IMG/VR virus record: IMGVR_UViG_3300006028_000001
Span: 33,470 to 97,469 of that record
Length of the DNA: 64,000 nucleotides
Direction: 5' to 3' (one strand)
Source of the DNA: a virus
Shown: one piece after another, positions 1 to 64,000 of the stretch
Layout: every line of letters starts with the position of its first letter
How positions within the stretch are numbered: position 1 is the stretch's first letter
The notes under the pieces: model-generated
What the model was told of the DNA's origin: nothing
What the model saw: only the letters and a program-made list of their open reading frames with translations
The model's database searches: none
Position numbers and translations under genes: made by a program

Positions 1-1
1 C

Positions 2-970
2 GCGGCCAGGACGGGCAGCGGCTACTACTACGGGTCGGGTAACAGCCGCGGCAACAGCGCCAACGTCACCACCAGCACGGTGGCGGCGTCCACCCACAAG
101 GTGACCGCCACCGTCGCGTCGGTGCGCGGCGCGGTCTGCTACGACTGGTTCCAGTCGGCGGACGGTAACACCTGGTACTACTACACCACCACCACCGTCA
201 ACACGGTGACGATGACCAAGACGATCTCGGCCAACGAGCCGTTCCCGTCGGCAACCACCTGCCCGGACCTGTCCACCACGTGGAAGGGCACGGCCAGCAC
301 CAAACCCACCATCAACACCGCGGCGGACAACGGCAGCGCGAACGCCAACGACTACGACGGCTTCCTCGCCAGCCTGTGCGGCGACTACAGCTCGACCGGC
401 CAGTGGGCGCAGTCCGGCACCGCCACGGCGAACCCGTCGTACAACTCCAGCCTCGACGGTGCGGCGCTGACCCTGACCGGCGGCACCGTCACCGAGATTG
501 AGGCGAACCTGTTCCTGCCGCTGTGGCAGCAGGTCAAGTGCTCCCCGACCGCGCTGATGGTCAACGCGGTGCAGGCGCAGGAGATCGCCAACCTGGTTCT
601 CGGCGCCAACAGCGCGACCACGTTCCTGACCACCGACAAGGCCGGCCGTGTGTCCACCACGGCAGGCGGTCGGGTCGGCGAGATCGTGAACGCGCCCGCC
701 GGCGGTGTGACCGTGCCGATCGAGGTGCACGTGTCGCTGCCGCCGGGCACCATCGTCGCGCGTACCGACCGGGTCCCGTTCCCGCAGGCCAACATCTCCA
801 GTGTGCTGGAGTACCGGGCGCTGCGTGACACCGCCCAGTTCGACTACGGCATCAGCCGGGTGGCGAACACGGCCGGTGGGGGGCCGCGTAAGGAATTCGA
901 GATCCGGTCAAATGGGGCGTTTCTGAACCGCGCTCCGGTGGCCATGGCGGTCATGCAGAACGTCGGCTAA
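2..970 (+). CDS. major capsid protein, C-terminal part (runs in from the left edge)
   Basis: The frame is open from the first bases, so the true start lies upstream of the window; an apparent GTG start at 80 is only internal. The C-terminal 150 residues (tail-end pattern EIEANLFLPLW, then a stretch on avoiding or keeping GGRVGEIVN, ending AMAVMQNVG) look like the P-domain and A-domain end of an HK97-fold actinophage capsid protein. The N-terminal visible part, rich in Gly, Thr and Tyr (about residues 5-70), resembles an inserted beta-sandwich decoration domain. It is followed by a hairpin and then by other virion genes in head-to-tail order, which supports the call. The capsid identity is inferred from position and general fold features rather than from a signature motif. 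Confidence 0.7.
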   Translation, partial: AARTGSGYYYGSGNSRGNSANVTTSTVAASTHKVTATVASVRGAVCYDWFQSADGNTWYYYTTTTVNTVTMTKTISANEPFPSATTCPDLSTTWKGTASTKPTINTAADNGSANANDYDGFLASLCGDYSSTGQWAQSGTATANPSYNSSLDGAALTLTGGTVTEIEANLFLPLWQQVKCSPTALMVNAVQAQEIANLVLGANSATTFLTTDKAGRVSTTAGGRVGEIVNAPAGGVTVPIEVHVSLPPGTIVARTDRVPFPQANISSVLEYRALRDTAQFDYGISRVANTAGGGPRKEFEIRSNGAFLNRAPVAMAVMQNVG

Positions 971-1014
971 CCCCGCAACAGCGCGGACCAGCCGCCGCTA
1001 CCTCTCCGAAGTCG

Positions 1015-1060
1015 CGCGGTCCCCGGCAGGAGTCGCCACCTGCCCCCGCCGGGGACCGCG
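1015..1060 (+). terminator. strong hairpin after the capsid gene
   Basis: Arms at 1015-1027 (CGCGGTCCCCGGC) and 1048-1060 pair perfectly over 13 bp around a 20-base loop. No T-run follows, so it may be a processing or attenuation hairpin rather than a full terminator. Its place directly after the most highly expressed gene of the operon fits partial termination. Confidence 0.6.
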
Positions 1061-1088
1061 TGCCACCCGCCCACCTTGAGGAGCCTCC

Positions 1089-1700
1089 GTGCCCAACCCC
1101 AACGACGGGCTGATCGCCCCCTACGCCGGCACCGTCGGCCTGGTCGACACGCAGGCGTACCCCGCCGTCGCCGAGTACTACCTCAACGGCCAGCCCACCT
1201 TCCTGCGGGCCAACCTGATGCGGTCGACGGCCGTGGCGAACCTGGCGGCACTGTCAACCGGGGTGATGACCTCAACAGCGGTCCTGCTGTACGCCGGGGA
1301 CGTCGTCACCAACCTGACGTTCATCTCCGGTGCCACCGCGGCGGGCACACCGACTCACTGGTGGTTCGCTCTGTACGACACGGCGTCGACGCCGAACCTG
1401 CTCGGCCAGTCCGCCGACCAGACCTCCGGGGCGTGGGCGGCCAACACCGCCAAGACGCTGGCCCTGGCGTCGCCGTACACGGTGACTACGACCGGCATCT
1501 ACGAGGCGGCGGTGAACGTCACCGCTACCACCCCACCCACTCTGGTCGGCGCCTCGGTGCAGACCGGTGCGGCCGGAGCGGTCGTCTCGGGCATGAGGAT
1601 CCTGGCGCAGACGTCCGGGTCGTCCCTGACGACCACCGCACCGTCGACGATCGCCTCCCCGACAACGGTCGGGACGGTTCCGCTGGTCATCATCACCTGA
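1089..1700 (+). CDS. virion-associated protein of unknown function (Thr/Ala-rich beta protein)
   Basis: A 203-residue protein starting at GTG 1089, with Shine-Dalgarno GAGGAG at 1078-1083. The composition (many Thr, Ala, Ser and small hydrophobic residues, almost no Lys) and lack of predicted helices suggest a beta-rich surface or fibre protein. It sits between the capsid gene and the head-tail connector genes, where phages often place decoration or head-fibre proteins. I recognise no domain; a capsid decoration or head-fibre role is inference from position. Confidence 0.75.
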   Translation: MPNPNDGLIAPYAGTVGLVDTQAYPAVAEYYLNGQPTFLRANLMRSTAVANLAALSTGVMTSTAVLLYAGDVVTNLTFISGATAAGTPTHWWFALYDTASTPNLLGQSADQTSGAWAANTAKTLALASPYTVTTTGIYEAAVNVTATTPPTLVGASVQTGAAGAVVSGMRILAQTSGSSLTTTAPSTIASPTTVGTVPLVIIT

Positions 1701-1732
1701 CCGGCATCCACGACACGAAGGAGCGCGACGCG

Positions 1733-2083
1733 ATGCGCCTCTACCCTCGGGCGGGTCAGACCGCCATCGACGACCCGGAGCATGGGCACTTCGACGCCGG
1801 CCCAGACGGCGGTTTCGACCTGCCTGAGCCGCTCGGCGAGCGGCTGCGCCGGTTCCACGTCGACCGGGCACCGATGTGGGAAACCGACATCGAGCGGCAG
1901 AGCCGGCTCATCAGCGAGGAGCTGGAGCGGCGCAAGGATCCGGCGACGCTACTGGAGGCGGTGGAGCAGATCATGCGCGCGGCCCAGGCGTCGGCTGGCG
2001 CGCAGGCGGTTGCCGCCACGCAGGCCCCGGCCGCGAAGGCCCGTGTCACGAAGAAGGCCGCACCACCCGCGTCAACCGAGTAA
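1733..2083 (+). CDS. small charged protein in the head module
   Basis: 116 residues from ATG 1733, with GAAGGAG at 1717-1723. The middle holds an amphipathic helix rich in Arg and Glu (about residues 35-75). The C-terminus is an Ala-rich, Lys/Arg-containing tail that is probably disordered. No known domain. Its position between a putative head protein and the connector genes suggests a structural or assembly helper. Confidence 0.7.
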   Translation: MRLYPRAGQTAIDDPEHGHFDAGPDGGFDLPEPLGERLRRFHVDRAPMWETDIERQSRLISEELERRKDPATLLEAVEQIMRAAQASAGAQAVAATQAPAAKARVTKKAAPPASTE

Positions 2084-2089
2084 GCCCCG

Positions 2090-2554
2090 GTGATCCTGGT
2101 TCCGCACACCCGCCTGCACCCGACGACCGCACGGCTGCTGAACCGGCATGCGCCAGGGCACCGACGGGCGCGGATCGGCCCGCGCGACATTGAGGCGTAC
2201 TGGGTGCTGCTGGCCCAGGCGTGGCGCGAACCGGGGGGCCTGATTGTCGTCGAGCACGACGTCGGGATTCACGCCGCGGTAATGCCAGAGTTCACGCGGT
2301 GCTCGCAACCGTGGTGCGGCTTCCCGTACCCGATCGGCGAGCAGCTGCTGGTGTGCCTGGGCTGCTGCCGGTTCACCGCGGAGTTGAAGACGGCCGAGCC
2401 GGACCTGCTCGACGCGGTGGGCCAGGACGACTCCGGTGGGATGCCGGCGCGGCACTGGAAGTACCTGGATGTGAAGATCCTGGACCACCTGCGGCGACGC
2501 GGCTACCAGCAGCATCGACACGAGCCGGCCGTGGCGCACTACCACCGGTACTGA
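2090..2554 (+). CDS. glycosyltransferase-like protein
   Basis: 154 residues from GTG 2090, six bases after the previous stop. The centre has an acidic strand (VVEHDVGIH) that resembles the metal-binding acidic motif of small glycosyltransferase-like proteins in actinophage structural operons. It is followed by an aromatic/Cys segment (CSQPWCGFPYP) and LGCCRF. That arrangement, with cysteines flanking WCxFPYP, is what I recall for this family. The alternative is an unrelated zinc-binding structural protein using the four cysteines. If an enzyme, it may decorate virion proteins; no substrate can be read from the sequence. Confidence 0.5.
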   Translation: MILVPHTRLHPTTARLLNRHAPGHRRARIGPRDIEAYWVLLAQAWREPGGLIVVEHDVGIHAAVMPEFTRCSQPWCGFPYPIGEQLLVCLGCCRFTAELKTAEPDLLDAVGQDDSGGMPARHWKYLDVKILDHLRRRGYQQHRHEPAVAHYHRY

Positions 2555-2572
2555 CGTAGGCGGGGAGGCGAC

Positions 2573-3511
2573 GTGGCCACCCCGTATGTCACCGTCGAAG
2601 CCCTGCTTAACGCCCCGACAGGTGTGTCGTGGTCGATCATTCCTCAGCCGCGCGCAGACACGCAGAGCATGCGGGCTGAGGTCACGAACATGACCTGGCG
2701 TGCGACGAGCATGGTCGACAGCTACTGCAACCAGGTACTGCGCGCCACGGTCGACAACGAGCAGTTGACCGGCCCGGGCTCGCCGCGGGTCGGCATCGAA
2801 CCCGGCTCCCGCAACGGTGTGCTCATTATGCGCCGCTGGCCGGTCATCCAGGTGCTGGCGATCCAAACCGCCCGTAACAACACCTTCCCGCGGGCGTGGT
2901 CAACCATCCCGGCCGGCATGTACGAGCCGGCCCATCCGCTGATCAACCAGGAGACGGATTCGGCGTCGGCAACGATGCCCGACGGCGCGCAGAAGATCCT
3001 GGTTGCGCCCGACTTCATCGACTGGCGTTATGGCCGCAACGGCTATCGGGTGCTCACCTCCTACACCAATGGCTGGCCGCACACCTCCCTGACCGGTTCG
3101 GCCACCGCTGGCGCGACCACTCTCGCCGTGGACGACGTGACCGGCTGGGCCGGCGCGTCCGGGTTCGTCTACGACGGGCTGACCACCGAAACCGTCACGG
3201 TCACCAGCGTCGCGGCCGCCACGCCGCTGACCCTGCCCAACGGGGTCGGCACCGCACAGACCGGACCGGGCACGCTGACCCTGTCGACCGGCCTGAGCTA
3301 CGCCCACGCGCCGGGGGTGATGGTGTCCGCGCTACCGGCCAACGTCATCTGGGCAACGGTGCTGGCGGCCGCCTGCCAGGCACTGGAAAGCGGCATCGAC
3401 GCGATCACCATCCAGAACCTGCCCGGGTCGCAGACGGTCGGCGGGCACGGGGTGCAGGATCTGGAGAAGCAGTGGCAGGAACTGCTGTGCCCGTACCGGC
3501 GGGTGATCTGA
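2573..3511 (+). CDS. head-tail connector (adaptor) protein with an inserted beta domain
   Basis: 312 residues from GTG 2573, preceded by GGGGAGG at 2563-2569. The N-terminal helical part (residues 1-65) and the C-terminal helix (residues 235-310) match the all-helical gp6-like adaptors that dock on the portal ring. Between them lies a Thr/Gly-rich insertion of about 60 residues (roughly 165-225) with the TTLAVDDVTGW pattern of beta-rich phage modules. The following neck gene starts one base after the stop. Function is inferred from gene order plus this architecture. Confidence 0.65.
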   Translation: MATPYVTVEALLNAPTGVSWSIIPQPRADTQSMRAEVTNMTWRATSMVDSYCNQVLRATVDNEQLTGPGSPRVGIEPGSRNGVLIMRRWPVIQVLAIQTARNNTFPRAWSTIPAGMYEPAHPLINQETDSASATMPDGAQKILVAPDFIDWRYGRNGYRVLTSYTNGWPHTSLTGSATAGATTLAVDDVTGWAGASGFVYDGLTTETVTVTSVAAATPLTLPNGVGTAQTGPGTLTLSTGLSYAHAPGVMVSALPANVIWATVLAAACQALESGIDAITIQNLPGSQTVGGHGVQDLEKQWQELLCPYRRVI

Positions 3512-3512
3512 C

Positions 3513-4004
3513 ATGCCACTCAACAGCATCCAATGCTACGTAAAGGGCATCCTCGACGGTCTCCCGATCCCCGGGTCGACGCAGAGCCTCGATGCGTTCG
3601 TCACCCCACCAACCGTCGACAACCTCGACAACCCCAAGGCGTACATCTGGGGTGCGCGGATGCGCGGCACCCGGCAGACCATGCCCCGTGGGATCGCGCC
3701 GGCGGCCGGGTTCAAAAAGCTGATGTGGAACGTCGACGTGTACCTCAGTTACGAGACCAACCCGGACGACGCCAACATCGACCAGGAGTTCCCGCTGATC
3801 GTCGACGCGGTGATGGCCGCCCTGTGGTCGACCACCATGCCGACGTTCATCACCGACCCAACCACCGGCTTGAAAACGCAGCTGCTCGCGATCGGCGAGG
3901 ACTTCGACTTCGAGTACCCGCCGGAGAAGGCCCCGGCCACCCTGCGGATGGTGTACTACACGGCCCGGCTGGGTCTGAGCGTGCAAGAGGCGGTGCAAGC
4001 CTGA
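3513..4004 (+). CDS. neck / tail-terminator-type protein
   Basis: 163 residues from ATG 3513, one base after the connector gene. It has an alpha/beta composition with a central basic segment and conserved-looking aromatic patches (WNVDVYLSYE, DFDFEYPPEK). It occupies the slot of the head-closure or tail-terminator gene in siphoviruses, between the adaptor and the HK97-gp10-like gene. The stop overlaps the next ATG. Confidence 0.6.
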   Translation: MPLNSIQCYVKGILDGLPIPGSTQSLDAFVTPPTVDNLDNPKAYIWGARMRGTRQTMPRGIAPAAGFKKLMWNVDVYLSYETNPDDANIDQEFPLIVDAVMAALWSTTMPTFITDPTTGLKTQLLAIGEDFDFEYPPEKAPATLRMVYYTARLGLSVQEAVQA

Positions 4005-4459
4005 TGTTCTCCTTCACCGAGTCCGGTTCGGAGCAGCTGAGTGGGCTGCGTGGGTTCCGCTTCGCTGAAGTCGCAGCCGAATGGGGTGCCCGCGTCGAGC
4101 CTCGGGTTGAGCAGGCGGTGAAGGCGCAGGCGCCGGTCGGGAAGGGTCCCGGCGCGGGGACGCTGCGAGACTCCATCCGGGTGCGGATCCTGCCGGGTGT
4201 CGCCGACGTGAAGGTGGAATGCACATCGTCGGCGGCGTACGCCGGCTATGTCGTCAAGGGCACCCGGTCGCACGACATCCGCCCCCGCCGCACCAAGGCG
4301 CTGTACTGGGCCGACGGCGGCGGCAGCCACTGGGCGCGGCTGGTGCACCACCCCGGCACGAAGGCGAACAACTTCGCCGCGCGCGCGTTGCGTGACATCA
4401 CCCCGCATCTGGCCGAGCAGATGGCCGCCATCACCACCCGACGACTCGGCGGCGGCTGA
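4004..4459 (+). CDS. HK97 gp10-like neck protein
   Basis: 151 residues; ATG 4004 overlaps the TGA of the previous gene. The signature is a Gly-Thr-x-x-His-x-Ile-x-Pro loop (VKGTRSHDIRPRR, about residues 84-96) after an RDSI strand, plus a C-terminal amphipathic helix. This is the usual form of HK97 gp10-like head-tail joining proteins. Longer upstream readings in this frame overlap the previous gene out of phase and are rejected. Confidence 0.75.
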   Translation: MFSFTESGSEQLSGLRGFRFAEVAAEWGARVEPRVEQAVKAQAPVGKGPGAGTLRDSIRVRILPGVADVKVECTSSAAYAGYVVKGTRSHDIRPRRTKALYWADGGGSHWARLVHHPGTKANNFAARALRDITPHLAEQMAAITTRRLGGG

Positions 4460-4461
4460 CC

Positions 4462-4752
4462 GTGCCACGCGTGCAACTTCCCGAAGGCGCCCGCGCGGTC
4501 GCCGCGGACGGAACGGATCGGTACACCGCCGGCCCGGGCGACACGGTGAACGTCTCCGCCGGCCACGCCGCCGCGATCCGCCGATACGCGCGCCGCGGCC
4601 CGACCCGGGGTGAATCGTTTGCGGTCGCCACCCGCCGCGGCCGGTCCTGCCCGTCGTGTCGACGTCGGTGGAATGTGTGGACCCTCGAATGTCCACGTTG
4701 CGGGCGGGCAACCGAACCGGAGTTCGACCAGGACAGGGAGATGGACACATGA
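4462..4752 (+). CDS. small zinc-ribbon protein
   Basis: 96 residues from GTG 4462. The C-terminal half has two CPxC knuckles (CPSC and CPRC) separated by about 16 residues, the pattern of a zinc ribbon. The N-terminal half is acidic and Ala/Gly-rich. It is translationally coupled to the next gene (ATGA overlap at 4749-4752). Placement between neck and tail-tube genes is unusual for a zinc ribbon, and no function is evident. Confidence 0.65.
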   Translation: MPRVQLPEGARAVAADGTDRYTAGPGDTVNVSAGHAAAIRRYARRGPTRGESFAVATRRGRSCPSCRRRWNVWTLECPRCGRATEPEFDQDREMDT

Positions 4753-5078
4753 GCATGCCCGACCCGGCGATCGCCCCCGGCGTCGACCCGGACGTCGACA
4801 CCGAACCGACCGAGACGCCGGATGTGGCGATCCGCAACATCGACGACGAGATCACCGTCATCGGTGTCGGTGCGTGGCCGACCGGCGAGGTCATGCACGT
4901 CCCGGCGTGGCTGGCCGCACGGCTGCTACAGAGTCCGGCCCGGTTCGTCGAGGCCGACAAGGCCAAGCTCGACGACGCGAACGCCGAGTCCGACACGGCA
5001 CCGACCAAGGCCGGACGCAGGACGCGCACCATCCCCGATGCCGCACCGGACGGCGAGCCGGCGAGCACCACCGACTGA
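4749..5078 (+). CDS. small acidic protein of the tail module
   Basis: 109 residues. ATG 4749 overlaps the previous stop as ATGA, which decides this start over an in-frame upstream one at 4656. It has a short folded core (about residues 28-75) between disordered, Asp/Thr/Pro-rich ends. No family recognised. Confidence 0.65.
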   Translation: MSMPDPAIAPGVDPDVDTEPTETPDVAIRNIDDEITVIGVGAWPTGEVMHVPAWLAARLLQSPARFVEADKAKLDDANAESDTAPTKAGRRTRTIPDAAPDGEPASTTD

Positions 5079-5164
5079 CCCGCACCACCGGCCCAAACCC
5101 CCACCTGGCGACCCGACCCGAAGCCTTGCCCGCGCCCCGTGCGCCGATCCCATAGGAGCAGTGC

Positions 5165-6379
5165 ATGCCCACCACCGTCGTCGAGCGCTACGGGTCGCTG
5201 TCCGCCACCGGCTTCGCGAAGGAAACCACGTTCGGCACGCCCGTCACGGCCACCACGTTCGTGCCGATGACCGGCAACAGCCTCGAACTCGACCCGGGCC
5301 TGTTCGGCCCGAAGGTGATGTTCGGGCAGCGCGACGTCAACACGTTCCCGCTATACGGCCAGTACAAGAACGCCGGGTCGCTGAACTTCCCGCTGTTCCC
5401 CACCATGGGTTTGGCACTGCTGGCCGGCTCCATCGGTGCGGACGGCGCCGTCGGCTCCGGGGTGACCGGCACCGGCTCGGCTTCGCCGAACACGCTGAAC
5501 GGGGCGACCATCGCCGGCGCCACCACGGTCACCCTGACTTCCGCGACCGGATACACCAACGGTTCGTTCATTCAGGTCGATGTCAACGGGACCGGCCCGA
5601 CGACCACCGCCGAAGTCCGGAAGATCACCAACGTGTCCACCAACACGTTGACCCTGGACACCGCCCTGGTCTACGCGCACGCCAACGGCGCGGCCACGAA
5701 GGTCGTGACGGCGCCTTTCACCCACAGCATCACCCAGGCGAACACGCTGCCGTCGTTCACGGTAGAGAAGAACCTCGGCAACTTCGAGTCGCTGCAGTTC
5801 GCCGGGGCGAAGGTCAACAAGTTCGACCTGCAGGTCAGCAACGGCAACTCCGAGGCCGCCTGCTCGGTGGATCTGATGGCCAAGTCGGCGGCGGTGCTGG
5901 CCACACCCACGGCGATCACGGTGACGAACGAGTCCCCGTACGTGTTCGCCGAGTGCACCACCTCGTTCAACAGCCAGTCGATCACGCAGACGACCAGTGC
6001 TGAGGTGACGGTCGAAAACGGGCTGAAGGACACCTACACCTTCAATGCCAGCCACAACCTGCAGTTCCTCACCCCCGTCACACTGAAGGTTAGCGGCAAG
6101 ACGGACCTGGTGTTCACCAGCCTCGACGACGCCACCTGGGGCTACTGGACGCAGATGACCGCCGGCACGACCGGTGCGCTGTCGGTGGCGCTGACCCACC
6201 CGGCCAGCGCCGGCGCGGTGACCCTGTCGATGCCGAAGGCGGTCATCCGCACCTCCACGGACGCGGTGAAGATGGACGACGTGATCATCACGACGCTCAA
6301 CTTCGACGCCTACCTGAACCTGTCGACGCTGCAGACCATCACCGCCACCGTCGTCAACGCCAACTGGCTGGCCTACTGA
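5165..6379 (+). CDS. major tail (tube) protein
   Basis: 404 residues from ATG 5165, with AGGAG just upstream. The protein is Thr/Gly/Val-rich and beta-stranded. It carries an inner Ig-like insertion (about residues 110-180, with TTVTLTSATGYT repeats), a common feature of actinophage tail-tube subunits. The gene immediately precedes the two overlapping tail-chaperone genes and the tape measure, the invariant siphovirus order. Confidence rests mainly on that order. Confidence 0.75.
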   Translation: MPTTVVERYGSLSATGFAKETTFGTPVTATTFVPMTGNSLELDPGLFGPKVMFGQRDVNTFPLYGQYKNAGSLNFPLFPTMGLALLAGSIGADGAVGSGVTGTGSASPNTLNGATIAGATTVTLTSATGYTNGSFIQVDVNGTGPTTTAEVRKITNVSTNTLTLDTALVYAHANGAATKVVTAPFTHSITQANTLPSFTVEKNLGNFESLQFAGAKVNKFDLQVSNGNSEAACSVDLMAKSAAVLATPTAITVTNESPYVFAECTTSFNSQSITQTTSAEVTVENGLKDTYTFNASHNLQFLTPVTLKVSGKTDLVFTSLDDATWGYWTQMTAGTTGALSVALTHPASAGAVTLSMPKAVIRTSTDAVKMDDVIITTLNFDAYLNLSTLQTITATVVNANWLAY

Positions 6380-6421
6380 CGTTGGCGCTACCGATCTACC
6401 GAACAGAAAGCGACGCGACGC

Positions 6422-6886
6422 ATGAGTTTCCTGGGACGGGTGTACGGCCAAACCGACAAAGTCGAGTTGGGCGGCGGCTACTACGTCGCCGTCAAACGGT
6501 TCCTGTCGGTGGCCGAAACCGCACGGGCCGAAGCGGTGCGCATGTCCAAGGACATCCGCTCCGAGGTCGACAACGACAGCAAACGGGCCACCTCCGTCAT
6601 CACCGTCGACCAGCAGGCATACAACGTCGAGATCATGGTCGCGGCCATCGACGACTGGAACCTCGACGACGACAACGGGCCACTGCCGCTGCCGCCGTAC
6701 ATCCCTGGCAAACCCACCGGCGACGACCCGGCCAACCGGGTGCGCCGGGAGTCGGTCGGTCGGCTGCCGGACTTCGCCGTCAAGCGGATCCTGACGAAGA
6801 TCAAGGAGAACGAGGAGGCGGGGCTCGACCCGGAGTCGCTGGCCGCCTTTCCAGGCGAGAGTGAAGGCGCACCTGAGCAAGCCTGA
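6422..6886 (+). CDS. tail assembly chaperone, first product (G-like)
   Basis: 154 residues from ATG 6422. It has a basic/acidic helical core (residues 25-80) and a proline-rich middle, as in the G-type chaperones that coat the tape measure during tail assembly. Its 3' end overlaps the next frame by 26 bases. A possible +1 slip at 6848-6851 would join the two, giving the usual G/GT pair. Confidence 0.7.
   Translation: MSFLGRVYGQTDKVELGGGYYVAVKRFLSVAETARAEAVRMSKDIRSEVDNDSKRATSVITVDQQAYNVEIMVAAIDDWNLDDDNGPLPLPPYIPGKPTGDDPANRVRRESVGRLPDFAVKRILTKIKENEEAGLDPESLAAFPGESEGAPEQA
6848..6851 (+). other. possible +1 ribosomal frameshift site in the tail chaperone pair
   Basis: The G-like frame reads TTT then CCA here. 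Sliding forward one base turns the rare UUU codon into UUC, the codon preferred by tRNA-Phe in GC-rich actinobacteria. The ribosome would then enter the frame of the second chaperone, 10 bases before its GTG. Seen: frames, overlap and slippery base pattern. Inferred: that slippage is used. Confidence 0.35.
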
Positions 6887-7211
6887 CCTGCTGCCGGCGC
6901 CCGAGGCGTACCGCATGTACTGCCTGGAACGCCGGTTCTGGGAGGAGTTCGGGGCGCCGCAACCGCCGCTGGACGACTGGCCGCGCCGCAAGGTGGCCGA
7001 ATACATCTGCGTTCAGCGCGCGATCGACGAGGTGGAGCAGGAGCGGGCGCAGCGCGACCAACGCGCCAACTCCGCCGGGCTACCCAACGGCACGGCGCGG
7101 CCGACCACCCCGGCTGACATCACGGACCAGGCGTACCAGCAGTTGCGAGCGCAGGCTGTGCCGCCACCGATGCCGAGCGCGGCACCGGCAGTCGCTGCGA
7201 CATCCACCTGA
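6861..7211 (+). CDS. tail assembly chaperone, second part (T-like)
   Basis: 116 residues if begun at GTG 6861; more likely the C-terminal half of a G-T fusion made by +1 frameshifting. The core (residues 15-60, with FWEEFG and a PLDDWPRRKVAEY patch) has the look of T-type chaperone segments of actinophages. The C-terminus is Pro/Ala-rich. No good ribosome site precedes GTG 6861, which favours frameshifting or tight coupling. Confidence 0.65.
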   Translation: MKAHLSKPDLLPAPEAYRMYCLERRFWEEFGAPQPPLDDWPRRKVAEYICVQRAIDEVEQERAQRDQRANSAGLPNGTARPTTPADITDQAYQQLRAQAVPPPMPSAAPAVAATST

Positions 7212-7232
7212 CCGGTCGCAGGGGGGGTCGCG

Positions 7233-10200
7233 GTGGACGACATCACCCTGCTGCTCGTGCTGGAGGCGCGGGACAAGGCCACCCAGATCCTCGACACCAT
7301 CACCAAGCGCGTCAACGGATACGGCGACGCCACCAAGGCTGCCTCCGCGCAGGCCAGCAGGAGCGCCACCGAAATCGAGGCCGCCAACACCCGCGCGGCC
7401 GCGGCGTCCGCCTCCTACGACCGGGCCACCAAAGCCAGCGCCGAAGCACAGGCCGGACTCAAAGACGCGATGCTGGCGTCCAAGGCCGCCCAACTGGAGG
7501 CGGCGGCCGCGGCCCGGGAAGGCTCCGCGTCGGTCGCCGCCGCGCAGAAGCTGGTCACCGAATCAGCCGACGCCGAAGAGGCCGCGCTGGTTCGGGTGCA
7601 GAAGGCCGAACAACTGGCCGCCACCCGGTCCAAGGAGTTGGCCGAGGCGCAGGCCGCCACCGCCGCGAGCGTGGAGAAGGGCGGCAGCGCACTCAAGACC
7701 GCCGGGGTCGCGGCCGGCGCCACCGCCATCGCCGTCGGATACATCGGCGTCAAATCGATTGAGGCCGCCGCCGACTACCAGTCGTCGACAACCCGGCTGG
7801 TCACCTCCGCCGGGGAGCAGCAGTCCGCGCTCGATTCGGTGCGGCAGGGCATGCTGCAGATGGCCGGTCAGGTCGGCTACTCGACCGACGCCCTGTCGAC
7901 GGCCATGTACAAGGTGGAGTCCGGCGGGCAGCACGGCGCGGCCGGGCTCGAAGTGCTCCGCGCCGCCGCCGAAGGCGCCAAGACGGAAAACGCCAACCTG
8001 GAAACCGTCGCCGACGCGGTCACCTCCGCCCTGGTCGACTACCACCTGAAAGCATCCGACGCGGCCACCGTCACCTCCAAGATGGTCGCCGCCACGTCGG
8101 CCGGCAAGACCACCTTCGAGCAGCTGTCCGCCTCATTCTCGGCCATCCTGCCGGTGGCCTCCGCCGCGCACGTCAGCCTGGACGACATCCTCGGCGACCT
8201 CGCGAGCATGACGGTGCACGGCATGTCGGCGCAGCAGGCCAGCCAAAACCTCGCCGACACCATCCGGCACATGCAAAACCCCACCGCCGTGCAGTCGAAA
8301 GAACTAGCGCTGCTGGGGATGACCACCACACAGCTCGCCGACGACCTGAAAACCAAGGGCCTGTCCGGCACCCTCAACGACATTTCCAACCACGTCATGA
8401 AGCTGATCCCACCCGGCTCGGACAAGGTGATCGGCAACCTGAAGACAGCGTTGAACGGGCTGAACCCGGCCGTGCGCGAGCTGGCGATGCACCTGTTCGA
8501 CGGGTCGATGACCGCCAAGCAGTACAGCCAGGCGGCGCAGGCGCTCGACCCGATCAGCGCCAAGCAGGCCCTGTCGTTCGGCACCCTGGCCGGGTCGATG
8601 CACCGAATCGGCGACCAGCAGATGACCGGTGCGCAGGTGATGCAGACCTACGGGGCGGCGCTGGCGAAGGCCACCGGCGACGCCACCGGCCTGAACACGA
8701 TGCTGATGCTGTCGGGTGAGAACGCCGGTGTGACGGCCGGTGCCATCAAGACGGTGTCCAGCGCCACGGCGGAGGCCGGCAACCACGTCAAAGGCTGGTC
8801 GGAGATTCAGGGCACCTTCAACCAGAAGCTGGCCCAGGCCAAGGGGTCGCTGGAAGCGGCGAAGATATCCATCGGCACCGGCCTGCTGCCGGCGGTGACC
8901 GCACTGGCCGGCGGCATCGTCAAGGTGATCACACCGGTCGCGTCGTGGATGGCCAAACACCAGTCCCTGTCGGCGATCATCCTCGGGTCGATCGGCATCC
9001 TCGCCGTGCTCGTGGTCGCCATCTGGGCCATCAACACCGCCCTGGCCGCGATGACCGCCATCCCGGTGGTGGCCATCATCGTCGGCATCGTCGCCGCGGT
9101 CGCAGCCCTGGTCGCCGGGGTGATCTACGCCTACAACCATTGGGGCTGGTTCAAGACTGCCGTCCTCGACACCTGGAACGCCATCAAGGTGGCGGCCCTG
9201 TTCGTGTGGCACGACGTGCTGGAGCCGGCATTCAAGGGCATCGCCGCCGTGGCGACGTGGCTGTGGGCCAACGTCCTCAAGCCGGTGTTCGAAGGTGCCG
9301 TCGCACTGTGGCGGGATGTGCTCGCCCCGGTCGTGATGTGGCTGTGGCACAACATCATCGAGCCGGCGTTCAAGGGCATCCAGATCGAAATCCAGGTCGC
9401 CTGGGCAGTCATCAGGACAATCTTCGAGTTCATCTCGGCCGTGGTCCGTGACGTGCTCGCACCGGTGTTCCTGTGGCTGTGGCACAACGTCATCGAACCG
9501 GTGTGGCAGGGCATCCAGATCGCGGTGTCGATCGCGTGGGCGCTGATCCAGGTCATCTGGGGCCTGATGCAAATCGAGATTAAGATTCTCGCCGCGATTT
9601 TCACCTGGCTGTGGCACGAGGTGCTGGAGCCGGTTTGGCAAGGCATCTCGGCGGTCATCTCGTGGGCCTGGAACAACATCATCAAGCCGCTGTGGGCGGG
9701 CATGAAAATCGAGCTGCGCCTGCTCGGTGACGCGTTCACCTGGCTGTGGCACAACCTGATCGAGCCGGTGTGGAACGGCATCCGTGACACCATCACGGCG
9801 GTGTGGAACAACGGCATCAGGCCGGTGTTCAACTTCTTCAAGGACATCATCAAAAACGACGTCGCGCCCGCATTCTCCGCCGGGGTTTCGGCGATCGCCG
9901 CCGCGTGGAATGGCGTGCTGGAGGTAGCCAAGGCCCCGGTCCGATTCGTGGTCAACACCGTCCTGAACGATGGCCTGCTCGGCGCCTACAACTGGATCGC
10001 GTCGAAGTTCGGCGTCAAACCCGACAACGTCCACGTGTCGCTGCCCGCGGGTTTCGCCGCCGGTGGCCGCATCCCCGGCGCCGACTCCCACGCCGACAAC
10101 ATGCTGGCCATGGTCGCCACCGGCGAGCACATCATGCCCACCGCGCGTACCCGCAAGTGGCTGCCGATCCTGGAGTCGATCCGGCTGCACGACCGGCTGC

Positions 10201-11042
10201 CGCTGTATCCCGGCGACGGCGCGGGCCTGCGCGGCTACGCCGACGGCGGCGTTGTCGGTGCGCTGAAGGGCGCCGCATCCGGGTTGTGGGACCTGTTCAC
10301 CGACCCGGCCAAGTTGGTCAAGGGACCAATCAACGCCCTAATCAATTCGATCCCCGGCGCGGGCATCGTCCGGGACATGGTGAGCGGTGGGGCGCATCGG
10401 TTGCTCGACGGACTCATCCACTGGATCACCGGCACCGGCGGCGGCAACGCAGGCTCGGCAATGACCTTTCTGAAAGGCCAGGTCGGCAAGCCCTACATTT
10501 GGGACTCGGCCGGCCCCGACGGATACGACTGCTCCGGCCTGGTCAGCGCCGTATACCTGGCCGCCCAGGGCAAGAACCCGTTCAACCACCTGTTCTCCAC
10601 CTCCGACGAGGCGCGATACTTCCCGATCGGCGGTCCTGGCGGCATCCTCACCGCCGGCTGGACCAACCCCGGCGAATCCGGACCCGGTGGCAACTCGGTC
10701 GGGCACACCGCCGGTGTCCTGATGGGCATGCCGTTCGAATCCGCCGGCGGTGTCGGGGTGCGCATCGGCTCCGGCGTAACGCCGGTGTCGGCCTTCGCCC
10801 ACGTCGGGCACTTCGATCACGGCGGCGCGCTGTACCCCGGCTGGAACGCCATCTACAACGGGACCCACGGCGTGGAACACGTCGCCGACCCCAACCGGCC
10901 GGCCGGCGGCGGCACCGTCGTGTTCGACCTGCGCGGCAGCCAGGTCATGTCCGATCGGGACATGGACCTGCTCATCGACAAGATTGACCGGCGACTGGTC
11001 CGCACCATGCTGCCGGCGGCCGGGGTGCAGGTGCGGCGCTGA
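7233..11042 (+). CDS. tape measure protein with C-terminal NlpC/P60 peptidase domain
   Basis: 1269 residues from GTG 7233, the longest gene of the window. Residues 1-150 are Ala-rich coiled coil. Residues 190-560 resemble the phage tail tape-measure core. Hydrophobic membrane-like stretches follow at about 575-640, then Trp-rich repeats at about 656-870. The C-terminus holds an NlpC/P60 fold: catalytic Cys1100 in GYDCSGLV and His1158 in GHTAG. It sets tail length and probably forms a channel, while the peptidase would locally cut peptidoglycan during DNA injection. Placement after the chaperones and before tail-tip genes is canonical. Confidence 0.92.
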   Translation: MDDITLLLVLEARDKATQILDTITKRVNGYGDATKAASAQASRSATEIEAANTRAAAASASYDRATKASAEAQAGLKDAMLASKAAQLEAAAAAREGSASVAAAQKLVTESADAEEAALVRVQKAEQLAATRSKELAEAQAATAASVEKGGSALKTAGVAAGATAIAVGYIGVKSIEAAADYQSSTTRLVTSAGEQQSALDSVRQGMLQMAGQVGYSTDALSTAMYKVESGGQHGAAGLEVLRAAAEGAKTENANLETVADAVTSALVDYHLKASDAATVTSKMVAATSAGKTTFEQLSASFSAILPVASAAHVSLDDILGDLASMTVHGMSAQQASQNLADTIRHMQNPTAVQSKELALLGMTTTQLADDLKTKGLSGTLNDISNHVMKLIPPGSDKVIGNLKTALNGLNPAVRELAMHLFDGSMTAKQYSQAAQALDPISAKQALSFGTLAGSMHRIGDQQMTGAQVMQTYGAALAKATGDATGLNTMLMLSGENAGVTAGAIKTVSSATAEAGNHVKGWSEIQGTFNQKLAQAKGSLEAAKISIGTGLLPAVTALAGGIVKVITPVASWMAKHQSLSAIILGSIGILAVLVVAIWAINTALAAMTAIPVVAIIVGIVAAVAALVAGVIYAYNHWGWFKTAVLDTWNAIKVAALFVWHDVLEPAFKGIAAVATWLWANVLKPVFEGAVALWRDVLAPVVMWLWHNIIEPAFKGIQIEIQVAWAVIRTIFEFISAVVRDVLAPVFLWLWHNVIEPVWQGIQIAVSIAWALIQVIWGLMQIEIKILAAIFTWLWHEVLEPVWQGISAVISWAWNNIIKPLWAGMKIELRLLGDAFTWLWHNLIEPVWNGIRDTITAVWNNGIRPVFNFFKDIIKNDVAPAFSAGVSAIAAAWNGVLEVAKAPVRFVVNTVLNDGLLGAYNWIASKFGVKPDNVHVSLPAGFAAGGRIPGADSHADNMLAMVATGEHIMPTARTRKWLPILESIRLHDRLPLYPGDGAGLRGYADGGVVGALKGAASGLWDLFTDPAKLVKGPINALINSIPGAGIVRDMVSGGAHRLLDGLIHWITGTGGGNAGSAMTFLKGQVGKPYIWDSAGPDGYDCSGLVSAVYLAAQGKNPFNHLFSTSDEARYFPIGGPGGILTAGWTNPGESGPGGNSVGHTAGVLMGMPFESAGGVGVRIGSGVTPVSAFAHVGHFDHGGALYPGWNAIYNGTHGVEHVADPNRPAGGGTVVFDLRGSQVMSDRDMDLLIDKIDRRLVRTMLPAAGVQVRR
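9197..9840 (+). repeat. Trp-rich internal repeats of the tape measure gene
   Basis: At least five imperfect copies of a roughly 40-50-residue unit built on LWHxxxEPxxxGI (for example LWHNIIEPAFKGI, LWHNVIEPVWQGI, LWHEVLEPVWQGI). They form amphipathic, membrane-seeking helices in tandem. Such units could scale tail length and line an injection channel. Confidence 0.8.
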
Positions 11043-11090
11043 CCGTACCGACATCCTGAGGAGCGCACGAACGGGCGGCGGGGAGGCGGG

Positions 11091-12461
11091 GTGTCGCAGC
11101 AACTGCAACTGCTCGTCGGCGGCGCCGACCTCACCCCGTACGTGGAGCAGGACGCCTGGTCGATCACACAGCAATGGTCACGGCAAGGCGACACCGCCAC
11201 GTTTGAGCTCACCGACGAACACCCGGTGCACGGCGCCCTCAGTTTCGTCCCGACCCCGCTGACCACCGTTGTCCTCACCGACGTCGGCCTTGGACAAACC
11301 CTGTTCAGCGGCATCTGCGAGAAGCCGGAGGTCCGGTTCGACGGCCCCACCCTGGCCCGCTGGACGTTGGACTGCGTCGACTGGACATACCTGTCCGACC
11401 GGCCCAGCAACCTTGTCGTTGGCGACTACAGCGGCTACACCGCCGACGCCCTCGCCGTCCTCATCACCACCCAGGCCAACTGCGGCATCAACGCCGCCAC
11501 TGTCGCCAACGGCGGCTACGTGTGGCCGGCAGTGCAGATCCCCCGGATCCAGTTCGTGTACGACACGCTGACGGTCGCCTGGACGAAGCTGTCCAAGCTG
11601 GCGTCACTGTCCACCACCTGGGGCTGGTACGTCGACGAAAACCGCAACCTGCACTTCTACGACCTCACCCAGGCACCCAGCGCCGGCGTCACCCTGACCG
11701 ACTCCATCGGGGCCGTCAACAACACCACAATCGTGCCGTACGACAACGACTCCATGACCTACGAATGGGACGCCACCAGCCTGCGTAACGTCGTCACCGT
11801 CCGCGGCGCCGACTACTCCAGCAGCCAAACCGACCTGTGGGTCGGCAACGGCTCGCAACTCAGCTTCCCGCTGACGTTCGTGCCGGACGCCAACAACATC
11901 GCCACCGCCACGCTGACCGTCGGCGGTGTCGCGGCGACCGTGTCGGCCGACACCGGATCCAGCGCCTCCACCGACTGGATCGTGCAGGGCAACGCCGCCA
12001 ACCAGTGGTTCCTGTCCGCCAACCAGGCGCTCACCCCACCGACCGCGGCACCGGCCACCTCGACCGTCATCTCCTTGGCCTACCCGTACCTGCAGCCGGT
12101 GGTGGCCCGCACTCAGGACTCGACGTCGATCGCCGCGTTCGCCAGCCTGCCCAACGCCGGGCAGTTCGCCTACTACATCGGCGACACGTCCCTGCCGACA
12201 CTGCTGTCCGCGGTGCAACGTGGGCAGCGTGAGGTGGCCACCTACTCGCTGCCGACCGAGCGGGCCAACCTGACCATCCCGGAAACCTTCACCGGGCATG
12301 TCCGCGCCGGGCAGCTCGTCACCTTCGTCAACGCGATGGTCCCCGACTCGCGCAACGGCTACGCCTCCGGGGTCAGCGATCAGTTCCTGATCCTCCAGAA
12401 CCGGATCACCGGCGCCGCCGGGCTGTACCGCACCTACGGCATCACCGCCGTCCGCGTCTGA
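11091..12461 (+). CDS. minor tail protein (distal tail / baseplate hub type)
   Basis: 456 residues from GTG 11091. The first 100 residues read like a distal-tail or gp27-like beta domain (VGGADLTPYVEQDAWSITQQ, then FELTDEHP), the form of siphovirus tail-tip hub proteins. Later parts are beta-rich with Thr/Asn. It follows the tape measure by 48 bases and precedes the receptor-binding-like genes. Confidence 0.7.
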   Translation: MSQQLQLLVGGADLTPYVEQDAWSITQQWSRQGDTATFELTDEHPVHGALSFVPTPLTTVVLTDVGLGQTLFSGICEKPEVRFDGPTLARWTLDCVDWTYLSDRPSNLVVGDYSGYTADALAVLITTQANCGINAATVANGGYVWPAVQIPRIQFVYDTLTVAWTKLSKLASLSTTWGWYVDENRNLHFYDLTQAPSAGVTLTDSIGAVNNTTIVPYDNDSMTYEWDATSLRNVVTVRGADYSSSQTDLWVGNGSQLSFPLTFVPDANNIATATLTVGGVAATVSADTGSSASTDWIVQGNAANQWFLSANQALTPPTAAPATSTVISLAYPYLQPVVARTQDSTSIAAFASLPNAGQFAYYIGDTSLPTLLSAVQRGQREVATYSLPTERANLTIPETFTGHVRAGQLVTFVNAMVPDSRNGYASGVSDQFLILQNRITGAAGLYRTYGITAVRV

Positions 12462-12481
12462 CCCAAGGGGACGGTGCCGCC

Positions 12482-13441
12482 GTGGCGTTGCGCGCCTTGA
12501 CCCTGGTTGACATTCTCGCCCAGCTGGTCACCGAGTCCGGCTCGGATGTGCCGTTCAACGCCAACGAGGTGGTCAACCAGTCCACCGCCGACTTCGAAAC
12601 GCTGCTGTTGACCGGTGAAACCCTGACCGCCACCACCGGCACCGACTACCCGGTCAACATCTGCCAGGACGCCGGCCCGGTCGCCTACTGGCGGCTGGAC
12701 GACCCGGTGGCCAGCGCCACCGCCTATGACTCCAACCCGTGGGCCAACACCACCTACCCGAAGGTGCCGGCGTCGGTGAACGGCACTGTCACATTCGGCA
12801 CCACCGGGGCGATGAACGGATCCACCGGCGCCACCTTCAACGGCAGTACCGGATACCTGGAGGTCGCCAACACGACGTCGCTGCAGCGGGTCAACGACCT
12901 CACCATCGAGTTCTGGCTCAAGGTGTCCAGCCTCGCCGCCGCGCAGGTGATCGTGTCGAAAGGCACCACCGGCGAATACCACGTGCTGCTCAACACCAAC
13001 GGATCCATTTCGCTCCTGATGGGACCCGCCTACAACACCGTCGTCATTCCCGCCGCGTCCATCACCGCCGGCACCTGGTTTCACGTGGCGATCGTCCGCA
13101 CCCTGGTCGGCAAGACGGTCAACGCCTACCTCAACGGCGTCAACAAGTTCTCCGGCACCTACACCACCGTCCCGTCGACCACCACCAACGTGCTACGCAT
13201 CGGCGCCACCTCCCCCACCGCCGGCTCCTTCTACAGCGGGGTGCTCGACGAGGTGGCCCTCTACTGGCGCGCCCTGTCCGCCACCCAGGTCGCCAACCAC
13301 TACACGTGGGGCACCGCCAGCGACGTCACATCCAGCGGCTACGGCCGCGGCAAGTACGGCTACGTGCAGTACCCACTCCCGGGGGCGGTCGCCGGCGCCG
13401 TCTACGGCACCGCCGTCTACGGAACGGACGCCTACTCCTGA
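12482..13441 (+). CDS. minor tail protein with LamG/concanavalin-like domain
   Basis: 319 residues from GTG 12482. The core from about residue 60 to 270 is a LamG-type jelly roll: AYWRLDD start, GSTGYLEVAN strand, TIEFWLKVS, HVAIVRT, AYLNGV and LDEVALYWRALSATQV. These domains bind polysaccharides, so this is a good candidate for cell-surface binding at the tail tip. The stop overlaps the next ATG. Confidence 0.8.
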   Translation: MALRALTLVDILAQLVTESGSDVPFNANEVVNQSTADFETLLLTGETLTATTGTDYPVNICQDAGPVAYWRLDDPVASATAYDSNPWANTTYPKVPASVNGTVTFGTTGAMNGSTGATFNGSTGYLEVANTTSLQRVNDLTIEFWLKVSSLAAAQVIVSKGTTGEYHVLLNTNGSISLLMGPAYNTVVIPAASITAGTWFHVAIVRTLVGKTVNAYLNGVNKFSGTYTTVPSTTTNVLRIGATSPTAGSFYSGVLDEVALYWRALSATQVANHYTWGTASDVTSSGYGRGKYGYVQYPLPGAVAGAVYGTAVYGTDAYS

Positions 13442-14187
13442 TGAGCCAACCGACCGCCCGCGCGGCCGACAGTCTGGCCTGCCACGGGCGCATCACCCTG
13501 CGCCTGTATGACGCCCAAACCCGGCTGCTGGTGGCGCAGCGCCGCGTTGACAACCTGATCGTCACCTCGGGCCTGTCAGTGCTCGCCACCGCCCTGAACT
13601 ACGGGCTGATCGCAAGCCGCAACACCACGTGGGGCAATCCGTACGCCACCCCCGGCGACACCTACGGCGCGGTCGGCACCTCCACCACTCCGGCCGCGTC
13701 GGGGCAGACGTCGCTGGTCGCCGAGGTTGGCCGGGCGGTGGTGTCCAACGCCGCGGTCGCATCCGCGGTGCTCACCTACGACGCGTTCTTCCCCACCTCG
13801 CTGGGCAACGGCATCCTCAACGAGGTCGGCTGGCTCGGCTCGGCCAACCTGCTCACCCCGTCGCTGACTTCCGCGGTCAACTCCGGGTCCACCTACACCA
13901 CCCTCGCGGTGCAGCAGGTGGTCGGTGTCATTCCGTCGTCGGCGACGCTGATCCTCGGCTACGGCACCGGCACCACCCAGACGGTGACCACCACGGCGCA
14001 GGCCAACCCGGGTGACACGTCCATCGCGGTGTCGAGCTTCACCGCGGCTGCCAGTTTTGCCGCTGGTTCGCTTGTCGCCTACGCCCCCGGCACCTTGATT
14101 GACCGGGCGGTGCTCGGCTCGCCGGTGACGAAAACAGCGGCGCAGACCATGACCCTCGAACTGCAGATCACCCTGGCCGCCGGCTGA
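13441..14187 (+). CDS. minor tail / baseplate-associated protein
   Basis: 248 residues. ATG 13441 overlaps the previous TGA, which fixes the start; a longer reading in this frame crosses the LamG gene out of phase. It is a Thr/Ser/Ala-rich beta protein with an N-terminal strand pattern (RITLRLYDAQT, then LIVTSGLSVLATAL) typical of tail-fibre-proximal proteins. No enzyme motif. Confidence 0.65.
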   Translation: MSQPTARAADSLACHGRITLRLYDAQTRLLVAQRRVDNLIVTSGLSVLATALNYGLIASRNTTWGNPYATPGDTYGAVGTSTTPAASGQTSLVAEVGRAVVSNAAVASAVLTYDAFFPTSLGNGILNEVGWLGSANLLTPSLTSAVNSGSTYTTLAVQQVVGVIPSSATLILGYGTGTTQTVTTTAQANPGDTSIAVSSFTAAASFAAGSLVAYAPGTLIDRAVLGSPVTKTAAQTMTLELQITLAAG

Positions 14188-14507
14188 TGGAGGACCCGTT
14201 GCCGCTCACCCCCACGCCGGGCGCCGCGCCGCTGCCGCCGGCGGTGCCGCCGCTGGACCAGGACTTCGACCACGCCTGTCGTGAGTTGGGCCGGGCACTG
14301 CTGTACGTGGCGCAACTGTCGAGCCTGCTGAAGGATCGGGCCGCGGAGGCCAACCGGCTAGACGACGACCTGCAGGCGGCGCGGCTCCGCATCCAGGAGC
14401 TGGAACGCGACAACCAGACGCTGCGCGGACAGCTTGAGGTGGCCGAGGCGGCGCTCGAGGTGCTGCCGATGGCGCCGCGGCGTGACAGCGGGGCGGTGAG
14501 CGGCTGA
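14187..14507 (+). CDS. small coiled-coil protein of the tail module
   Basis: 106 residues; ATG 14187 overlaps the previous stop. Pro-rich N-terminus (residues 1-25), then one long heptad-containing helix (residues 28-90, leucine-rich with many Arg/Glu/Asp). It probably trimerises. Position suggests a tail-fibre connector or assembly helper. Confidence 0.65.
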   Translation: MEDPLPLTPTPGAAPLPPAVPPLDQDFDHACRELGRALLYVAQLSSLLKDRAAEANRLDDDLQAARLRIQELERDNQTLRGQLEVAEAALEVLPMAPRRDSGAVSG

Positions 14508-15304
14508 TGGCCCTGTATCAGGTCAACACCGGCGGGACCGTTCAGGCCGCCGACGTCAACCAGTACTACAACCTGCTGACCGGCGCGACCACGGACCAGC
14601 CGGTCACCATCGCCAACCGCATCCGCGCCACCAACACCGGCGCATCCACCAACTCCGGCTACATGGGCGGCGTGTCCGGGGCCGCGCCCACGTCGGGAAC
14701 GTTCGCAACCGGTGATCTGGTGATCGACCAGAAAGGCCCCATCTGGGTGTGCACCGCCGGCGGCACCCCCGGCACCTGGTCGGCCAACGGGCTGGTGCTC
14801 ATCTCGCGGCAGACTCTCGGCGCCGACGCCGCGTCGATCACCTTCTCCTCGATCCCGACAACCTTCACCCACCTACGCCTAATGGGCCAGGTCCGGTCCA
14901 CCACCGCCGCCACATCCGATGTGCTGGTCACCCGGCTCAACTCCGACACCGGCAACAACTACGACTTCACCACCACGGTGTGGAACGACGTGGCCACACC
15001 GGGCACCGCGTCGGTCGGCAGCGGTGGCCTGACCAGCGGCATGCGCATCGCCCCCGCCATCCCCGCCGCGTCGGCGACCGCCTCCTTCTTCGGCCACATC
15101 ACCGCAGACGTGCCGCACTACTCCGACGCCACCAACAACCGGATGAAGGGCGTCATGTGCCAGTCCGTCAACCAGGGATTCGTCATCGGGTTCGGATTCG
15201 GCGAGTGGGTCCCGGCCACCCCAACGGCGGTCACCGCCATCCAGCTGTACTGCAACGCCAACCTCAAGGCCGGATCCTCGGTGTCGCTGTACGGGATTCC
15301 CTGA
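14507..15304 (+). CDS. tail fibre-like structural protein
   Basis: 265 residues; ATG 14507 overlaps the previous stop. The N-terminal 100 residues (QVNTGGTVQAADVNQYYNLL, split by Gly/Thr loops, then IWVCTAGGTPGTW) match the beginning of actinophage fibre or needle proteins. The rest is a beta-sandwich of about 150 residues (QTLGADAASITFSSIP onward), a C-terminal domain form frequent in tail fibres. Likely a receptor-binding component. Confidence 0.6.
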   Translation: MALYQVNTGGTVQAADVNQYYNLLTGATTDQPVTIANRIRATNTGASTNSGYMGGVSGAAPTSGTFATGDLVIDQKGPIWVCTAGGTPGTWSANGLVLISRQTLGADAASITFSSIPTTFTHLRLMGQVRSTTAATSDVLVTRLNSDTGNNYDFTTTVWNDVATPGTASVGSGGLTSGMRIAPAIPAASATASFFGHITADVPHYSDATNNRMKGVMCQSVNQGFVIGFGFGEWVPATPTAVTAIQLYCNANLKAGSSVSLYGIP

Positions 15305-16860
15305 TGGGCGGCGTTCTGCGCCGTGCCGCCGCCGCTGCCGCGGTAACGCTTCTCGGCCTCAGCTCGGGGTGCGCCACCCTCGACCGTCAAGGGACATGGG
15401 CGGTCACACCCTGCCCCTCGGCTGCGGTGCCGGATCTGACCGGTGACGGCGTAGCTGACTTGGCCGGCAACGACGGAAACAACGCGCTGCACTACTACCG
15501 CGGCGACGGCCATGCCGGACTGACCGACGCCGGCACCGCCTGGGCCGGGTTCGGCCCGTGGTGGGGCTACACCCGCATCACCGTCGCCGACTTCAACGGC
15601 GACGGTCACGCTGACATCGCCGGGGTCGACCCGTACGGGGACCTGCGGGTGTTCTTCGGCGACGGCAACGGTCACTGGTTCGGCGGCCAGTTGATGTGGC
15701 CAGCCGGCGGCAACTGGACCAACTTCAAGTACCTCGCGGCCGGCGATTTCAACAGCGACGGCAAGGCCGACATCGTCTCCTACGCCGATGACGGCAACCC
15801 CCGCCTCTTCGCCGGCGACGGCGCCGGACACGTCACCGGGCCGCCGACGATGGGTCTGCCCGCGGGTGCGTTCACCGGCTTCGCCGACATCGTCGCCGGG
15901 GACTTCAACGGCGACGGGCTGTGGGACATCGCCGCCGTCAACGCCTCACATGATCTGGGCCTGTACCTGGGCGACGGCACCGGCCACCTGACCGCCGTTG
16001 GTGCTGGCGTACTGATGTGGCCGGGCGGCGGCCAGTTCACGCGCCGCATCGCCGCCGGTGACTACAACGGCGATGGATTCCTGGACGTCGCGCAGATCAC
16101 CGCGTCCGGCGCGCTGGCGTTGTACGCCGGGGACGGCACCGGTCACCTGCGTACCGGCACCGGTCAGCCCGCCACCATGTCCACGCCTGGGGTGTGGTGG
16201 ACCAACCACCGGCCGGCCGGCACCCCGTCGTCGGGTTGCTGGCAGGGCCGCACCGTCATCATGCCGCTGGGGGATTCCATCACCTACGGCACCGCGTCCA
16301 GCACCGGCGACGGGTACCGCGCGCCGCTGGCCACCCTGCTGGGCGGGTCCGCGCCGATGGGCTCCGGCTGGCTGTACGAAGGATCCATCAACTCCGGCAG
16401 CTCCTTCTGGTCGCACGAGGGCCACGGCGGCTACACCATCGACCAGCTCAACGCCGGGCTGTCGGGGTGGCTGCCCGCGGCGGGTAACGCCCGCCTGCCG
16501 GTGAACCTGATCCTGCTAGACGCCGGCACCAACGACTCGGAGCAGAACCGCACCGGCGCGCAGATGCTCACGTCGATGTCGACCCTGCTGGACAGCGTTC
16601 ACACCGCCGACCCGGCGGCGCGGGTGCTGGTCGCGCAGATCACCATCACCGGCCTGGACACCCCGGCGCAACAACAGGCGGAGCAGGACTTCGACAACGG
16701 CCTACCGGCCCTGGCCGCCGCCAAGGGCACGTGGGTACGGACGGTGGACATGCGCGGTGTGGCCCTGTCCGGTGACCAGCTGCACCCGGGTGACGCCGGC
16801 TACCAGGACATGGCGGGCCGCTGGTACGCGGCGCTCATGACCGCTGGGTGGTTGCCGTAG
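15304..16860 (+). CDS. FG-GAP repeat / SGNH hydrolase, predicted lipoprotein
   Basis: 518 residues; ATG 15304 overlaps the fibre gene's stop. The N-terminus is a lipoprotein signal (twin Arg, hydrophobic Ala/Leu stretch, lipobox LSSGC with Cys23). Residues 40-300 hold about five FG-GAP/VCBS repeats with DFNGDGxxD calcium loops. Residues 315-515 are a GDSL/SGNH hydrolase: block I GDSITYG (Ser325), DAGTND, and the DxxH pair Asp491/His494. It probably removes ester groups from a surface glycan. The gene is coupled to tail genes, yet the signal peptide points to export from the infected cell. It could equally be a host-derived cargo gene. Confidence 0.85.
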   Translation: MGGVLRRAAAAAAVTLLGLSSGCATLDRQGTWAVTPCPSAAVPDLTGDGVADLAGNDGNNALHYYRGDGHAGLTDAGTAWAGFGPWWGYTRITVADFNGDGHADIAGVDPYGDLRVFFGDGNGHWFGGQLMWPAGGNWTNFKYLAAGDFNSDGKADIVSYADDGNPRLFAGDGAGHVTGPPTMGLPAGAFTGFADIVAGDFNGDGLWDIAAVNASHDLGLYLGDGTGHLTAVGAGVLMWPGGGQFTRRIAAGDYNGDGFLDVAQITASGALALYAGDGTGHLRTGTGQPATMSTPGVWWTNHRPAGTPSSGCWQGRTVIMPLGDSITYGTASSTGDGYRAPLATLLGGSAPMGSGWLYEGSINSGSSFWSHEGHGGYTIDQLNAGLSGWLPAAGNARLPVNLILLDAGTNDSEQNRTGAQMLTSMSTLLDSVHTADPAARVLVAQITITGLDTPAQQQAEQDFDNGLPALAAAKGTWVRTVDMRGVALSGDQLHPGDAGYQDMAGRWYAALMTAGWLP

Positions 16861-16861
16861 C

Positions 16862-17014
16862 TCACCACTGCCCGTCCCACCACTCTTCCGGCGGCTCCGG
16901 CAACCGACGCTGATCACCGGAGTCGACGGCCTTGTCGGTGTCGTCGACCTGCCGGTCGGGTTGAGTACGCAGCCAGTGGTGGCACGGCGGTGACGGGCAC
17001 AGCGACGAGTCCAT
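16862..17014 (-). CDS. small antisense gene, 50-residue protein
   Basis: A short frame from ATG 17014 on the opposite strand in the gap between the esterase and the peptidase-like gene. Codons end in G or C throughout, and the C-terminus is acidic and Trp-rich (EEWWDG). The N-terminus has CPSPPCHHW, a possible metal site. No homologue recognised; coding is plausible but unproven. Confidence 0.4.
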   Translation of the reverse strand: MDSSLCPSPPCHHWLRTQPDRQVDDTDKAVDSGDQRRLPEPPEEWWDGQW

Positions 17015-17042
17015 GTCCGGTCAACGACGGAAGGACGCCACC

Positions 17043-17960
17043 GTGACCAACGCACCCGCTGACCTGCTGACCGTCCGCGCCCGGATCATGGCCATCACGG
17101 GTCTCACCGACCCGGCCGAGGTGGGCATCGTCGGCGACGGCATGCACGCCCGCACCGGTGGCTACCACGAAGGCCGCGACGTGCTGGCCGCACTCGGTGT
17201 GCTCAGCACGGACTACTCAGTCGCCGAATACGCCCGGGACCGGGCCGGCCTGACCGCCTCGGCATCCGCGCTGGACATCGCGCTGGCGTGGCCGAACGGT
17301 GGCCGCCCGGCCGCGATCCGGTGGACCAACCTGCTCGTCGCGGACCTGCTCGCCGGCACACCCGGCACCGAGGTGCTGCGCGCGATGAACTACAGCCCCG
17401 ACGGCACCCTGAAGCGGCGGCGGGACAAGCGCAGCGGCCTGGTCGAGGAGATCAGCTCCGACAGCGTCGACATCCACACCCACTTCGAGTTCTTCCGGGA
17501 CACCGAAGGGCAACGCGCCGGCGCGTTCTGCGACCTGCTGATCCGGCGCGCGCGGCAGGCCATCACCGGAACCGACCCCGACCAGCCGACGACAGGAGAC
17601 GACATGCCCCAGGACAGCGGCGATCTGCCGGTCGGGTTCGCCATCGACGAACACGACGCCTGGATCGACACCGCGAAGGCCGTCGCGGTGGCGCCGCCGG
17701 CGGTTGGGCCGAAGGCGGCCGGCGGCTGGGGTCCGGCGTGGTTCTACGCCGCCGGAACAGGCGACGCCACGGTGCGGTACGGCTGCTACCCGTCCGGGTT
17801 GTGGCGCGACGCGCACGTCAACCTGACCGCCCCCACCGACCCGAAGGATCACGGCCTGCCCGACGGCACAACGCTGGTGCTGATCGCCCGCAAGCGGACC
17901 TCGGCCACCGACACCGCCGACGCCGTGCCGGTTCGGTGGCGCATCCAGTACGGCACCTGA
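17043..17960 (+). CDS. M15-like peptidase-family protein, candidate endolysin
   Basis: 305 residues from GTG 17043, chosen because GGAAGGA lies at 17029-17035, seven bases upstream; an ATG at 17013 lacks this. The first domain has GGYHEGRD, then SALDIAL, and later HTHFEFFRDTEG. His, Asp and a final His-x-His arranged this way recall the zinc ligands of D-Ala-D-Ala carboxypeptidase-like (M15/VanY) folds in actinophages. Residues 190-305 form a separate beta-rich domain that could bind the wall. It heads the presumed lysis cassette. The enzyme call is moderate; a non-catalytic relative is possible. Confidence 0.5.
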   Translation: MTNAPADLLTVRARIMAITGLTDPAEVGIVGDGMHARTGGYHEGRDVLAALGVLSTDYSVAEYARDRAGLTASASALDIALAWPNGGRPAAIRWTNLLVADLLAGTPGTEVLRAMNYSPDGTLKRRRDKRSGLVEEISSDSVDIHTHFEFFRDTEGQRAGAFCDLLIRRARQAITGTDPDQPTTGDDMPQDSGDLPVGFAIDEHDAWIDTAKAVAVAPPAVGPKAAGGWGPAWFYAAGTGDATVRYGCYPSGLWRDAHVNLTAPTDPKDHGLPDGTTLVLIARKRTSATDTADAVPVRWRIQYGT

Positions 17961-17962
17961 CC

Positions 17963-18373
17963 GTGCAACCCCTGCGGCGCCTCGGCCGGCATGTGGGCCG
18001 CCGCGGCGCCTACCTTCTGTTCCTGGCGCTGCTGGACATCACCGTCGCCTACTCGTTGACCCAGCCGTTGCCACTCGGGCTGACCCGCGGGCAGGTGTAC
18101 CGGCCGTTCACCGACCTCGCCCCATTCGCCGTGTGGGTGTGGACGTGGGCCGGCGTAGGGCTGCTCGCCTTCGCCGCCGCGTTCGTCCACGGCCTGCGCG
18201 TTGCCGTGTTCGGGGCGGCGGCCCTGATGAAGGTGGCGTGGGCGGCCGGGTACCTGTCCGGCTGGGTGTCCGGCTATCCGCTGTATACCCGCGGCTACCA
18301 GACCGCGGCCATCTATGTCGCGTTCGCCGCGGTCACGCTGATCGTGTCGGGATGGCGGGAGAACAGCCAGTGA
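17963..18373 (+). CDS. four-helix membrane protein of the lysis region
   Basis: 136 residues from GTG 17963, two bases after the upstream stop. Four hydrophobic segments (about 17-34, 55-78, 84-105, 110-128), with basic residues at the N-terminus. Its neighbour on one side is a candidate endolysin and on the other a membrane-anchored coiled coil. A holin or host-membrane modifier is possible; the sequence alone does not decide. Confidence 0.7.
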   Translation: MQPLRRLGRHVGRRGAYLLFLALLDITVAYSLTQPLPLGLTRGQVYRPFTDLAPFAVWVWTWAGVGLLAFAAAFVHGLRVAVFGAAALMKVAWAAGYLSGWVSGYPLYTRGYQTAAIYVAFAAVTLIVSGWRENSQ

Positions 18374-18891
18374 ACGGCGGCACCGTCACCGCGGTCGTGT
18401 CCGGCTTCGCCGCGGTCGTAGTCGCCGTCATCGCCATGGTGTCCGCGCGCGCGGTGGCCCGGGCGCAGGCCGACAACACCCGCCGACTGGCCGAAGCCGA
18501 AGCCGCCCGCAAACGCGAGGAGGCCGAGCGGGAGCAGGCCCGAGCCCGGGTCGAGATCGAAGCGAAAGCCTACGAGCGGGCGCGGGAGTCCTACGAGCGG
18601 ATCGTCAAAGATCTCGAAGGGCAGTTGGAGAGAAACCAGCGCACCGTGGAACGCATCCAGGACCAGTTGGACCGGATGGCGATCCGGCTGGCCGACGAGC
18701 AGACCCAGAAAGCCGGCCTGCAGGATCAGGTGGATTCGATGCGGCGGCAGATGGACGAGCTGCGCCGGGAAAACGAGCAGTTCCGGGCGATCATCGCCGA
18801 GCATCAGAAGATCAGTGGGACGCTGGCGGCGGACCTGCGCCGGGCTGGTGCGGCGTTGCCGCCGGATCTGACCCCCGGACCCGCCGCGTAG
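18370..18891 (+). CDS. membrane-anchored coiled-coil protein
   Basis: 173 residues; GTG 18370 overlaps the previous TGA. One N-terminal transmembrane segment (about 6-28), then a nearly continuous charged coiled coil (30-155, Arg/Glu/Gln-rich) and a short Pro/Ala tail. The topology is that of a spanin-like or tethering protein, though actinobacterial hosts usually lack need for classical spanins. Confidence 0.7.
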   Translation: MNGGTVTAVVSGFAAVVVAVIAMVSARAVARAQADNTRRLAEAEAARKREEAEREQARARVEIEAKAYERARESYERIVKDLEGQLERNQRTVERIQDQLDRMAIRLADEQTQKAGLQDQVDSMRRQMDELRRENEQFRAIIAEHQKISGTLAADLRRAGAALPPDLTPGPAA

Positions 18892-18990
18892 CCGACCGGC
18901 GACGTTACGTGTCCGCGACGTACGCTTGGGTCGCCCCGCTCCGGACCCCGGCGGGGGTGCACGTCCGCCCCCGGCACCGGGAGGCACCCG

Positions 18991-19233
18991 ATGCGCATCG
19001 GCCCCAGACTGGACGCATCGGTCGGACCCCCACCGCTGTCCCGCAGGGAACGGCAGGTCGCCGACCTGGTCGCGGAGGGGTTGACGGACCGGGCCATCGC
19101 CGCCCAGCTGGGGGTGTCGGCGCGCACCGCCGAATCGCATGTGGCGCGGATCCTGACCAAACTCGGGGTGGCCAACCGGGTGCAGGTCGCCACCTGGGTG
19201 CTGCGGATGCGTGGCGCCGCCGAGGCGGCCTGA
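18991..19233 (+). CDS. stand-alone LuxR-type HTH protein
   Basis: 80 residues from ATG 18991. Residues 15-75 are a complete GerE/LuxR DNA-binding domain: LSRRERQVADLVAEGLTDRA, then IAAQLGVS, TAESHVARI and LTKLGVANR. There is no receiver or sensor domain. It lies inside the late + operon, separated by about 100 bases from the previous gene. It may be a late-gene activator or repressor. Confidence 0.85.
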   Translation: MRIGPRLDASVGPPPLSRRERQVADLVAEGLTDRAIAAQLGVSARTAESHVARILTKLGVANRVQVATWVLRMRGAAEAA

Positions 19234-19234
19234 A

Positions 19235-19558
19235 CTACCGCCGGTCGCTGCTCGGGTCGTAGGCGCGCGGCGCCAGTTCGTGCCACAGGTCATCCGGCCG
19301 GATCGCCTTGATGAGGCCGACCGCCACCTTGGCTTTGTCCTCGTGCAGAAACGCCCACCCGCCGACCGCCTCGGTCACCGACGAGTCGACGTACCAGCGG
19401 CCGTCGTCGAGCCGGCCGAGCGTCAGGTAGCCCTCGAACGCCGGATGGTCGCCGGGATGGTGCCAGCGGGCCAGTGGCTGCTTGCCGAACTGCCGCGCCA
19501 GGTCGATCTGGACACCGCCGGGCATCGGCGGCTGCACCCGATAGTCGTGCCCGCTCAT
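19235..19558 (-). CDS. hypothetical protein, antisense island in the late operon
   Basis: 107 residues read leftward from ATG 19558; its stop lies one base beyond the LuxR-type gene, so the two converge. It is an alpha/beta protein with a compact core (YLTLGRLDDGRWYVDSS). Codon usage matches the neighbours, so this is unlikely to be noise. Unknown function. An antisense single gene inside a late operon is typical of moron-like cargo. Confidence 0.6.
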   Translation of the reverse strand: MSGHDYRVQPPMPGGVQIDLARQFGKQPLARWHHPGDHPAFEGYLTLGRLDDGRWYVDSSVTEAVGGWAFLHEDKAKVAVGLIKAIRPDDLWHELAPRAYDPSSDRR

Positions 19559-19627
19559 CCACGCGATCGTACGCGCGTACCAAACGTGACTGATTCATTC
19601 CCTCAATCACTCATCTACGAGGTGACC

Positions 19628-20578
19628 ATGAAGCTCGGCCGCCGCCCACCCAAGAACGCCCCCGCGCTGCGACTCGCGAACGTCCTCACCGGCGCCGTCC
19701 CGGCGCACCCGACGGCCCAGGACAACCTGAGCCGGCTGTCCGGCTGGCAGATGCTCGGCAACGACGTCGCCGGCGACTGTGTTGCGGTCACCTGGTCGAA
19801 CTTCCGCCGGCTGATCACCGCCGCGCTCGCCGGTCGGGAGGTGTACCCCACCCAGGATCAGGTGTGGCAGGTGTACCGCACCCAGAATCCCGACTTCGAC
19901 CCCAACGGCGACCCCAACGTCAACGGGCCGGGCTCGCCCGCCGACCAGGGAATGGACATCCAGACCCTGCTCGAATACCTACACACCACCGGCGGCCCGG
20001 ACGGGGTCAAGGCGGTCGCGTTCGCCAAGGTGGATCACACCAACCTCGACGAGGTCAAGGCCGCCCTGTCCATCTTCGGCGGCGTCTGGACCGGCATCAC
20101 CGTCCAAGCCGCGCAGATGCAGCAGTTCAACGCTGGGCAGCCGTGGGACTGGGTGGCCGGCTCCCCGGTCGACGGCGGCCATTCGGTGTTGTCCGGCGGG
20201 TATGGCGTCGCCGGCTCGCGGCTGGGTATCGGCGATGTCGACTTCATCACCTGGGCCAAGGAAACGTCGTTCACCGACTCCTATTGGGCGCGGGGCATCG
20301 AAGAGGCGTGGATCGTCATCTGGCCCGAGCACTTAGGGACCGCCGAGTTCCAGCAGGGCGTCAACCTTGCCGCGCTCGCCACGGACTACCAGGAGTTGAC
20401 CGGCAAGGTGCTGCCACTGCCCACCCCGGTACCGACTCCCCCGCCCGTCCCGGCCGACGTCGACCAGGCCCTGGCCGCCGCGCTGCGACACGACAACTGG
20501 GTCAACGAGCGGCACTGCTGCGGCGCCAAGCGGGTGGCGCAGGCCGCGCTGCCGTGGCTCGCCGCGCACCACCTATAG
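19628..20578 (+). CDS. C39/papain-like cysteine peptidase-family protein
   Basis: 316 residues from ATG 19628 (a GTG six bases earlier is possible). Catalytic-type motifs: GNDVAGDCVAV supplies Cys (about residue 50), GGHSVLSGGYG supplies His, and ITWAKE marks the third strand as in bacterial C39-like folds. A Pro-rich linker (about 265-280) leads to a short C-terminal helical repeat with CCGAK. Such proteins are common in actinophages near lysis genes, and could cut peptides or peptidoglycan cross-links. Activity is inferred. Confidence 0.55.
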   Translation: MKLGRRPPKNAPALRLANVLTGAVPAHPTAQDNLSRLSGWQMLGNDVAGDCVAVTWSNFRRLITAALAGREVYPTQDQVWQVYRTQNPDFDPNGDPNVNGPGSPADQGMDIQTLLEYLHTTGGPDGVKAVAFAKVDHTNLDEVKAALSIFGGVWTGITVQAAQMQQFNAGQPWDWVAGSPVDGGHSVLSGGYGVAGSRLGIGDVDFITWAKETSFTDSYWARGIEEAWIVIWPEHLGTAEFQQGVNLAALATDYQELTGKVLPLPTPVPTPPPVPADVDQALAAALRHDNWVNERHCCGAKRVAQAALPWLAAHHL

Positions 20579-20587
20579 GGGGCGGAA

Positions 20588-21148
20588 GTGGACAACACCG
20601 AGTCGGAGCGCCAGAGCTGCCCCCGTCGCATGACCGACTGGGGGGCACAGGAACGCGCCAAAGGACTGGACACTTGGAGCGACCGGGCCGCCATGTCCGG
20701 GCAGAACCGGGTGGGCAGGTCGTGCTCGTACTGCGGTTCACTCGACCCGGACCGATTCATGGAGCTCGTCCGGGACGGCTGGATCGTCGGACCGACCGAC
20801 AAGGACTACAAGGCGTACCTGGAGTCACCGCTCACCGACGACGAGAAGGCCGCCAAACGCCAGCGGTGGATGGACCACGACGCGGTTGCCCGGGCCGTCC
20901 GCGAGATCGGCGAGAAAGACGGCAAGACCGCCGAACAGATCCAGGCCGACCTCGACGAGCAGTGGCAGGAGCAGGCGGCCGGCTGGCTACACGGCGACCA
21001 GTCGGCGAAGTTCTACTACCAGCACCTGACGGCCGAACAGCGGACCGAGTTCATCGCCCTCTACAACGAGGGCCGGATGAAGGTTGGCTACCCGGGCCAC
21101 TTCTACCGACTGCCGTTCTTCTGCCGGTCGAGCCCGGCGGCGACGTGA
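20588..21148 (+). CDS. phage protein with CxYCG zinc-type motif
   Basis: 186 residues from GTG 20588. The N-terminal half has CSYCGSLDP (single Cys pair) followed by DGWIVGPTDKDYKAYL, a combination I recognise from many unannotated actinophage proteins. The C-terminal part is helical and acidic. No biochemical role is known to me. Coupled to the next gene by a GTGA overlap. Confidence 0.75.
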   Translation: MDNTESERQSCPRRMTDWGAQERAKGLDTWSDRAAMSGQNRVGRSCSYCGSLDPDRFMELVRDGWIVGPTDKDYKAYLESPLTDDEKAAKRQRWMDHDAVARAVREIGEKDGKTAEQIQADLDEQWQEQAAGWLHGDQSAKFYYQHLTAEQRTEFIALYNEGRMKVGYPGHFYRLPFFCRSSPAAT

Positions 21149-21363
21149 CCCGCCGCACCGCCTGGATTGTCGGGTTCCTCGCCGGCTTCGTCGCGTGGAT
21201 CGTGGCCGAGGTGTGGGCCGCGTTCGACAGCTCGACCAACACGGTGCCGCTGACCAACATCATCGTCGAGCACGTGCCGATGTGGCTCGGCTTTCCGCTG
21301 ATCGTCGCGTTCGCCGTGTGGCTGGTGCTGCACTTCTGGATCTACTGGCGGCGGCGGGCCTGA
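21145..21363 (+). CDS. small two-helix membrane protein
   Basis: 72 residues; GTG 21145 overlaps the previous TGA. Two transmembrane helices (about 5-26 and 45-66) and a C-terminal Arg cluster. Holin-like size and topology, but such proteins are diverse. Confidence 0.65.
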   Translation: MTRRTAWIVGFLAGFVAWIVAEVWAAFDSSTNTVPLTNIIVEHVPMWLGFPLIVAFAVWLVLHFWIYWRRRA

Positions 21364-21376
21364 CTCTACTTGCGAA

Positions 21377-21394
21377 GTAGCGTCATGACGCTAC
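21377..21394. promoter_or_regulatory. perfect 18-bp palindrome
   Basis: GTAGCGTCATGACGCTAC reads the same on both strands. It lies in the 206-base gap between two membrane-protein genes, next to a tRNA-like structure. It could be a binding site for a dimeric regulator. No T-run follows, so it is not an ordinary terminator. Confidence 0.45.
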
Positions 21395-21414
21395 CTTCCG
21401 CGCCGATACCGGAA

Positions 21415-21523
21415 CGCCGCGACCGGGATTCGAACCCAGGTCACTGGAACCGGGGCCATCGCCCCTGCGGGCCGGACTCGAACCGTCGGCTTCCGACATG
21501 CTCGGCCGCTGCACCACCGCGGC
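21415..21523 (-). ncRNA. tRNA-like structure (possible degenerate tRNA)
   Basis: Read leftward, the ends pair as an acceptor stem (GCCGCGG with TCGCGGC). Pairing can extend outward to 12 bp with two G-U pairs. A proper T-arm is present (CTGGG, loop TTCGAAT, CCCGG), and a D-arm-like GTGC/GCAT hairpin. Between them are a second TTCGAGT loop and a GGGGC/GCCCC hairpin. At 109 bases it is too long for a normal tRNA, and I cannot place a 5+7+5 anticodon arm. It is either a decayed or fused tRNA or a tRNA mimic. Confidence 0.4.
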
Positions 21524-21569
21524 GTCCCATGCTGGCCAGCGCCACAACCGTACCGGAGGCACCCCCGCC

Positions 21570-21830
21570 ATGACCGATCCGACACCGCCGCCGAACGCCC
21601 CATCCGAACCGCTCGCGTCGATCTCGGTCATCACCGGCATCGGCGCCGCCCTCGTCGGCCTCGCCGTGTCGTTCGGGCTGCACCTGACCGTTGACCAGAA
21701 AGCCAGCGTCGTCGCCCTCATCACCGCGGCCGCGCCGATCGTGGTGTGGCTGTGGGGCCGGCGGCGCACCTACTCGCCCGCCACAGTCAGGCGCATGATG
21801 ACCCGCGGCGGCCATGAGCCGGGGTCGTGA
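21570..21830 (+). CDS. holin-like membrane protein
   Basis: 86 residues from ATG 21570, with CGGAGG at 21554-21559. Two hydrophobic segments (about 17-40 and 45-62) are joined by TVDQKASV, and a basic tail follows WGRRR. This is the common small actinophage membrane protein placed after lysins. A holin function is likely but not demonstrated. Confidence 0.6.
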   Translation: MTDPTPPPNAPSEPLASISVITGIGAALVGLAVSFGLHLTVDQKASVVALITAAAPIVVWLWGRRRTYSPATVRRMMTRGGHEPGS

Positions 21831-22035
21831 CGCCGCCCACGAACACGACGGCTGGACGTTCCGCCGCGGTACGGACGGCAGCGTGACCATCTGGGCCGGC
21901 GACGACCGCGAACTTGTCCTCACCGCCGCCGCGTGGATCCGGATCGTCACCGCGGTGTCGGCTGGCGGACGGCTCGCCTACCGGCAGGCGCAGGCGCTGC
22001 ACCGTGGCGCCACTGATGGGCGACCCGGGCGTTGA
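21814..22035 (+). CDS. small hypothetical protein
   Basis: 73 residues from ATG 21814, overlapping the holin-like gene by 17 bases. A beta-rich N-terminal half (WTFRRGTDGSVTIW) is followed by an amphipathic helix and basic tail. No family recognised. Confidence 0.55.
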   Translation: MSRGRDAAHEHDGWTFRRGTDGSVTIWAGDDRELVLTAAAWIRIVTAVSAGGRLAYRQAQALHRGATDGRPGR

Positions 22036-22238
22036 ACCTGCAACACCCGCCGTCGATTGGCCGCTCACATCATGTGGACACGTCCCTTGCCGAACCGCCC
22101 GACCGCGATCCGCCGACCACCCGGCCGACGCCGGGTCACCGCCTACAGCCGGCGCAGACGCAGGTGGTAGACCGGTGGGTCAACCGGACACCGGCCGGCG
22201 TCGTCGACTGGCAACACCTGGATCAGCAAGGAGGCTGA
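22032..22238 (+). CDS. small Pro-rich hypothetical protein
   Basis: 68 residues if begun at TTG 22032, which overlaps the previous stop as TTGA; the start is uncertain. Pro/Thr-rich and probably disordered, with a short C-terminal patch (VVDRWVNRTPAGVVDW). It may be a weakly translated linker gene. Confidence 0.35.
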   Translation: MNLQHPPSIGRSHHVDTSLAEPPDRDPPTTRPTPGHRLQPAQTQVVDRWVNRTPAGVVDWQHLDQQGG

Positions 22239-22239
22239 C

Positions 22240-22395
22240 ATGCGCACCCTGATCGCCATCCTGTACGTGGCCGCCGTCATCCTGCTCGTCCTCGCCGCGT
22301 TCGGCATCCCCGCCCGCGTGTCACTGGCGCTGCTCGGCGCCGCCTGCGCACTGCTGGCGTTCTCGCTGCCAGCCATGCAGGCCGGGTTCCAGTAG
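22240..22395 (+). CDS. 51-residue membrane protein, last gene of the late operon
   Basis: Starts at ATG 22240, with a strong AAGGAGG at 22228-22234. Two hydrophobic stretches (about 4-22 and 27-45) fill nearly the whole protein. Too short for routine gene calls, but the ribosome site is the best in this region. Probably a lysis accessory protein. Confidence 0.65.
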   Translation: MRTLIAILYVAAVILLVLAAFGIPARVSLALLGAACALLAFSLPAMQAGFQ

Positions 22396-22467
22396 CCGGC
22401 CGCCGGAAACCGTCGCACCCGCGCCATACGCTTACCTGCTCACCCGCACGGCCCGCCCGCACAGCAA

Positions 22468-22530
22468 CGGGGCCACCCTTCCGATCCCACCCTCGCAGGG
22501 TGCGGTCGGGTTGGGTGGCCCCGATTTTTG
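22468..22530 (+). terminator. Rho-independent terminator of the late operon
   Basis: Arms CGGGGCCACCC (22468-22478) and GGGTGGCCCCG (22513-22523) pair perfectly, followed by ATTTTT. The loop holds a second small hairpin. It ends the rightward structural/lysis operon where leftward genes begin to converge on it. Confidence 0.9.
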
Positions 22531-22563
22531 CGTTTTACGGAATCAGCCGTCCGTGGTCACCTT

Positions 22564-22770
22564 CTACGCGTCGAACTCGCCTCCCTTGGCGCGGGTGACA
22601 AACTCGTCCCACCGACTCTGCGGAATCAGCAGCACCCTCCCATCCGGCTGCTGCGAGTTGCGCACCGCCACGGTCCCGTCATCGAGGAACGCCACCTCAA
22701 CGCTTTCATCCGCAGCCGAGTCGGCTACCGACGACTTACGCCACTGCGCCCTGCTCAAATCCACGCTCAC
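22564..22770 (-). CDS. DUF397 protein
   Basis: 68 residues from GTG 22770. The family hallmarks are visible: WRKSS near the N-terminus, VEVAFLDDGTVAVRNS in the middle, PDGRVL and a final WDEF...GEFD. DUF397 proteins are actinobacteria-specific and usually pair with an XRE-type regulator, acting as small partner or antagonist proteins. Here the nearest XRE gene is 13 kb away. It is the last gene of the leftward transfer-like operon. A longer reading of this frame into 23064 overlaps the next gene out of phase and is rejected. Confidence 0.85.
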   Translation of the reverse strand: MSVDLSRAQWRKSSVADSAADESVEVAFLDDGTVAVRNSQQPDGRVLLIPQSRWDEFVTRAKGGEFDA

Positions 22771-22834
22771 GAGCCCTACCCTTCGATCGTTGAATGGGAC
22801 GCGGCCGCCGTGGGGAAGGTCGGCGGCCGCGCGT

Positions 22835-23575
22835 CTAGCGTCTCGTCTGCTGCTGCGCAGGGCGGGGAGCCGGCAGATGGTGACCCAACGCCGGAGCAAC
22901 CGTCCCAAGCAGCAGCAGCGCCGCACCGGCCGCCACCACCCCCGCCGCCTTCGTGTCCCACGACCGCTTCGGAAACAACCACCAACCCACCAACACCAAC
23001 ACCACCGCCGCCAGGGCACCGGCCCGCAACCCCAGCCAAGCGCCCAATCCGGCCCGCCACGCACCCGTCCACGCCAGGAACATCAGCGGCACCCACACCC
23101 CGGCGGCCACACCGAGGCGACGGACCGGCCGCGGACAGCGACGGGCACGCCGCCGCGTCGGCTTCGCCACCTTCACCGACTCGCGGGCTGGGCGCGCGTC
23201 CGTCGGTGCCTGCCATGGGGTTACGGCACCCTTCGCTGCGTCCCGGGCCGCACGCTGACGGCGGGCCTCTGGGATCGGGATCCGCCGCGGGTTGTCCAGA
23301 TTCTCCTCGTAATTGAAAAGCGGACGCCGCGCCCGGATCTCCGCCTTCTCGGCAGCCAAGACCGCTGGCTTGTTCGGGTACACCTCGTCCAGCACCCGCC
23401 ACAAGGTGATCGTGTCCGACCACGGCTGGGCGTACACGTGCTCCAACAACCGGGCCAGCGGCTCCCGGGCGGTTTCGCCGATGTAGCCGACCGTCTTCGT
23501 CTGGTAGTTGGTGTTCGGATCCAACACCTCGAACTCGTAGACCCGACAGTCCCTCATGATGGCGGGCTGGCTCAC
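22835..23575 (-). CDS. GIY-YIG-like protein with C-terminal membrane segments
   Basis: 246 residues from GTG 23575, overlapping the translocase stop. Residues 10-95 resemble a GIY-YIG nuclease core: VYEFEV, then VGYIGET, an Arg-containing helix, Glu in AAEKAEIRAR and an Asn-containing LFNYEEN. Residues 150-235 contain three or four hydrophobic helices. This combination next to a TraB/FtsK-like gene is what one sees in actinomycete integrative elements. It might nick or bind DNA at the membrane; catalysis is not assured. Confidence 0.6.
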   Translation of the reverse strand: MSQPAIMRDCRVYEFEVLDPNTNYQTKTVGYIGETAREPLARLLEHVYAQPWSDTITLWRVLDEVYPNKPAVLAAEKAEIRARRPLFNYEENLDNPRRIPIPEARRQRAARDAAKGAVTPWQAPTDARPARESVKVAKPTRRRARRCPRPVRRLGVAAGVWVPLMFLAWTGAWRAGLGAWLGLRAGALAAVVLVLVGWWLFPKRSWDTKAAGVVAAGAALLLLGTVAPALGHHLPAPRPAQQQTRR

Positions 23576-26178
23576 CCCGTCACCTCCCGCGCTTCGGCCG
23601 CGCGTTCCTGCTGCCGCTCCACCTCGGCCGCCGACGGCGCCTGCGGGGCGGGCGACAGTGCCGCCAGCGCGGCCTGCGCCCGGGCCCGGCCCTTCTCAGT
23701 GACCCGGTAGTCGGTGTACTCGGTGCCCACCTTCACTCGCGTGATCAGCCCATCCGCCTCCAACCTCGATGCGGCCCGGGACAGCGTGGACGGCACCGGC
23801 GCCTTCCCCCCACCCACTGCGGTCAGCCAGGCGCGGTGGCCGAAAATCTGCGGCGAGTTGATACCCGGCGCGCCGGCGACGATCGCCAGCACCACATCCG
23901 CCGCCGGCAAGGCACCTCCCGTGGCCGGCGCCTCAACCGCCGAGGTGGCCAGCGACGTGGAGTCCTGCAGCAGGTTCGCCATCCCGTTCGGGCCTTGCCC
24001 GAGCCGCCACAGGTCCATCAGCCCCTCCCGCTCGAACACCGCCACCGTCTCCGCCGGCAGGGCGGGCGCGGTCAACAGCGGCGCGCCGTCCGGCGCGTAC
24101 AGCTGGTCGAAGACGCAGCCGTCCTCGTCGGCGCGGGTGACAAACGCCGACCGCAGCGGAACCGGGGGCGCCTCCGCCGACACGGTCAGGCACATCCCGG
24201 CCAGCCTGGGCAGCGCCGACGGCATGTAGGTGCCGGTGTAGCCGGCCAGTCGCGCCTGCTGATCGGGCATCCGGTACAGCCGCAGTCGGGTCAGGCCGGT
24301 CAGGCCGCGCAGCACCGAGTTGTTCAGATCCTGCAGGCCGCCGCCCTGGGTGACCAGCTCCGTCATCTGCGCGGCGGTGCGTTCCAGCCGCTTCTGCTCC
24401 GTCAGGGCGCCGACGAACCCCGGGTCGGCGGCTTCCATGTGGAACTCCTCCCACACGTGCCGCATCGGCGGCCCGTCCCGGTCAACGTTCCACAGGGACT
24501 GTTCGGGGCGCAGCCGGCCATGCCGGTCCCGCTGCTTGCGCGACGCCAGATGCTGCTCGCGGCGTTTGCGTTCGGCGACGATGGACCGAAGGATGACGTC
24601 CCGGTGTTCGCGGGTAACACCGATGGGGAACACCCCGACGAAGTCGGCGTAGTCAACCAGCTGCTTCGGGTCGTACAACACGTCGAAGATCCCGGCGGCC
24701 AGGTCGTTGAGGAATGTCAAGATCGTTCCTGCCGTTTTGCCCCCGCCGGTGTGCCCAACCGTGAGTCCGCCGCCGGGCTGACCGGGCACGAACGCGGCCT
24801 CCTCCACGTCGTCGCCGAGGATGGACCGTCCGGTGTGCACGTAGATGGTGCCGTCTTTGGCGATGCGCACCCCGTCGCGGCCCTTCCACCGCACCGCACC
24901 ACCCAGGGGCGCGTGGTCGGTCAGCAGCATCAGGCCGCGGTTGGCCCGGCCGTCGGGTCGGTCCACCAGGGACAGGTTTGACGAGTCGACACCAAGCATC
25001 GCGGCCAGCCATTCCCGCGACGACATCAGCGGCGGGGCGCCACCCAACCGGGCCACCAGCGCGCCCGGCTCTGATTCGATGGCGTACTCCCAGCCGATGC
25101 GCGTCACCTCCCCGGCGATGGGGGCGGTCACCTCGCGGGTTTCCTCCGCGACGATCCAGGTGCGCTTCATCAGGAATCCGGCCGGCACGGTGTCGGAGCC
25201 GGCGATCTGCGCCCAACGGGCGGCCATCCGTCGGCCCATCGCTTCCGGGCTGTCGTCCTCCACAACAACCGGCGTCGCAACGGGCGCGGCGGCGAGACGG
25301 TCCGCCTCTTCCTGCGCCCGCCGGGCCGCGTCCTCGGCGCGTTGCCGGGCCAATTCCCGCAGCCGCCGGCGGGTTTCCCACAGCTCGTCCCAGTGGCTGC
25401 GGAACACCACCCACGACGCCAAACAGCCGGACAGGATCACGACCGCGCCGTTGGGCAGGACCGGCTCCACGCCGAGCAACGCCGCCACACACAGCCACAC
25501 CCCGGCGGCAAGCACCCCGGCGGCGACCAGCCGCGCCCGGGCGCGGGCCTTGCGGGCGGCGCGGCCCACCAGCCGCTCGTGGGCGCGGATCCGTTCGGCG
25601 ACGTAGGCGGCGATGTAGGCCATCACCGCGCCGAAGGTGGCCAGCGCAACGCCGACGGCGGCGACCAGCGGCGGATCCGCGGTGGCGGCGGCAACCTCAC
25701 CGGCGAGCAGCACCCCGGCGGAGGCCGCCAGCGACGGGGCGTGTCCGCGCATGTCGGCGGCGGTGCGGCGGGCCGCCTGTTCGGCTGCGGTTTTCGCTGC
25801 CTCGACCCGCGCAGTCGCAGCGTCGACCGCACGTGCTCGGTAGCTCGCGCCGATTTCCCGGAGACGGTTCATCAGTTGCTGACGCGCGCCACCGACCGGA
25901 TTCCGATCCGACGCGTCAACCGCGAACTCCACGAGCCTCAATGGGTGTCGCGGGCAGCACGGCTCCGGGTTTTCCTCGGTTGTCGGTACCCACTGTTCCA
26001 CCTCGCAACCAGGCTCGTGGCACAGGAACAGCCGGGCGCCGATCTGCCAGTTTTCGCCGACCGGCACGTGTCGCTCACCCTGCACGAGAGTGCCGTCAGC
26101 GGTGCGCCACACGTCGGACCACTTCAGCCCCGCAGGCAGTTTCGCCTTGGGTGCCTGGGTTGGGACTGGGGTGGTCAC
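23572..26178 (-). CDS. TraB/FtsK-like DNA translocase
   Basis: 868 residues from ATG 26178. A small Cys/His-rich N-terminal part (CHEPGC and CCPRH, residues 53-78) is followed by two pairs of hydrophobic helices (about 150-195 and 215-260). A RecA-type motor domain has Walker A GHTGGGKT (475-482) and Walker B-like VLYDPKQ (about 500-506). Residues 770-840 form a winged helix like FtsK-gamma, which reads DNA sequence. This is the plan of the hexameric pumps that move double-stranded DNA during mycelial conjugation. In a phage it could serve transfer between hyphae or segregation. It heads the neighbouring transfer-like genes. Confidence 0.85.
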   Translation of the reverse strand: MTTPVPTQAPKAKLPAGLKWSDVWRTADGTLVQGERHVPVGENWQIGARLFLCHEPGCEVEQWVPTTEENPEPCCPRHPLRLVEFAVDASDRNPVGGARQQLMNRLREIGASYRARAVDAATARVEAAKTAAEQAARRTAADMRGHAPSLAASAGVLLAGEVAAATADPPLVAAVGVALATFGAVMAYIAAYVAERIRAHERLVGRAARKARARARLVAAGVLAAGVWLCVAALLGVEPVLPNGAVVILSGCLASWVVFRSHWDELWETRRRLRELARQRAEDAARRAQEEADRLAAAPVATPVVVEDDSPEAMGRRMAARWAQIAGSDTVPAGFLMKRTWIVAEETREVTAPIAGEVTRIGWEYAIESEPGALVARLGGAPPLMSSREWLAAMLGVDSSNLSLVDRPDGRANRGLMLLTDHAPLGGAVRWKGRDGVRIAKDGTIYVHTGRSILGDDVEEAAFVPGQPGGGLTVGHTGGGKTAGTILTFLNDLAAGIFDVLYDPKQLVDYADFVGVFPIGVTREHRDVILRSIVAERKRREQHLASRKQRDRHGRLRPEQSLWNVDRDGPPMRHVWEEFHMEAADPGFVGALTEQKRLERTAAQMTELVTQGGGLQDLNNSVLRGLTGLTRLRLYRMPDQQARLAGYTGTYMPSALPRLAGMCLTVSAEAPPVPLRSAFVTRADEDGCVFDQLYAPDGAPLLTAPALPAETVAVFEREGLMDLWRLGQGPNGMANLLQDSTSLATSAVEAPATGGALPAADVVLAIVAGAPGINSPQIFGHRAWLTAVGGGKAPVPSTLSRAASRLEADGLITRVKVGTEYTDYRVTEKGRARAQAALAALSPAPQAPSAAEVERQQERAAEAREVTG

Positions 26179-26191
26179 GGTTGTCCTCCTG

Positions 26192-26407
26192 CTATTCGTT
26201 GCTGGCGTCGGTCAGCGGTCCCCTGCGCAGCAACTCGTGCCACTGCCGGTAGTCCTCGTACGGCTGCCCGTTCTCGTCGGTGTGGCCGATGTGACCCAAC
26301 CAAAGGTCGAGGACGTCGTGACGCCACAGAATCCCGAAGCGGTCACGCACACGGGTCACATCGGGGCCTGGTTCGGCATCCATCGACCACGTCTTCGTCA
26401 CGGTCAT
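26192..26407 (-). CDS. small hypothetical protein
   Basis: 71 residues from ATG 26407, with GAGGAG directly upstream. Aromatic and acidic, with a core FGILWRHDVLDLWLGHIG. It is coupled by short spacing to genes on both sides in the transfer-like operon. No known family. Confidence 0.65.
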   Translation of the reverse strand: MTVTKTWSMDAEPGPDVTRVRDRFGILWRHDVLDLWLGHIGHTDENGQPYEDYRQWHELLRRGPLTDASNE

Positions 26408-26411
26408 CTCC

Positions 26412-26618
26412 TCAAGACTCGAAGGTGACGTGCTCGATGTCCGCAAGGTAGATCTCCTCGGAGCCGCTGCTGGTGTCGATCGACACCAGACCCCGCGAAT
26501 TGCCGTAGTACCAGTCGTGCAGCAGTTGGGTCGCCGTCTGGAAGTCGCGCGCGTCAACCGGGTTGACCTGCAGTTCGCGGCCGTTGCGCAGGCCAATTCG
26601 AAGCCTGGATGCGCTCAT
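26412..26618 (-). CDS. small hypothetical protein
   Basis: 68 residues from ATG 26618. A compact alpha/beta pattern: a basic strand, an amphipathic helix (ATQLLHDWYYG) and a beta-hairpin end (EEIYLADIEHVTF). Reminiscent of small Hfq-like or LSM-sized folds, but no motif proves it. Confidence 0.65.
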   Translation of the reverse strand: MSASRLRIGLRNGRELQVNPVDARDFQTATQLLHDWYYGNSRGLVSIDTSSGSEEIYLADIEHVTFES

Positions 26619-26631
26619 CGCTCCACCTTTC

Positions 26632-26844
26632 TCATTTGCCGTAGTCGGCGCCGTAGTCCTCGCGGATGTCGAAGTCGTGGTCGGTACAGAACCGGTATGC
26701 CGAGCGCGGGTCGGACGGCTTCCGGCAGTACGTCAGGCTGGGGGTGCCGAACGCTGTGTTCCACGAGCAGCGGCCGGCCGACGTCAACCCCCACTCCTCA
26801 TCGGTGTACCGGTCACGCGACAGCAGCGGCTGAAGGTTGGTCAC
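26632..26844 (-). CDS. small Cys-containing protein
   Basis: 70 residues from ATG 26844. Three spaced cysteines (GRCSW, YCRKP, FCTDH) and acidic ends suggest metal binding or a structural role. No family recognised. Confidence 0.6.
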   Translation of the reverse strand: MTNLQPLLSRDRYTDEEWGLTSAGRCSWNTAFGTPSLTYCRKPSDPRSAYRFCTDHDFDIREDYGADYGK

Positions 26845-26862
26845 TGAGTTCTCCGTTCCCGT

Positions 26863-27051
26863 TCAGCAAACGACCAGATCAGTAGCGGCTTCGACGTGGA
26901 CCTCTTCCACTGGCGTCATCGGCGTCCAAGGGTGACGCTCATCCCGGAGGCCGCCGCACCGAGGGCTACCCGTCCAGCACAGTCCGATCCGGCCGCAGGC
27001 GGTGCACCGGTACGGCACCGGTGGGGTGTCGTCGTCGAGTTCGAAGTACAC
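26863..27051 (-). CDS. small zinc-finger protein
   Basis: 62 residues from ATG 27051. Cysteines spaced as CTACG then CWTGSPRCG form a likely zinc ribbon in the centre, flanked by acidic segments. Such tiny zinc proteins are scattered through this genome. Confidence 0.65.
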   Translation of the reverse strand: MYFELDDDTPPVPYRCTACGRIGLCWTGSPRCGGLRDERHPWTPMTPVEEVHVEAATDLVVC

Positions 27052-27060
27052 GTCGATCCA

Positions 27061-27282
27061 CTACCGGTTACTGCGGGCGTCTTGGCGTTCACCGGTTCCG
27101 TCGAGCAGATCCAGTTGGGCTGTGGTGACCGGCCGTCCGTCCGGATACTCGCGGTCGTCGTCGAACAGCACGTACGACGACGTCTCGGGGCTGTCGGTGC
27201 CCCAGTTGTGACGGCCCTGATAGGTGCCGGCCATCCGCAACTGCCGGTGGAACACCCGGTCGCCCTCGCTGAACTGGCTCAT
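27061..27282 (-). CDS. small hypothetical protein (KOW/Tudor-sized fold)
   Basis: 73 residues from ATG 27282, four bases inside the next gene's end. It begins with FSEGDRVFHRQLRMAGTYQG, a pattern typical of small SH3-like barrels, and ends with a helix. The function is unknown; binding to nucleic acid or protein is possible. Confidence 0.6.
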   Translation of the reverse strand: MSQFSEGDRVFHRQLRMAGTYQGRHNWGTDSPETSSYVLFDDDREYPDGRPVTTAQLDLLDGTGERQDARSNR

Positions 27283-27533
27283 CGGTCCGCCATCACCTTC
27301 CGGACTCGCTGTACCGCACGCGCGGCCTCGTCAGGGCTGGCCTCGCCGATCCATTCGCGGTCAGAAATGTTGTCCCATTTACAGATGATGGGCCGTCGGC
27401 GCGCGGCTTCGTCCCAGCCGGGATCGTCGGTAAGTGCGTGCCACGCGCCGAAGGGACCGGGGTGCTCATCGACTCGAACCCACGTGTAGCCGCAGTTGTC
27501 CAACCAGGCGGTGTGGTTGTCGGGCTCCCTCAT
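27279..27533 (-). CDS. small Trp-rich hypothetical protein
   Basis: 84 residues from ATG 27533. Many Trp (AWLDNCGYTWVRV, FGAWHAL, CKWDN) and an Arg-rich C-terminal helix. Longer readings in this frame overlap the upstream genes out of phase. No family recognised. Confidence 0.6.
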   Translation of the reverse strand: MREPDNHTAWLDNCGYTWVRVDEHPGPFGAWHALTDDPGWDEAARRRPIICKWDNISDREWIGEASPDEAARAVQRVRKVMADR

Positions 27534-27799
27534 CGTTCGACCTTCCTCATCAGGTGCATGTCGCGGCCGGCCAAGCGCACAGCCGCCGCCCGCATTTCGG
27601 TTGTCAGGCCGGCGCGGTCCGGGTCGGGCTCCAGTTGGATGTCGCGGCGGTCGTCCATCTCGACCAGGGCGCGGTCCAACTCGTCCGCGTCGACGTCGGC
27701 AAGTTGGGCACGCAGGTCGGCGAGGTGGATGCCCCCGCCGGGCCTGGAGGTCAGGTCGGCGTAGGCGGCGAGGATTCGCTCCGGCAACGTGCTCACCAC
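27530..27799 (-). CDS. small winged-helix-like protein
   Basis: 89 residues from GTG 27799 (GTG 27796 is equally possible). Three helices and a wing-like end (LPERILAAYADLT, then IHLADLRAQLADV and ELDRALVEMDD) recall a small wHTH. Proteins of this form are frequent in actinobacterial mobile elements. Likely DNA binding. Confidence 0.6.
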   Translation of the reverse strand: MVSTLPERILAAYADLTSRPGGGIHLADLRAQLADVDADELDRALVEMDDRRDIQLEPDPDRAGLTTEMRAAAVRLAGRDMHLMRKVER

Positions 27800-28026
27800 G
27801 CACCCGCCGTCAAGACGCGTGTCCCCGGCGGTTCATGCCGAATGAATCCGTGCGGATATTCGGCGGCGAGCAGATCACGAGCCCACTGGACACAGATCGG
27901 GTCGTTGCACACCGACAGGCCGCAGCGCGTTCCGTCGACGTTCAGTTCCTGCCGGGCCAAGGCGGGGCAGTCGTCGGCCTGGCAAGGCGTCCGGACGCTC
28001 ACCGTTCCATCGCTCGGTGCGGTCAC
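27793..28026 (-). CDS. small Cys-rich protein
   Basis: 77 residues from ATG 28026. Five cysteines in the pattern CQADDC, TRCGLSVCND and ICVQW suggest a treble-clef or zinc-binding site. Its start overlaps a region of short tandem repeats upstream. Confidence 0.6.
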   Translation of the reverse strand: MTAPSDGTVSVRTPCQADDCPALARQELNVDGTRCGLSVCNDPICVQWARDLLAAEYPHGFIRHEPPGTRVLTAGAW

Positions 28027-28036
28027 CCACCCTCGG

Positions 28037-28072
28037 CACGACCATCACGACCATCACGACCATCACGACCAG
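28037..28072. repeat. four tandem 9-bp repeats
   Basis: CACGACCAT is repeated four times head to tail (28037-28045, 28046-28054, 28055-28063, 28064-28072, the last with a final G). The array lies between two leftward genes and overlaps the last codons of the upstream one. It may be a slippage product or a protein-binding array. Confidence 0.85.
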
Positions 28073-28317
28073 TCGATCGGCGCGTCACGGATCACCCGAC
28101 GGACATCCGCCTCCGACAAGCCACGCGCCTGCCCGAACCGCACCATGTCCGCGTCGTCCCAGCCGGAATTGTGCAGCCGCACCATCGCCCCACCCCGGTC
28201 ACCGGCCTGCCACAACTCGTCAGCGGCGTTCTCCGCCCGCTGCCGAGCCACCTCCCGCGCCTGCACGTCCAGCTCCTCGGCCTGCCGGCGCAGCGCCTCG
28301 TCACGCTCAAAACCCAC
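28063..28317 (-). CDS. small helical hypothetical protein
   Basis: 84 residues from ATG 28317. A coiled-coil-like N-terminal helix (residues 3-40, Glu/Arg/Ala-rich) is followed by a small domain (SGWDDADMVRFGQARGLSEADVRR) with an HTH-like pair of helices. No function known. Confidence 0.6.
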   Translation of the reverse strand: MGFERDEALRRQAEELDVQAREVARQRAENAADELWQAGDRGGAMVRLHNSGWDDADMVRFGQARGLSEADVRRVIRDAPIDWS

Positions 28318-28329
28318 CGTCGTCTCCCA

Positions 28330-28938
28330 TCACCTGTTGTCGAGAAAATCCAGAGCCGCCCGCAGCAACGGAGGCTGCGGCCCGTACAGCCACCCACCAA
28401 CCCGGTCCGCCACATCCCGCTCAAGTTCCGCGAGGCTGCCGAACCGGAACCAGGCGGCCTCCCGTGCGTCGTCACCCGCCACCACCGGCAGCCGCGCCGG
28501 AACCGCCAACACCGCCACGGTGGTGCACATCCACGCCTCGTCGGTGTTGCGCGGATCGTGCGCGAACCCGGCCCACACCACCTGCGGCGCCACACCCGCC
28601 AGACTCAGGCCGGTCTCCTCGGCCAGCTCCCGCAGCAGCGTCTCCCCCGCTGACTCACCCGGTTCGACACGGCCACCCGGCACCGCCCAACCGCCGCCGT
28701 CCACCCGGTTGATCAGAAGAATCCACCGCTGCCCAGGTTCGTTCGCGACCACCACCGGGTCGGCGGCCTGGTTTTCACCCCACAGCCGCAGCCAGCCACG
28801 ACCCGCAATCCCGATACGCTCGCAAGGGTTGACCGGGCGGCCGTCCACGACACCGAACGGGACAATCGCAGCCGCCAGCCGTGGGGCGAAGTCCACCTGT
28901 GTCGGGTCGTCCGGGTCGACGTACGGCTGGCTGCTCAC
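28330..28938 (-). CDS. Nudix hydrolase (Pif-like?)
   Basis: 202 residues from GTG 28938. A full Nudix box lies at about residues 89-111 (GGRVEPGES, then RELAEETGL). The fold normally hydrolyses nucleoside diphosphates linked to another group, such as ADP-ribose. Nudix proteins are a regular component of actinomycete integrative elements. In pSAM2 the Pif protein of this class prevents redundant transfer into cells already carrying the element. Its place inside a transfer-like operon here suggests a similar role; a housekeeping pyrophosphatase is the alternative. Confidence 0.85.
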   Translation of the reverse strand: MSSQPYVDPDDPTQVDFAPRLAAAIVPFGVVDGRPVNPCERIGIAGRGWLRLWGENQAADPVVVANEPGQRWILLINRVDGGGWAVPGGRVEPGESAGETLLRELAEETGLSLAGVAPQVVWAGFAHDPRNTDEAWMCTTVAVLAVPARLPVVAGDDAREAAWFRFGSLAELERDVADRVGGWLYGPQPPLLRAALDFLDNR

Positions 28939-29171
28939 TGCGTCGCCTCCGCGAGATACTGCTCGGCGGCATCCCCGAGCAGCCTGCGCATCAGCTCGGC
29001 CAAGGTGTCGCCCTGCTTGGGCCGCAGCCCCGCCGCCTGCCCCGCCTCGTCGGGGACGGCGGCGTACCGACCGAACCCGTCAGGGGCGATCCACCACTTC
29101 TCGCCGTTTTCGGTTGTCACCACGGCACGCCGGTTGTTCGCGTACCACGTCACCAAAGGTTGGTCGCTCAC
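28935..29171 (-). CDS. small hypothetical protein
   Basis: 78 residues from GTG 29171, overlapping both neighbours by four bases. Beta-rich N-terminus (LVTWYANNRRAVVTTENGEKWW) and a helical C-terminus. Upstream in-frame starts run into the next gene and are less likely. Confidence 0.6.
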   Translation of the reverse strand: MSDQPLVTWYANNRRAVVTTENGEKWWIAPDGFGRYAAVPDEAGQAAGLRPKQGDTLAELMRRLLGDAAEQYLAEATQ

Positions 29172-29359
29172 CGCACGCTCCAAGCCCGATGCACACCGGT
29201 CAGCACGTAGATCCCCGCCGCGTCCGCAGCCGTCGGAAACTCCCGACCGGCGGCCTCCTGCGACCGCACCCACCGGATGCACCGCTCGGCAGCCTCCGGG
29301 CTGGTGAAGTGCGCGTCGACGTACTCACGCAGCTCGCCGTCATCCACAGGAGTGCTCAC
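29168..29359 (-). CDS. small hypothetical protein
   Basis: 63 residues from GTG 29359. A helical acidic N-terminus (YVDAHFTSPEAAERCIRW) precedes a short strand-rich end. Overlaps neighbours by four bases on each side, so translation is coupled. Confidence 0.55.
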   Translation of the reverse strand: MSTPVDDGELREYVDAHFTSPEAAERCIRWVRSQEAAGREFPTAADAAGIYVLTGVHRAWSVR

Positions 29360-29619
29360 CGCGGATCACCCACCACGGCGTGGATCGCCTCGTCGAGGGT
29401 GGGGAACCGCTGCGGGGCGAACTGCCGCGCCGCCGCCCACGCCTGATCACTCCACAGGTAGGTGTCGTCCTTGGCCCGGTACACCACCCAGCCGTCGCCA
29501 CCGAGCGGGAGTGCCGGAAGCGCGGAGAGGTCTCCGTCCTTCTCGTCGAGAATCGTGGCGGTACCGTCGTCGTGCAGCACCACCCGCGAATCCTTGTCGT
29601 ATCCGCTCACGGTCTTCAC
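29356..29619 (-). CDS. small hypothetical protein
   Basis: 87 residues from GTG 29619, chosen because GAAGGAG lies about 9 bases upstream; a start at 29694 has no site. Beta-hairpin repeats (RVVLHDDGTATILDEKDG, GGDGWVVYRAKDD) and a C-terminal helix. No family recognised. Confidence 0.6.
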   Translation of the reverse strand: MKTVSGYDKDSRVVLHDDGTATILDEKDGDLSALPALPLGGDGWVVYRAKDDTYLWSDQAWAAARQFAPQRFPTLDEAIHAVVGDPR

Positions 29620-29707
29620 GTTCCTGATCTCCTTCAATAGACGACCGGGCCGGTTGGCCACCGCGACGGCCCCGAACCAACGCCGGGGCCGCACGGAAAC
29701 CAGCCGG

Positions 29708-30790
29708 TCAGTCGGCGGTCGCGGCCGACACGAACTCGCCGGTCGCCCCAGCCGTGTGCAGCGTGTCCTGCGCGTCCTGCGCCGGCTTCAACCCCGCCTC
29801 CGCCGCGGCGACATGATCCGAGGCCGCCGCAGACGCATCCGACACGTTGGACACATGCCGGCCAAGCTGCGCGGCCACCGCGCCCGCCTCATCCAGCGCC
29901 TGCCGGGTGGCTGCGGTGGCGCCAGCGGCGTTGGCCCGCTCCGACGCCGCCGTCACCGCACCGTCCAAGGCGGCACGTGCCCCGCCCATCTGGTCGTTCA
30001 GATCCTGGATCCGCGCCAGATGACCACGGATGGCGGCCAGGTCGGCCACGACCAGATCCAGGTTGGTTTCCCCCGTAGGCGCGCCGGCCGCCGGGGTGGC
30101 TGTCGATGTGGGCATGGTTCCTCCTGCGTTTTTTGCGGTTGTGGTGTCAGTAGTTGGTTCCGGCTGCGGTGTGCCGGTCGGGTCTTCCTCACCCGCGGCC
30201 CACGGCGGCGGGGTGGGCGCCGCCTCCGGCTCGGGTTCTGGATCCCACTTCACCGGCGGCGTTACCTCCGGCTGGTCACCGGTGGACTCCGGCGGCACGA
30301 CGCCTTGGGGTTGCTCGTCACCCGGCCTGGTGCGGGCCACCTGCCCGGCGGGGGCGCCGGCGCGGCGGGCCTGCTGCGCCGCGACCCACCCCGCACGGAA
30401 ACCGGCACCGAAACGCCCACCCGCCCGGTAGGTGCGATCAGCCGACACAATCAGCCGCGCCCACCAGCGCCGCGCCGCCGAACCGGCACGCACCGCCCAC
30501 GACGGCTGCGCGGGACGCTTCGCCGGATCCGCCCCGTCGCGCCACCACTGCCGGCGGGCCTGCCGCCACGCCGCACGCTGCGCCCGGTCGTGATCCAGCC
30601 ACGCCCGATGATCCGCCACCGACTGGCCCCAGCCGTCCCCGTCGGAGCCGCCCTGCCGGCCCGACCAGGCCCGCTCAACACCCACCGCCAGCGCCGCCAC
30701 CAACACCCCGGCACCACCCAGGCACAACGCCAGAAACGCCATGAACCCCAGGGCGGCAACGTCTTCCTTCGCCTCGTGCTGGCCGCTCAC
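29708..30790 (-). CDS. membrane protein with coiled-coil tail; possible internal second start
   Basis: 360 residues from GTG 30790. Residues 10-40 form a transmembrane segment, 55-130 a basic Trp/Arg-rich domain, and 130-225 a Pro-rich linker. From residue 226 on there is an Ala-rich helical domain with repeated ADLAAIRGHLARIQ heptads. ATG 30115 begins exactly at that last domain and has a near-perfect GCAGGAGG ahead of it. A separate 135-residue protein may therefore be made from the same frame. Belongs to the transfer-like membrane gene set. Confidence 0.7.
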   Translation of the reverse strand: MSGQHEAKEDVAALGFMAFLALCLGGAGVLVAALAVGVERAWSGRQGGSDGDGWGQSVADHRAWLDHDRAQRAAWRQARRQWWRDGADPAKRPAQPSWAVRAGSAARRWWARLIVSADRTYRAGGRFGAGFRAGWVAAQQARRAGAPAGQVARTRPGDEQPQGVVPPESTGDQPEVTPPVKWDPEPEPEAAPTPPPWAAGEEDPTGTPQPEPTTDTTTAKNAGGTMPTSTATPAAGAPTGETNLDLVVADLAAIRGHLARIQDLNDQMGGARAALDGAVTAASERANAAGATAATRQALDEAGAVAAQLGRHVSNVSDASAAASDHVAAAEAGLKPAQDAQDTLHTAGATGEFVSAATAD

Positions 30791-31620
30791 CGGACACTCA
30801 CCGTCGTGGCGTGCTGCAGGCCGTCATGGGCGTGTTGGCTGACCAGCCCCACAAACAGGGAGCCGAACAGCACCAGCAGCGGCAGGCCGTACGCCAGAAA
30901 CGCCCGCACCCCCGCGTCGGGGATCTTGTCTTTGATGTCGACCAGTGCGGCGACCAGCAGGGCCACACCGAGGGCACCCAGCACGATCCGCACCATCAGC
31001 ACCGCCCACGGCGGCAGGTAGTGGACGGCCATGCCGTCGGCGAACGCCACCAGCGGGATCGTCACGACGCCGGCGAACAAGGACACCGCGGAGGCGAACC
31101 ACTTCCACGCCTTGCGGGCCGTCTTGCCGGCCAACGCAGCCTTGACGATGCGGTGCGCGTACACCACCGTGATCGCCGCCATCACGGCGGCGGTCGCGCC
31201 GGCACCCAGGCTGCGCGGATGCGACAGGATCGCCCACACCGCCTGCCAGCCGGCCGGCAGCATCGTTGGCACCCACAGCGCTGCCTTGCGGGCATCCTCG
31301 TCGGGTACCTTGTCTGCCACATCGCGGATCAGCGGCACCAGCAGCGCCAGCGCATGCCAGCCCAGCCACAGGGCGATGATGCCGCCCACCCCGGCGATGA
31401 CACCGCCGATGCTGCCAGTCAGCGACGTGGCCCAGGCGACGACACCGATCAGCGCCCAGCAGAGCACCAGTCCGCAGATTGCGGTGACGATGAACGCCAC
31501 CCACAGCAGCAGCGCCGACTGGCGCACCGCCGGCAGGATCTTCGCCCGGCCTACCGTCAGCACGATCAGCACACCCAGGACGAGGGCGATCTGCAGGTGA
31601 TAGGTCACGATCCAATTCAT
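30787..31620 (-). CDS. polytopic membrane protein of the transfer-like operon
   Basis: 277 residues from ATG 31620, with AAGGGGG ten bases upstream. Seven or eight hydrophobic helices span the length, with a small charged loop VPDEDARKA near residue 105. A start further upstream at 31707 reads through the promoter-proximal part of another gene. Multi-pass proteins of this kind accompany Spd proteins in mycelial transfer systems. No enzymatic motif. Confidence 0.7.
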   Translation of the reverse strand: MNWIVTYHLQIALVLGVLIVLTVGRAKILPAVRQSALLLWVAFIVTAICGLVLCWALIGVVAWATSLTGSIGGVIAGVGGIIALWLGWHALALLVPLIRDVADKVPDEDARKAALWVPTMLPAGWQAVWAILSHPRSLGAGATAAVMAAITVVYAHRIVKAALAGKTARKAWKWFASAVSLFAGVVTIPLVAFADGMAVHYLPPWAVLMVRIVLGALGVALLVAALVDIKDKIPDAGVRAFLAYGLPLLVLFGSLFVGLVSQHAHDGLQHATTVSVR

Positions 31621-31669
31621 GTCTAGCCCCCTTTCCAGGGCGTGTGCGCGCAACTGCGCGCGGGGTTGG

Positions 31670-32158
31670 TCAGTGCACGACGCAGCCGGCGGCCACGGCG
31701 AGAACAAGCAGGGTCAGGGCAACCCCGGCGCGGATGCGGGTGGCCACCGCCAACTGGACGAGCTGCGCGAGGCTGAACACGGCCAGCCGGAACATGCCGG
31801 CCACCGTCGCGGCCACCCACGCGGCCGTGTTGCTGGTCTCGCCCGGGCCTGGAAACACCTGCCGGGCCACCACCGCGATCGGCTGCGGCGACTGCGACAA
31901 CTGCCACGAGCCGCGCACCGCCGCCTGGGCATCCCGCAGATGCGGTGACACAAAGTTAGCGACCTTGGGGGCAGGCTTGACCTTGGCAACCGGCCGATCC
32001 GCTGGTATCACGCGCGTGTGAACAGGTGTGCACGTGGCATCCGGAGCGGTCGGCGGCCGATCCGCCGTTTCGGCGGCCGTTTCCGGCGCACGCACGCAAC
32101 CCTGCAACCCGTCACCGGCGGTGACGTGGCGGCTGGTTCCGTTGACGGTGACAGTCAT
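31670..32158 (-). CDS. membrane protein with disordered N-terminus
   Basis: 162 residues from ATG 32158. The N-terminal 80 residues are Thr/Pro/Ala-rich and carry two cysteines (QGCVR and TCTPV). The C-terminal half contains two hydrophobic helices (about 112-130 and 140-160). It may be exposed outside the membrane by its N-terminal region. Confidence 0.6.
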   Translation of the reverse strand: MTVTVNGTSRHVTAGDGLQGCVRAPETAAETADRPPTAPDATCTPVHTRVIPADRPVAKVKPAPKVANFVSPHLRDAQAAVRGSWQLSQSPQPIAVVARQVFPGPGETSNTAAWVAATVAGMFRLAVFSLAQLVQLAVATRIRAGVALTLLVLAVAAGCVVH

Positions 32159-32376
32159 GACCCGGCCGCCCGGTTCAACCCGTCAGCCAACTCGATCAGC
32201 CGGTCGGCGAGGTCGTGACGGCCGTCGTCACCGGCCCGGTTGGATTCGGCCAGCAGCCACCGCCACGCCTGCCACAAACGATCACGACCGGCAGCCTTGT
32301 CGCGGGCCGGGATTCTGGCGACAAACCAGTCCCGCCGCTTCGCCGCAGCGGTGTTTGCCCTGGTCACAGCCCCCAT
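32155..32376 (-). CDS. small basic helical protein
   Basis: 73 residues from ATG 32376, with GAGGAG upstream. Nearly all helix and Arg/Trp-rich (AAKRRDWFVARIPARDKAAG). Could bind DNA or membrane; no family recognised. Confidence 0.6.
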   Translation of the reverse strand: MGAVTRANTAAAKRRDWFVARIPARDKAAGRDRLWQAWRWLLAESNRAGDDGRHDLADRLIELADGLNRAAGS

Positions 32377-32672
32377 TGGCGGATCTCCTCCTCGCTCGGC
32401 GGATCCGGCAACGTCCACCGGAACAGCTCCCGGCCGGTGGCGCGGCCGTCCTCATCGGCGGCGAACACCGCGAACTCGAACTCGTGCCACCGATCCAGCG
32501 GCGCCCGATCGGCCCGGATGACCCGCACCAGGTACCGATTCAGCAGGTCACGGGACTGGGCCAGGACAAACGGGTCACGGTCGTCCAGGTCCAGCAGCAC
32601 CAGCACCGGCACGTCGTCGCGGTCGATGCGGCGACCGTTGCGCCAGGCGTGCAGCAAGTAGCGGCGCAACAT
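32364..32672 (-). CDS. hypothetical protein
   Basis: 102 residues from ATG 32672, which overlaps the previous stop. An alpha/beta protein (RYLLHAWRNGRRI, VLVLLDLDDRDPFVL, WHEFEFAVFAADEDG) with a compact core. Starts further upstream belong to other frames of the flanking genes. Unknown function. Confidence 0.6.
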   Translation of the reverse strand: MLRRYLLHAWRNGRRIDRDDVPVLVLLDLDDRDPFVLAQSRDLLNRYLVRVIRADRAPLDRWHEFEFAVFAADEDGRATGRELFRWTLPDPPSEEEIRQWGL

Positions 32673-32809
32673 CAGGCCAGCCCCCCGGTCAGCACGAAGC
32701 CGAGCAGCCCGATCAGGCCGCTGACCAGGAAAATCAGCCCCATGGCGATCAGCAGCGGCTTGGTTTGCCGATCGCGGTAGACGCGGAGCGCGCCGTCGGA
32801 CCGTTCCAT
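32672..32809 (-). CDS. 45-residue membrane protein
   Basis: From ATG 32809 (an adjacent GTG at 32812 is also possible). Its stop overlaps the next gene's ATG and its start overlaps the previous stop, so it fills a gap in a continuous chain. Basic N-terminus, then one hydrophobic helix (about 19-41). Below usual length cut-offs but well supported by context. Confidence 0.65.
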   Translation of the reverse strand: MERSDGALRVYRDRQTKPLLIAMGLIFLVSGLIGLLGFVLTGGLA

Positions 32810-33294
32810 CACGTACCGTCCCCGGACGTCTCAAACGCCAGGCGAGGTGCCGGGACGGGTCGTCGGCGACGCACCTGCGGCACCATCACCGGCCGCACGC
32901 CCCCGCCGGTACCGCCCGGCCGCCACATCCAGCGCTGCCGCAGGTAGAAGGCCATCGGGGCGAGTGCGGGTGCGCCGGTGGACACCACCAACGCCCACGC
33001 CACAGCACCCAGCCGGGGATCCATCGCGGTGGCGAACCCGGCCGTGACCAGGAACAACACCCACACGATGATCCGCACAGCGATCGCCGGGGCGGCCGGC
33101 ACGGCGGTGCGCCACAGGTTGGTCCACCAGCGGGCGGCCAGCATCACCAGGCCGATGAACACCCCTGCCAGGGTGGCGAGGGCCTGCGCCTTCAGGGTCG
33201 GCACGGTTTGCGCGATGACCCGGTGCCAGATGAACACGAACAGCAGGTCCCGGGCGATCGTGGCGACCGCGCCGACAAGGATCCGCTCAGACAT
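32809..33294 (-). CDS. membrane protein
   Basis: 161 residues from ATG 33294. Four hydrophobic helices (about 5-22, 35-52, 65-90, 95-120), then a basic, Pro/Arg-rich C-terminal tail (residues 130-161). Lies between the SpdB-like gene and other membrane genes of the operon. No signature. Confidence 0.65.
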   Translation of the reverse strand: MSERILVGAVATIARDLLFVFIWHRVIAQTVPTLKAQALATLAGVFIGLVMLAARWWTNLWRTAVPAAPAIAVRIIVWVLFLVTAGFATAMDPRLGAVAWALVVSTGAPALAPMAFYLRQRWMWRPGGTGGGVRPVMVPQVRRRRPVPAPRLAFETSGDGT

Positions 33295-33305
33295 GGGTGG
33301 GTCTC

Positions 33306-34619
33306 CTAGTTGGCGCCGGCGCGGGCCAGTGCCCGGTCGGTCGGTTCGTCGTCGGTCGCTTTGAGGTCGGTGCCGGCCCGGTACGCCTCGACCGCCTTGT
33401 CGGCGCGCTGCTTCGACCAACCGGTGGCGGTGCGGATCTGCCGGATGCTGTCGGGCAGCTGGTCGCCGTACCGGGCACGCAACGCCCGCGCGTTGGCGAC
33501 CGCCGCCGGCTCAGACCCGACCACGTGCAGCCGGGGCGACCGGGCAACCGGTCGGGCGGACGGCTTGGCGGCCGGTCGGGTGGTCGACGGGCTGTTGGTC
33601 GGTGCTGGCCCGGGCGGTTGGTGGGTGGTCGGTTGGGCAACCGACTGGTTCGGCTCGACTGCGGATTCGCCGGTGGTCGGCTCGGGCGCGGTCGAGTGAT
33701 CGGCCGCCTGGTTGGTTGCCTCGGGCGTGGTGGTCGGCTTCACCGGATCGGTCTTCTTCGCGGCGCGCCGGTCGGCCCGCGCCCGGTGCCACGCCGCATA
33801 CCGCGCCCGCGCCTCGTCCGTGGTGGCGGCCGGCTCCCACGACACCAGATACATGGTCACCAGCCAGCGCACCGGGTGCAGCAGCTTCGCCTGCGCCGGC
33901 AACTTCGGCAACGCAGGATCCAACTGGCCAGCCGCGCGCATCGCCACCCGATTGCGCCAGCGGGAACCACGCGACCACAGGAACAGCGCCGACCCGGACA
34001 TGCCGGCCAGCAGCCACGACGTGATGGTGGGCAGGTGCCGGTAGGTGGTCCACCAGTGGATCGCCGCACCCGAGGCGGCCACGTAGCCGGCCATGCCCAG
34101 CCGCAGCATCCACACGGAGTCGCGGGCCAGCAGGTGCTTGTCGTACAGGTCCATCAGGTAGGCGGCGCCACCTTCGGCGCAGCACGCGACGGCGACGCCG
34201 AGAGCAAGCCCGGCCAGGTACCCGACGCCGGCGTGGCTGGCCAGCCATTGCGCGTCGGAGCCGGCCAGCGCCTGAACGAGGGCACCGCCGACCACGTCGG
34301 TGACGGCGATGGTTTGCAGCACGAACGCGGTGCCGAGGGCGGCGACCGGCGGCAGGTACCGCAGCCGGTCGGTCGACCGCTTCGGCTTGGTCGGTCGGGT
34401 GCCGGTCGGCTGGTAGGTGGCGGCCAGTTCAACCGCCCGGTCGGAGGTGGCCCGCAGCCGTTCGATGCGCGGGCCGAGACCCGACCAGTCCACGAACCGC
34501 GGCGTGCCGACCGGGTCTGGTCGGTCGGGCGTCGTGGGGGCCGACCGGGTCAGGGTCGACCAGGCGCGGCGGAGCCGACCGGGGTGGTCGGCTGCCGGGG
34601 TGGTCGGGTGGTTGGTCAC
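33306..34619 (-). CDS. SpdB/DUF2637-like transfer membrane protein with C-terminal HTH
   Basis: 437 residues from GTG 34619, with GAGAGGG seven bases upstream; an in-frame start at 34742 lies in the next gene. Residues 1-85 are disordered. Four hydrophobic helices cover about 90-225, ending in SALFLWSRGSRWRNR, a pattern I associate with DUF2637 proteins of actinomycete plasmids. A basic Pro/Thr linker follows, then a small helical HTH (RYGDQLPDSIRQI and TGWSKQRADKAV). Spd proteins spread incoming elements from compartment to compartment along the mycelium. Confidence 0.65.
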   Translation of the reverse strand: MTNHPTTPAADHPGRLRRAWSTLTRSAPTTPDRPDPVGTPRFVDWSGLGPRIERLRATSDRAVELAATYQPTGTRPTKPKRSTDRLRYLPPVAALGTAFVLQTIAVTDVVGGALVQALAGSDAQWLASHAGVGYLAGLALGVAVACCAEGGAAYLMDLYDKHLLARDSVWMLRLGMAGYVAASGAAIHWWTTYRHLPTITSWLLAGMSGSALFLWSRGSRWRNRVAMRAAGQLDPALPKLPAQAKLLHPVRWLVTMYLVSWEPAATTDEARARYAAWHRARADRRAAKKTDPVKPTTTPEATNQAADHSTAPEPTTGESAVEPNQSVAQPTTHQPPGPAPTNSPSTTRPAAKPSARPVARSPRLHVVGSEPAAVANARALRARYGDQLPDSIRQIRTATGWSKQRADKAVEAYRAGTDLKATDDEPTDRALARAGAN

Positions 34620-34855
34620 GCGTTCGCCCTCTCGATTCCGATCGCGGCGTCCAGCCGGATCCGGTCGCGCCGCCGGGCCCGGGCGACGGAGGCGACCACC
34701 GACACGGCCATGAGCGCGAAGATGACGGCGACCAGCCACCACAGCGCCACCGAGTTCCGGCGGACCAGCACCACCCAGCCGAGGGGCAGGGTGAGGACCA
34801 GCAGCAGCGCGTTCGCGACCTGCTCGACGCGCTTCACGGTGAGCACGCCGGTCAT
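34616..34855 (-). CDS. small membrane protein
   Basis: 79 residues from ATG 34855, overlapping the gene upstream (34852) and the SpdB-like start. Two hydrophobic helices (about 12-28 and 33-54) and an Arg-rich end. Typical of the Spd-like small proteins of mycelial transfer modules. Confidence 0.6.
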   Translation of the reverse strand: MTGVLTVKRVEQVANALLLVLTLPLGWVVLVRRNSVALWWLVAVIFALMAVSVVASVARARRRDRIRLDAAIGIERANA

Positions 34856-35223
34856 GACGTCACCGCCGACGCCTGAGCCTTGGCCGCCCGCAGCGTGGCG
34901 ATGAGCTGATCCACCTGGGCGGGGGTCATCGGGGCGACCGCCCACCGCTCCCCCTTCTTGGTCGGCTGGATCACTTCGAGGGTGACGCCGCGCTGGTCGC
35001 CGACCTGCGCCTGAGCGACGGCGATGCGCGACACCTGACCTTCGAACCGGCCGGCCTGGGTGGGGTCGAGGGTGGCGGCCACATACGTGTCGACGCTGCG
35101 GTGGACGTGGCAGGGGATGAGGTCGCGGGTGGCGCAGAAGTCTGGGTGGGGCTGTTCGGTGGCGGAGGAGCCGTCATGACCGGCCGGGGTCGACCGTGCG
35201 GGCATGGTGGTGAGGTCGGTCAT
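34852..35223 (-). CDS. hypothetical soluble protein
   Basis: 123 residues from ATG 35223. An acidic/His-containing N-terminus with two Cys (DFCATRDLIPCHVHR, possible metal site), then a beta-hairpin and a helix (PAQVDQLIATLRAAKAQA). Coupled to both neighbours. Confidence 0.6.
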   Translation of the reverse strand: MTDLTTMPARSTPAGHDGSSATEQPHPDFCATRDLIPCHVHRSVDTYVAATLDPTQAGRFEGQVSRIAVAQAQVGDQRGVTLEVIQPTKKGERWAVAPMTPAQVDQLIATLRAAKAQASAVTS

Positions 35224-35612
35224 GACGGCACTCCCTGGGCGGTTGCTACGGTGACGTTGGGGTCCGCGCCCTCGACGGTCTTGCAGCTTCGAGCCGATTC
35301 GGCCGGCTCGCCGGCTGGGGGCAGCATCGAGGGCGCGGCACAGGTGGGGGCGGGGTCGACGGCTACGGCGGTCGGCCCCGGCTTCGTTTCAGTCAGACCC
35401 TGGTAGAGCCGGCCCGGCGTCACGCCCAGGTCGGCGGACAGCTTGACCACGCTGTTGGTGGCCCGGGCCTCACGCACAGCACCCCAGCGGATCCGGGTCA
35501 GCACCGGCCGAAGCCACTTCGCGACCCTGGCGGCTTGCGCCGCACGATCAACCGGGCAGGCGATCGCCGACAGCTCGTCGACCAGCGCCGCGGCGGCGAG
35601 GTCCGGGCTCAC
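35220..35612 (-). CDS. small HTH-type protein, first gene of the transfer-like operon
   Basis: 130 residues from GTG 35612, chosen because GGAGGTGG stands just upstream and the promoter lies just beyond; the frame stays open to 35717. The first 80 residues include a short HTH (LSADLGVTPGRLYQGL); the C-terminus is Pro/Ala-rich. First-gene position suggests autoregulation of the operon, similar to Kor-type regulators. Confidence 0.6.
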   Translation of the reverse strand: MSPDLAAAALVDELSAIACPVDRAAQAARVAKWLRPVLTRIRWGAVREARATNSVVKLSADLGVTPGRLYQGLTETKPGPTAVAVDPAPTCAAPSMLPPAGEPAESARSCKTVEGADPNVTVATAQGVPS

Positions 35613-35653
35613 ATCCACCTCCGAAAATCCAGGGTCCCTATGTGGTTCTGTCC

Positions 35654-35683
35654 AGTATGCAACCGGTGCAACGAAAGACGCAA
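35654..35683 (-). promoter_or_regulatory. promoter of the leftward transfer-like operon
   Basis: Read leftward: TTGCGT (35683-35678), an 18-base spacer, and CATACT (35659-35654). Transcription would start near 35648, about 35 bases before GTG 35612. Around it, at 35701-35707 and 35737-35743, GGTGCAT and ATGCACC form an inverted repeat that could be an operator. Confidence 0.5.
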
Positions 35684-35782
35684 GCGCCGCGAAAGAATAG
35701 GGTGCATCCAATACCACGACATGAGGAGTGAAGTCAATGCACCGATAGACACGAAAGATCGCAGCGTGCGAAACTTGCCTCG

Positions 35783-36016
35783 ATGTCCGCCAAGCGCACC
35801 CAGCCGGCCAAGTGGATCAGCCTCACCGAGGCTGCCGATCTGCTTGGCGTCGACCGGTCGACGGTGTACCGGTCGCTGATCAACCCAGAGTGGCGCGCCA
35901 AGCGGTGGGGCGACGAGGGCAAAGGCTGGCGCCTGCGCCCCCTTGTTCAGCGCCCGATCTACGAAGTCTCCCGCGAACGCGCCGAACAGTTGGCGAAGCA
36001 GAATGACTCGGCCTGA
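35783..36016 (+). CDS. HTH protein (excisionase/MerR-type)
   Basis: 77 residues from ATG 35783. It reads as a helix-turn-helix of excisionase type: ISLTEAADLLGVDRSTVYRSL, a basic wing (RAKRWGDEGKGW), then RPIYEVSRERAEQL. It is divergent from the transfer-like operon across a 170-base control region, so it may regulate that operon or act as a recombination directionality factor. Confidence 0.75.
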   Translation: MSAKRTQPAKWISLTEAADLLGVDRSTVYRSLINPEWRAKRWGDEGKGWRLRPLVQRPIYEVSRERAEQLAKQNDSA

Positions 36017-36106
36017 CACCGCGACCCTCCGGACTGTCCAGGCTGGCTACACAAGCCAGCGAGGCCAGACTCCCGCCACGGACACGCGCCCCGGAACGGC
36101 ATCGAA

Positions 36107-36161
36107 TAGGCAACCTAGGGACAAGCGGCAGCTACGCCGATAGATGCCTACAGGATGCCTA
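36107..36161 (+). promoter_or_regulatory. candidate operator: TGCCTA repeats before the XRE gene
   Basis: TGCCTA occurs at 36145-36150 and 36156-36161 (direct copies of GATGCCTA 11 bases apart), and inverted as TAGGCA at 36107-36112. The cluster ends just before the ribosome site of the XRE gene at 36178, where an autoregulatory operator would be expected. Confidence 0.4.
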
Positions 36162-36177
36162 TCTGGAGGAGGTCGCC

Positions 36178-37623
36178 ATGAGCCGGCAGCCAGCCAACAC
36201 CACCGCCAAACCCGCCCTGCGCGCGCTGCGGCTCGCCGCCAACCTCTCCCAAGCCGAAGTAGCCGACCGCATCAACGAGATGGCCGCGAGACGAGGAGGA
36301 TCCCGCGGCGGCGTTGACGCCAACATGGTCAGCCGCTGGGAACGAGGGCTAGTCACGCCTGGCCCGCTGTACCGCCGACTACTCGCCGAGCTGCACAGCG
36401 TCACCGTCGACGACCTCGCACTTGCCCTCCCCCACGACCACATCGAAGGCCCGACCGCGGAGGACCTCCTGATGGCCGACACCGAAATCGTCGAAGACCC
36501 GCGGGTGTTACGCAGCCAAGACGGCTGGCGCGCCACCCGGCGGGTGCTCAACGCGAACCGGCTCATGCTCAGCCAGGTCGCCGCCGGCCTCTACCCCGAC
36601 AGTGTCGGGCTGGCCAACACCGGCCTGATCGCATCACCTGAGTGGATCCCCGCTATACCGGTCGAGATCGACACGATTCAGTTGACGCGCCTCGCAGCCA
36701 CCCCGCCGCCGGCCCTGGACGGCACCGAACCTGAGTCGCTCAACGTGCGCCCCTGCGCCACCCTCACGCGTCCGTACGCGCGGTACAGCCAGGCCATCCG
36801 CGACCTGGACCACCCGCGGCTGTTCGAGAACCGGCCGGCGTGGCGCCTCCTCGACGTGGACTGGGGCAACCGATCCATGGCGTTCGGCGACACCTGGTTT
36901 TTCGCCGCGGTCGACGTGAACGAGGTCCTCGCCCACGAAGTCGCCTACGTCCACCTCGGCGACGAACCGAGCCAGCCCACGCGTGCGACGCCGATGCGGG
37001 ACCTGCCCTACCGACGACTCGTCGACAACCCGTTCGACCTGACCCGACGACCGGTGATGCCGGCGATCTCCACTCTCACCATCCGCGGCGGCTCGTCACC
37101 CTCGTTCATCCTGCACCGCCGCGACCCCAAGTCGGTGGCGATGGCTGGCGGCATGCTGCAGGTCATTCCGTCGGGGATCTTCCAAGCGTCGTCGCTGCAT
37201 CCGGCCGCCGTGCGGGAGGACTTCTCGCTGTGGCGCAACATCCAGCGGGAGTACGCCGAGGAGCTGCTGGGGTTCGCCGAGCATGACGGCGACGGGCAAC
37301 CGATCAGCTACGCGACCGAGCCGTTTGCGTCGATGGACCGCGAACGCGCGGCCGGTCGGATCCGGATCTGGTGCCTCGGGGTGGCACTGGATGCGCTGAC
37401 CCTCGTCGGCGAGATCATGACGGTTGCGGTGGTGGCGCCGGACCTGTTCGACCGGATCGCCGCGGACTTCGTCGACGTGAACGATGAAGGGACCGTGGTG
37501 AATGGCCGGTTCGCGTTCACCGAGCAGGCAGTGGGCCGGGTGCTGCGCAGCGGCCGGATGGCGCCGGCTGGGGCCGGGTGCCTGACGCTGGCACTGCGGC
37601 ACCGCGGGATGCTGCTCGCCTGA
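36178..37623 (+). CDS. XRE-family regulator with large C-terminal domain
   Basis: 481 residues from ATG 36178, with GGAGGAGG at 36165-36172. Residues 12-75 are an XRE helix-turn-helix (LRLAANLSQAEVADRI, a longer loop, VSRWERG). The C-terminal 350 residues form a mixed alpha/beta domain with HRRDPKSVAMAGGMLQVIPSG, a histidine/arginine-bearing segment recurrent in actinobacterial regulators that I cannot assign to an enzyme. Likely senses a ligand and represses or activates nearby operons. It is separated from the next gene by only 18 bases, in convergent arrangement. Confidence 0.7.
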   Translation: MSRQPANTTAKPALRALRLAANLSQAEVADRINEMAARRGGSRGGVDANMVSRWERGLVTPGPLYRRLLAELHSVTVDDLALALPHDHIEGPTAEDLLMADTEIVEDPRVLRSQDGWRATRRVLNANRLMLSQVAAGLYPDSVGLANTGLIASPEWIPAIPVEIDTIQLTRLAATPPPALDGTEPESLNVRPCATLTRPYARYSQAIRDLDHPRLFENRPAWRLLDVDWGNRSMAFGDTWFFAAVDVNEVLAHEVAYVHLGDEPSQPTRATPMRDLPYRRLVDNPFDLTRRPVMPAISTLTIRGGSSPSFILHRRDPKSVAMAGGMLQVIPSGIFQASSLHPAAVREDFSLWRNIQREYAEELLGFAEHDGDGQPISYATEPFASMDRERAAGRIRIWCLGVALDALTLVGEIMTVAVVAPDLFDRIAADFVDVNDEGTVVNGRFAFTEQAVGRVLRSGRMAPAGAGCLTLALRHRGMLLA

Positions 37624-37641
37624 CCCCCGTGCGCCGGAAGC

Positions 37642-38169
37642 TCAATTCGGATCTGCGAACGGTCCGAGCAGTTCCCGGGAGATCTGATTACCAAGCGCGT
37701 CACGCGCCTCAGCCTCGCGGCGCCGCGCATCCTCGAACCGCCGCCGCGCGCCTTCCTCGTTGTCGGCGACGTCTTCGGCCGCCCGTACCGCCCCCTGGAC
37801 CGCATCCAGCCACGTCCCGAGTTGCCTTCTGACCGATGGTGATCCGTAGGCGATGACGGCCGCCCGAACGCTCCCCTGGGTTTCAACCTGTGGCAGATCC
37901 AACACCGGGCGGTTGGCCTTTGTCCACACCGGGTGGACGAATTCAACCCATTGGCCCGTGGCCTCGGCCATCCTGAGCAGGTCCAGGTACGCCTCCGCGC
38001 GCTTGTCGCGGTACCAGCGCTCGTGGGCGTCCAGGTACTCCTGCTTGGCGCGATTGACGCCCATCTGCTCATCGTGGCGACGACTTGCCCTGGTGTTGAG
38101 CCAGCCGCCACTCAGCCCCGCCAGGGCCACCACCGCGCCCGCTACCGGACTTACCCACTCCCAAGCCAT
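37642..38169 (-). CDS. membrane-anchored coiled-coil protein
   Basis: 175 residues from ATG 38169. One N-terminal transmembrane helix (about 5-22), then a long Arg/Glu/Ala-rich helical region. Its topology resembles the protein at 18370. No function known; it stands alone, convergent with the XRE gene. Confidence 0.65.
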   Translation of the reverse strand: MAWEWVSPVAGAVVALAGLSGGWLNTRASRRHDEQMGVNRAKQEYLDAHERWYRDKRAEAYLDLLRMAEATGQWVEFVHPVWTKANRPVLDLPQVETQGSVRAAVIAYGSPSVRRQLGTWLDAVQGAVRAAEDVADNEEGARRRFEDARRREAEARDALGNQISRELLGPFADPN

Positions 38170-38222
38170 GGCAGGCGAGTGTAGGCGTCCTCCGCCACGT
38201 TGTTCGGAGTCGGTGGATACGA

Positions 38223-38257
38223 AGCGACGCCCGCCGCCGGACCGGTCGGGCGTCGCT
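38223..38257 (-). terminator. terminator-like hairpin
   Basis: AGCGACGCCCG (38223-38233) pairs perfectly with CGGGCGTCGCT (38247-38257). It lies just beyond the last gene of the leftward ParB-like operon. No T-run on that strand, as is common in actinobacteria. A second hairpin (GGAGCG/CGCTCC) follows near 38297. Confidence 0.65.
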
Positions 38258-38316
38258 CTTGGATCTATCGTTCGGGTGTCGGGTCGGAGCGTCGTTCGGA
38301 TGCGCTCCGGCCCGGC

Positions 38317-38607
38317 CTACTCCTCCCCGCCCACCACGGCCGCGAGGCTGCCCTCCTCGCGTGCCCGTTCCCAGTACTCGCGGCGCATGTCGTTGGCCTC
38401 CAGTTCGGCCGCGCGGGCGGCGAGAAAGCCGATCCGCGCCCGGGCGCACAGCCGGTCGGTGCGATTACGGGCGCGCAGGCCGTAGAGGCTGGTGCTGGTG
38501 ACCGTCTTGATGAGTTCGTCAACCAGGTCCGGGATGCTGTCGATGTCGGTCTGCGACCGGTCGGGCAGGGCGGGCGGTTCGATGTACTTGTTGGCAGCGC
38601 TGGTCAT
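38317..38607 (-). CDS. small helical hypothetical protein
   Basis: 96 residues from ATG 38607. Acidic N-terminus, then a basic helical region (ARNRTDRLCARARIGFLAARAAELE). It ends the ParB-like operon. Unknown function. Confidence 0.65.
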   Translation of the reverse strand: MTSAANKYIEPPALPDRSQTDIDSIPDLVDELIKTVTSTSLYGLRARNRTDRLCARARIGFLAARAAELEANDMRREYWERAREEGSLAAVVGGEE

Positions 38608-38638
38608 GATGCTGATCTCCTCGGTGGGTTTGCGGGTG

Positions 38639-39118
38639 TCAGACGGCTTCTCCGCCGCCCATGCGGTACTTCTCCACGGCCTCCGGGATGGTGGTCCGCG
38701 GATCCTTCATGAACGGCAACAGCAGCCGAAGCCGCCGCTTCTCCGCCTTGTGCGCTTCGACCACCTGTTTGACGTTCTCGGCCTGCAACGCGAGATGCGC
38801 GACGGCGTCCTCCCTGTTGGCGTACCGGAGCCGCACCCGCCGACCGCCGCCGAGCCGCCAGATCGAGTCATATACCGCCGGCTCACCGGAGAACAGGTCG
38901 GTCTGATAGTCGTTGACCGTCAGGCTGGCCCGCCGGTCGTCGGCGCTCTGCGCGAGACCGGCCGCGAGTTCGTCGAGCAGCTCGTCGTCGGCGCCCGCAT
39001 CAGTCAGTTCGAGGCGGATCTCTGCGGTGACCTCGGCCATGTCGAACCGTCCGGGCCGGTCGGCGATCCGGTCGTAGACCGCCAGCGCCATCTTGCGGTA
39101 CCGGGAGTGCGCCCTCAC
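38639..39118 (-). CDS. hypothetical helical protein
   Basis: 159 residues from GTG 39118, overlapping the ParB-like gene's end. Mostly helical with a Gly/Arg patch (LGGGRRVRLRYANREDAV) and a basic helix. Proteins in this position after ParB-like genes are often replication or partition helpers; no domain recognised. Confidence 0.65.
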   Translation of the reverse strand: MRAHSRYRKMALAVYDRIADRPGRFDMAEVTAEIRLELTDAGADDELLDELAAGLAQSADDRRASLTVNDYQTDLFSGEPAVYDSIWRLGGGRRVRLRYANREDAVAHLALQAENVKQVVEAHKAEKRRLRLLLPFMKDPRTTIPEAVEKYRMGGGEAV

Positions 39119-39969
39119 AGCTGCCTCCCCGTCGATTCAAGGTGATCCGCGATGCTGACCAGCAGGCCGGCAACTCCGCGCAGGCCATCCGGCTTGAACA
39201 GCTCCGGATGGACCTCGTAATCGATCCCGGCTTCATCCGCGAGCCAGGTGTCGGTCACGAACTCGATCGGATTGGGGTCGAGCAGGTTCCACAGCGAGCC
39301 GACCGCGCGGCTGAAGCCCTCACTCGCCCGGACGCGCCGCTCCCGCTCAATCACGTCCGGCTCGTCGCTGAGGTGGTCCGGCGGCGGCTGGAACGCCGGC
39401 GGGACAGGCGGGGCGGACCGAGGTACGACAGGTGCCGACGCTTCCGGCGCTTCCAACTCGTCCGGCCGCTCGTCGCCGTCAGCCTGTGACGGTTGCGGCT
39501 GCGCAGTGTCCGCAGCCGGGATCAACTCGTCCGGCTCCAGTGCCGCCTCGGTGGGCTGTTCGCGCTCCTGGCGGGTCTGCCGGATGGCGGCGGCAGTCGG
39601 TTTTCCGTCGGTCCGCTCGACGGTCTCCTGCCAGACGTCTGCGCGCTCATCCTCGTGAACCTTGGCCAGTTCGCGCGCCTGTCCCTCGTTTCCGGGCGGC
39701 GGCACCGCGATCTTGTCTGCAATTGCAGACACGACCTGGGCGGCGGCCATCAGTTCGTACGCCCGCGGCCGGCTGATCGACCACCGGTCGACGCAGTAGT
39801 CCTCGAAGGTCGCGAACTCAGCCCGATACAGCCGACTGTCGCGGATGGTCGTCAGCGCGTTGCCGACCTCAAGGAAGGTCTGCATGCCGCGCTCGATCTT
39901 CCCCTCGCATTCGGCGAGGGTGTCCCGCTCGGCGACAGTGAGCGGGTGGGTCAACTGGTCGGTGGACAT
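39115..39969 (-). CDS. ParB-like / phage regulatory protein
   Basis: 284 residues from ATG 39969, with AAGGAG upstream. Residues 15-75 (IERGMQTFLEVGNALTTIRD, FEDYCVDRWSISRPRAYEL) match a helical domain found in ParB-related and replication-associated phage proteins of actinobacteria. A second helical part follows (PPGNEGQARELAKV), then an acidic linker and a C-terminal alpha/beta domain of about 80 residues. Probably DNA binding, in partition or gene control. Preceded by the ECF-like promoter at 40010. Confidence 0.7.
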   Translation of the reverse strand: MSTDQLTHPLTVAERDTLAECEGKIERGMQTFLEVGNALTTIRDSRLYRAEFATFEDYCVDRWSISRPRAYELMAAAQVVSAIADKIAVPPPGNEGQARELAKVHEDERADVWQETVERTDGKPTAAAIRQTRQEREQPTEAALEPDELIPAADTAQPQPSQADGDERPDELEAPEASAPVVPRSAPPVPPAFQPPPDHLSDEPDVIERERRVRASEGFSRAVGSLWNLLDPNPIEFVTDTWLADEAGIDYEVHPELFKPDGLRGVAGLLVSIADHLESTGRQL

Positions 39970-40009
39970 GGGGAGGGGTACTCCTTGCAGGTAGACGGCT
40001 GGACAGGCA

Positions 40010-40039
40010 GTGCTACGTCAGCCGCCCCGCAGGGGTTGC
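40010..40039 (-). promoter_or_regulatory. ECF-type promoter element (copy A)
   Basis: Leftward: GCAACC (40039-40034), 16 bases, then CGTAGC. It stands 41 bases before the ParB-like start codon. Same motif and spacing as copies at 43086, 45656, 47113 and 56390; see findings. Confidence 0.65.
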
Positions 40040-40136
40040 ACCCCATCGAAGATTCTTTTCCCGGTCGCGTTCCCGACACCCCCACCACCCGGCCGGGCGA
40101 GCGTGCCCACCTGCGATCCGCCGGTACGGTCAGGCG

Positions 40137-40682
40137 ATGCGCCTGCCCCGCCGCCCGCTGCCGTGGATCCTGGCCGGCGTCGGCCTGCTGGCAATGTGCT
40201 GCGGCGCCCTGACCGTGCTGGGGCTGATCGTCGACCCGCCGAAGACGAAGGCCACCTCCAGCACCGCCCGGGCGAGCAGCGCCCCAGCCGTGCCCGCGAC
40301 GTCAGCCAGCGCGAGCCCAACCCCGAAGCCCAGCCCCACGCCGCCGCCCTCGTCGAAGCCGGCCGCCAAGCCGAGCTCGGCCGCGCCCGCCGACCCGGAC
40401 CACCGGCTGTGCCGGCTCACCTCCGACGGCGGCACCTACTACGTGTGGATCACTTCGGCGACCGCGCACCGGTTCGACGCCTGCGCCGGCGGCACCGTGG
40501 ATCCGCGCACGGTGGATGACCTGCTGCTGGGCACGCCCGGGATGGACCGGCGCTGCATCTTGGGCGACGCCTACACGCAGGCGCATGAGGCGATCGTCGG
40601 CGTGTACTCGGACACCAAGGCGGCGAATCTGGCCGCGGCGCGGTCGTTCTGCGCGGCGGGCGGCGGCACCGACAGCGGGTGA
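40137..40682 (+). CDS. exported or membrane-anchored hypothetical protein
   Basis: 181 residues from ATG 40137. A hydrophobic helix at about 8-32 is followed by a Ser/Pro/Ala-rich linker (35-85) and a small domain of about 90 residues with four Cys (LCRLT, DACAG, RRCILG, FCAAG), likely disulphide bonded outside the cell. TACGGT ten bases before the ATG suggests leaderless transcription. A lone rightward gene, it looks like a lysogeny cargo gene. Confidence 0.7.
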   Translation: MRLPRRPLPWILAGVGLLAMCCGALTVLGLIVDPPKTKATSSTARASSAPAVPATSASASPTPKPSPTPPPSSKPAAKPSSAAPADPDHRLCRLTSDGGTYYVWITSATAHRFDACAGGTVDPRTVDDLLLGTPGMDRRCILGDAYTQAHEAIVGVYSDTKAANLAAARSFCAAGGGTDSG

Positions 40683-40751
40683 CGGGCGTCACAGAGAAAG
40701 ATTGCCGGTAGGGGCGGATCTCGCGGCCAGGGAGTAGGAGCCGCTCCGGGG

Positions 40752-40770
40752 TGTCGCTATGTACGCGACA
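40752..40770. terminator. small hairpin between convergent genes
   Basis: TGTCGC (40752-40757) pairs with GCGACA (40765-40770). It lies in the 96-base gap where the rightward exported-protein gene and a leftward operon meet. It could end transcription from either side. Confidence 0.4.
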
Positions 40771-40778
40771 TCTCCACA

Positions 40779-41033
40779 TCACCCCCGCCGCCGGTAGGTC
40801 CACGCCTGCGGCCACGCCCCCCGCGTCTCCTTGACCCGCTCCGCGAACCCTTCCGCCACCAACCCGGCCAGCGCCGACGCCACGTACCCCTTGGTGAACC
40901 CGGTCTCCCGGGCCAAATCCTGCACGGTGCGCCGCCGGTCAGGGGTGGCTTGCAGCGCCCGCCGCAGCGCCTCCGGGCACGACACGTCCCGGCCGGCCGG
41001 GCGCAGCTTCGACGGATGTGCGGCGGCGTTCAC
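40779..41033 (-). CDS. small winged-helix protein
   Basis: 84 residues from GTG 41033. Winged-helix pattern: LRRALQATPDRRRTVQDLARE, recognition helix TGFTKGYVASALAGLV, wing GFAERVKETRG. DNA-binding regulator at the end of the DUF6221 cluster operon. Confidence 0.75.
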   Translation of the reverse strand: MNAAAHPSKLRPAGRDVSCPEALRRALQATPDRRRTVQDLARETGFTKGYVASALAGLVAEGFAERVKETRGAWPQAWTYRRRG

Positions 41034-41248
41034 GGCTGCTTCCCGGCATGGACCTCGCGCCAGTGCCGGCGGTAGATGCCTTCCGGGCCGTCCGGCTGCC
41101 AGTCGCCCTCGTCATCTTCCCAGTCGCAGCCGTCGATCCGGCACCACACCCGCACGTAGTAGTCGGGGCTGTAGTCCGGCTCACCCTCCTCGCCGCGGGC
41201 GACCGGGGCGTAATCCCAATCGTCGCGGGTGTACCCGCCCACGCTCAC
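41030..41248 (-). CDS. small acidic protein
   Basis: 72 residues from GTG 41248. Very acidic and aromatic (DDWDYAPVARGEEGEPDYS), with a Cys pair (WCRIDGCDW) and a C-terminal His-containing helix. Could be a metal-binding or DNA-mimic type protein; overlaps both neighbours by four bases. Confidence 0.65.
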   Translation of the reverse strand: MSVGGYTRDDWDYAPVARGEEGEPDYSPDYYVRVWCRIDGCDWEDDEGDWQPDGPEGIYRRHWREVHAGKQP

Positions 41249-41661
41249 CGCTGCTCCTCGACGGTCACGCCGTACATCTCGGCCAGCGCCTCCACCACGT
41301 CAGTCAAGGCCACCATGCGGGCCATGGCGCGGACCTGATCGACGCTGTGGTGCGCAGTCTTCGCCCGCCGCCGGGCCTGCTCGTACAGGTCGAGGATGAT
41401 CCGGTGCGCCGCCACCATGCGCAGGGTGCGGGCCGGGTCGTGGCGGGCGACATGGTCAGCGTCAGCCCTACCCTGATCGGAATCCTCGAACTCCGGTGAA
41501 CCCGCCGGTCCGCGCACGTACCAGCCGAAGTCGCCGTAGTAGTGCAGCTTCCCGTACTCCGGGTCGACGTCGTGGGACTGCCAAGGGCCGGGGCTCGCCG
41601 CCTTCGCCACCCGCTCGTCCTCATCGAGCGCGCTGGTCAGCCGCGCCACCAAGTCGCTCAC
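41245..41661 (-). CDS. DUF6221-type protein
   Basis: 138 residues from GTG 41661; the longer in-frame reading to 42267 overlaps other genes. It shows the family pattern: LVARLTSALDEDERVA, SPGPW, and HDPARTLRMVAAHRIIL near the end. DUF6221 proteins abound in Streptomyces and actinophages; function unknown. The adjacent gene is a paralogue. Confidence 0.75.
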   Translation of the reverse strand: MSDLVARLTSALDEDERVAKAASPGPWQSHDVDPEYGKLHYYGDFGWYVRGPAGSPEFEDSDQGRADADHVARHDPARTLRMVAAHRIILDLYEQARRRAKTAHHSVDQVRAMARMVALTDVVEALAEMYGVTVEEQR

Positions 41662-42002
41662 ATCACCCTCCACTCGTCGCGGAACTCCGGATGCCCCGTG
41701 AACGGTGCGGCGAGCACACGCACGACGTAGCACTGCGCGGCGCACTTCTTGTGCAGGTCGAGCAGAAGCCGCTTCGCCGCAAGGTCGGCCAGCACGAACT
41801 GCGGGTCGTTGGCGACGATGTGCTCGGGCAGCGCGCGCAGCCACGGACCGGGCTCGTCGAAGTTCTCCACGACCACGAGGTCTTCGGCGTGCACGTCCAA
41901 CCCGTTTCGGGCGACATGCCACGGGCCGGGGACAGTTGCTTGCGCCTTCGCCTCCAGCTCGTCGTAGCGGGCGCGCAGGAACTCCACGATCTCGCTGCTC
42001 AT
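41658..42002 (-). CDS. DUF6221-type protein, paralogue
   Basis: 114 residues from ATG 42002, overlapping both neighbours. Same design as the preceding gene: IVEFLRARYDELEAKAQ, PGPWHVAR, then NDPQFVLADLAAKRLLLDLHKK. Two tandem members suggest local duplication. Confidence 0.7.
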   Translation of the reverse strand: MSSEIVEFLRARYDELEAKAQATVPGPWHVARNGLDVHAEDLVVVENFDEPGPWLRALPEHIVANDPQFVLADLAAKRLLLDLHKKCAAQCYVVRVLAAPFTGHPEFRDEWRVM

Positions 42003-42409
42003 GACGCCTCCACCAGCAGCCCCGTGGCGCAGCCGCACGGCACCCGCAGCACCGTCGCGCGCCGCTCGCCGAAGCCCTGCACCGGGAACCAGCGGCGGTC
42101 CCAGCAGGACAGACACGCGTACCGGCTGCGCCCCTCGCCGTCCAGGGCGTAGCTGGCCTGCCCCGGGCAGCCGTGATCGTCCGGCCGGCACGTGTCGTGG
42201 TGGTCAGGGTCCCGACCGCAGCCCTGACACTCGCCGCAGATCTCATCCACCACCAGCACGGTGTCATCCGGATCCAGCACGCCGCCGAAGTTGACCGACG
42301 GCAACGCCATCGTGAACCGCGCGCCAGTGACGCCTGCGCCGAGGCAGGAGCCGCAGCGGTTCGGGCCGGAGTACGGCGACGGGGCGGGTAAGTACAGGCG
42401 GGCGGTCAT
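41999..42409 (-). CDS. Cys-rich zinc-binding protein
   Basis: 136 residues from ATG 42409. Several CxxC pairs (CGSCLGAG, CGECQGCG, CLSCW, CGCATG), as in DnaJ-type or ribbon zinc domains, spread over the length. Likely binds two or three zinc ions; partner unknown. Confidence 0.7.
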   Translation of the reverse strand: MTARLYLPAPSPYSGPNRCGSCLGAGVTGARFTMALPSVNFGGVLDPDDTVLVVDEICGECQGCGRDPDHHDTCRPDDHGCPGQASYALDGEGRSRYACLSCWDRRWFPVQGFGERRATVLRVPCGCATGLLVEAS

Positions 42410-42615
42410 CGGTCCTCCAGTCCGCCGAGGATGGTCAGCATGCGCTGCCCCTTGTCGCTGAGGCTCTGTATTTCCAGGTCGATGAGCCCGTTAACGACGG
42501 CGTACGTCGCGGCGCTGGCGAGCCGATGCGGCACGGGTAGGTGGCCGTCGGCGACCAGCCGTAGGGTCGCGGCAAGGTCATTCGTTGATGGCGGGCCGTT
42601 CAGTGGGGCAATCAT
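42406..42615 (-). CDS. small hypothetical protein
   Basis: 69 residues from ATG 42615. Two helices with a hydrophobic face (LAATLRLVADG, TYAVVNGLIDLEIQSL). No family recognised. Confidence 0.6.
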   Translation of the reverse strand: MIAPLNGPPSTNDLAATLRLVADGHLPVPHRLASAATYAVVNGLIDLEIQSLSDKGQRMLTILGGLEDR

Positions 42616-42620
42616 CTCGT

Positions 42621-43049
42621 TTACCGGCCCTCTCCCGTCACGGCGTCGATGGCTGCGATCAGGGCGGCTCGGCGCGGCCAGACAACCGACACGCGGGCCG
42701 GCTTCTCAAACTGGGCCCGCCACTCGACGGCCGCGTCCCGCAGCTTCTGCAGCCGCTCCACCTCGGCAACCAGCGCCGGAAGTGCCCTGCGGGCAGCGGC
42801 GATCAACTCGGCATCCTCCCGCGTCCCGTAGGTGACGGTGATGTCCACGGCCGGGGCGTCCTCCGGATGGTCGAGCGGGTTGACGTAGGCGTCGTTGCAC
42901 ACCGCCCACGCCGGCGGCGAGGACGTGCCTTCGTTGGCGTTGTACGCCTGCCACGGGCCGGGTGTGGCCGCCTGGTCGAGCGCCTTCAGGGCGTCCAGAT
43001 TGAGGGGCTGGTCGGTGGCGGCCGGAGTGGGCTGGTCGGTGGTGCTCAT
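42621..43049 (-). CDS. Ead/Ea22-like (DUF6221-related) protein
   Basis: 142 residues from ATG 43049. The N-terminal PGPWQAYN and the later EDAELIAAARRALPALVAEVERLQ match Ead/Ea22-like phage proteins of actinobacteria, related in layout to the DUF6221 genes downstream. First gene behind the ECF-type promoter copy at 43086. Unknown role; such proteins are non-essential in phages that have been studied. Confidence 0.7.
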   Translation of the reverse strand: MSTTDQPTPAATDQPLNLDALKALDQAATPGPWQAYNANEGTSSPPAWAVCNDAYVNPLDHPEDAPAVDITVTYGTREDAELIAAARRALPALVAEVERLQKLRDAAVEWRAQFEKPARVSVVWPRRAALIAAIDAVTGEGR

Positions 43050-43085
43050 GTCGCGGTTCCGTTCGCTCGGGTGGTCTGTCCCCCA

Positions 43086-43115
43086 GTGCTACGTCGCGGG
43101 CGGCGGTGGGGTTGC
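43086..43115 (-). promoter_or_regulatory. ECF-type promoter element (copy B)
   Basis: Leftward: GCAACC (43115-43110), 16 bases, CGTAGC. 37 bases before the start at 43049, in the gap after the gene at 43124. Nearly identical to copy A, including the GACGTAGCAC end. Confidence 0.65.
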
Positions 43116-43123
43116 GCCACGGC

Positions 43124-43414
43124 TCACCCCAGTTCTGTCAGCCGCCGCACCCACTGCTGCTGCGCCTGCCGCAGCTTCGCCTCCAGCCGCGGCGATCCGA
43201 GCGGGACGATCAGCGCCAGGTCCCGGTCCAGCTGGGCAATGGCCCGGCGCGCCTCCCGCCGGTACAGCGGGGCGCACAGATGGTCGGCGGCGGCCCGCAG
43301 CCAGCGCAGCGGCGGCAGGTCGAGCAGGGCGTACCAGCACCAGTCCAGGGCGCGCACGACGGCCGTGGCGGCGTGGTGGAAGGCGGCGGGGATGCGGGCG
43401 AGGTGGGTGGGCAT
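43124..43414 (-). CDS. small basic hypothetical protein
   Basis: 96 residues from ATG 43414, with GGAAGGA upstream. Trp/Arg/Ala-rich helices (WCWYALLDLPPLRWLRAAADH) and a basic C-terminal coiled segment. It follows the initiator gene in the same transcription unit. A longer frame through 43645 overlaps the initiator gene and is not supported. Confidence 0.6.
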   Translation of the reverse strand: MPTHLARIPAAFHHAATAVVRALDWCWYALLDLPPLRWLRAAADHLCAPLYRREARRAIAQLDRDLALIVPLGSPRLEAKLRQAQQQWVRRLTELG

Positions 43415-43416
43415 GG

Positions 43417-44211
43417 TCAGAGTCCTTCCGGTGGCAGCGCGCGCATCAGCTTCCGCGCGCTGATGCCGCACTCTGCGGCGGCCTCGGAGATGCCGTGGGT
43501 TCCGGCGCGCATGAGGGCGAAGGCACGTTCCAGCGTGGCTGGGTCGATCTCCGTGTCCCGTGTGCCGCCGATCGCGACACGGGGAGGTGTTGGCGGGATG
43601 GGGCGGGACGCTGCCCTGATCAAGGTCTTCAGGGGAATGCCGCACATCTTCGCGGCGTCCGCGAGCGAGTGGGTTTCCAGCAACGCCAGGGCACGTTCAA
43701 CCGGGTCGTCGCGCTTGGCGTCGTCAGCCGTGCCGCGAAGCGGCGACGGATGCGGCGCCCTTTCATTCTTTCTAGGAACGTGACGGTTACCGACGTGTCG
43801 GTAGACCGACGTGTCGGTTCCTGACACGTCGGTGGAAGTTGGTGACATATCCGCAGGTCGCGCCGACGTGTCAGTTTCCGACGTGTCGGTTCTTGATGCG
43901 TCGGTTGGGCAGTCCCGGATCTCCACCTCGGTGTGCCACTTGCCGTCTACGTCGTTGGTGCGGCGGTACCGGACGTAGCCGGCCTTCGCGAGCTCCGCCA
44001 TGGCGTTGCGCATCGCGCGGAAACCCTCGGACGCGTCGCCAGACAGCCGGGCGGTGGCGACCAGCTTGTCCACGGTGGTCTCCCACCCGTCGCGGTAGGA
44101 CAACAGCTCGGCAAGCAACCCCTTGGCGCGCCAACTGATCCGGTGGTCCTGGAGCGCGGCGTTCGCGATCGGGGTCCAGCCGCCGGTGGATTGAGTTCGG
44201 ATGATCCGCAC
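43417..44211 (-). CDS. replication initiator-like protein
   Basis: 264 residues from GTG 44211. Residues 5-100 form a winged-helix domain as in phage replisome organisers (AKGLLAELLSYRDGWETT, then FRAMRNAMAELAKAGYV). Residues 100-160 are a Thr/Asp/Ser-rich linker whose DNA carries iterons. The C-terminal 80 residues hold two short HTH-like repeats with CGIPLKTLI and CGISARKLM. The layout recalls lambda O: origin-binding domain, iteron-bearing linker, interaction domain. It would bind its own gene to start phage replication. Confidence 0.75.
   Translation of the reverse strand: MRIIRTQSTGGWTPIANAALQDHRISWRAKGLLAELLSYRDGWETTVDKLVATARLSGDASEGFRAMRNAMAELAKAGYVRYRRTNDVDGKWHTEVEIRDCPTDASRTDTSETDTSARPADMSPTSTDVSGTDTSVYRHVGNRHVPRKNERAPHPSPLRGTADDAKRDDPVERALALLETHSLADAAKMCGIPLKTLIRAASRPIPPTPPRVAIGGTRDTEIDPATLERAFALMRAGTHGISEAAAECGISARKLMRALPPEGL
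43790..43905. other. iteron cluster, candidate replication origin
   Basis: CCGACGTGTCGGT occurs at 43790-43802, 43806-43818 and 43878-43890, with near-copies at 43863-43875 and about 43895-43905 and an inverted copy at 43822-43832. Each contains CCGAC/GTCGG as an inverted repeat. They lie inside the linker region of the initiator gene, and an AT-rich stretch (43761-43789) borders them. This matches the classic initiator-embedded origin of lambdoid phages. Confidence 0.65.
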
Positions 44212-44212
44212 G

Positions 44213-44272
44213 TCAACGACCTACAATCGGTCGCACAGATGTACAGGACATTTGGCCAACTACGGTTGGCAT
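44213..44272 (-). CDS. possible leader peptide before the initiator gene
   Basis: 19 codons from ATG 44272, preceded by GGGAGGT in a 19-bp sequence also found before the gene at 44773. Its stop ends two bases before the initiator GTG. It may couple translation of the initiator; too short to be sure it is translated. Confidence 0.35.
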   Translation of the reverse strand: MPTVVGQMSCTSVRPIVGR

Positions 44273-44274
44273 GG

Positions 44275-44293
44275 GTCGGGGTACCTCCCGATC
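44275..44293 (-). promoter_or_regulatory. 19-bp leader sequence shared with 44754-44772
   Basis: Read leftward, GATCGGGAGGTACCCCGAC stands just before ATG 44272. Exactly the same 19 bases stand rightward at 44754-44772, directly before ATG 44773. The sequence contains the ribosome site, so it may be a control element shared by two divergent operons. Confidence 0.7.
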
Positions 44294-44338
44294 AAGGGCC
44301 GGGGTTCCAGGAGCGCCAACTCCTGCCCGGCCCGCCTG

Positions 44339-44644
44339 CTACTCAGCCGGTTGGTCCGAGCCGGTCTTCTGATCCTGTTCGCGCTTGAGCGCTTCGACTG
44401 CGGATCGACTGTAGCGGCGGTGCTTGCTGCCTGGCAGGCGCCGGCTTGGCACAAGGATGCCGCTCTTTTCCCAGCGCCGAACCGTAGCCGGCGAGACGTT
44501 GAACTCGCGGGCTACTTCGGTCGGGGTGAGCTCGTCCTTGCCCATGGCTTCCTCGGCGATCAGGTCTTCCAGGTCGCTCAAGGTTACCGAACTTGCCGCT
44601 CCCGTTTCGACGGGTGGCGGCCGGTGCAGGATCACCGTTTCCAT
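44339..44644 (-). CDS. MerR/excisionase-type HTH protein
   Basis: 101 residues from ATG 44644. A clear winged helix at residues 40-92: LTPTEVAREFNVSPATVRRW, then GILVPSRR, PGSKHRRYSRSAVEAL. MerR/Xis/Cox-like DNA-binding domain; the N-terminal 35 residues are disordered. It faces the 44773 operon across a shared control region, so it probably regulates both sides. Confidence 0.8.
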   Translation of the reverse strand: METVILHRPPPVETGAASSVTLSDLEDLIAEEAMGKDELTPTEVAREFNVSPATVRRWEKSGILVPSRRLPGSKHRRYSRSAVEALKREQDQKTGSDQPAE

Positions 44645-44650
44645 GTTCTC

Positions 44651-44728
44651 ATCCTGATCTAACTTCGCTATCTTGTCAACCTTGTCAAGGTGTGCAAGAC
44701 TGAGTCAGCAAGGCAAACGACCTGACTC
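44651..44728. promoter_or_regulatory. divergent control region with promoter and inverted repeat
   Basis: Leftward promoter: TTGACA (44679-44674), 17 bases, CAGGAT (44656-44651), then ATG 44644, so the message may be leaderless. A second TTGACA lies at 44688-44683. Toward the other operon, GAGTCAG (44702-44708) and CTGACTC (44722-44728) form a 7-bp inverted repeat, a likely operator. The 19-bp leader repeat follows at 44754. Confidence 0.5.
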
Positions 44729-44772
44729 GGTGTTGGCGCACTGATCAGGTCCCGATCGGGAGGTACCCCGAC

Positions 44773-45264
44773 ATGACGAGCAGCGCCATCCAGCCCCTCA
44801 CCGAGGCCGCCCCCATCACCTTCCGCGCCGGCCGCGTCGTGATCACCCTGTTCGTGGTCCGCCCCGGCGTGTTCCGGGTCGAAACCCGCCGCGCCTCCAC
44901 CGGCGCCGTCATCGACGAGTGGTCCTGCTCCTACGACAGCGAGCAGACGGCCCGCGCCGAGGCCCGCCGCGCCGCCCGCGCCTTCCGCCAGCACCGCACC
45001 GCCGACGCCCTGGCCGACGAGCACCACCGACTGACCGTGGCGATCGAAGCCGCCGAAGACCGCCGCCGCCCCACCGGCAAGCTGAACGACCAGCGCGACG
45101 CGGTGCAGCCGCTTCGCCGCCGCGCCGCCGACCAGGAGCTGGCCGCCCGGATCCTCGGCACCATCCACGCCGCCGCCGAGGTGCAACCCCTGGAGCCCGA
45201 TGCGCGTATCCGCACCTGGAAGACGCTGCGCGACGAGCTCGCGCCCACCCACCCGAGCATCTGA
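44773..45264 (+). CDS. hypothetical protein, first gene of a rightward accessory operon
   Basis: 163 residues from ATG 44773, with GGGAGGT in the shared 19-bp leader. A beta-rich N-terminal half (VVITLFVVRPGVFRVETRR) precedes a long Arg/Ala-rich helix (about 65-135). No family recognised. It opens the array of small genes that runs to 50766. Confidence 0.7.
   Translation: MTSSAIQPLTEAAPITFRAGRVVITLFVVRPGVFRVETRRASTGAVIDEWSCSYDSEQTARAEARRAARAFRQHRTADALADEHHRLTVAIEAAEDRRRPTGKLNDQRDAVQPLRRRAADQELAARILGTIHAAAEVQPLEPDARIRTWKTLRDELAPTHPSI
45183..45210 (+). promoter_or_regulatory. possible ECF-type element inside a gene (weak)
   Basis: GCAACC at 45183 and CGTATC at 45205, 16 bases apart, pointing toward the next gene 66 bases on. 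Because it lies inside the coding sequence of the first operon gene it could be chance; listed for completeness. Confidence 0.25.
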
Positions 45265-45275
45265 GGAGTCCTGCC

Positions 45276-45476
45276 GTGACCACCATCGACACCGCCGCCT
45301 TCGCCGAGGAACTCGACAGGTTCGACGGGGCGCAGGACGCCCTGTCCGGCGCGATCGACGCCTACCAGGACACGCAGGTGCCGGGTCTGGCCGACGTGCG
45401 TGACGAGGCGGGCTTGGCGCTGGCGTTTGCCGTGCTCCACGCCGTCAATGAAGCCCGCCGCAACCAGAGCAACTGA
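45276..45476 (+). CDS. small hypothetical protein
   Basis: 66 residues from GTG 45276, with GAGGAG ten bases before. Helical and acidic. The middle (LSGAIDAYQDT) and C-terminus (LAFAVLHAVNEARRNQ) form amphipathic helices. Unknown function. Confidence 0.6.
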   Translation: MTTIDTAAFAEELDRFDGAQDALSGAIDAYQDTQVPGLADVRDEAGLALAFAVLHAVNEARRNQSN

Positions 45477-45488
45477 AGGAGCCCCGCC

Positions 45489-45641
45489 GTGTCGCATCTG
45501 GCCACCTTCCGCACCTGCTACCGGTCCTGTTCGAACTGCCGCCTGGAGTTCTGGTTCGTTGTCGGCGCCGGCCTCGGCCTGGCCGCCCTGTTCGGCCTGA
45601 TCCTGCTGCTCGCGCTGCTCAGCCACCCGGCCGGCCACTGA
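45489..45641 (+). CDS. 50-residue Cys-rich membrane protein
   Basis: From GTG 45489, with GGAG upstream. CYRSCSNC at residues 10-17 forms a small metal or disulphide site, followed by one hydrophobic helix (about 22-44). Below the usual length limit; context (chain of tight genes) supports it. Confidence 0.6.
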   Translation: MSHLATFRTCYRSCSNCRLEFWFVVGAGLGLAALFGLILLLALLSHPAGH

Positions 45642-45655
45642 ATCCGAAACCCCGT

Positions 45656-45685
45656 GCAACCTTTCCGCCGCCGCTGACGTGGGAG
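45656..45685 (+). promoter_or_regulatory. ECF-type promoter element (copy E)
   Basis: GCAACC (45656-45661), 16 bases, CGTG (45678-45681), then ATG 45692 close behind. The -35-like part matches fully; the -10 half reads CGTG instead of CGTA. The only GCAACC copy with an imperfect -10 half. Confidence 0.5.
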
Positions 45686-45691
45686 CCAACC

Positions 45692-46123
45692 ATGACATTC
45701 CCCGAATACCCGTCGTACGAGAACCTCGTCGGCACCTTCGCCACGATCCTGCTCAAGGTCGACGACAACGACTACCAGGGCGACTCGCGCCTACTGCTGA
45801 CCGACGGCTTCCGGTTCGGCCTGCTGTTCTTCGGCTGGGGTTCGTGCTCCGGCTGCGACGCTCTCCAATCGGCGCAGGACGACGGCGAGCGGGCGCTGCG
45901 TGAGTTGCGCGACGACCTGGCGAACAAGACCCACTGGGAGGACAACGCCGCCGCTCTGGCTGCCTACATCGAGGGCAAGGACTGGTCGCTGGACTTAGGC
46001 GGCGGCTCAGTGGCCGACGCGGCGTTCCGCGCCCGGACGTTGGAGATCCTGCGGGACCTCGCCGCCGGCCGTACCGATGCCGCCACGGTCGAGACTGCGG
46101 CGACCAAGCAGATCGGCCGGTGA
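45692..46123 (+). CDS. hypothetical protein
   Basis: 143 residues from ATG 45692, directly behind the ECF-type element. An N-terminal alpha/beta core (VGTFATILLKVDDNDYQGDSR, then CSGCD) is followed by an acidic helical half. A frequent unannotated protein type of actinophages. Coupled to the next gene by ATGA-like overlap. Confidence 0.65.
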   Translation: MTFPEYPSYENLVGTFATILLKVDDNDYQGDSRLLLTDGFRFGLLFFGWGSCSGCDALQSAQDDGERALRELRDDLANKTHWEDNAAALAAYIEGKDWSLDLGGGSVADAAFRARTLEILRDLAAGRTDAATVETAATKQIGR

Positions 46124-46305
46124 CCGCCATGCACACCGTCACCCACCCCTTCGCCGCCGCACCCGCCTCCGTCACCCACGCCCTCGCCACCGCGGCCAAC
46201 TTCTACCTCGACCACCTGCCGTGGGCGTTCGCCGCCGGCGCCGCGCTGATGGCCATCGCAGGCGTCCTGGCGTGGCGCGGCAGTCGCACCATCCGGAAGA
46301 CCTGA
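46120..46305 (+). CDS. small membrane protein
   Basis: 61 residues from GTG 46120. Amphipathic N-terminus and one hydrophobic helix (about 34-52) with a basic tail (RGSRTIRKT). No family recognised. Confidence 0.6.
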   Translation: MTAMHTVTHPFAAAPASVTHALATAANFYLDHLPWAFAAGAALMAIAGVLAWRGSRTIRKT

Positions 46306-46310
46306 GTCCG

Positions 46311-46679
46311 ATGGATGATCTGGACCCCGACCTGTCCACCTTGGCCCGCTGGGCGGTGGGCATGACCCTGCTGGACCTGCACGAGGCGCGGGCCACCCTG
46401 TGGGGTGCGCTGATCCGCTACGACGTGCACACCGGCGCCGAACTGCCGCAGCCGCGACCGGACTTCGCCCCATACAACGGCTTGGTCCGCCGCGGCCTGC
46501 CGTCAGGCTGGGAGCACTGGTGCTGGCGGCGGGGCCTGCTGCGGCAGGACATGACCCCTGGCCTTCCGCATTGGGTGCCCACCGATGAGGCGGTGCAGCT
46601 GGCGGAGAAGTGGATCGCCGGGGGTGGTCCGCCGGCGACTGAAATCCCCGACGACGACGAGAGCGAGGCGCACCCGTGA
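46311..46679 (+). CDS. hypothetical protein
   Basis: 122 residues from ATG 46311. Many Trp and Asp/Arg, with a central aromatic motif (GWEHWCWRRGLLRQDM) and an acidic C-terminus. An earlier in-frame start would overlap the upstream gene. Overlaps the next gene by four bases. Unknown function. Confidence 0.6.
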   Translation: MDDLDPDLSTLARWAVGMTLLDLHEARATLWGALIRYDVHTGAELPQPRPDFAPYNGLVRRGLPSGWEHWCWRRGLLRQDMTPGLPHWVPTDEAVQLAEKWIAGGGPPATEIPDDDESEAHP

Positions 46680-46888
46680 GCACGCAATCCGATGACGGCC
46701 GCCGCTACGCCCTGGTGACCGTGGAGCAGCTGACCTGCCCGCAGGACGCGTGGCGGCTGCTGGACAACGCGGAGCCGGTGATCGTACACGGCTCAGCCGA
46801 GCTGGGCCGGAGGATGGCTGAGATCCACCAGTCGGGCCGGTCGGGGATGTTCTTCTTCATCGACATGCCGGACGGAGACAGATCATGA
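46676..46888 (+). CDS. small hypothetical protein
   Basis: 70 residues from GTG 46676. Compact alpha/beta (RYALVTVEQL, PVIVHGSAELGRRMAE, MFFFIDMPDG). No family recognised; coupled both ways. Confidence 0.55.
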   Translation: MSTQSDDGRRYALVTVEQLTCPQDAWRLLDNAEPVIVHGSAELGRRMAEIHQSGRSGMFFFIDMPDGDRS

Positions 46889-47139
46889 CCGCCGCGACGT
46901 GGGTGGGCTACGACGTGCCTGAGGCTGAGGCGGCGCCGGTGTTTCCGGTGCTGGAGTGTTCCGAGGCGGCACCGCTGCGGGACTGGACCGAAATCACGAT
47001 CCGGCCCGTTCGCGAGGTCCACTGCCCGATCCACGGCGTGCTCGGGCACACGGTGCGCGCGGATGAGGCGCGGGCCATTCGTGACGCGCACTGGAAGACG
47101 GCACACTCCGGCGCAACCTCCGACGACGTGGCGACGTAG
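46885..47139 (+). CDS. small hypothetical protein with Cys/His
   Basis: 84 residues from ATG 46885. Acidic N-terminus and C-terminal HCPIHGVLGH, a Cys/His cluster that could bind zinc. Its 3' end overlaps the ECF-type element at 47113. Confidence 0.55.
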   Translation: MTAATWVGYDVPEAEAAPVFPVLECSEAAPLRDWTEITIRPVREVHCPIHGVLGHTVRADEARAIRDAHWKTAHSGATSDDVAT

Positions 47140-47142
47140 CAA
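47113..47142 (+). promoter_or_regulatory. ECF-type promoter element (copy D)
   Basis: GCAACC (47113-47118), 16 bases, CGTAGC (47135-47140). 39 bases before ATG 47181; overlaps the last codons of the upstream gene. Opens the operon that carries the intramembrane protease. Confidence 0.6.
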
Positions 47143-47180
47143 CCCCTGACCGACCCCCACAACCAAGGAGCGTGCCCGCG

Positions 47181-47798
47181 ATGGGCTGCACCACCGAGTT
47201 CACCGGCCGCGTCACCGTCGAGCCGCCACTGAACCCCGACGAGATCGCCTACCTGACCAAGTTCGCCCGGACCCGGCGGATGCACCGCAACAACGGTCCG
47301 TACTTCGTGGATGGGTCCGGCGCGTACGGGCAGGGACGCGACGCCGACATCATCGAGTTCAACAGCGAGCCGCCCGAGCAGCCCGGACTGTGGTGCCGGT
47401 GGGTGCCGACCGAGGACGGCGCCGGGATTGAGTGGGACGGCGGCGAAAAGTTCTACGACGCCGACCGCTGGATGGCGTACCTGATCGACACGTTCCTCAA
47501 GTCGGGCGCGACGGTTCAAGGCGAGCTGGCCGTGCCCGTCGACGGCCGCGTCTACCACGATGCGTTCGAGCGGTTCACCTTCGACCACGTCGTCAACGGC
47601 CGCATCGAGGCCCAGGGCGAACGGGACGACGACCACTGGACGCTGGTCGTGGTCGACAACGAGGTAAGCGTCGAGAAGTACCCGACGATGGCGGAGCGGA
47701 TGGAGTCCGACCCGGATTTGGCCGTCGCCGTGGAGCGCCTCAGGCAAGCTCGCGTGACGGTTTCCCAGTTCGCCGCGCTGACCGGTCAGGAGTACTGA
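47181..47798 (+). CDS. conserved actinobacterial hypothetical protein
   Basis: 205 residues from ATG 47181; AAGGAG at 47165-47170 favours it over GTG 47172. It begins MGCTTEFTGRVTVEPPLNPDE and contains RTRRMHRNNGPYFV and LWCRWVPTEDGAGIEWDG. I recognise this as a family widespread in Streptomyces and related genomes with unknown function. An alpha/beta protein with conserved Trp and acidic residues. Confidence 0.75.
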   Translation: MGCTTEFTGRVTVEPPLNPDEIAYLTKFARTRRMHRNNGPYFVDGSGAYGQGRDADIIEFNSEPPEQPGLWCRWVPTEDGAGIEWDGGEKFYDADRWMAYLIDTFLKSGATVQGELAVPVDGRVYHDAFERFTFDHVVNGRIEAQGERDDDHWTLVVVDNEVSVEKYPTMAERMESDPDLAVAVERLRQARVTVSQFAALTGQEY

Positions 47799-47799
47799 G

Positions 47800-48003
47800 A
47801 TGGCCATTGAGGTTACCGTCCGAGACACCGAGACCGGCGACACGGACACCGTGATCGTCGAGGACTACCTGTTGACCGTCGTCGAGCCCTGCTACCTGGC
47901 CAACCAACAGGGCCATCCGAACGGCACGCACGTGCTGACCATCAAGAACGCCACCCGCCCTCTGATCAGCACGAACGTGACCTACGAGGATGGCCCGCAA
48001 TGA
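47800..48003 (+). CDS. small hypothetical protein
   Basis: 67 residues from ATG 47800, one base after the previous stop. Beta-rich with repeated acidic/Thr strands (DTETGDTDTVIVEDYLL). Overlaps the next ATG. Confidence 0.6.
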   Translation: MAIEVTVRDTETGDTDTVIVEDYLLTVVEPCYLANQQGHPNGTHVLTIKNATRPLISTNVTYEDGPQ

Positions 48004-48455
48004 CCGACAACCTGGCCAACCTGTTCGCCAACGAACCCCCAGACAGCACCGCGCTGGTGGCGTGGCGCGACGGCGTGCCGGAGGTGTTGCAGCGCGACGA
48101 CGGCGCCGCCGACGAGGTGGGTGCTGGCGTCGGCGAACACTGGTGGTCCACGTCGAAGGTGAAGCCGATGACGCTGCAGGTGGCCCTGGACGGCGCCGAG
48201 CGGGTGGATGCGGTGGTGCCGCTGGAGCAGTCGCGCCTTGTCGTGGCCGAGCAGGTCGCCGATACCCACGTGGCGGTGCCGGTCGAGCAGTGGCGGCAGA
48301 TGTGCGAGCTGCGCGACAAGGTCAAGCTGTGGCGGGCCGACCTGAACGCATGCGGCTGGACCAGCGAAGAAGCGTCGGATAACACCCGCGCCGTGATCGC
48401 CGCCGTCGACGCCCTGGACGAGGACGACCCGCAGGCGGAGGCCGACGGTGCCTGA
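48000..48455 (+). CDS. hypothetical acidic protein
   Basis: 151 residues from ATG 48000. Acidic, with a beta-rich middle and C-terminal helices (VPVEQWRQMCELRDKVKLW). Overlaps neighbours on both sides. No family recognised. Confidence 0.6.
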   Translation: MTDNLANLFANEPPDSTALVAWRDGVPEVLQRDDGAADEVGAGVGEHWWSTSKVKPMTLQVALDGAERVDAVVPLEQSRLVVAEQVADTHVAVPVEQWRQMCELRDKVKLWRADLNACGWTSEEASDNTRAVIAAVDALDEDDPQAEADGA

Positions 48456-48717
48456 CCTGATGCGCCCACCCAACGACATCGTCGCCGAAGCCCGTGCCGC
48501 CTTCGACCGCTGCGGCGAGATCCTGGCCGCCTCCGCCCCGTCGACAGCACCCGGGTTCATGGCGCATGTGCTGGTGATTGCCGGGGAGGCGCTGGACCGG
48601 CACTGGCCGACGGCGGGCGGCTTCTGCGGCTTCTGCGACAGCCAGCGGTGGCCGTGCCCGGACCTGGCCGGCTGGCTGAAGCTGTTCGCCATCCCGCTTG
48701 AGGAGGAGCAGCCGTGA
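48448..48717 (+). CDS. small Cys-containing helical protein
   Basis: 89 residues from GTG 48448. Helical with a CGFCDSQRWPCPD motif near the C-terminus, probably a zinc site. Unknown function. Confidence 0.55.
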   Translation: MPDLMRPPNDIVAEARAAFDRCGEILAASAPSTAPGFMAHVLVIAGEALDRHWPTAGGFCGFCDSQRWPCPDLAGWLKLFAIPLEEEQP

Positions 48718-48896
48718 TCCGATGGCGCCGCAAGCCGCGCCCGGTTGTCGTGCCGGGGCCGGACATCCAGCGTGAGATCGCCGCCTTGGCCGCCGCGATC
48801 ACAACCGTGCACAGAGAGGTGTTCCGCCCAGGCCGCGACTGCGACCTGGACGACGACGGCCGCTGCGCGGCGATCCGACGAGGGAGAACCAAGTGA
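48714..48896 (+). CDS. small hypothetical protein
   Basis: 60 residues from GTG 48714. Basic N-terminus, a middle helix (IQREIAALAAAITTV) and two Cys (DCDLDDDGRCAAI). Coupled to the protease gene by GTGA overlap. Confidence 0.5.
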   Translation: MIRWRRKPRPVVVPGPDIQREIAALAAAITTVHREVFRPGRDCDLDDDGRCAAIRRGRTK

Positions 48897-49657
48897 GCCG
48901 CGTTGAGCCAACCATTGCACTCCACATCCTGATCCTCGCCGCCGTCCTGCTGCTCGTCGTCGGCATCCACGAGGCCGGCCACGCCGTCGCCATGCGTCGC
49001 TTCGGCATGCGCCCCATCGCCGCCGGCGTCGGGCTGCCGCTGCCACCAGTGCTGCGGCTGCGCCTGAGCAGCACATTCACCTTCACCCTGTCGCCCTGGC
49101 TCCTCGGCGCCTACGTCGAACCGTCCGAGCGCGACACCGAGCGGATCCCCGACCTGCCATACCGAGACGCCGCCTGGGTCTACAACGCCGGTGTGATCGT
49201 CAACTTCGTGTTCGGCTTCGCCGTCACCGCAGTCGCAGCCCGCAGCACGTTCGGCACGCTGATCTACAGCATTGCGGCGGTCGCTATTTGGGCACTGCGC
49301 CGGTTGGTGGCCGGGTACGTGCTGCCCCTGCTGGCCATCCCGGCGCTCGGCATCACCTTGTACGGAATGGTCCTGTCGTGGAGCCAGGGTCAGTCCGGTG
49401 TCGGGTTCGCCGGCCTGGTGGACCTTGTGCCCACCGACCCGCCAAGGCTGCTGTCGTTCGTCGGTGTCATCTCCATCGTCGTCGGCATCCTGAATCTTGT
49501 TCCCGTGTATCCACTGGACAACGCCCGCGTCTGCGACCTGCTGCTGGGCCGGTGGGTCGGGCCGCAGTTCCTGGCCTGGTTCCGCGGGGTGGGTGTCGCG
49601 CTCATGCTGCTGTCGCTGGTCGGCGCGGTCCTGTCGGATCTCTTGGCCGCGATCTGA
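48893..49657 (+). CDS. site-2 intramembrane protease (M50 family)
   Basis: 254 residues from GTG 48893. The catalytic zinc motif HEAGH is at residues 26-30 in the first membrane helix, and the third-ligand motif LDNAR (usually LDGGR) at about 208-212, following NLVPVYP. Five or six hydrophobic helices. The call to S2P is strong. In bacteria these enzymes cleave membrane-bound anti-sigma factors after a first cut, releasing ECF sigma factors. It ends the operon opened by the ECF-type promoter at 47113; see findings. Confidence 0.88.
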   Translation: MSRVEPTIALHILILAAVLLLVVGIHEAGHAVAMRRFGMRPIAAGVGLPLPPVLRLRLSSTFTFTLSPWLLGAYVEPSERDTERIPDLPYRDAAWVYNAGVIVNFVFGFAVTAVAARSTFGTLIYSIAAVAIWALRRLVAGYVLPLLAIPALGITLYGMVLSWSQGQSGVGFAGLVDLVPTDPPRLLSFVGVISIVVGILNLVPVYPLDNARVCDLLLGRWVGPQFLAWFRGVGVALMLLSLVGAVLSDLLAAI

Positions 49658-49680
49658 CGCCGTATCCTGAACACACACCA

Positions 49681-49708
49681 CCCGGTCCGCTCGTTCGGGC
49701 CGGGTTTT
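49681..49708 (+). terminator. Rho-independent terminator
   Basis: CCCGGTCCG (49681-49689) and CGGGCCGGG (49696-49704) pair over 9 bp (one G-U) around a 6-base loop, then TTTT. It closes the protease operon; the next gene needs read-through or its own promoter. Confidence 0.85.
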
Positions 49709-49723
49709 CTCCTGGAGCCCCCC

Positions 49724-50392
49724 GTGATCCGTCGCCCCGCCGTCCTGCTCGCCACGGTCGCCCTGCTGACCGCCTGCACCGCAACCCCGGGCGGCACCAG
49801 CTCATCGAGCGCGCCTACGTCGCCGGCACTAACCCCGTCCGGCATCGTGGTGGCCAACGGCCACGGCTGGACCCCCGCCGGCCTGGACGGCCCGATCCCG
49901 GCACCCGGAACGTGCCACCTGCGCACCGCGGCGGATGGTGAGCCGCTGCCCGACCCGCGCTGCACCCCCGGCGCGATCGACGCCGCGGTCACCGACACCA
50001 ACACGGCGAGCACGGTGTGCCGAAAGGGTGGCTACACCTCAAGCGTCCGGCCACCGGAGGCGTTGACGGAGCCGGTGAAACGCAAACTGCTCGCGGCGTA
50101 CGGCATCCCGGCGTCAGAAATCGGCAAGTACGAACTGGACCACCTCGTCGACCTGGCGGCCGGCGGAGCGTCGGACGTACGCAACCTGTGGGTGGAGAGC
50201 AATACGTTCCACGACTTCAAGCCATCCACGTTCGTGCACAACGACAAGGACGCTGTCGAGAGCTACACCTTCCACGCCATCTGCGCCGGCAAGGTCACCG
50301 TCACGCAGGTGCAGGCGGCGATCGTCGCGGACTGGACGATCGCGGTGGCCCGGCTGGGGTTGCCGCCGATCCCCGCCAACTTCCAGGGCTGA
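49724..50392 (+). CDS. HNH-like nuclease domain lipoprotein
   Basis: 222 residues from GTG 49724. N-terminal lipoprotein signal with lipobox LLTAC (Cys18). The C-terminal domain has ELDHLVDLAAGGASDVRNLW, the core of HNH-type secreted nuclease proteins (Glu/Asp/His, then Gly, then Asn). A phage-coded exported nuclease could block incoming DNA of competing phages. The same domain is common in host exoproteins, so acquired cargo is the alternative. Confidence 0.75.
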   Translation: MIRRPAVLLATVALLTACTATPGGTSSSSAPTSPALTPSGIVVANGHGWTPAGLDGPIPAPGTCHLRTAADGEPLPDPRCTPGAIDAAVTDTNTASTVCRKGGYTSSVRPPEALTEPVKRKLLAAYGIPASEIGKYELDHLVDLAAGGASDVRNLWVESNTFHDFKPSTFVHNDKDAVESYTFHAICAGKVTVTQVQAAIVADWTIAVARLGLPPIPANFQG

Positions 50393-50394
50393 GC

Positions 50395-50766
50395 GTGCTG
50401 GACGACAACACCATCCCGCTGCCCCGCCGCCGCGGCCCGTCCGGCTCGACGGTAGCGGGACTGATGGCGCTGCTGCTGTTGGCGGTTGGTGGGCTGATGC
50501 TGGGCATGGCGGTCGGCTCGTGGCCTCGTGGTGCCGCGCCCGGTCCGCGTCCGGTGCTGTCGCTGCCGCCGGATCCGCCGAGTGACGCGCCCACGGTGCC
50601 GGCTCTTGGCCCGACCGCGGTCGACCCGTCAGAGGTTGCTCCCGGTGCCGCGCTCGTCGCCGGGCCTGCCGCGCCGTCGGGCCACCCGGCGGTTGTTCCG
50701 GCGGTACCTGCCGCGCCGATCCCGGCCACGCGTCCCGGCAAGCGCAAGGCGCACCATCGGAGGTAG
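50395..50766 (+). CDS. single-span membrane protein with Pro/Ala-rich tail
   Basis: 123 residues from GTG 50395, two bases after the lipoprotein's stop; longer readings overlap that gene out of frame. One hydrophobic helix (about 18-42) and a long Pro/Ala/Val-rich, likely extended outer region. Possibly a partner of the preceding lipoprotein. Confidence 0.6.
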   Translation: MLDDNTIPLPRRRGPSGSTVAGLMALLLLAVGGLMLGMAVGSWPRGAAPGPRPVLSLPPDPPSDAPTVPALGPTAVDPSEVAPGAALVAGPAAPSGHPAVVPAVPAAPIPATRPGKRKAHHRR

Positions 50767-50817
50767 CTACCGGCGGCTACGGCGAGGCCGCGGCCAGCCT
50801 TTGCGCCAGGCCCCACG

Positions 50818-51141
50818 TCAGTCCTCCGCCGGGTTCGGAACGTCCGCCACGATGGTGATGTCCACACCCCGATACCGGTGGGCCACGGCACGCAGGTGGG
50901 TGATGCCGTAGTCGTCGCGTTCCGGCCAGCGTCGCGCGCCGAGGTGGTCGACCCAGGCGTCGAACGCGGCCCGCTGCTGTGCTGGGTCGGTGGCGGCCGC
51001 CCGGGCGATCAGATCGCCGAACGCGCCGATCTGCCAGTGCGCCGGCGGCAGGTCCAGGGTGAGCAGGTCGCCGAGGAGCTGGTGGGCGCGGATCTGCCAG
51101 CCGCGCCGCTCGGCATCGGTGACCGGGCCGAGCGGGCTCAC
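50818..51141 (-). CDS. hypothetical protein, last gene of the leftward array
   Basis: 107 residues from GTG 51141. Trp-rich, with a HWQIGAFGDLIARAAATDPAQ helix and RWPERDDYGITHLRAVAHRYRG. It ends with the Glu-Asp of the shared junction sequence. Unknown function. Confidence 0.6.
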   Translation of the reverse strand: MSPLGPVTDAERRGWQIRAHQLLGDLLTLDLPPAHWQIGAFGDLIARAAATDPAQQRAAFDAWVDHLGARRWPERDDYGITHLRAVAHRYRGVDITIVADVPNPAED

Positions 51142-51326
51142 CGGTCCGCCTCCTTGCGATGTTGTGGGCAGTAGTCCTTGCCGCCGGGCTGGCCTACGAG
51201 CCACCCGCGCGCCCTCAACTCGCGCCTCGCCTCGGCGGCGGTGTGCGCGAAGACGGGGTGCTCGGAGCAGGCGTAGGCGAACCCGCCTCCGTCGCAGGAA
51301 ACCTCGACCTCGGTGTGGACGCTCAC
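51138..51326 (-). CDS. small Cys-rich protein
   Basis: 62 residues from GTG 51326. Three Cys and several His (SCDGGGFAYACSEHPVFAH, YCPQH) suggest a small zinc domain. Preceded by a GGAGGGCTGA-type junction. Confidence 0.55.
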   Translation of the reverse strand: MSVHTEVEVSCDGGGFAYACSEHPVFAHTAAEARRELRARGWLVGQPGGKDYCPQHRKEADR

Positions 51327-51330
51327 CGCA

Positions 51331-51567
51331 TCAGCCCTCCGTCCCGTAATCAGCGAGGTTGATCCGCTCGTACAGTTGCCAGCCGTGGCCGTCCCGCTCG
51401 TCCACGTAGATCTCGATCTGCCGGATGCCTGGGTTGAGCACGCCATCCCGGTACTCGGCCGCCCACTTCTGCACGTTGCGGTAGGCGGCCGCCTTCGACT
51501 GGAAGTTCTCGCGTGCGATCTTCATCAGGAGCGGTTGGGTTGCCCAGTTCTTGCGCGGCGTCGCCAT
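51331..51567 (-). CDS. small basic helical protein
   Basis: 78 residues from ATG 51567. Helical and basic, with YRNVQKWAAEYRDG; short beta end. It starts right after the upstream gene's GGAGGGCTGA junction. No family recognised. Confidence 0.55.
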   Translation of the reverse strand: MATPRKNWATQPLLMKIARENFQSKAAAYRNVQKWAAEYRDGVLNPGIRQIEIYVDERDGHGWQLYERINLADYGTEG

Positions 51568-51568
51568 C

Positions 51569-51889
51569 TCAGCCCTCCGCCAACTTCTCAGCCGCCGCAA
51601 CCAGCGCGGCGTCAACCACCGCCCGGGTAACGGATGTGTAGGTGTCCGGCAATGCGGCGTGGATCTGGTTGACCACGTGCTGCCGGTCTTCCCGATCGCA
51701 CTGGGCGAGGAACAGCATGTGGCCCATGCCGTGGGCGCGGCGCCGCTCCAGCAGAGCCGTCACCACCTCCCGGGCAACGTCCCTACGCACCTCGGCGAGA
51801 TTGACGCCCCGGTCGGTGAGGGTGAGGTACGCCGCCCAGAACGCAGCCGACGTGTCGTCGTCCAGGTCGAGTGTCCGGTGGAACTCCAT
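51569..51889 (-). CDS. helical hypothetical protein
   Basis: 106 residues from ATG 51889. Acidic N-terminus, then amphipathic helices (AEVRRDVAREVVTALLERRR, HMLFLAQCDREDRQHV). Ends in Glu-Gly of the shared junction. Unknown. Confidence 0.55.
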   Translation of the reverse strand: MEFHRTLDLDDDTSAAFWAAYLTLTDRGVNLAEVRRDVAREVVTALLERRRAHGMGHMLFLAQCDREDRQHVVNQIHAALPDTYTSVTRAVVDAALVAAAEKLAEG

Positions 51890-51890
51890 C

Positions 51891-52115
51891 TCAGCCCTCC
51901 AGCGCCTTGTCGGTCACGTCCCAGTACCGTTCGCCGGTTCCGTCGAGCAGCACCACCAGGCCGTCGCTCTCCAAATCGGCAAGCGTCTCCGCTTCCCGCC
52001 TGGTCAGCGCTGGGCATGCGGTGCCCTGCCACCGGAAGGTGTCGCCGAACCGGTCGCGGAATACCTCCCGGCGGGCAACCATGCCGAGTACGTGCCGGCG
52101 GTCGATGTCGTTCAT
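51891..52115 (-). CDS. small hypothetical protein
   Basis: 74 residues from ATG 52115. An alpha/beta fold with a wHTH-like look (TRREAETLADLESDGLVVLLDGTGERYWDVTD split over loops). Ends in Glu-Gly. Confidence 0.55.
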   Translation of the reverse strand: MNDIDRRHVLGMVARREVFRDRFGDTFRWQGTACPALTRREAETLADLESDGLVVLLDGTGERYWDVTDKALEG

Positions 52116-52119
52116 CAGC

Positions 52120-52338
52120 TCAGCCCTCCACCGTGAATGGCGGCTGGCCATCGATCTCGACCCACACGCGTTCGTCCTTCGGTTCGCGCCCGTACCCCGC
52201 GCAGTCCTGCGGCGGGAAGCTCTTCTTGTCGCCGTGCTTGCCGACCGTGCCGGCCTTCGTCAGCGCGATCGACCGCAAGCAGGCGGGGCAGGTGCCGCGC
52301 CCGTACCGGCTGATCGTCATGTCCTCGCGGGTGGCCAC
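52120..52338 (-). CDS. small zinc-binding protein
   Basis: 72 residues from GTG 52338. CPACLRS and a later DCAGYG provide Cys ligands. Basic middle and a beta-rich end. Ends in Glu-Gly of the junction. Confidence 0.6.
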   Translation of the reverse strand: MATREDMTISRYGRGTCPACLRSIALTKAGTVGKHGDKKSFPPQDCAGYGREPKDERVWVEIDGQPPFTVEG

Positions 52339-52339
52339 G

Positions 52340-52651
52340 TCAGTCCTCCTGCGGTCTCATGGTGGCGCTTGGCGGTACCCACACGTCTGCGATGTGGTCC
52401 GGCCCGAGGTAGCGGCGGCACGGGCACTGCACCCACTCGAACCCGTTGCGGCTGCCCGACTTTGAGTAGTGCGGGCGTTGTTCGTCCGCGAAGCACTCGT
52501 CGCTGTCTCGGTCGTGCAGCGCCATAGGATGCCCGCAGCCGCACGTCGGAACCGGCGACGGGGCGGCAGTGGTTCGGCGCCGGATGCGGCCTAGGAGGGT
52601 TCCGGCGGTGAGGATGCCAGCGCCCGCGACAAGAGTGATCGGGTCGAACAC
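52340..52651 (-). CDS. small membrane-proximal Cys-rich protein
   Basis: 103 residues from GTG 52651. A short hydrophobic N-terminal helix (about 5-22) and a downstream Cys-rich part (CGCGHPMALHD, ECFAD, CPCRRY) that probably binds zinc. Ends in Glu-Asp. Confidence 0.6.
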   Translation of the reverse strand: MFDPITLVAGAGILTAGTLLGRIRRRTTAAPSPVPTCGCGHPMALHDRDSDECFADEQRPHYSKSGSRNGFEWVQCPCRRYLGPDHIADVWVPPSATMRPQED

Positions 52652-52654
52652 TTC

Positions 52655-53170
52655 TCAGTCCTCCTTCCGTCGCCAGTACGGCACACCGTCACACCGGTCC
52701 TCGACCGCAGAGCCGTAGATGTTGCACCCGACCCGCAGCACCGCCCGGCTACATTCGGTGCAGGTCCAGCGTTCCTGCCTGCCCGGGTCCCACTTCACTT
52801 TGTGGCCGAACTCGTCGTTGGCGATGCGCACCGGCTCGTTGGCCCACGCCTCGTCCCGGCATCGGTCAGCCCTCCCGCTCTCGTGCCAGCCGACCCCGAA
52901 GGCGGCCATGTTCCCAACGTAGGTTTCCGAGGGCGTCCCCCGCGGGGCGGAATCGACATCGCGCAACGCGTCCTGGATGCGGCGTAACACGCGGTTAGCG
53001 AGCACCGCTGCGGAATCCCGCGGAGGCAGATCGAGACCCTGAAAGGCTGATTCGGCTGCGCGGAGGTGCCCCTCGGCCACGGTGACAGCCTCGGCCCACC
53101 TGGCGTACAACTCCGCTGCGGCGCGCCTTCGCTCGGGATCGCTTCTCCATTCCTCTTTGGCCCAGCCCAT
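52655..53170 (-). CDS. hypothetical protein with C-terminal Cys motif
   Basis: 171 residues from ATG 53170; an earlier start at 53239 lies in the next gene. An N-terminal helical domain (about 5-75) is followed by a mixed region and a final CTECSRAVLRVGC zinc-ribbon-like part. It ends in Lys-Glu-Asp. Unknown function. Confidence 0.6.
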   Translation of the reverse strand: MGWAKEEWRSDPERRRAAAELYARWAEAVTVAEGHLRAAESAFQGLDLPPRDSAAVLANRVLRRIQDALRDVDSAPRGTPSETYVGNMAAFGVGWHESGRADRCRDEAWANEPVRIANDEFGHKVKWDPGRQERWTCTECSRAVLRVGCNIYGSAVEDRCDGVPYWRRKED

Positions 53171-53171
53171 C

Positions 53172-53372
53172 TCAGTCCTCCGTCTCGCTGATGGTGATGT
53201 TCGGGTCGGCGGAGTCGACACACGCCTGTGGTCCACCATCCGGCGGCTCCAGGTAGGCGACGTCGTTCACCAGATCGGCCACCTCGTACTCGCCTGGGTC
53301 GAGGATGAAGCTGCGTCCGGTGTGCGCCCAGTTCGCGCGCACGCGCCGGTGGACGGTTGCGGTGCGGGGCAT
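53172..53372 (-). CDS. small hypothetical protein
   Basis: 66 residues from ATG 53372. Beta-rich, SH3-sized (ILDPGEYEVADLVNDVAYLEP). Ends in Thr-Glu-Asp of the junction. Confidence 0.55.
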   Translation of the reverse strand: MPRTATVHRRVRANWAHTGRSFILDPGEYEVADLVNDVAYLEPPDGGPQACVDSADPNITISETED

Positions 53373-53374
53373 GG

Positions 53375-53554
53375 TCAGTCCTCCTCGTCCAGCGGGTCAC
53401 GCCACCGGCGCCCCTCCGCCGTTTCGTGGTCCTTGTCGTCGCCGAACGCGTGCTCCTGACGCTTGATGCAGCGTTCCACTGGTGCAGAACCCAGGGGGAG
53501 TAGGGCTGCGTCACAGGTCCCGGCGGTGTCGATGGTCGTTTCGGTCTCGTTCAT
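53375..53554 (-). CDS. small acidic protein
   Basis: 59 residues from ATG 53554, with GGAAGGA upstream. Very acidic, two Cys (GTCDAALLP, ERCIKR). Ends in Glu-Glu-Asp of the junction. May be a short regulatory protein. Confidence 0.55.
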   Translation of the reverse strand: MNETETTIDTAGTCDAALLPLGSAPVERCIKRQEHAFGDDKDHETAEGRRWRDPLDEED

Positions 53555-53621
53555 GGTCGTTCCTTCCGTTGCTGGGTGTTGCGGGTACCGGGCCGCCCCC
53601 TCGACGGTCCGGCGGGACTGG

Positions 53622-53855
53622 TCAGGTCTTCGGGCATTCGTGGTCGGCGTACCGGTCGGACTCGAATGGCACCTGCCAGAACTTGGCGTCGGCCTCGTCT
53701 TCGATGCCGAACAGTGCGGTTGGCTGGTCATCGAGGTCGCCCTTGAGGATCGCCGTCCCGTCCGTCACGGGCTCGGCGTCCATCACCACCATGACGTTGT
53801 CGATGTAGCGGGCCAGGATGGTGCGCTGGCCGCACGTCTTGCAGTCCCGGAACAT
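53622..53855 (-). CDS. small zinc-finger protein
   Basis: 77 residues from ATG 53855. CKTCGQR near the start and a final HECPKT give a possible zinc site. The middle is beta-rich. Unknown function. Confidence 0.6.
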   Translation of the reverse strand: MFRDCKTCGQRTILARYIDNVMVVMDAEPVTDGTAILKGDLDDQPTALFGIEDEADAKFWQVPFESDRYADHECPKT

Positions 53856-53857
53856 GG

Positions 53858-54067
53858 TCAGTCTCCGATCAGCAGGTTGAAGTGTTCGTGGTCGCCGACG
53901 GTGCAGCACCAGCCGGCGGTGTCGTAGGCGCGGCGGGCGTGGTCGGCCTCGTCGTAGCCCACCCAGCGGCCCGGGTATGGGCCGAAGTGGTCGATGGTGT
54001 GCGGGCCGGTAACTGTCTCGATGGTGTCGCCTTCGTGCAGCTCGACGCCGAGGATGGTGCGGGTCAT
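53858..54067 (-). CDS. small hypothetical protein
   Basis: 69 residues from ATG 54067. An SH3-like beta start (LGVELHEGDTIETVTG) and a YDEADHARRAYDTAGWCC segment. Overlaps the next gene by four bases. Confidence 0.55.
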   Translation of the reverse strand: MTRTILGVELHEGDTIETVTGPHTIDHFGPYPGRWVGYDEADHARRAYDTAGWCCTVGDHEHFNLLIGD

Positions 54068-54294
54068 GGCGTCACGGCTCCCTCCGCCAGCACGAGTCGC
54101 TGGCCGGCGCCAAGGCCGAGCCTGCCGGTGCTGAATCGGGGGAAGCACTTCTCGCACATGTACGCCCAAGGCCGGTTCGGCAGGGTGGTTTCGGCGTCGT
54201 ACGCGGCCGGCACCCGCACATCAAACATGCGCAGGTGGATGTCGCAGTCGGGCAACTCGTCCACGACGGCAACGGTCACGTCTTCGGTGGTCAT
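54064..54294 (-). CDS. small phage protein with CxxC
   Basis: 76 residues from ATG 54294. Its PDCDIHLRMFDVRVPAAYDAE and YMCEKCFP pattern is one I recall from several actinophage genomes; the two Cys pairs may bind zinc. Function unknown. Confidence 0.6.
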   Translation of the reverse strand: MTTEDVTVAVVDELPDCDIHLRMFDVRVPAAYDAETTLPNRPWAYMCEKCFPRFSTGRLGLGAGQRLVLAEGAVTP

Positions 54295-54298
54295 CGCC

Positions 54299-54631
54299 CT
54301 ACTCCTCCTTGCCGCACTGGCGGACGATCCGGGCCGCCTGGGCGAAGATGTTGGCCCAGGCAACACCGGCTGGCTCGACCTCGGCGTAGGCATCGGCGGC
54401 CACCTGCTCGGCCTTCGCCTCGATGGCCTGCGCGATCTGCTCGGCCACCTGGGCGCGGATCAGCGGCTCCACAACGGCGAGGACGGTTCTCGTGTCCTCA
54501 AGCCAAAGCCGCCTCGCCTCGTCGTCCAGTTGGTCCCACGGGGCAGGAGGCCCGCTCAGCGAGATCCGGGCCTGCATTGCGCGAGCAGCCTGCTCCACAA
54601 ACTGCTCGCTGGCGGTGAGCTGGTCGCTCAT
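54299..54631 (-). CDS. helical hypothetical protein
   Basis: 110 residues from ATG 54631. Nearly all helix, Ala/Glu/Gln-rich, with two coiled-coil-like parts (VEQAARAMQARISL, VVEPLIRAQVAEQIAQAIEAK split by a turn). Unknown function. Confidence 0.6.
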   Translation of the reverse strand: MSDQLTASEQFVEQAARAMQARISLSGPPAPWDQLDDEARRLWLEDTRTVLAVVEPLIRAQVAEQIAQAIEAKAEQVAADAYAEVEPAGVAWANIFAQAARIVRQCGKEE

Positions 54632-54825
54632 CGGTCCGCTCCGTCCTCGCCGTCGAGCACCTCGCGTAGCGCCGCCACAATGTTCCGACCGTCCTGAACG
54701 GTCAGGTCGAACAGGTGCCGGGTACGTCCCTCCGGCCCGACCTTCAGGTACAGGTTGCCGTCGGACAGGCTCGTGTAGACGGTGCCGCGGCGGGACTGGC
54801 GGGGCTCAGTGGTGGGGTTGTTCAT
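54628..54825 (-). CDS. small hypothetical protein
   Basis: 65 residues from ATG 54825. Disordered basic N-terminus, then strands (TVYTSLSDGNLYLKVG) and a helix (QDGRNIVAALREVLD). Overlaps both neighbours. Confidence 0.55.
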   Translation of the reverse strand: MNNPTTEPRQSRRGTVYTSLSDGNLYLKVGPEGRTRHLFDLTVQDGRNIVAALREVLDGEDGADR

Positions 54826-55046
54826 CGGTCCTCGATTCGTTGGTAGCCGTTGGCCAGATACTGCGCGACCGTTTTGGCCAGCGCCGCATCCCGCTCGGCG
54901 GTGCTGGCCAACTCGACGTAGTCACAGTCGTCGAATTGGCCGTTGCTGGTCACCTCACAGAGGATGCCAAGATCGCCGTCAGGCATCAGCAACACAACGG
55001 CGGCGACGCCGGGCAGGGACTTCGTGAGGCGGGTCGGGCGGCTCAT
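54822..55046 (-). CDS. small hypothetical protein
   Basis: 74 residues from ATG 55046. A beta-hairpin core (GVAAVVLLMPDGDLGILCEV) followed by a helix (AERDAALAKTVAQYLA). No family recognised. Confidence 0.55.
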   Translation of the reverse strand: MSRPTRLTKSLPGVAAVVLLMPDGDLGILCEVTSNGQFDDCDYVELASTAERDAALAKTVAQYLANGYQRIEDR

Positions 55047-55267
55047 TGCGGGGACCCCCACTCCCTGCCGTTGACGTACGTGGCGACCAGCCCGGCCCGG
55101 TTAGTGACCGTGGCGTGGCCGTATTGGCGGGACTGGGACCGCGCCTCGGAGCGGGCGTCGCGCTCGTTCTGCGCGGCGTACTCCTGGAGCATGTGGGACA
55201 CGAATCCATCGGCGCCCGTATGTGGGACGGGCCACGACACGTTCCAGTACTCGGTAACGTCGCTCAC
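55043..55267 (-). CDS. small hypothetical protein
   Basis: 74 residues from GTG 55267. Trp/Tyr-rich N-terminus and a charged helix (QEYAAQNERDARSEARSQS). Preceded by a GGAGGGCTGA junction. Confidence 0.55.
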   Translation of the reverse strand: MSDVTEYWNVSWPVPHTGADGFVSHMLQEYAAQNERDARSEARSQSRQYGHATVTNRAGLVATYVNGREWGSPQ

Positions 55268-55270
55268 CGT

Positions 55271-55570
55271 TCAGCCCTCCTCGTCGATCGTGGTGACCTC
55301 AGCCTTGGGGTCGAAATACAGCCGGTACCGCCGCTGCGGCGTGTTCGCCAACCAACTTGCGTCGGTCGCCCCGACCGCCTTCGCCAGCACCTGCATGTCC
55401 CAGATGTCGGCGTTGCGGTCGCAGGTCACGTCGACCTCCACGGCGATCAGACGGCCGTTCTCGTAGTCGTCGAACGTCTCAAGGACCGTCAGCGCGCCGA
55501 TCTTCTCGTCGTGGGTGGGGATGCGGGTGCCGACGGGAAGGTCGGTCACGTCGCGGATCAGTTCGGTCAC
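55271..55570 (-). CDS. hypothetical acidic protein
   Basis: 99 residues from GTG 55570. Alternating strands and loops with many acidic residues (TVLETFDDYENGRLIAVEVD). Ends in Glu-Glu-Gly of the shared junction. Unknown. Confidence 0.6.
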   Translation of the reverse strand: MTELIRDVTDLPVGTRIPTHDEKIGALTVLETFDDYENGRLIAVEVDVTCDRNADIWDMQVLAKAVGATDASWLANTPQRRYRLYFDPKAEVTTIDEEG

Positions 55571-56097
55571 CGGTCGACCTCCTGCTTCTCGTACCGCCAG
55601 CCGGTCTCGGCCAGCGCCTTCACCATCGCCGCGAACTGGGCCGTGGGGACGGAGACCCGGTCGTCCACGCGGAAGTCCTGCCGAGCGGAGACACCGATCG
55701 CCGCAGCCGCGTTGGCGACACGGTCGCCGGCCTCCCGGTTTGCCTCCCGCTGCGTGTGAGTGCGCCGCTCGGCATCCCTGCGGGCGGCGACCCGCGCGTC
55801 TATGGCCGCCTTCGTCTCCTCGTACGGGCCGCGCAGATGCGCCACCGGCACGGCTTCACGCTCGACGCGGGGCGTGCCGTACTGCTCGATGTGGATGTCG
55901 ACCAGCACAGCCGTACCCTTGGGGTCCTCGTAGTAGCGCGGCTCGTCGCGTCGCCAACCCCAGTCGGACTTGCGGATGGTGTACCCCTTGTCGTCGACCA
56001 CCACGGCCTTGGCGCCGCCGCCGTAGGAGCGGTCCTCCCAGTTGGTGGAGCGGTCGTAGTAGTACGCCTCCCCGACCTTCAGTTCGCTTCGCTTCAT
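55567..56097 (-). CDS. hypothetical protein with SH3-like start and helical tail
   Basis: 176 residues from ATG 56097; earlier starts overlap a control region. An N-terminal barrel-like part (KVGEAYYYDRSTNWEDRSYGG) is followed by a long Ala/Arg-rich helix and a short final domain. No family recognised. Confidence 0.6.
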   Translation of the reverse strand: MKRSELKVGEAYYYDRSTNWEDRSYGGGAKAVVVDDKGYTIRKSDWGWRRDEPRYYEDPKGTAVLVDIHIEQYGTPRVEREAVPVAHLRGPYEETKAAIDARVAARRDAERRTHTQREANREAGDRVANAAAAIGVSARQDFRVDDRVSVPTAQFAAMVKALAETGWRYEKQEVDR

Positions 56098-56137
56098 CGT
56101 TCGTGCTCCTTGATCTCGATCTGTGTCTGCTCCCCGC

Positions 56138-56154
56138 GCCGAATCCGATTCGGC
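56138..56154. promoter_or_regulatory. 17-base palindrome upstream of the gene at 55567
   Basis: GCCGAATCCGATTCGGC, 8-bp arms around one base, in the 85-base gap between two leftward genes. Likely an operator or a small hairpin within the operon. Confidence 0.4.
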
Positions 56155-56182
56155 CGCTCGCGCGTGGGGCGGGGACGGGGAA

Positions 56183-56365
56183 TCAGTCCATGTACTCGGA
56201 CTCGTCGGCGTAGACGATGCCGTCGCCCGAGGCATCCTCCGACTCGTCCGTTAGCCAGCGGTACTGCGTGGTCGCGTTGCGGGCGGCAAGTTCCGCCGCG
56301 CGGTCGTCGGGGCTGGTCATCTCGTCTTCTTCGAGGCCGTCGTAGTAGCGGGCGTACCCGTCCAT
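56183..56365 (-). CDS. small acidic protein, first gene behind promoter copy C
   Basis: 60 residues from ATG 56365, chosen because GAAGGAG stands upstream; an in-frame GTG at 56380 would include that site. Acidic, Tyr-rich start (YARYYDGLEEDE), ending in EYMD. Unknown function. Confidence 0.6.
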   Translation of the reverse strand: MDGYARYYDGLEEDEMTSPDDRAAELAARNATTQYRWLTDESEDASGDGIVYADESEYMD

Positions 56366-56389
56366 CTCGTTCTCCTTCACTGCTGCGTG

Positions 56390-56419
56390 GTGCTACGTCG
56401 CCCCGGGCGCTGGGGTTGC
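56390..56419 (-). promoter_or_regulatory. ECF-type promoter element (copy C)
   Basis: Leftward: GCAACC (56419-56414), 16 bases, CGTAGC, then 25 bases to ATG 56365. Opens the long leftward array to 50818. Matches copies A and B through GACGTAGCAC. Confidence 0.65.
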
Positions 56420-56427
56420 GGATCCCC

Positions 56428-56655
56428 TCAGTGATTGGCCTGCGGATTGCAGCAGGCACCACTGCACGACGGGGCAAGATCGGCCCACTTCTCGATGTAT
56501 TCGCGCCAGCCGGTGGGCCACATGTGGTCGGCTCGGGCGGCCTGACGGGCGAGGTGCACGTTGACGTCGGGGAACGTGGCGAGGATCTCGGCGACGCGGC
56601 CCTTGACTGTCTCGAACCGTGCGGTACGGCGGGCAATCTCGGCCTTGCTCGGCAT
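56428..56655 (-). CDS. small Cys-containing protein
   Basis: 75 residues from ATG 56655. A basic helical N-terminal half (SKAEIARRTARFETVKGRVA) and a C-terminal CSGACCNP cluster that may bind metal. It faces the HTH gene at 56738 across divergent promoters. Confidence 0.65.
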   Translation of the reverse strand: MPSKAEIARRTARFETVKGRVAEILATFPDVNVHLARQAARADHMWPTGWREYIEKWADLAPSCSGACCNPQANH

Positions 56656-56685
56656 CTCGGCTCCCTCGTTCTTGATTACATGGGA

Positions 56686-56731
56686 ACACTAATCCTCATG
56701 GCTTGAGTGTGTCAAGGGGAACAGTTATGGT
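56686..56731. promoter_or_regulatory. overlapping divergent sigma70-type promoters
   Basis: Leftward: TTGACA (56715-56710), 18 bases, TAGTGT (56691-56686). Rightward: TTGAGT (56703-56708), 17 bases, TATGGT (56726-56731), with ATG 56738 seven bases beyond, so that message is probably leaderless. The two overlap and must compete. Confidence 0.7.
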
Positions 56732-56737
56732 TGGCGC

Positions 56738-56950
56738 ATGGCCCGGCCGACCTTCTCCCCCGACGAGGAGCAGCGACGTGTCCTCGACGCGCTTGCCCGG
56801 CTTGCCGCACAGAAGGAGAAGATCCTCAAGGAGATGGACCCGCTCATCGCGCGGGCCGTCGAGCTGAACGTGCCAATCAGTCACATCGCCGAGCGCGCGA
56901 AGGTCATGCGCAAGACCGTGTATCGGCACCTTGGGAAGAGGATGAAGTGA
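56738..56950 (+). CDS. small HTH protein (resolvase-type helix)
   Basis: 70 residues from ATG 56738. An N-terminal helix with charged residues, then a Hin-like HTH: VPISHIAERAKVMRKTVYRHL. Leaderless from the divergent promoter, so probably a regulator made early. A widely distributed kind of actinobacterial phage/element protein. Confidence 0.75.
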   Translation: MARPTFSPDEEQRRVLDALARLAAQKEKILKEMDPLIARAVELNVPISHIAERAKVMRKTVYRHLGKRMK

Positions 56951-57270
56951 CCGCGGACGGGCTCCTCTGGCACAGCACCCCGAACGCTGCCGTCGGCCTC
57001 ATCGTCGACTGCCCGCCGTACGCCCGCCGCTGGGCCGCCGGCCACAACGCCCCGCGAACTGTGACGACAAGCCGAGGCGCGCGGTGTCGACCTGGAGTGG
57101 ATCCCCGACGATACGGGCCAGTAACTGGCAGCCCTGGCCGAACGCGAGGATTACCCGCGCCGTTCTCGGACAGTCGATCGTTACTCACTGATACGGGGGC
57201 ACACGTCAATACGGCCCCCGACCGGGCTGCGCGCGATCGCCCCGCGCCACCTCGGCCGGGGACTTCCCAT
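56947..57270 (+). pseudogene. decayed hypothetical gene coupled to the HTH gene
   Basis: GTG 56947 overlaps the HTH gene stop and begins well (LLWHSTPNAAVGLIVDCPPY). After about residue 38 the sense jumps to the next frame: from 57065 that frame continues RQAEARGVDLEWIPDDTGQ, meets TAA at 57122, and resumes LAALAEREDYPRRSRTVDRY to about 57195. Joining them needs one inserted base near 57055 and removal of TGA (57062) and TAA stops. I read this as a frameshifted, decaying gene; a sequencing error would explain only the shift, not both stops. Confidence 0.55.
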
Positions 57271-57386
57271 TTTCCGGTGGGGCCACGCGCGTGGGGAACG
57301 TCTGTCGGCTGAACGTCCACATTCAGGCACGACACGATAGCCGATCATCCCGCTGCACCCGGCCGCCTGGAATACTAGGTTTCTGC

Positions 57387-57908
57387 ATGACCCGGCGCGG
57401 GCGACGCCGAACACCGACCCTGGGGGAGGCCGACGTGCCCGAGCAGGTCCAACCACACAGACCCACCGCCGTGCCCGACCCGCGGCTGCTGCGCATGGGC
57501 ATCGCCGCCGGGGTCGTCGCCGGCATGGCCGCCCTGCTGTGGGGGGCGTCCATCCTCGCCGCGCTCGACACTTGGGACATGTCCGGGCCCGCCGTCGGCA
57601 CCCTGATCGGGGGGGCGGTCACCTCCAGTTGTATGGCCATGCAGCTGGTCCTGCACTACCGCGGGCAGGCGCAGACGGTTGTAGGTGCCGACAATCTGGC
57701 CGGCCATCGACTGGACGCGGAGCGGGACCTGGCGGCGCTGCTGGAGGGGCAGCGGCAGATGGCGGACGAGGTCGCCGAGATCCGTGCGGCCGTCGCCGAC
57801 CTGTCCGGGCGGGTGGTCGCCCGGGAGCTTGGCGAACGGATCGACGCGGGGCCGCCGCAACCGACGGTCCTGCGGCCACGGAACGCGCATGCGCGATCTG
57901 AGCCGTGA
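57387..57908 (+). CDS. membrane protein with coiled-coil tail
   Basis: 173 residues from ATG 57387 (GTG 57435 is an alternative), with TAGGTT a few bases before, so possibly leaderless. Two hydrophobic helices (about 35-55 and 65-85) and a heptad-rich C-terminal helix. It lies beside attP and may be a lysogenically expressed gene. No family recognised. Confidence 0.6.
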   Translation: MTRRGRRRTPTLGEADVPEQVQPHRPTAVPDPRLLRMGIAAGVVAGMAALLWGASILAALDTWDMSGPAVGTLIGGAVTSSCMAMQLVLHYRGQAQTVVGADNLAGHRLDAERDLAALLEGQRQMADEVAEIRAAVADLSGRVVARELGERIDAGPPQPTVLRPRNAHARSEP

Positions 57909-57996
57909 CACCACTCGTGCCGCCACGGTGCCGCCAAACACGGCCGAGCCCCGGCGAAGATCGCTGAGGCTCGACGTTCAAGCAGGTCAACACGGG

Positions 57997-58040
57997 TGGA
58001 GCCGAGGGGACTCGAACCCCTGACCCCCACACTGCCAGAA
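57997..58040 (-). other. attP core: 3' end of a host tRNA gene
   Basis: Read leftward it is the end of a tRNA: variable loop, T-stem AGGGG/CCCCT with loop TTCGAGT, acceptor arm CGGCTCC and discriminator A. The matching 5' half is absent here. Tyrosine integrases commonly use tRNA 3' ends, and the integrase gene starts about 150 bases away. The isoacceptor cannot be read safely. Confidence 0.75.
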
Positions 58041-58186
58041 CTCAGGGCCGCCCTCGCCCTGCCCTGATGAATCGCTATAGATGCAGGTCAGAACGCACCG
58101 GGTCAGACGTGGGAGTACGCCAGAATCCGCAGGAACGCGCCAACGGTGCTGCCATGGCGGCACGGGATCCGGTAGCGTCCCGCTCC

Positions 58187-59548
58187 ATGGCCATCACCCC
58201 CCGGCCCCGCAGCGGCGGGTACCGCATCGAATGGCGACACGGCGGCACCCGCGTCGGCAAGACCCAGTCCTGCACCTTCCCCGACGAGCAGATGGCCACC
58301 ACGGCGGTTGCGCTGGTCGAGTCCCGGGCCCGGGCGATCACCGACCGGGAGGTGTACCAGGCTGTCCTCGGTCTCGAGGATGAGGCCCCGGCGTGCCCGC
58401 TGTTTGCCGAGTGGCGCGCGAGGTGGCTGGCCGGCAAACGGGACGTGTCCGAGGACACCCTGCGGGAGTACCGGTACCTGCTGAACACGCCGCGGGTAAC
58501 CGACCGGCTCGGCGACCTGCGACTGGACCACATCGACCACGACCTGATCGCGAAGTTGATGGCCGAGGTCAGCGACGCTGGGCGCGCGCCGGCGACCGTA
58601 CGGAAACTACACGTGGTGCTGCACCAGGTGTTCCGCGACGCCATTCCCCGCCACCTGAGCGTCAACCCGTGCGCCCGGCCGCCCGGGCAACGCTCCAACG
58701 GCCTGCCGAAGGTGAGACGGCACCCGGCCGTGTACCTCACGCCGACCGAGGCCGAGCTGATCCTGCGGTGCTGCCCCATCGAGATCCGCGACCTGGTGAC
58801 CGTGGCGTTCGGCACCGGCCTTCGCCTGGGCGAGCTGCTGGCGCTTCGGGTGGGCGCGGTCGACCTGGACGCCGACGTGCCGGTCATGCATGTGCAACGG
58901 GCGCGCAAGAAGTCGGGCAAGGTGGGCGACCCGAAGTCGGAGGCCGGCAACCGGCCGGTGGCGCTGACCACCACGCTGGGCACGGTCCTGTCGCCGCGGG
59001 TGGTCGGCAAGGGTCCGAACGCGCTGGTGTTTCCCTCGCCCGGCGGCAAGATGTGGGACCCGAAGAACCTGCGCAACCGGTACTGGAAGCCGGCGATCAT
59101 CGCGGCGGCACGCTGCGTCGAGCATCCGCCGAAGTCGCAGGGGTCCGAGACGGCACCCGAGTCGGATCCAGACCTGCTGTGCGGCGACTACGGCGGCACC
59201 CGCCACGACGGCGGCCTGTGCCGGGCGACGGTGGCGACCGGCTGGACCCGCTGCCGCTGGCATCTCGGCCCGGCGCAGGACGCGGTGTCGAACTGCGACT
59301 GCCCATCCCGCCTGCACGTTTCGCCGCGGTTCCACGACACCCGGCACAGCGCGGTTGACTGGCTGCTGGACGCCGGGTGGGAACTGACCGATGTGCAGAT
59401 CCGCATCGGCCACGGTTCGGTCAAGACGACGATTGACCAGTACGGCAACCGGCGCAGGCGCCCCAATCAGGAGCGGCTGGCCGCGTTGGACAAGGCGTTG
59501 AGCCGAGCGACGTCAGGCGCTGCCGCGTCAAGCGCTGCTGCGGCGTAG
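58187..59548 (+). CDS. int: tyrosine-family integrase
   Basis: 453 residues from ATG 58187 (no ribosome site; TAGCGT ten bases upstream suggests a leaderless message). An arm-binding and SAM-like core domain (about 1-165) precedes the catalytic domain with Arg213 (TGLRLGELLAL), His383-x-x-Arg386 (HDTRHSAVDWLL), His409 and Tyr419. Between Arg213 and the HxxR box there is a Cys-rich insertion (about 330-375: six Cys and His residues) that probably binds zinc. It would recombine attP with the host tRNA gene. Its 3' end overlaps the repressor gene on the other strand. Confidence 0.93.
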   Translation: MAITPRPRSGGYRIEWRHGGTRVGKTQSCTFPDEQMATTAVALVESRARAITDREVYQAVLGLEDEAPACPLFAEWRARWLAGKRDVSEDTLREYRYLLNTPRVTDRLGDLRLDHIDHDLIAKLMAEVSDAGRAPATVRKLHVVLHQVFRDAIPRHLSVNPCARPPGQRSNGLPKVRRHPAVYLTPTEAELILRCCPIEIRDLVTVAFGTGLRLGELLALRVGAVDLDADVPVMHVQRARKKSGKVGDPKSEAGNRPVALTTTLGTVLSPRVVGKGPNALVFPSPGGKMWDPKNLRNRYWKPAIIAAARCVEHPPKSQGSETAPESDPDLLCGDYGGTRHDGGLCRATVATGWTRCRWHLGPAQDAVSNCDCPSRLHVSPRFHDTRHSAVDWLLDAGWELTDVQIRIGHGSVKTTIDQYGNRRRRPNQERLAALDKALSRATSGAAASSAAAA

Positions 59549-59971
59549 CCGGTCCTGGATCGCGCGGGCTTCGGCGGCCTTCACCCGAATCTTCTCGGTG
59601 AGGTCCTGCCGTTCCTGGTCGGTCAGGTGCGGGTTGGACCAGACTTCGTCTATCAGCTCGTTCTCCCACGCCACGATGTGATCCACCTCGACGGACCCGG
59701 CGCTGGGCGCGTGTGGCGCGCCGGCGAGCGGGGTTGGTTCGCCGCCTTCGAGGATGCGGGTCACGCTGCCAGATTCCCAGCCGAGGACCTGCTCGATGCT
59801 GCGGTAGGTGGTGGCCCGCACGGTGGCCGCTGTGCCGTTCTCAACGCCGCGCCAAGTAGTCGGGCTGACCTGCGCCCGGGCGGCCGCCTCGGTGAGCGGA
59901 ACGCTGCCGCGGGCTCGCCGAACCTGGTCGCCGAGCCGCTGTCGGTCCTTCGGGGTGATCACAACTGACAT
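59528..59971 (-). CDS. immunity repressor-type HTH protein
   Basis: 147 residues from ATG 59971; an upstream start adds only untranslated-looking bases. An XRE-type HTH at about 10-60 (LGDQVRRARGSVPLTEAAA, VSPTTWRGVENG) and a C-terminal helical region rich in acidic residues. It lies opposite the Cro-like gene across the operator region, in the usual arrangement of a phage switch. A metal-free, non-cleavable type (no LexA-like peptidase part). Confidence 0.8.
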   Translation of the reverse strand: MSVVITPKDRQRLGDQVRRARGSVPLTEAAARAQVSPTTWRGVENGTAATVRATTYRSIEQVLGWESGSVTRILEGGEPTPLAGAPHAPSAGSVEVDHIVAWENELIDEVWSNPHLTDQERQDLTEKIRVKAAEARAIQDRLRRSSA

Positions 59972-59996
59972 CCTGCCAGCGCCAAACAGCGCCATC

Positions 59997-60158
59997 TAGC
60001 GTCACCCCCCGCAGTACCGGCAGCCACGAGCGACATTCGCATCAGTCACGCACGCACGGCAGGCAGTGGTCAAGACCGATGGACAGAACTGGGGTCACTT
60101 CCGAGCAACGCTGACTGACGCTGCTTGACGCTGACGCCAGTTCTGGCTACAGTTCTGG
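59997..60158. promoter_or_regulatory. operator region of the lysis-lysogeny switch
   Basis: Two repeated sets occur. CAGTTCTGG at 60150-60158, as part of CCAGTTCTGG at 60137-60146, and inverted as CAGAACTGG at 60084-60092. Also TGACGCTG-type repeats near 60115 and 60126, with an inverted TAGCGTCA at 59997-60004 in front of the repressor. Two repressor-like proteins (59528, 60161) each probably bind one set. Confidence 0.55.
60125..60153 (+). promoter_or_regulatory. rightward early promoter
   Basis: TTGACG (60125-60130), 17 bases, TACAGT (60148-60153); ATG 60161 follows, so the message is leaderless or nearly so. Both CAGTTCTGG copies overlap the spacer and -10, as expected for repression of an early promoter. 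Confidence 0.7.
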
Positions 60159-60160
60159 TC

Positions 60161-60439
60161 ATGGCCGAACGAGTACACACATCGTCGGTGCCGGTTGACG
60201 CGGCGAAAGTTCGGCGAATGCGACAGCTCGCAGGGCTCACCGTCAAGGAACTGGCCGAACGGGCGGAGATCAGCCGCTCCTACATGTCGGACATCGAGAC
60301 GGGCTACCGCAACCCGAGCGCGCCAGTTTTCGCCCGCCTCTGCAACGCGCTCAAGGTGTCCCGCAGGGATCGCGCCGCGCTGCTGCGTGGCGACGACGTC
60401 GACGAGGCCGACGAGCCGGTTGCGCAGGCGGTGGCCTGA
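60161..60439 (+). CDS. Cro-like XRE HTH protein
   Basis: 92 residues from ATG 60161. A classic XRE HTH (MRQLAGLTVKELAERAEISR, SYMSDIETGYRNPS) with short acidic tail. It faces the repressor and sits right behind the early promoter, as Cro does. It is coupled to the next gene by TGATG overlap. Confidence 0.8.
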   Translation: MAERVHTSSVPVDAAKVRRMRQLAGLTVKELAERAEISRSYMSDIETGYRNPSAPVFARLCNALKVSRRDRAALLRGDDVDEADEPVAQAVA

Positions 60440-60765
60440 TGTCCGCCACATTCCCGTGCCTCGACGAGATCTTTCGCCGTCGCCCGTTGCTCAGCCTCGA
60501 CGAGGTGGTGGAGCTGACCGGCTTCCGGCGTCGGCCCCTGCTGGATGACTGCCGCGCCAAGCGGGTTCTGTGCTCCTACCGGTCGCAGGACTTCTTCTTC
60601 AACAAGGAGCAACTCGAACTTCTGCTCGCCTCGGCGAGCCAGCCGGTCGTCAGGCCCAGCGCGCGCCCCAAGCCGAACGTCGCCGTCACCGCCGCGTCGT
60701 CGTCGGTGGATGTGGACGCCTGGGCGGCCCGCAAACGTCAGCAGCTGGCCCGGAAGGCGGGCTGA
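60439..60765 (+). CDS. small HTH protein, candidate excisionase
   Basis: 108 residues; ATG 60439 overlaps the Cro-like stop. The N-terminal half has SLDEVVELTGFRRRPLLDDC and FFFNKEQLELLLA, the layout of a small winged HTH of excisionase type. The C-terminal half is Ser/Ala/Pro-rich and basic. Position after cro and near int fits an Xis role, though a second regulator is possible. Confidence 0.55.
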   Translation: MSATFPCLDEIFRRRPLLSLDEVVELTGFRRRPLLDDCRAKRVLCSYRSQDFFFNKEQLELLLASASQPVVRPSARPKPNVAVTAASSSVDVDAWAARKRQQLARKAG

Positions 60766-60768
60766 CCG

Positions 60769-60930
60769 ATGCGCGACTTCTGCCTCGACCTTTACAACTC
60801 CGCCACCCGAGGTGCCTCCCCCGGATGTGGCGGTTCCGACACGGCCCGCTCCGCCAGCGGCACCGGTCGGAACGCGGGCCGGGATCTCGCCCCCCGCGGG
60901 TCCCGGCCCGCCCCAAGCCCAAGCACATAA
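60769..60930 (+). CDS. possible 53-residue gene
   Basis: ATG 60769 with GGAAGG eleven bases before; codons largely end in G or C. Gly/Ser/Arg-rich, two Cys (DFCLDLY, PGCGGS) and no obvious fold. It may be real or a chance frame before the following hairpin. Confidence 0.3.
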   Translation: MRDFCLDLYNSATRGASPGCGGSDTARSASGTGRNAGRDLAPRGSRPAPSPST

Positions 60931-60931
60931 A

Positions 60932-60972
60932 GCGAGGCGCCCCGGTGCCGGAAACACCGAGACGCCCACATG
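60932..60972 (+). terminator. hairpin of actinobacterial type
   Basis: GGCGCCCCGGTG and CACCGAGACGCC pair with two mismatches around a 7-base loop. Hairpins of this look, without T-runs, often follow genes in GC-rich actinobacteria. It separates the switch operon from the downstream genes. Confidence 0.4.
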
Positions 60973-61006
60973 ACCTTTGGCCCGCACGGCCAGAAAGCCG
61001 ATCCTG

Positions 61007-61327
61007 ATGCGAACGATACCAACATCAACGCCATTCGTCGATGCGCCACCACCCGAACAGACGGCCACCGCCGCCGCTTCGGCTGTTGATCTGCCCGGCG
61101 CACACGAGGACGTCAACCGGTTCCAGCGGCAGCGGGCCAACCGCCTCGGGCATGTGTGCCGCGACTGCCGTAACCCGGACTGTGTCGGTGAGCAGCGCGA
61201 CGAGCACGAGCTGGCGTTCGCGCAGGCCGAGTCGTCGGCGCTGCTGAACGCGTCGCAGTACTTCGCCTGCCCCGGCTGCGGCCAGGACACGCGTTACGCC
61301 CCGGCGTGCCGACCGGCGGTGCCGTGA
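61007..61327 (+). CDS. small zinc-binding protein
   Basis: 106 residues from ATG 61007 (weak ribosome site; ATG 60970 would start a different short frame). The central CRDCRNPDCVG and later CPGCGQDT form a probable four-Cys zinc site. Basic/Pro-rich N-terminus. Overlaps the next gene. Confidence 0.6.
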   Translation: MRTIPTSTPFVDAPPPEQTATAAASAVDLPGAHEDVNRFQRQRANRLGHVCRDCRNPDCVGEQRDEHELAFAQAESSALLNASQYFACPGCGQDTRYAPACRPAVP

Positions 61328-61608
61328 TGCCCGCCACCATCCACACCCCGGGCGTACTGCCGGAGGGGCCGATGTCCCCGTTCCGGCAGCAGCTGCTTGA
61401 CGTGCTCCGCACCGCACACGTCGCGCTGGACACCAACGAGATCGCCCGCCGGGTCGGGGTGCCGCAGACCAGGGACAAGCTGCGGGACCTGCACTACCAC
61501 CTGAACCGGCTGGAACGGGCGGGCCTGATCGCGGTCAAGCGATCCGGCCGTGGTCGTGGCATCCGCAACCTGTACCGCGCGGTCGACACCACCGGCGGTG
61601 GGCGATGA
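61327..61608 (+). CDS. small winged-helix regulator
   Basis: 93 residues; ATG 61327 overlaps the previous stop. A winged helix reads FRQQLLDVLRTAHVALDTNEI, then DKLRDLHYHLNRLERAG, and wing RSGRGRGIRNLYR. Directly before the sigma gene and coupled to it, so it may control the sigma operon. Confidence 0.7.
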   Translation: MPATIHTPGVLPEGPMSPFRQQLLDVLRTAHVALDTNEIARRVGVPQTRDKLRDLHYHLNRLERAGLIAVKRSGRGRGIRNLYRAVDTTGGGR

Positions 61609-62861
61609 GCACCGCAACCCTCGACCGCCCGGCCGTCCTCGACGAGACCGCGTTCACGGCGCTGTGGAGCGAACACGCCGCCATCACCCGATACATCGCC
61701 CGGCATGTGCCGCACAACGAGGCCGCCGACCTGGCCGACGAAACGTTCACCCGCGCCTGGGCCGGCCGGCACACCTACCGCCCCGGCGCCGGCAGCCCCA
61801 CCGGATGGCTGTACGCCATCGCCGGGCGGGTCGTCGCCGACCACTACCGCACCGCCGGCCGGCGTGTGCACACCGTCGGCATCTGGCCCGACCACGACGA
61901 CGCCGACCACACCGACGTGGCCGCCGACACCGTGTCGGACGCGGCCGTGGCCGAACTGCTCGCGGCGCTGCCGGAGCGGCAGCGGCTGGTGCTGATCCGC
62001 CGCATCCTGCAGGACCAGCCGGTCGCTGCGGTTGCCGCCGAGCTGGACTGCACCCAGGGCACCGTCAAGTCGCTGGCGCATCGCGCCCTCGTCGCGCTGC
62101 GCGCCCTGCTGGCCCCCGCACCGGAGCCGGTCGCGGTCGAGCCGGCCCCCGAACCCGTCGTCGCCCCGGTGACGCCGCCTGCCCCCGAACCCCGGAGTCC
62201 CCATGCCGTTACCCCAACTCGCCCTCGCTGCGCTCGTGGCAGCCGGCGGCCTTCTGGTTGTGCTCGGCCCACTGGCCGTGGCCCGCTACGTCAGCGGCCG
62301 GTCGGCCGCCCCGGTGCAGCCGCCGCCGGAGGGATCCAAGCTCTGGTATCCCGACATCCATTCCACCGCCCCGACCTCACCGGATGTGGCCGGCATGGAG
62401 CCGCCGCCGAAGCCGTGGGAGGTGGACTGGGACCGCCTGGATCTGGAACGCCGGGTGACCGACGCCATCGTGCCCGAGCAGCGGCAGGACGCCTCGTGAC
62501 CGCCGCGCAGATGTGGGCGACCATCCTCCTCGCCGCCGCGTTCGCCGCCGTGGCGGCCGTCGGGTGGCTGTGGGCGAGCCGGGATCCCCAAAGCAGACGC
62601 GACAGCCGGGCGGCCTTCGACGAGCTGCACCAGCTCAACGAGCGGCGGCAGAAGGAAATCGGCACCCTCGCGATCTTCCAGCGCACCCCGGTCGGCGCAG
62701 ACCTGGTCGCCACCGCGGCAGCGCCGCCGACTGTCCCGGGCATCGAGTTCGAACGCACGCAGCGGCTCGAACCGAAGCCGATTCCGCAGGATGTCGTCGA
62801 CCACGTCGAGTTGTGGCGGCAGGCCAACACCGGACGCCACTGGGCTGGTGAGCAGTCGTGA
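61605..62861 (+). CDS. ECF-type RNA polymerase sigma factor (frame stays open into downstream genes)
   Basis: ATG 61605 overlaps the previous stop as ATGA. Residues 15-85 are sigma region 2 (FTALWSEHAAITRYIARHV, ADLADETFTRAW, GWLYAIAGRVVADHYR); residues 112-168 are region 4 (LLAALPERQRLVLIRRIL, then QGTVKSLAHRAL). No anti-sigma motif is seen. The frame does not stop after the sigma domain. It runs on through a Pro/Arg-rich stretch, where the real genes read other frames, to 62861. The functional sigma is probably residues 1 to about 200, with an unusual 3' end. It is the best candidate to read the five GCAACC-N16-CGTA promoters. Confidence 0.8.
   Translation: MSTATLDRPAVLDETAFTALWSEHAAITRYIARHVPHNEAADLADETFTRAWAGRHTYRPGAGSPTGWLYAIAGRVVADHYRTAGRRVHTVGIWPDHDDADHTDVAADTVSDAAVAELLAALPERQRLVLIRRILQDQPVAAVAAELDCTQGTVKSLAHRALVALRALLAPAPEPVAVEPAPEPVVAPVTPPAPEPRSPHAVTPTRPRCARGSRRPSGCARPTGRGPLRQRPVGRPGAAAAGGIQALVSRHPFHRPDLTGCGRHGAAAEAVGGGLGPPGSGTPGDRRHRARAAAGRLVTAAQMWATILLAAAFAAVAAVGWLWASRDPQSRRDSRAAFDELHQLNERRQKEIGTLAIFQRTPVGADLVATAAAPPTVPGIEFERTQRLEPKPIPQDVVDHVELWRQANTGRHWAGEQS
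62203..62499 (+). CDS. single-span membrane protein overlapping the sigma frame
   Basis: 98 residues from ATG 62203. GC at third positions is high in this frame but not in the sigma frame, so this is the real reading here. One hydrophobic helix (about 6-28), then a Pro-rich acidic tail (EVDWDRLDLERRVTD). Overlaps the sigma frame and couples to the next gene by GTGA. It could interact with the sigma factor, but no anti-sigma motif is visible. Confidence 0.6.
   Translation: MPLPQLALAALVAAGGLLVVLGPLAVARYVSGRSAAPVQPPPEGSKLWYPDIHSTAPTSPDVAGMEPPPKPWEVDWDRLDLERRVTDAIVPEQRQDAS
62496..62861 (+). CDS. membrane protein in the sigma frame, separate gene
   Basis: 121 residues from GTG 62496, which overlaps the previous TGA. 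One hydrophobic helix (about 8-28), then a charged helical part (FDELHQLNERRQKEIGTLAIF). It is in the same frame as the sigma gene, so a full fusion protein is formally possible but unlikely. Coupled to the next gene. Confidence 0.6.
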   Translation: MTAAQMWATILLAAAFAAVAAVGWLWASRDPQSRRDSRAAFDELHQLNERRQKEIGTLAIFQRTPVGADLVATAAAPPTVPGIEFERTQRLEPKPIPQDVVDHVELWRQANTGRHWAGEQS

Positions 62862-63223
62862 CCATCAGCCTGCCAACCCGGCGCGGGGTTCACCGGGGCC
62901 GCGTCATCTCCAACGTCGCCGTGATCGACCTGCCGAGGGTCGTGCGCACCAACATGTTCCAGGTCGACCAGTACGGCGGCCGCCTGGAAGCCCACGACCT
63001 CGGCGCCGACGGCATCAACACCCGCTGCGGGACCGGCGTGGCCCTGCTGGACATCATCGCCACGGTTGAAATCCGCGAACGCCGCCCGTGGTGGTGCGTC
63101 GGGTGTTGGCCCACCGACCGGTACTGCCACTGCGGCTGCCCATCCGGGCAGGACACGGTGTGCAGCTTGTGCGGTGCCGTGGCGCAGGACGCCGACGACC
63201 GGATCGCGGGGGCTGACTCGTGA
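62858..63223 (+). CDS. Cys-rich zinc-binding protein
   Basis: 121 residues from GTG 62858. Beta-rich N-terminal half; the C-terminal half has WWCVGCW, YCHCGCP and CSLCGAV, at least three Cys pairs for two zinc ions. Overlaps the next gene's GTG. Unknown function. Confidence 0.65.
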   Translation: MTISLPTRRGVHRGRVISNVAVIDLPRVVRTNMFQVDQYGGRLEAHDLGADGINTRCGTGVALLDIIATVEIRERRPWWCVGCWPTDRYCHCGCPSGQDTVCSLCGAVAQDADDRIAGADS

Positions 63224-63480
63224 GCGGCGGGGTGGTCGTCGCAGCCGTCACCGTGGGCGCGCTGGCTGTTGTCGGTGTGGCGTTGGTGATCGCCGCCGGC
63301 AACCGCGCCGTCGACACCGCAATCGCCCAGGCTGGTCTGTCGCCCCATTGGCAGGCCGACTTCGGCGACGACGGCCGGTCAGATGACGAGGTGCTGGACG
63401 CAATCGGCGCCGACGATCCCGACCTGGCTGACCTGATCGCCCGCATCGATCAGGAGCTCGCGCGAGGCGGTGGGGCATGA
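63220..63480 (+). CDS. small membrane protein
   Basis: 86 residues from GTG 63220. One hydrophobic helix (about 4-27), then an acidic tail (DDGRSDDEVLDAIGADDPD). Coupled to the nuclease gene by ATGA overlap. Confidence 0.6.
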   Translation: MSGGVVVAAVTVGALAVVGVALVIAAGNRAVDTAIAQAGLSPHWQADFGDDGRSDDEVLDAIGADDPDLADLIARIDQELARGGGA

Positions 63481-64000
63481 CCATGACCACCAGCATCGTC
63501 GCCGAGCTACGCGACGGACCCGTCCACCGGCACCGCCAAGACGGCAGCATGTGGTACATCCCGCCACGCACCGGCCAGCGGCTCATCTCCGTCACATCGG
63601 TGTTCGACTTCATCGCCAAGGAGCAACTGGACAAGCGCTGGCGGCCGGGCCTGTCCGCCGCAGCGGCGTTCGACGAACTGCCCCGGGTGGTGGCGGCCAG
63701 TCGCATCAAGCCGTGCGGGCGGACAAACAACGAATGCGACCACGACTTCCAGGTGTCCTGCGCGGCCTGCCCCTGTGGTGACTGCAAGGCGTGCCTGGTC
63801 CGGTGGCTGACCTACCGACACTACGCCGAGACGAAGAAGGCCCGCGATCGTGGATCAGCCATGCACCACTGGATCGAAAACTGGGTCAAGTTCGAAGGCA
63901 AGGTGTCGCAGCCGGATCCGGCCGAGGAGTGCGCGCCGTACGTCGCGTCGTTCCTGCAGTTCACCGAGGACATGGGCCTGACCCCGGATTCGTGGGAGAT
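63477..64000 (+). CDS. Cas4/RecB-like nuclease (runs off the right edge)
   Basis: At least 174 residues from ATG 63477 (ATG 63483 possible); the gene continues past the window. The N-terminus reads like Cas4/RecB-type exonucleases of actinophages: LISVTSVFDFIAKEQLDKRW, later RGSAMHHWIENWV, which begins the PD-(D/E)xK core. A Cys-rich part (CGRTNNECDHDF, CAACPCGDCKAC) may hold an iron-sulphur or zinc site. A replication/recombination role is likely; the catalytic strand lies beyond the edge. Confidence 0.7.
   Translation, partial: MTMTTSIVAELRDGPVHRHRQDGSMWYIPPRTGQRLISVTSVFDFIAKEQLDKRWRPGLSAAAAFDELPRVVAASRIKPCGRTNNECDHDFQVSCAACPCGDCKACLVRWLTYRHYAETKKARDRGSAMHHWIENWVKFEGKVSQPDPAEECAPYVASFLQFTEDMGLTPDSWE

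Follow-up and report, generated by a model that had tools for sequence, protein, structure and literature searches.

The locus examined here raises the question of whether an ECF sigma factor encoded by a phage serves a promoter repeated in front of the phage's own operons, as had been proposed from a short bipartite element (GCAACC and CGTA or, once, CGTG, 16 bases apart) that recurs at five places on the same DNA. The stretch analysed, here termed the window, makes up the rightmost 64 kb (positions 33470–97469) of a viral contig from IMG/VR that is 97,469 bp long; the remaining 33.5 kb of the contig was added to the analysis, and motif scans were run over the whole of it. Coordinates are those of the window unless given as contig positions (contig = window + 33469). 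The contig is 89% coding; its structural genes, among them those for terminase, portal, and tail, form a block that falls between contig positions 17.2 and 73.5 kb. The virus is temperate, and its host is a high-GC bacterium, probably an actinobacterium.

A repeated bipartite element and its placement

All five of the sites first proposed are present where they had been placed and on the strands assigned to them (Table 1), and they belong to a fuller element than the one originally described, GCAACC-N14-GACGTAGCA, which occurs 13 times in the contig: five times in the window and eight times in the left 17.3 kb. The consensus of the 13 sites is GCAACC(C/T)...(C/T)GACGTAGCA, within which GCAACC-N16-CGT is invariant (13/13). 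Over the whole contig, GCAACC-N14-GACGT was found 13 times against 0.11 expected (200 dinucleotide shuffles, maximum 1), and the same two halves at spacers of 8–13 and 15–21 nt gave 0–1 copies each. The looser form GCAACC-N14..18-CGT, with 11 matches in the window versus 5.5 expected, is weak by itself, and two further N16 matches in the window, at 2982 and 45183, are chance-like. Scored with a weight matrix, the 13 sites reach 25.6–37.4 bits and the next best match in the whole contig 9.5 bits; because the matrix was built from the same 13 sites, this 16-bit gap is to be read as an absence of intermediate sites and not as an independent P value. No second upstream dyad was found, except for an SD/start overlap.

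A called start on the same strand lies 5–50 nt downstream of 10 of the 13 sites, compared with 3.8% at random (binomial P = 1.8e-12), a distance that depends on the start codons chosen by the home-made codon-usage script with which the genes were called; 10 of the 13 sites are also mostly intergenic. Both the enrichment over shuffled sequence and the position upstream of genes that the original prediction implied thus hold on the whole contig. Distances from CGT to the start codon cluster at 29–45 nt and are exactly 11 nt at two sites, for which leaderless or nearly leaderless mRNAs are therefore predicted; at both, an SD-like sequence (GGGAG at 45656) coincides in part with the −10 region, an arrangement that would be odd if the mRNA were leadered.

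The proposal that the sites stand before accessory operons was correct as far as it went, but the sites are not limited to such operons: in the left arm, they precede a Gp3/RDF-like gene, the DNA polymerase III beta (sliding) clamp gene, a primase-helicase operon, and small genes, and a cytosine methyltransferase gene lies within one left-arm run after a site. The weight matrix finds no site in the structural block (contig 17.2–73.5 kb). The metalloprotease encoded after the site at 47113 matches PF02163 (E 4.4e-24) and scores 39.8 bits with TIGR00054, below the cut-off of that model.

Several other features of the gene content were recorded. A lipoprotein-like signal is present in the protein encoded at 49724–50392, which also has an HNH-like stretch, judged by eye, at its C-terminal end; no Pfam match was obtained for it at E 0.05. 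Three CCGACGTGTCGGT-type repeats at 43806–43905, inside a replication-initiator-like gene (43417–44211), are possible origin repeats. In the 793-residue portal protein (contig 27630–30011), residues 613–738, close to the C terminus, match a NUDIX-like hydrolase.

Table 1. Putative promoters, the sigma gene, and genes of the early region; window coordinates unless marked as contig positions
Feature	Coordinates	Strand	Core (bits)	Start after CGT (nt)	Remarks
Putative ECF-type promoter, GCAACC-N14-GACGTAGCAC	40010..40039	-	40015-40039 (33.3)	45	operon 39969 to 37642
Putative ECF-type promoter	43086..43115	-	43091-43115 (37.4)	41	operon 43049 to 40779
Putative ECF-type promoter, GACGTGGGA variant	45656..45685	+	45656-45680 (26.1)	11	operon 45692-47139
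Putative ECF-type promoter	47113..47142	+	47113-47137 (32.1)	43	operon 47181-49657, M50 protease included
Putative ECF-type promoter	56390..56419	-	56395-56419 (35.8)	29	small - strand genes in a long series, from 56365 to 50818
Eight copies outside the window	contig 518, 5601, 6581, 10073, 12743, 13233, 16791, 17215	+			
M50 site-2-protease-like (RseP-like) membrane metalloprotease	48893..49657	+			operon after site 47113
Tyrosine integrase	58187..59548	+			
HTH protein, candidate lysogeny repressor	59528..59962	-			divergent from early operon; homologues in two other records
Sigma-70-like promoter match, TTGACG-17-TACAGT	60125..60153	+			divergent gap, towards Cro-like gene and sigma
Cro/C1-type HTH protein (HTH_31, HTH_3)	60218..60439	+			first gene of early operon
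ECF sigma factor	61605..62204	+			part with coding support; the ORF stays open to 62861
Small protein, one predicted membrane segment	62203..62499	+			overlaps sigma ORF in another frame
Small protein, one predicted membrane segment	62500..62861	+			in the frame of the sigma ORF

The sigma gene and the early region

The ECF sigma gene said to begin at 61605 is genuine. Its product carries sigma2 and sigma4 alone and passes the ECF superfamily model (TIGR02937, 59 bits with a cut-off of 42.9), with Pfam matches to PF04542 at residues 26–87 and to PF08281/PF04545 at 114–167, all above cut-off, the two domains being joined by a linker of some 27 residues, and no Pfam match to region 3 or 1.1; its top NCBIfam match is a SigE-family model, below the cut-off of that model. 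It is the sole protein of the contig with both sigma regions. The gene at 18991–19233, tried as a second sigma, was ruled out; it encodes an 80-residue HTH protein of the LuxR/GerE type, located among the late genes and possibly a late regulator.

Coding evidence for the sigma ends near 62202, supporting residues 1 to about 200, and beyond this point the ORF stays open to 62861, out of the favoured frame, for a total of 418 residues. The missing stop may reflect a lost stop or decay, a sequence error (a sequencing indel), or an extended protein. An anti-sigma is usually encoded beside ECF sigmas, and the two small proteins encoded at 62203–62499 and 62500–62861 gave no match to a known family in NCBIfam or Pfam. 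An AlphaFold model of the sigma made without an alignment (pLDDT 43) was too poor to use. Close relatives of the sigma were found neither in INPHARED nor in IMG/VR; GTDB genomes gave two weak matches, and plasmid matches cover the N-terminal half only.

The gene lies in the early operon, beyond the integrase, the divergent HTH gene, and the Cro-like gene. Streptomyces phages VWB and SF3 have the same gene order (int–HTH–Cro-like ... RDF-like–DnaQ-like), so that the sigma can be assigned to the early region of the phage. Because the RDF-like and DnaQ-like genes come next in VWB and SF3, the contig is probably continuous from its right end to its left. We also considered that the sigma might lie in host DNA at the contig end and rejected this as improbable, given the VWB/SF3-like gene order and the presence of the motif in both arms. 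The sigma-70-like match in the divergent gap was the one found in 8 kb, versus 0.2 expected. The sigma gene has no site of the repeated motif, and it is thus not autoregulated via this motif.

Promoter form and the sigma that would read it

Common ECF promoter motifs have AAC at −35 and CGT at −10 (PMC3933326), and the ECF-like form originally claimed for the element was borne out in its anatomy: an AAC-containing −35, a CGT-containing −10 with CG-T, and a spacer of 16 nt, within the usual 16–17. In M. tuberculosis sigma-L, which is the best PDB sequence match of the phage sigma, the −10 element is T-G-N-(C/A)-A-G, with C-G preferred just before it and the A at −8 contacted (PMC6372665). The phage −10 reads CG-T-A-G-C-A-C, and it thus resembles the sigma-L promoter not only in CG-T but in its additional conserved C and A, at sigma-L positions −9 and −8 (C/A and A in sigma-L). 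Sigma-L is chromosomal, however, and prefers G at −11 through Asp60, whereas the phage motif has A at −11 and the phage sigma has Pro60 in an ungapped alignment. The Streptomyces coelicolor sigma-E regulon (16–17 nt spacer, CGTCTA-type −10; PMC6767563) offers a second likeness among actinobacterial ECF promoters, with a similar spacer and a CGT-type −10, but it differs in its GGAAC-type −35, in its degenerate sites spread across the chromosome, and in its envelope stress function. Upstream of the phage −35, at 13–20 nt, there is an A+T-rich block (52%, compared with 32–33% in controls), at the position that would be expected of an upstream promoter element. The sequence thus supports regarding the 13 elements as ECF promoters with a −35 of GCAACC, a 16-nt spacer, and a −10 of CGTAGCA. 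We consider it likely that they are promoters for an ECF-sigma holoenzyme, the sigma most likely being the phage's own; that the product of the gene at 61605 reads all 13 sites is what we infer from their form, their uniqueness, and the joint occurrence of sigma and sites.

Alternatively, one could envision that these are ECF promoters read by an ECF sigma of the host, which would tie phage replication to host stress and leave the phage sigma some other role. Such a view would fit a sequence form that is generic for actinobacterial ECF sigmas and a sigma gene that lacks a site of its own. It is nevertheless unlikely in our judgement, as the sites are near-invariant and, among all records examined, confined to this contig, and as the phage has an ECF sigma of its own in its early region. 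Relatives were collected by terminase (up to 84% identical) or by sliding clamp (up to 68%), and in 30 of their viral records, mostly fragmentary and with head or clamp genes making up most of what is shared, Sigma70_r2 had no match and the motif, at background level, was not repeated in any comparable way; dyad scans of 12 clamp-bearing loci gave no equivalent element. These observations, made on records that are largely fragmentary, agree with a joint arrival of sigma and motif, for which they are weak evidence. A scan of viral contigs with the N14 spacer found a single match in the fetched stretch of each of 49 contigs, and a scan with an N15 spacer, a rough control, found 7 single matches. 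The 49 matches look like chance, because 26 of these records, searched whole, gave just 1–3 matches each to GCAACC-N15-ACGT.

The elements might also be binding sites for a repressor or an activator and not promoters at all. Stoperators lack symmetry, have an orientation, and lie close to many genes, for the most part between them, all of which can be said of the present sites, and the phage encodes several HTH proteins. However, the two half-sites show no dyad symmetry and are held at exactly the spacing of a −35 and a −10, the conserved bases fall at −10 positions used by an ECF sigma, an A+T-rich block lies upstream, and at most sites a start codon follows close downstream, so that we find this explanation very improbable. 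At two sites, the element overlaps an SD-like sequence and the start codon follows after 11 nt, which could point to an element that works in the mRNA, in start-associated fashion during translation, instead of in transcription initiation. This idea is scarcely credible when most sites lie 29–45 nt from the start with a separate SD-like sequence and a strong site (contig 518) falls within a called gene, with the next start 137 nt downstream.

Known phage systems and a possible regulatory scheme

Phage ECF sigmas with phage promoters of their own are already known from phiEco32 and its relatives, where the promoter consists of one block (gp36 of phiEco32 and the ECF sigmas of other Kuravirus members, 7-11, SU10, and Privateer; PMC4331800, PMC4281155, PMC7881722). 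As would be the case here, a phage ECF sigma directs host RNA polymerase to several near-identical middle and late promoters in these phages. They are, however, enterobacterial podophages whose single-block tAATGTATA-type promoter drives late structural genes as well, whereas the present putative promoter is bipartite, occurs in 13 copies, and covers no structural genes, in a temperate phage of high GC content; the system described here is thus not of the Kuravirus type. A literature search, which was not exhaustive, turned up no report of a canonical two-part ECF regulon in any phage.

Another parallel is phiC31, a temperate Streptomyces phage with repeated, phage-specific promoter-like elements before its early genes and a sigma-like protein, gp12. 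Nine copies of GGGTTGCCGACTYCCTTAC are found in phiC31, mostly before early genes and one about 30 nt before gp12, and gp12 may read the phiC31 early promoters; the same element has 0 matches in our window with up to 3 mismatches allowed. The gp12 gene (29958–31148) gives a Sigma70_r2 match above cut-off and falls in a PHROG named sigma factor. It differs from the sigma studied here in matching Pfam sigma region 2 alone and in belonging to a different PHROG.

If the phage sigma does read the 13 promoters, the following sequence of events is the most likely. Upon induction, a host-sigma promoter in the gap between the candidate repressor gene and the Cro-like gene would be released, and the early operon, with the Cro-like protein, small HTH proteins, and the sigma, would then be transcribed by host polymerase. 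The phage sigma would in turn recruit the host's core polymerase to both the replication arm and the right accessory arm, the 13 promoters presumably forming a middle transcription class, and the structural genes would be reached by read-through or through another signal. It is conceivable, though we think it rather improbable, that the ECF sigma gates the lytic programme while being itself under membrane control, via the small membrane proteins or the M50 protease; were this so, the phage would sense the state of the envelope through an ECF-style cascade of its own.

The uniformity of the sites makes the regulon and its transcription starts predictable to the base, and a sigma gene that occurs together with a repeated dyad gives a criterion by which further systems of this kind could be found. 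Should the promoters prove to be those of the phage sigma, the two would constitute an orthogonal expression pair for high-GC bacteria, and this phage would have adopted the most common kind of alternative sigma in bacteria, together with its canonical two-part promoter, as the basis of a replication and accessory regulon.
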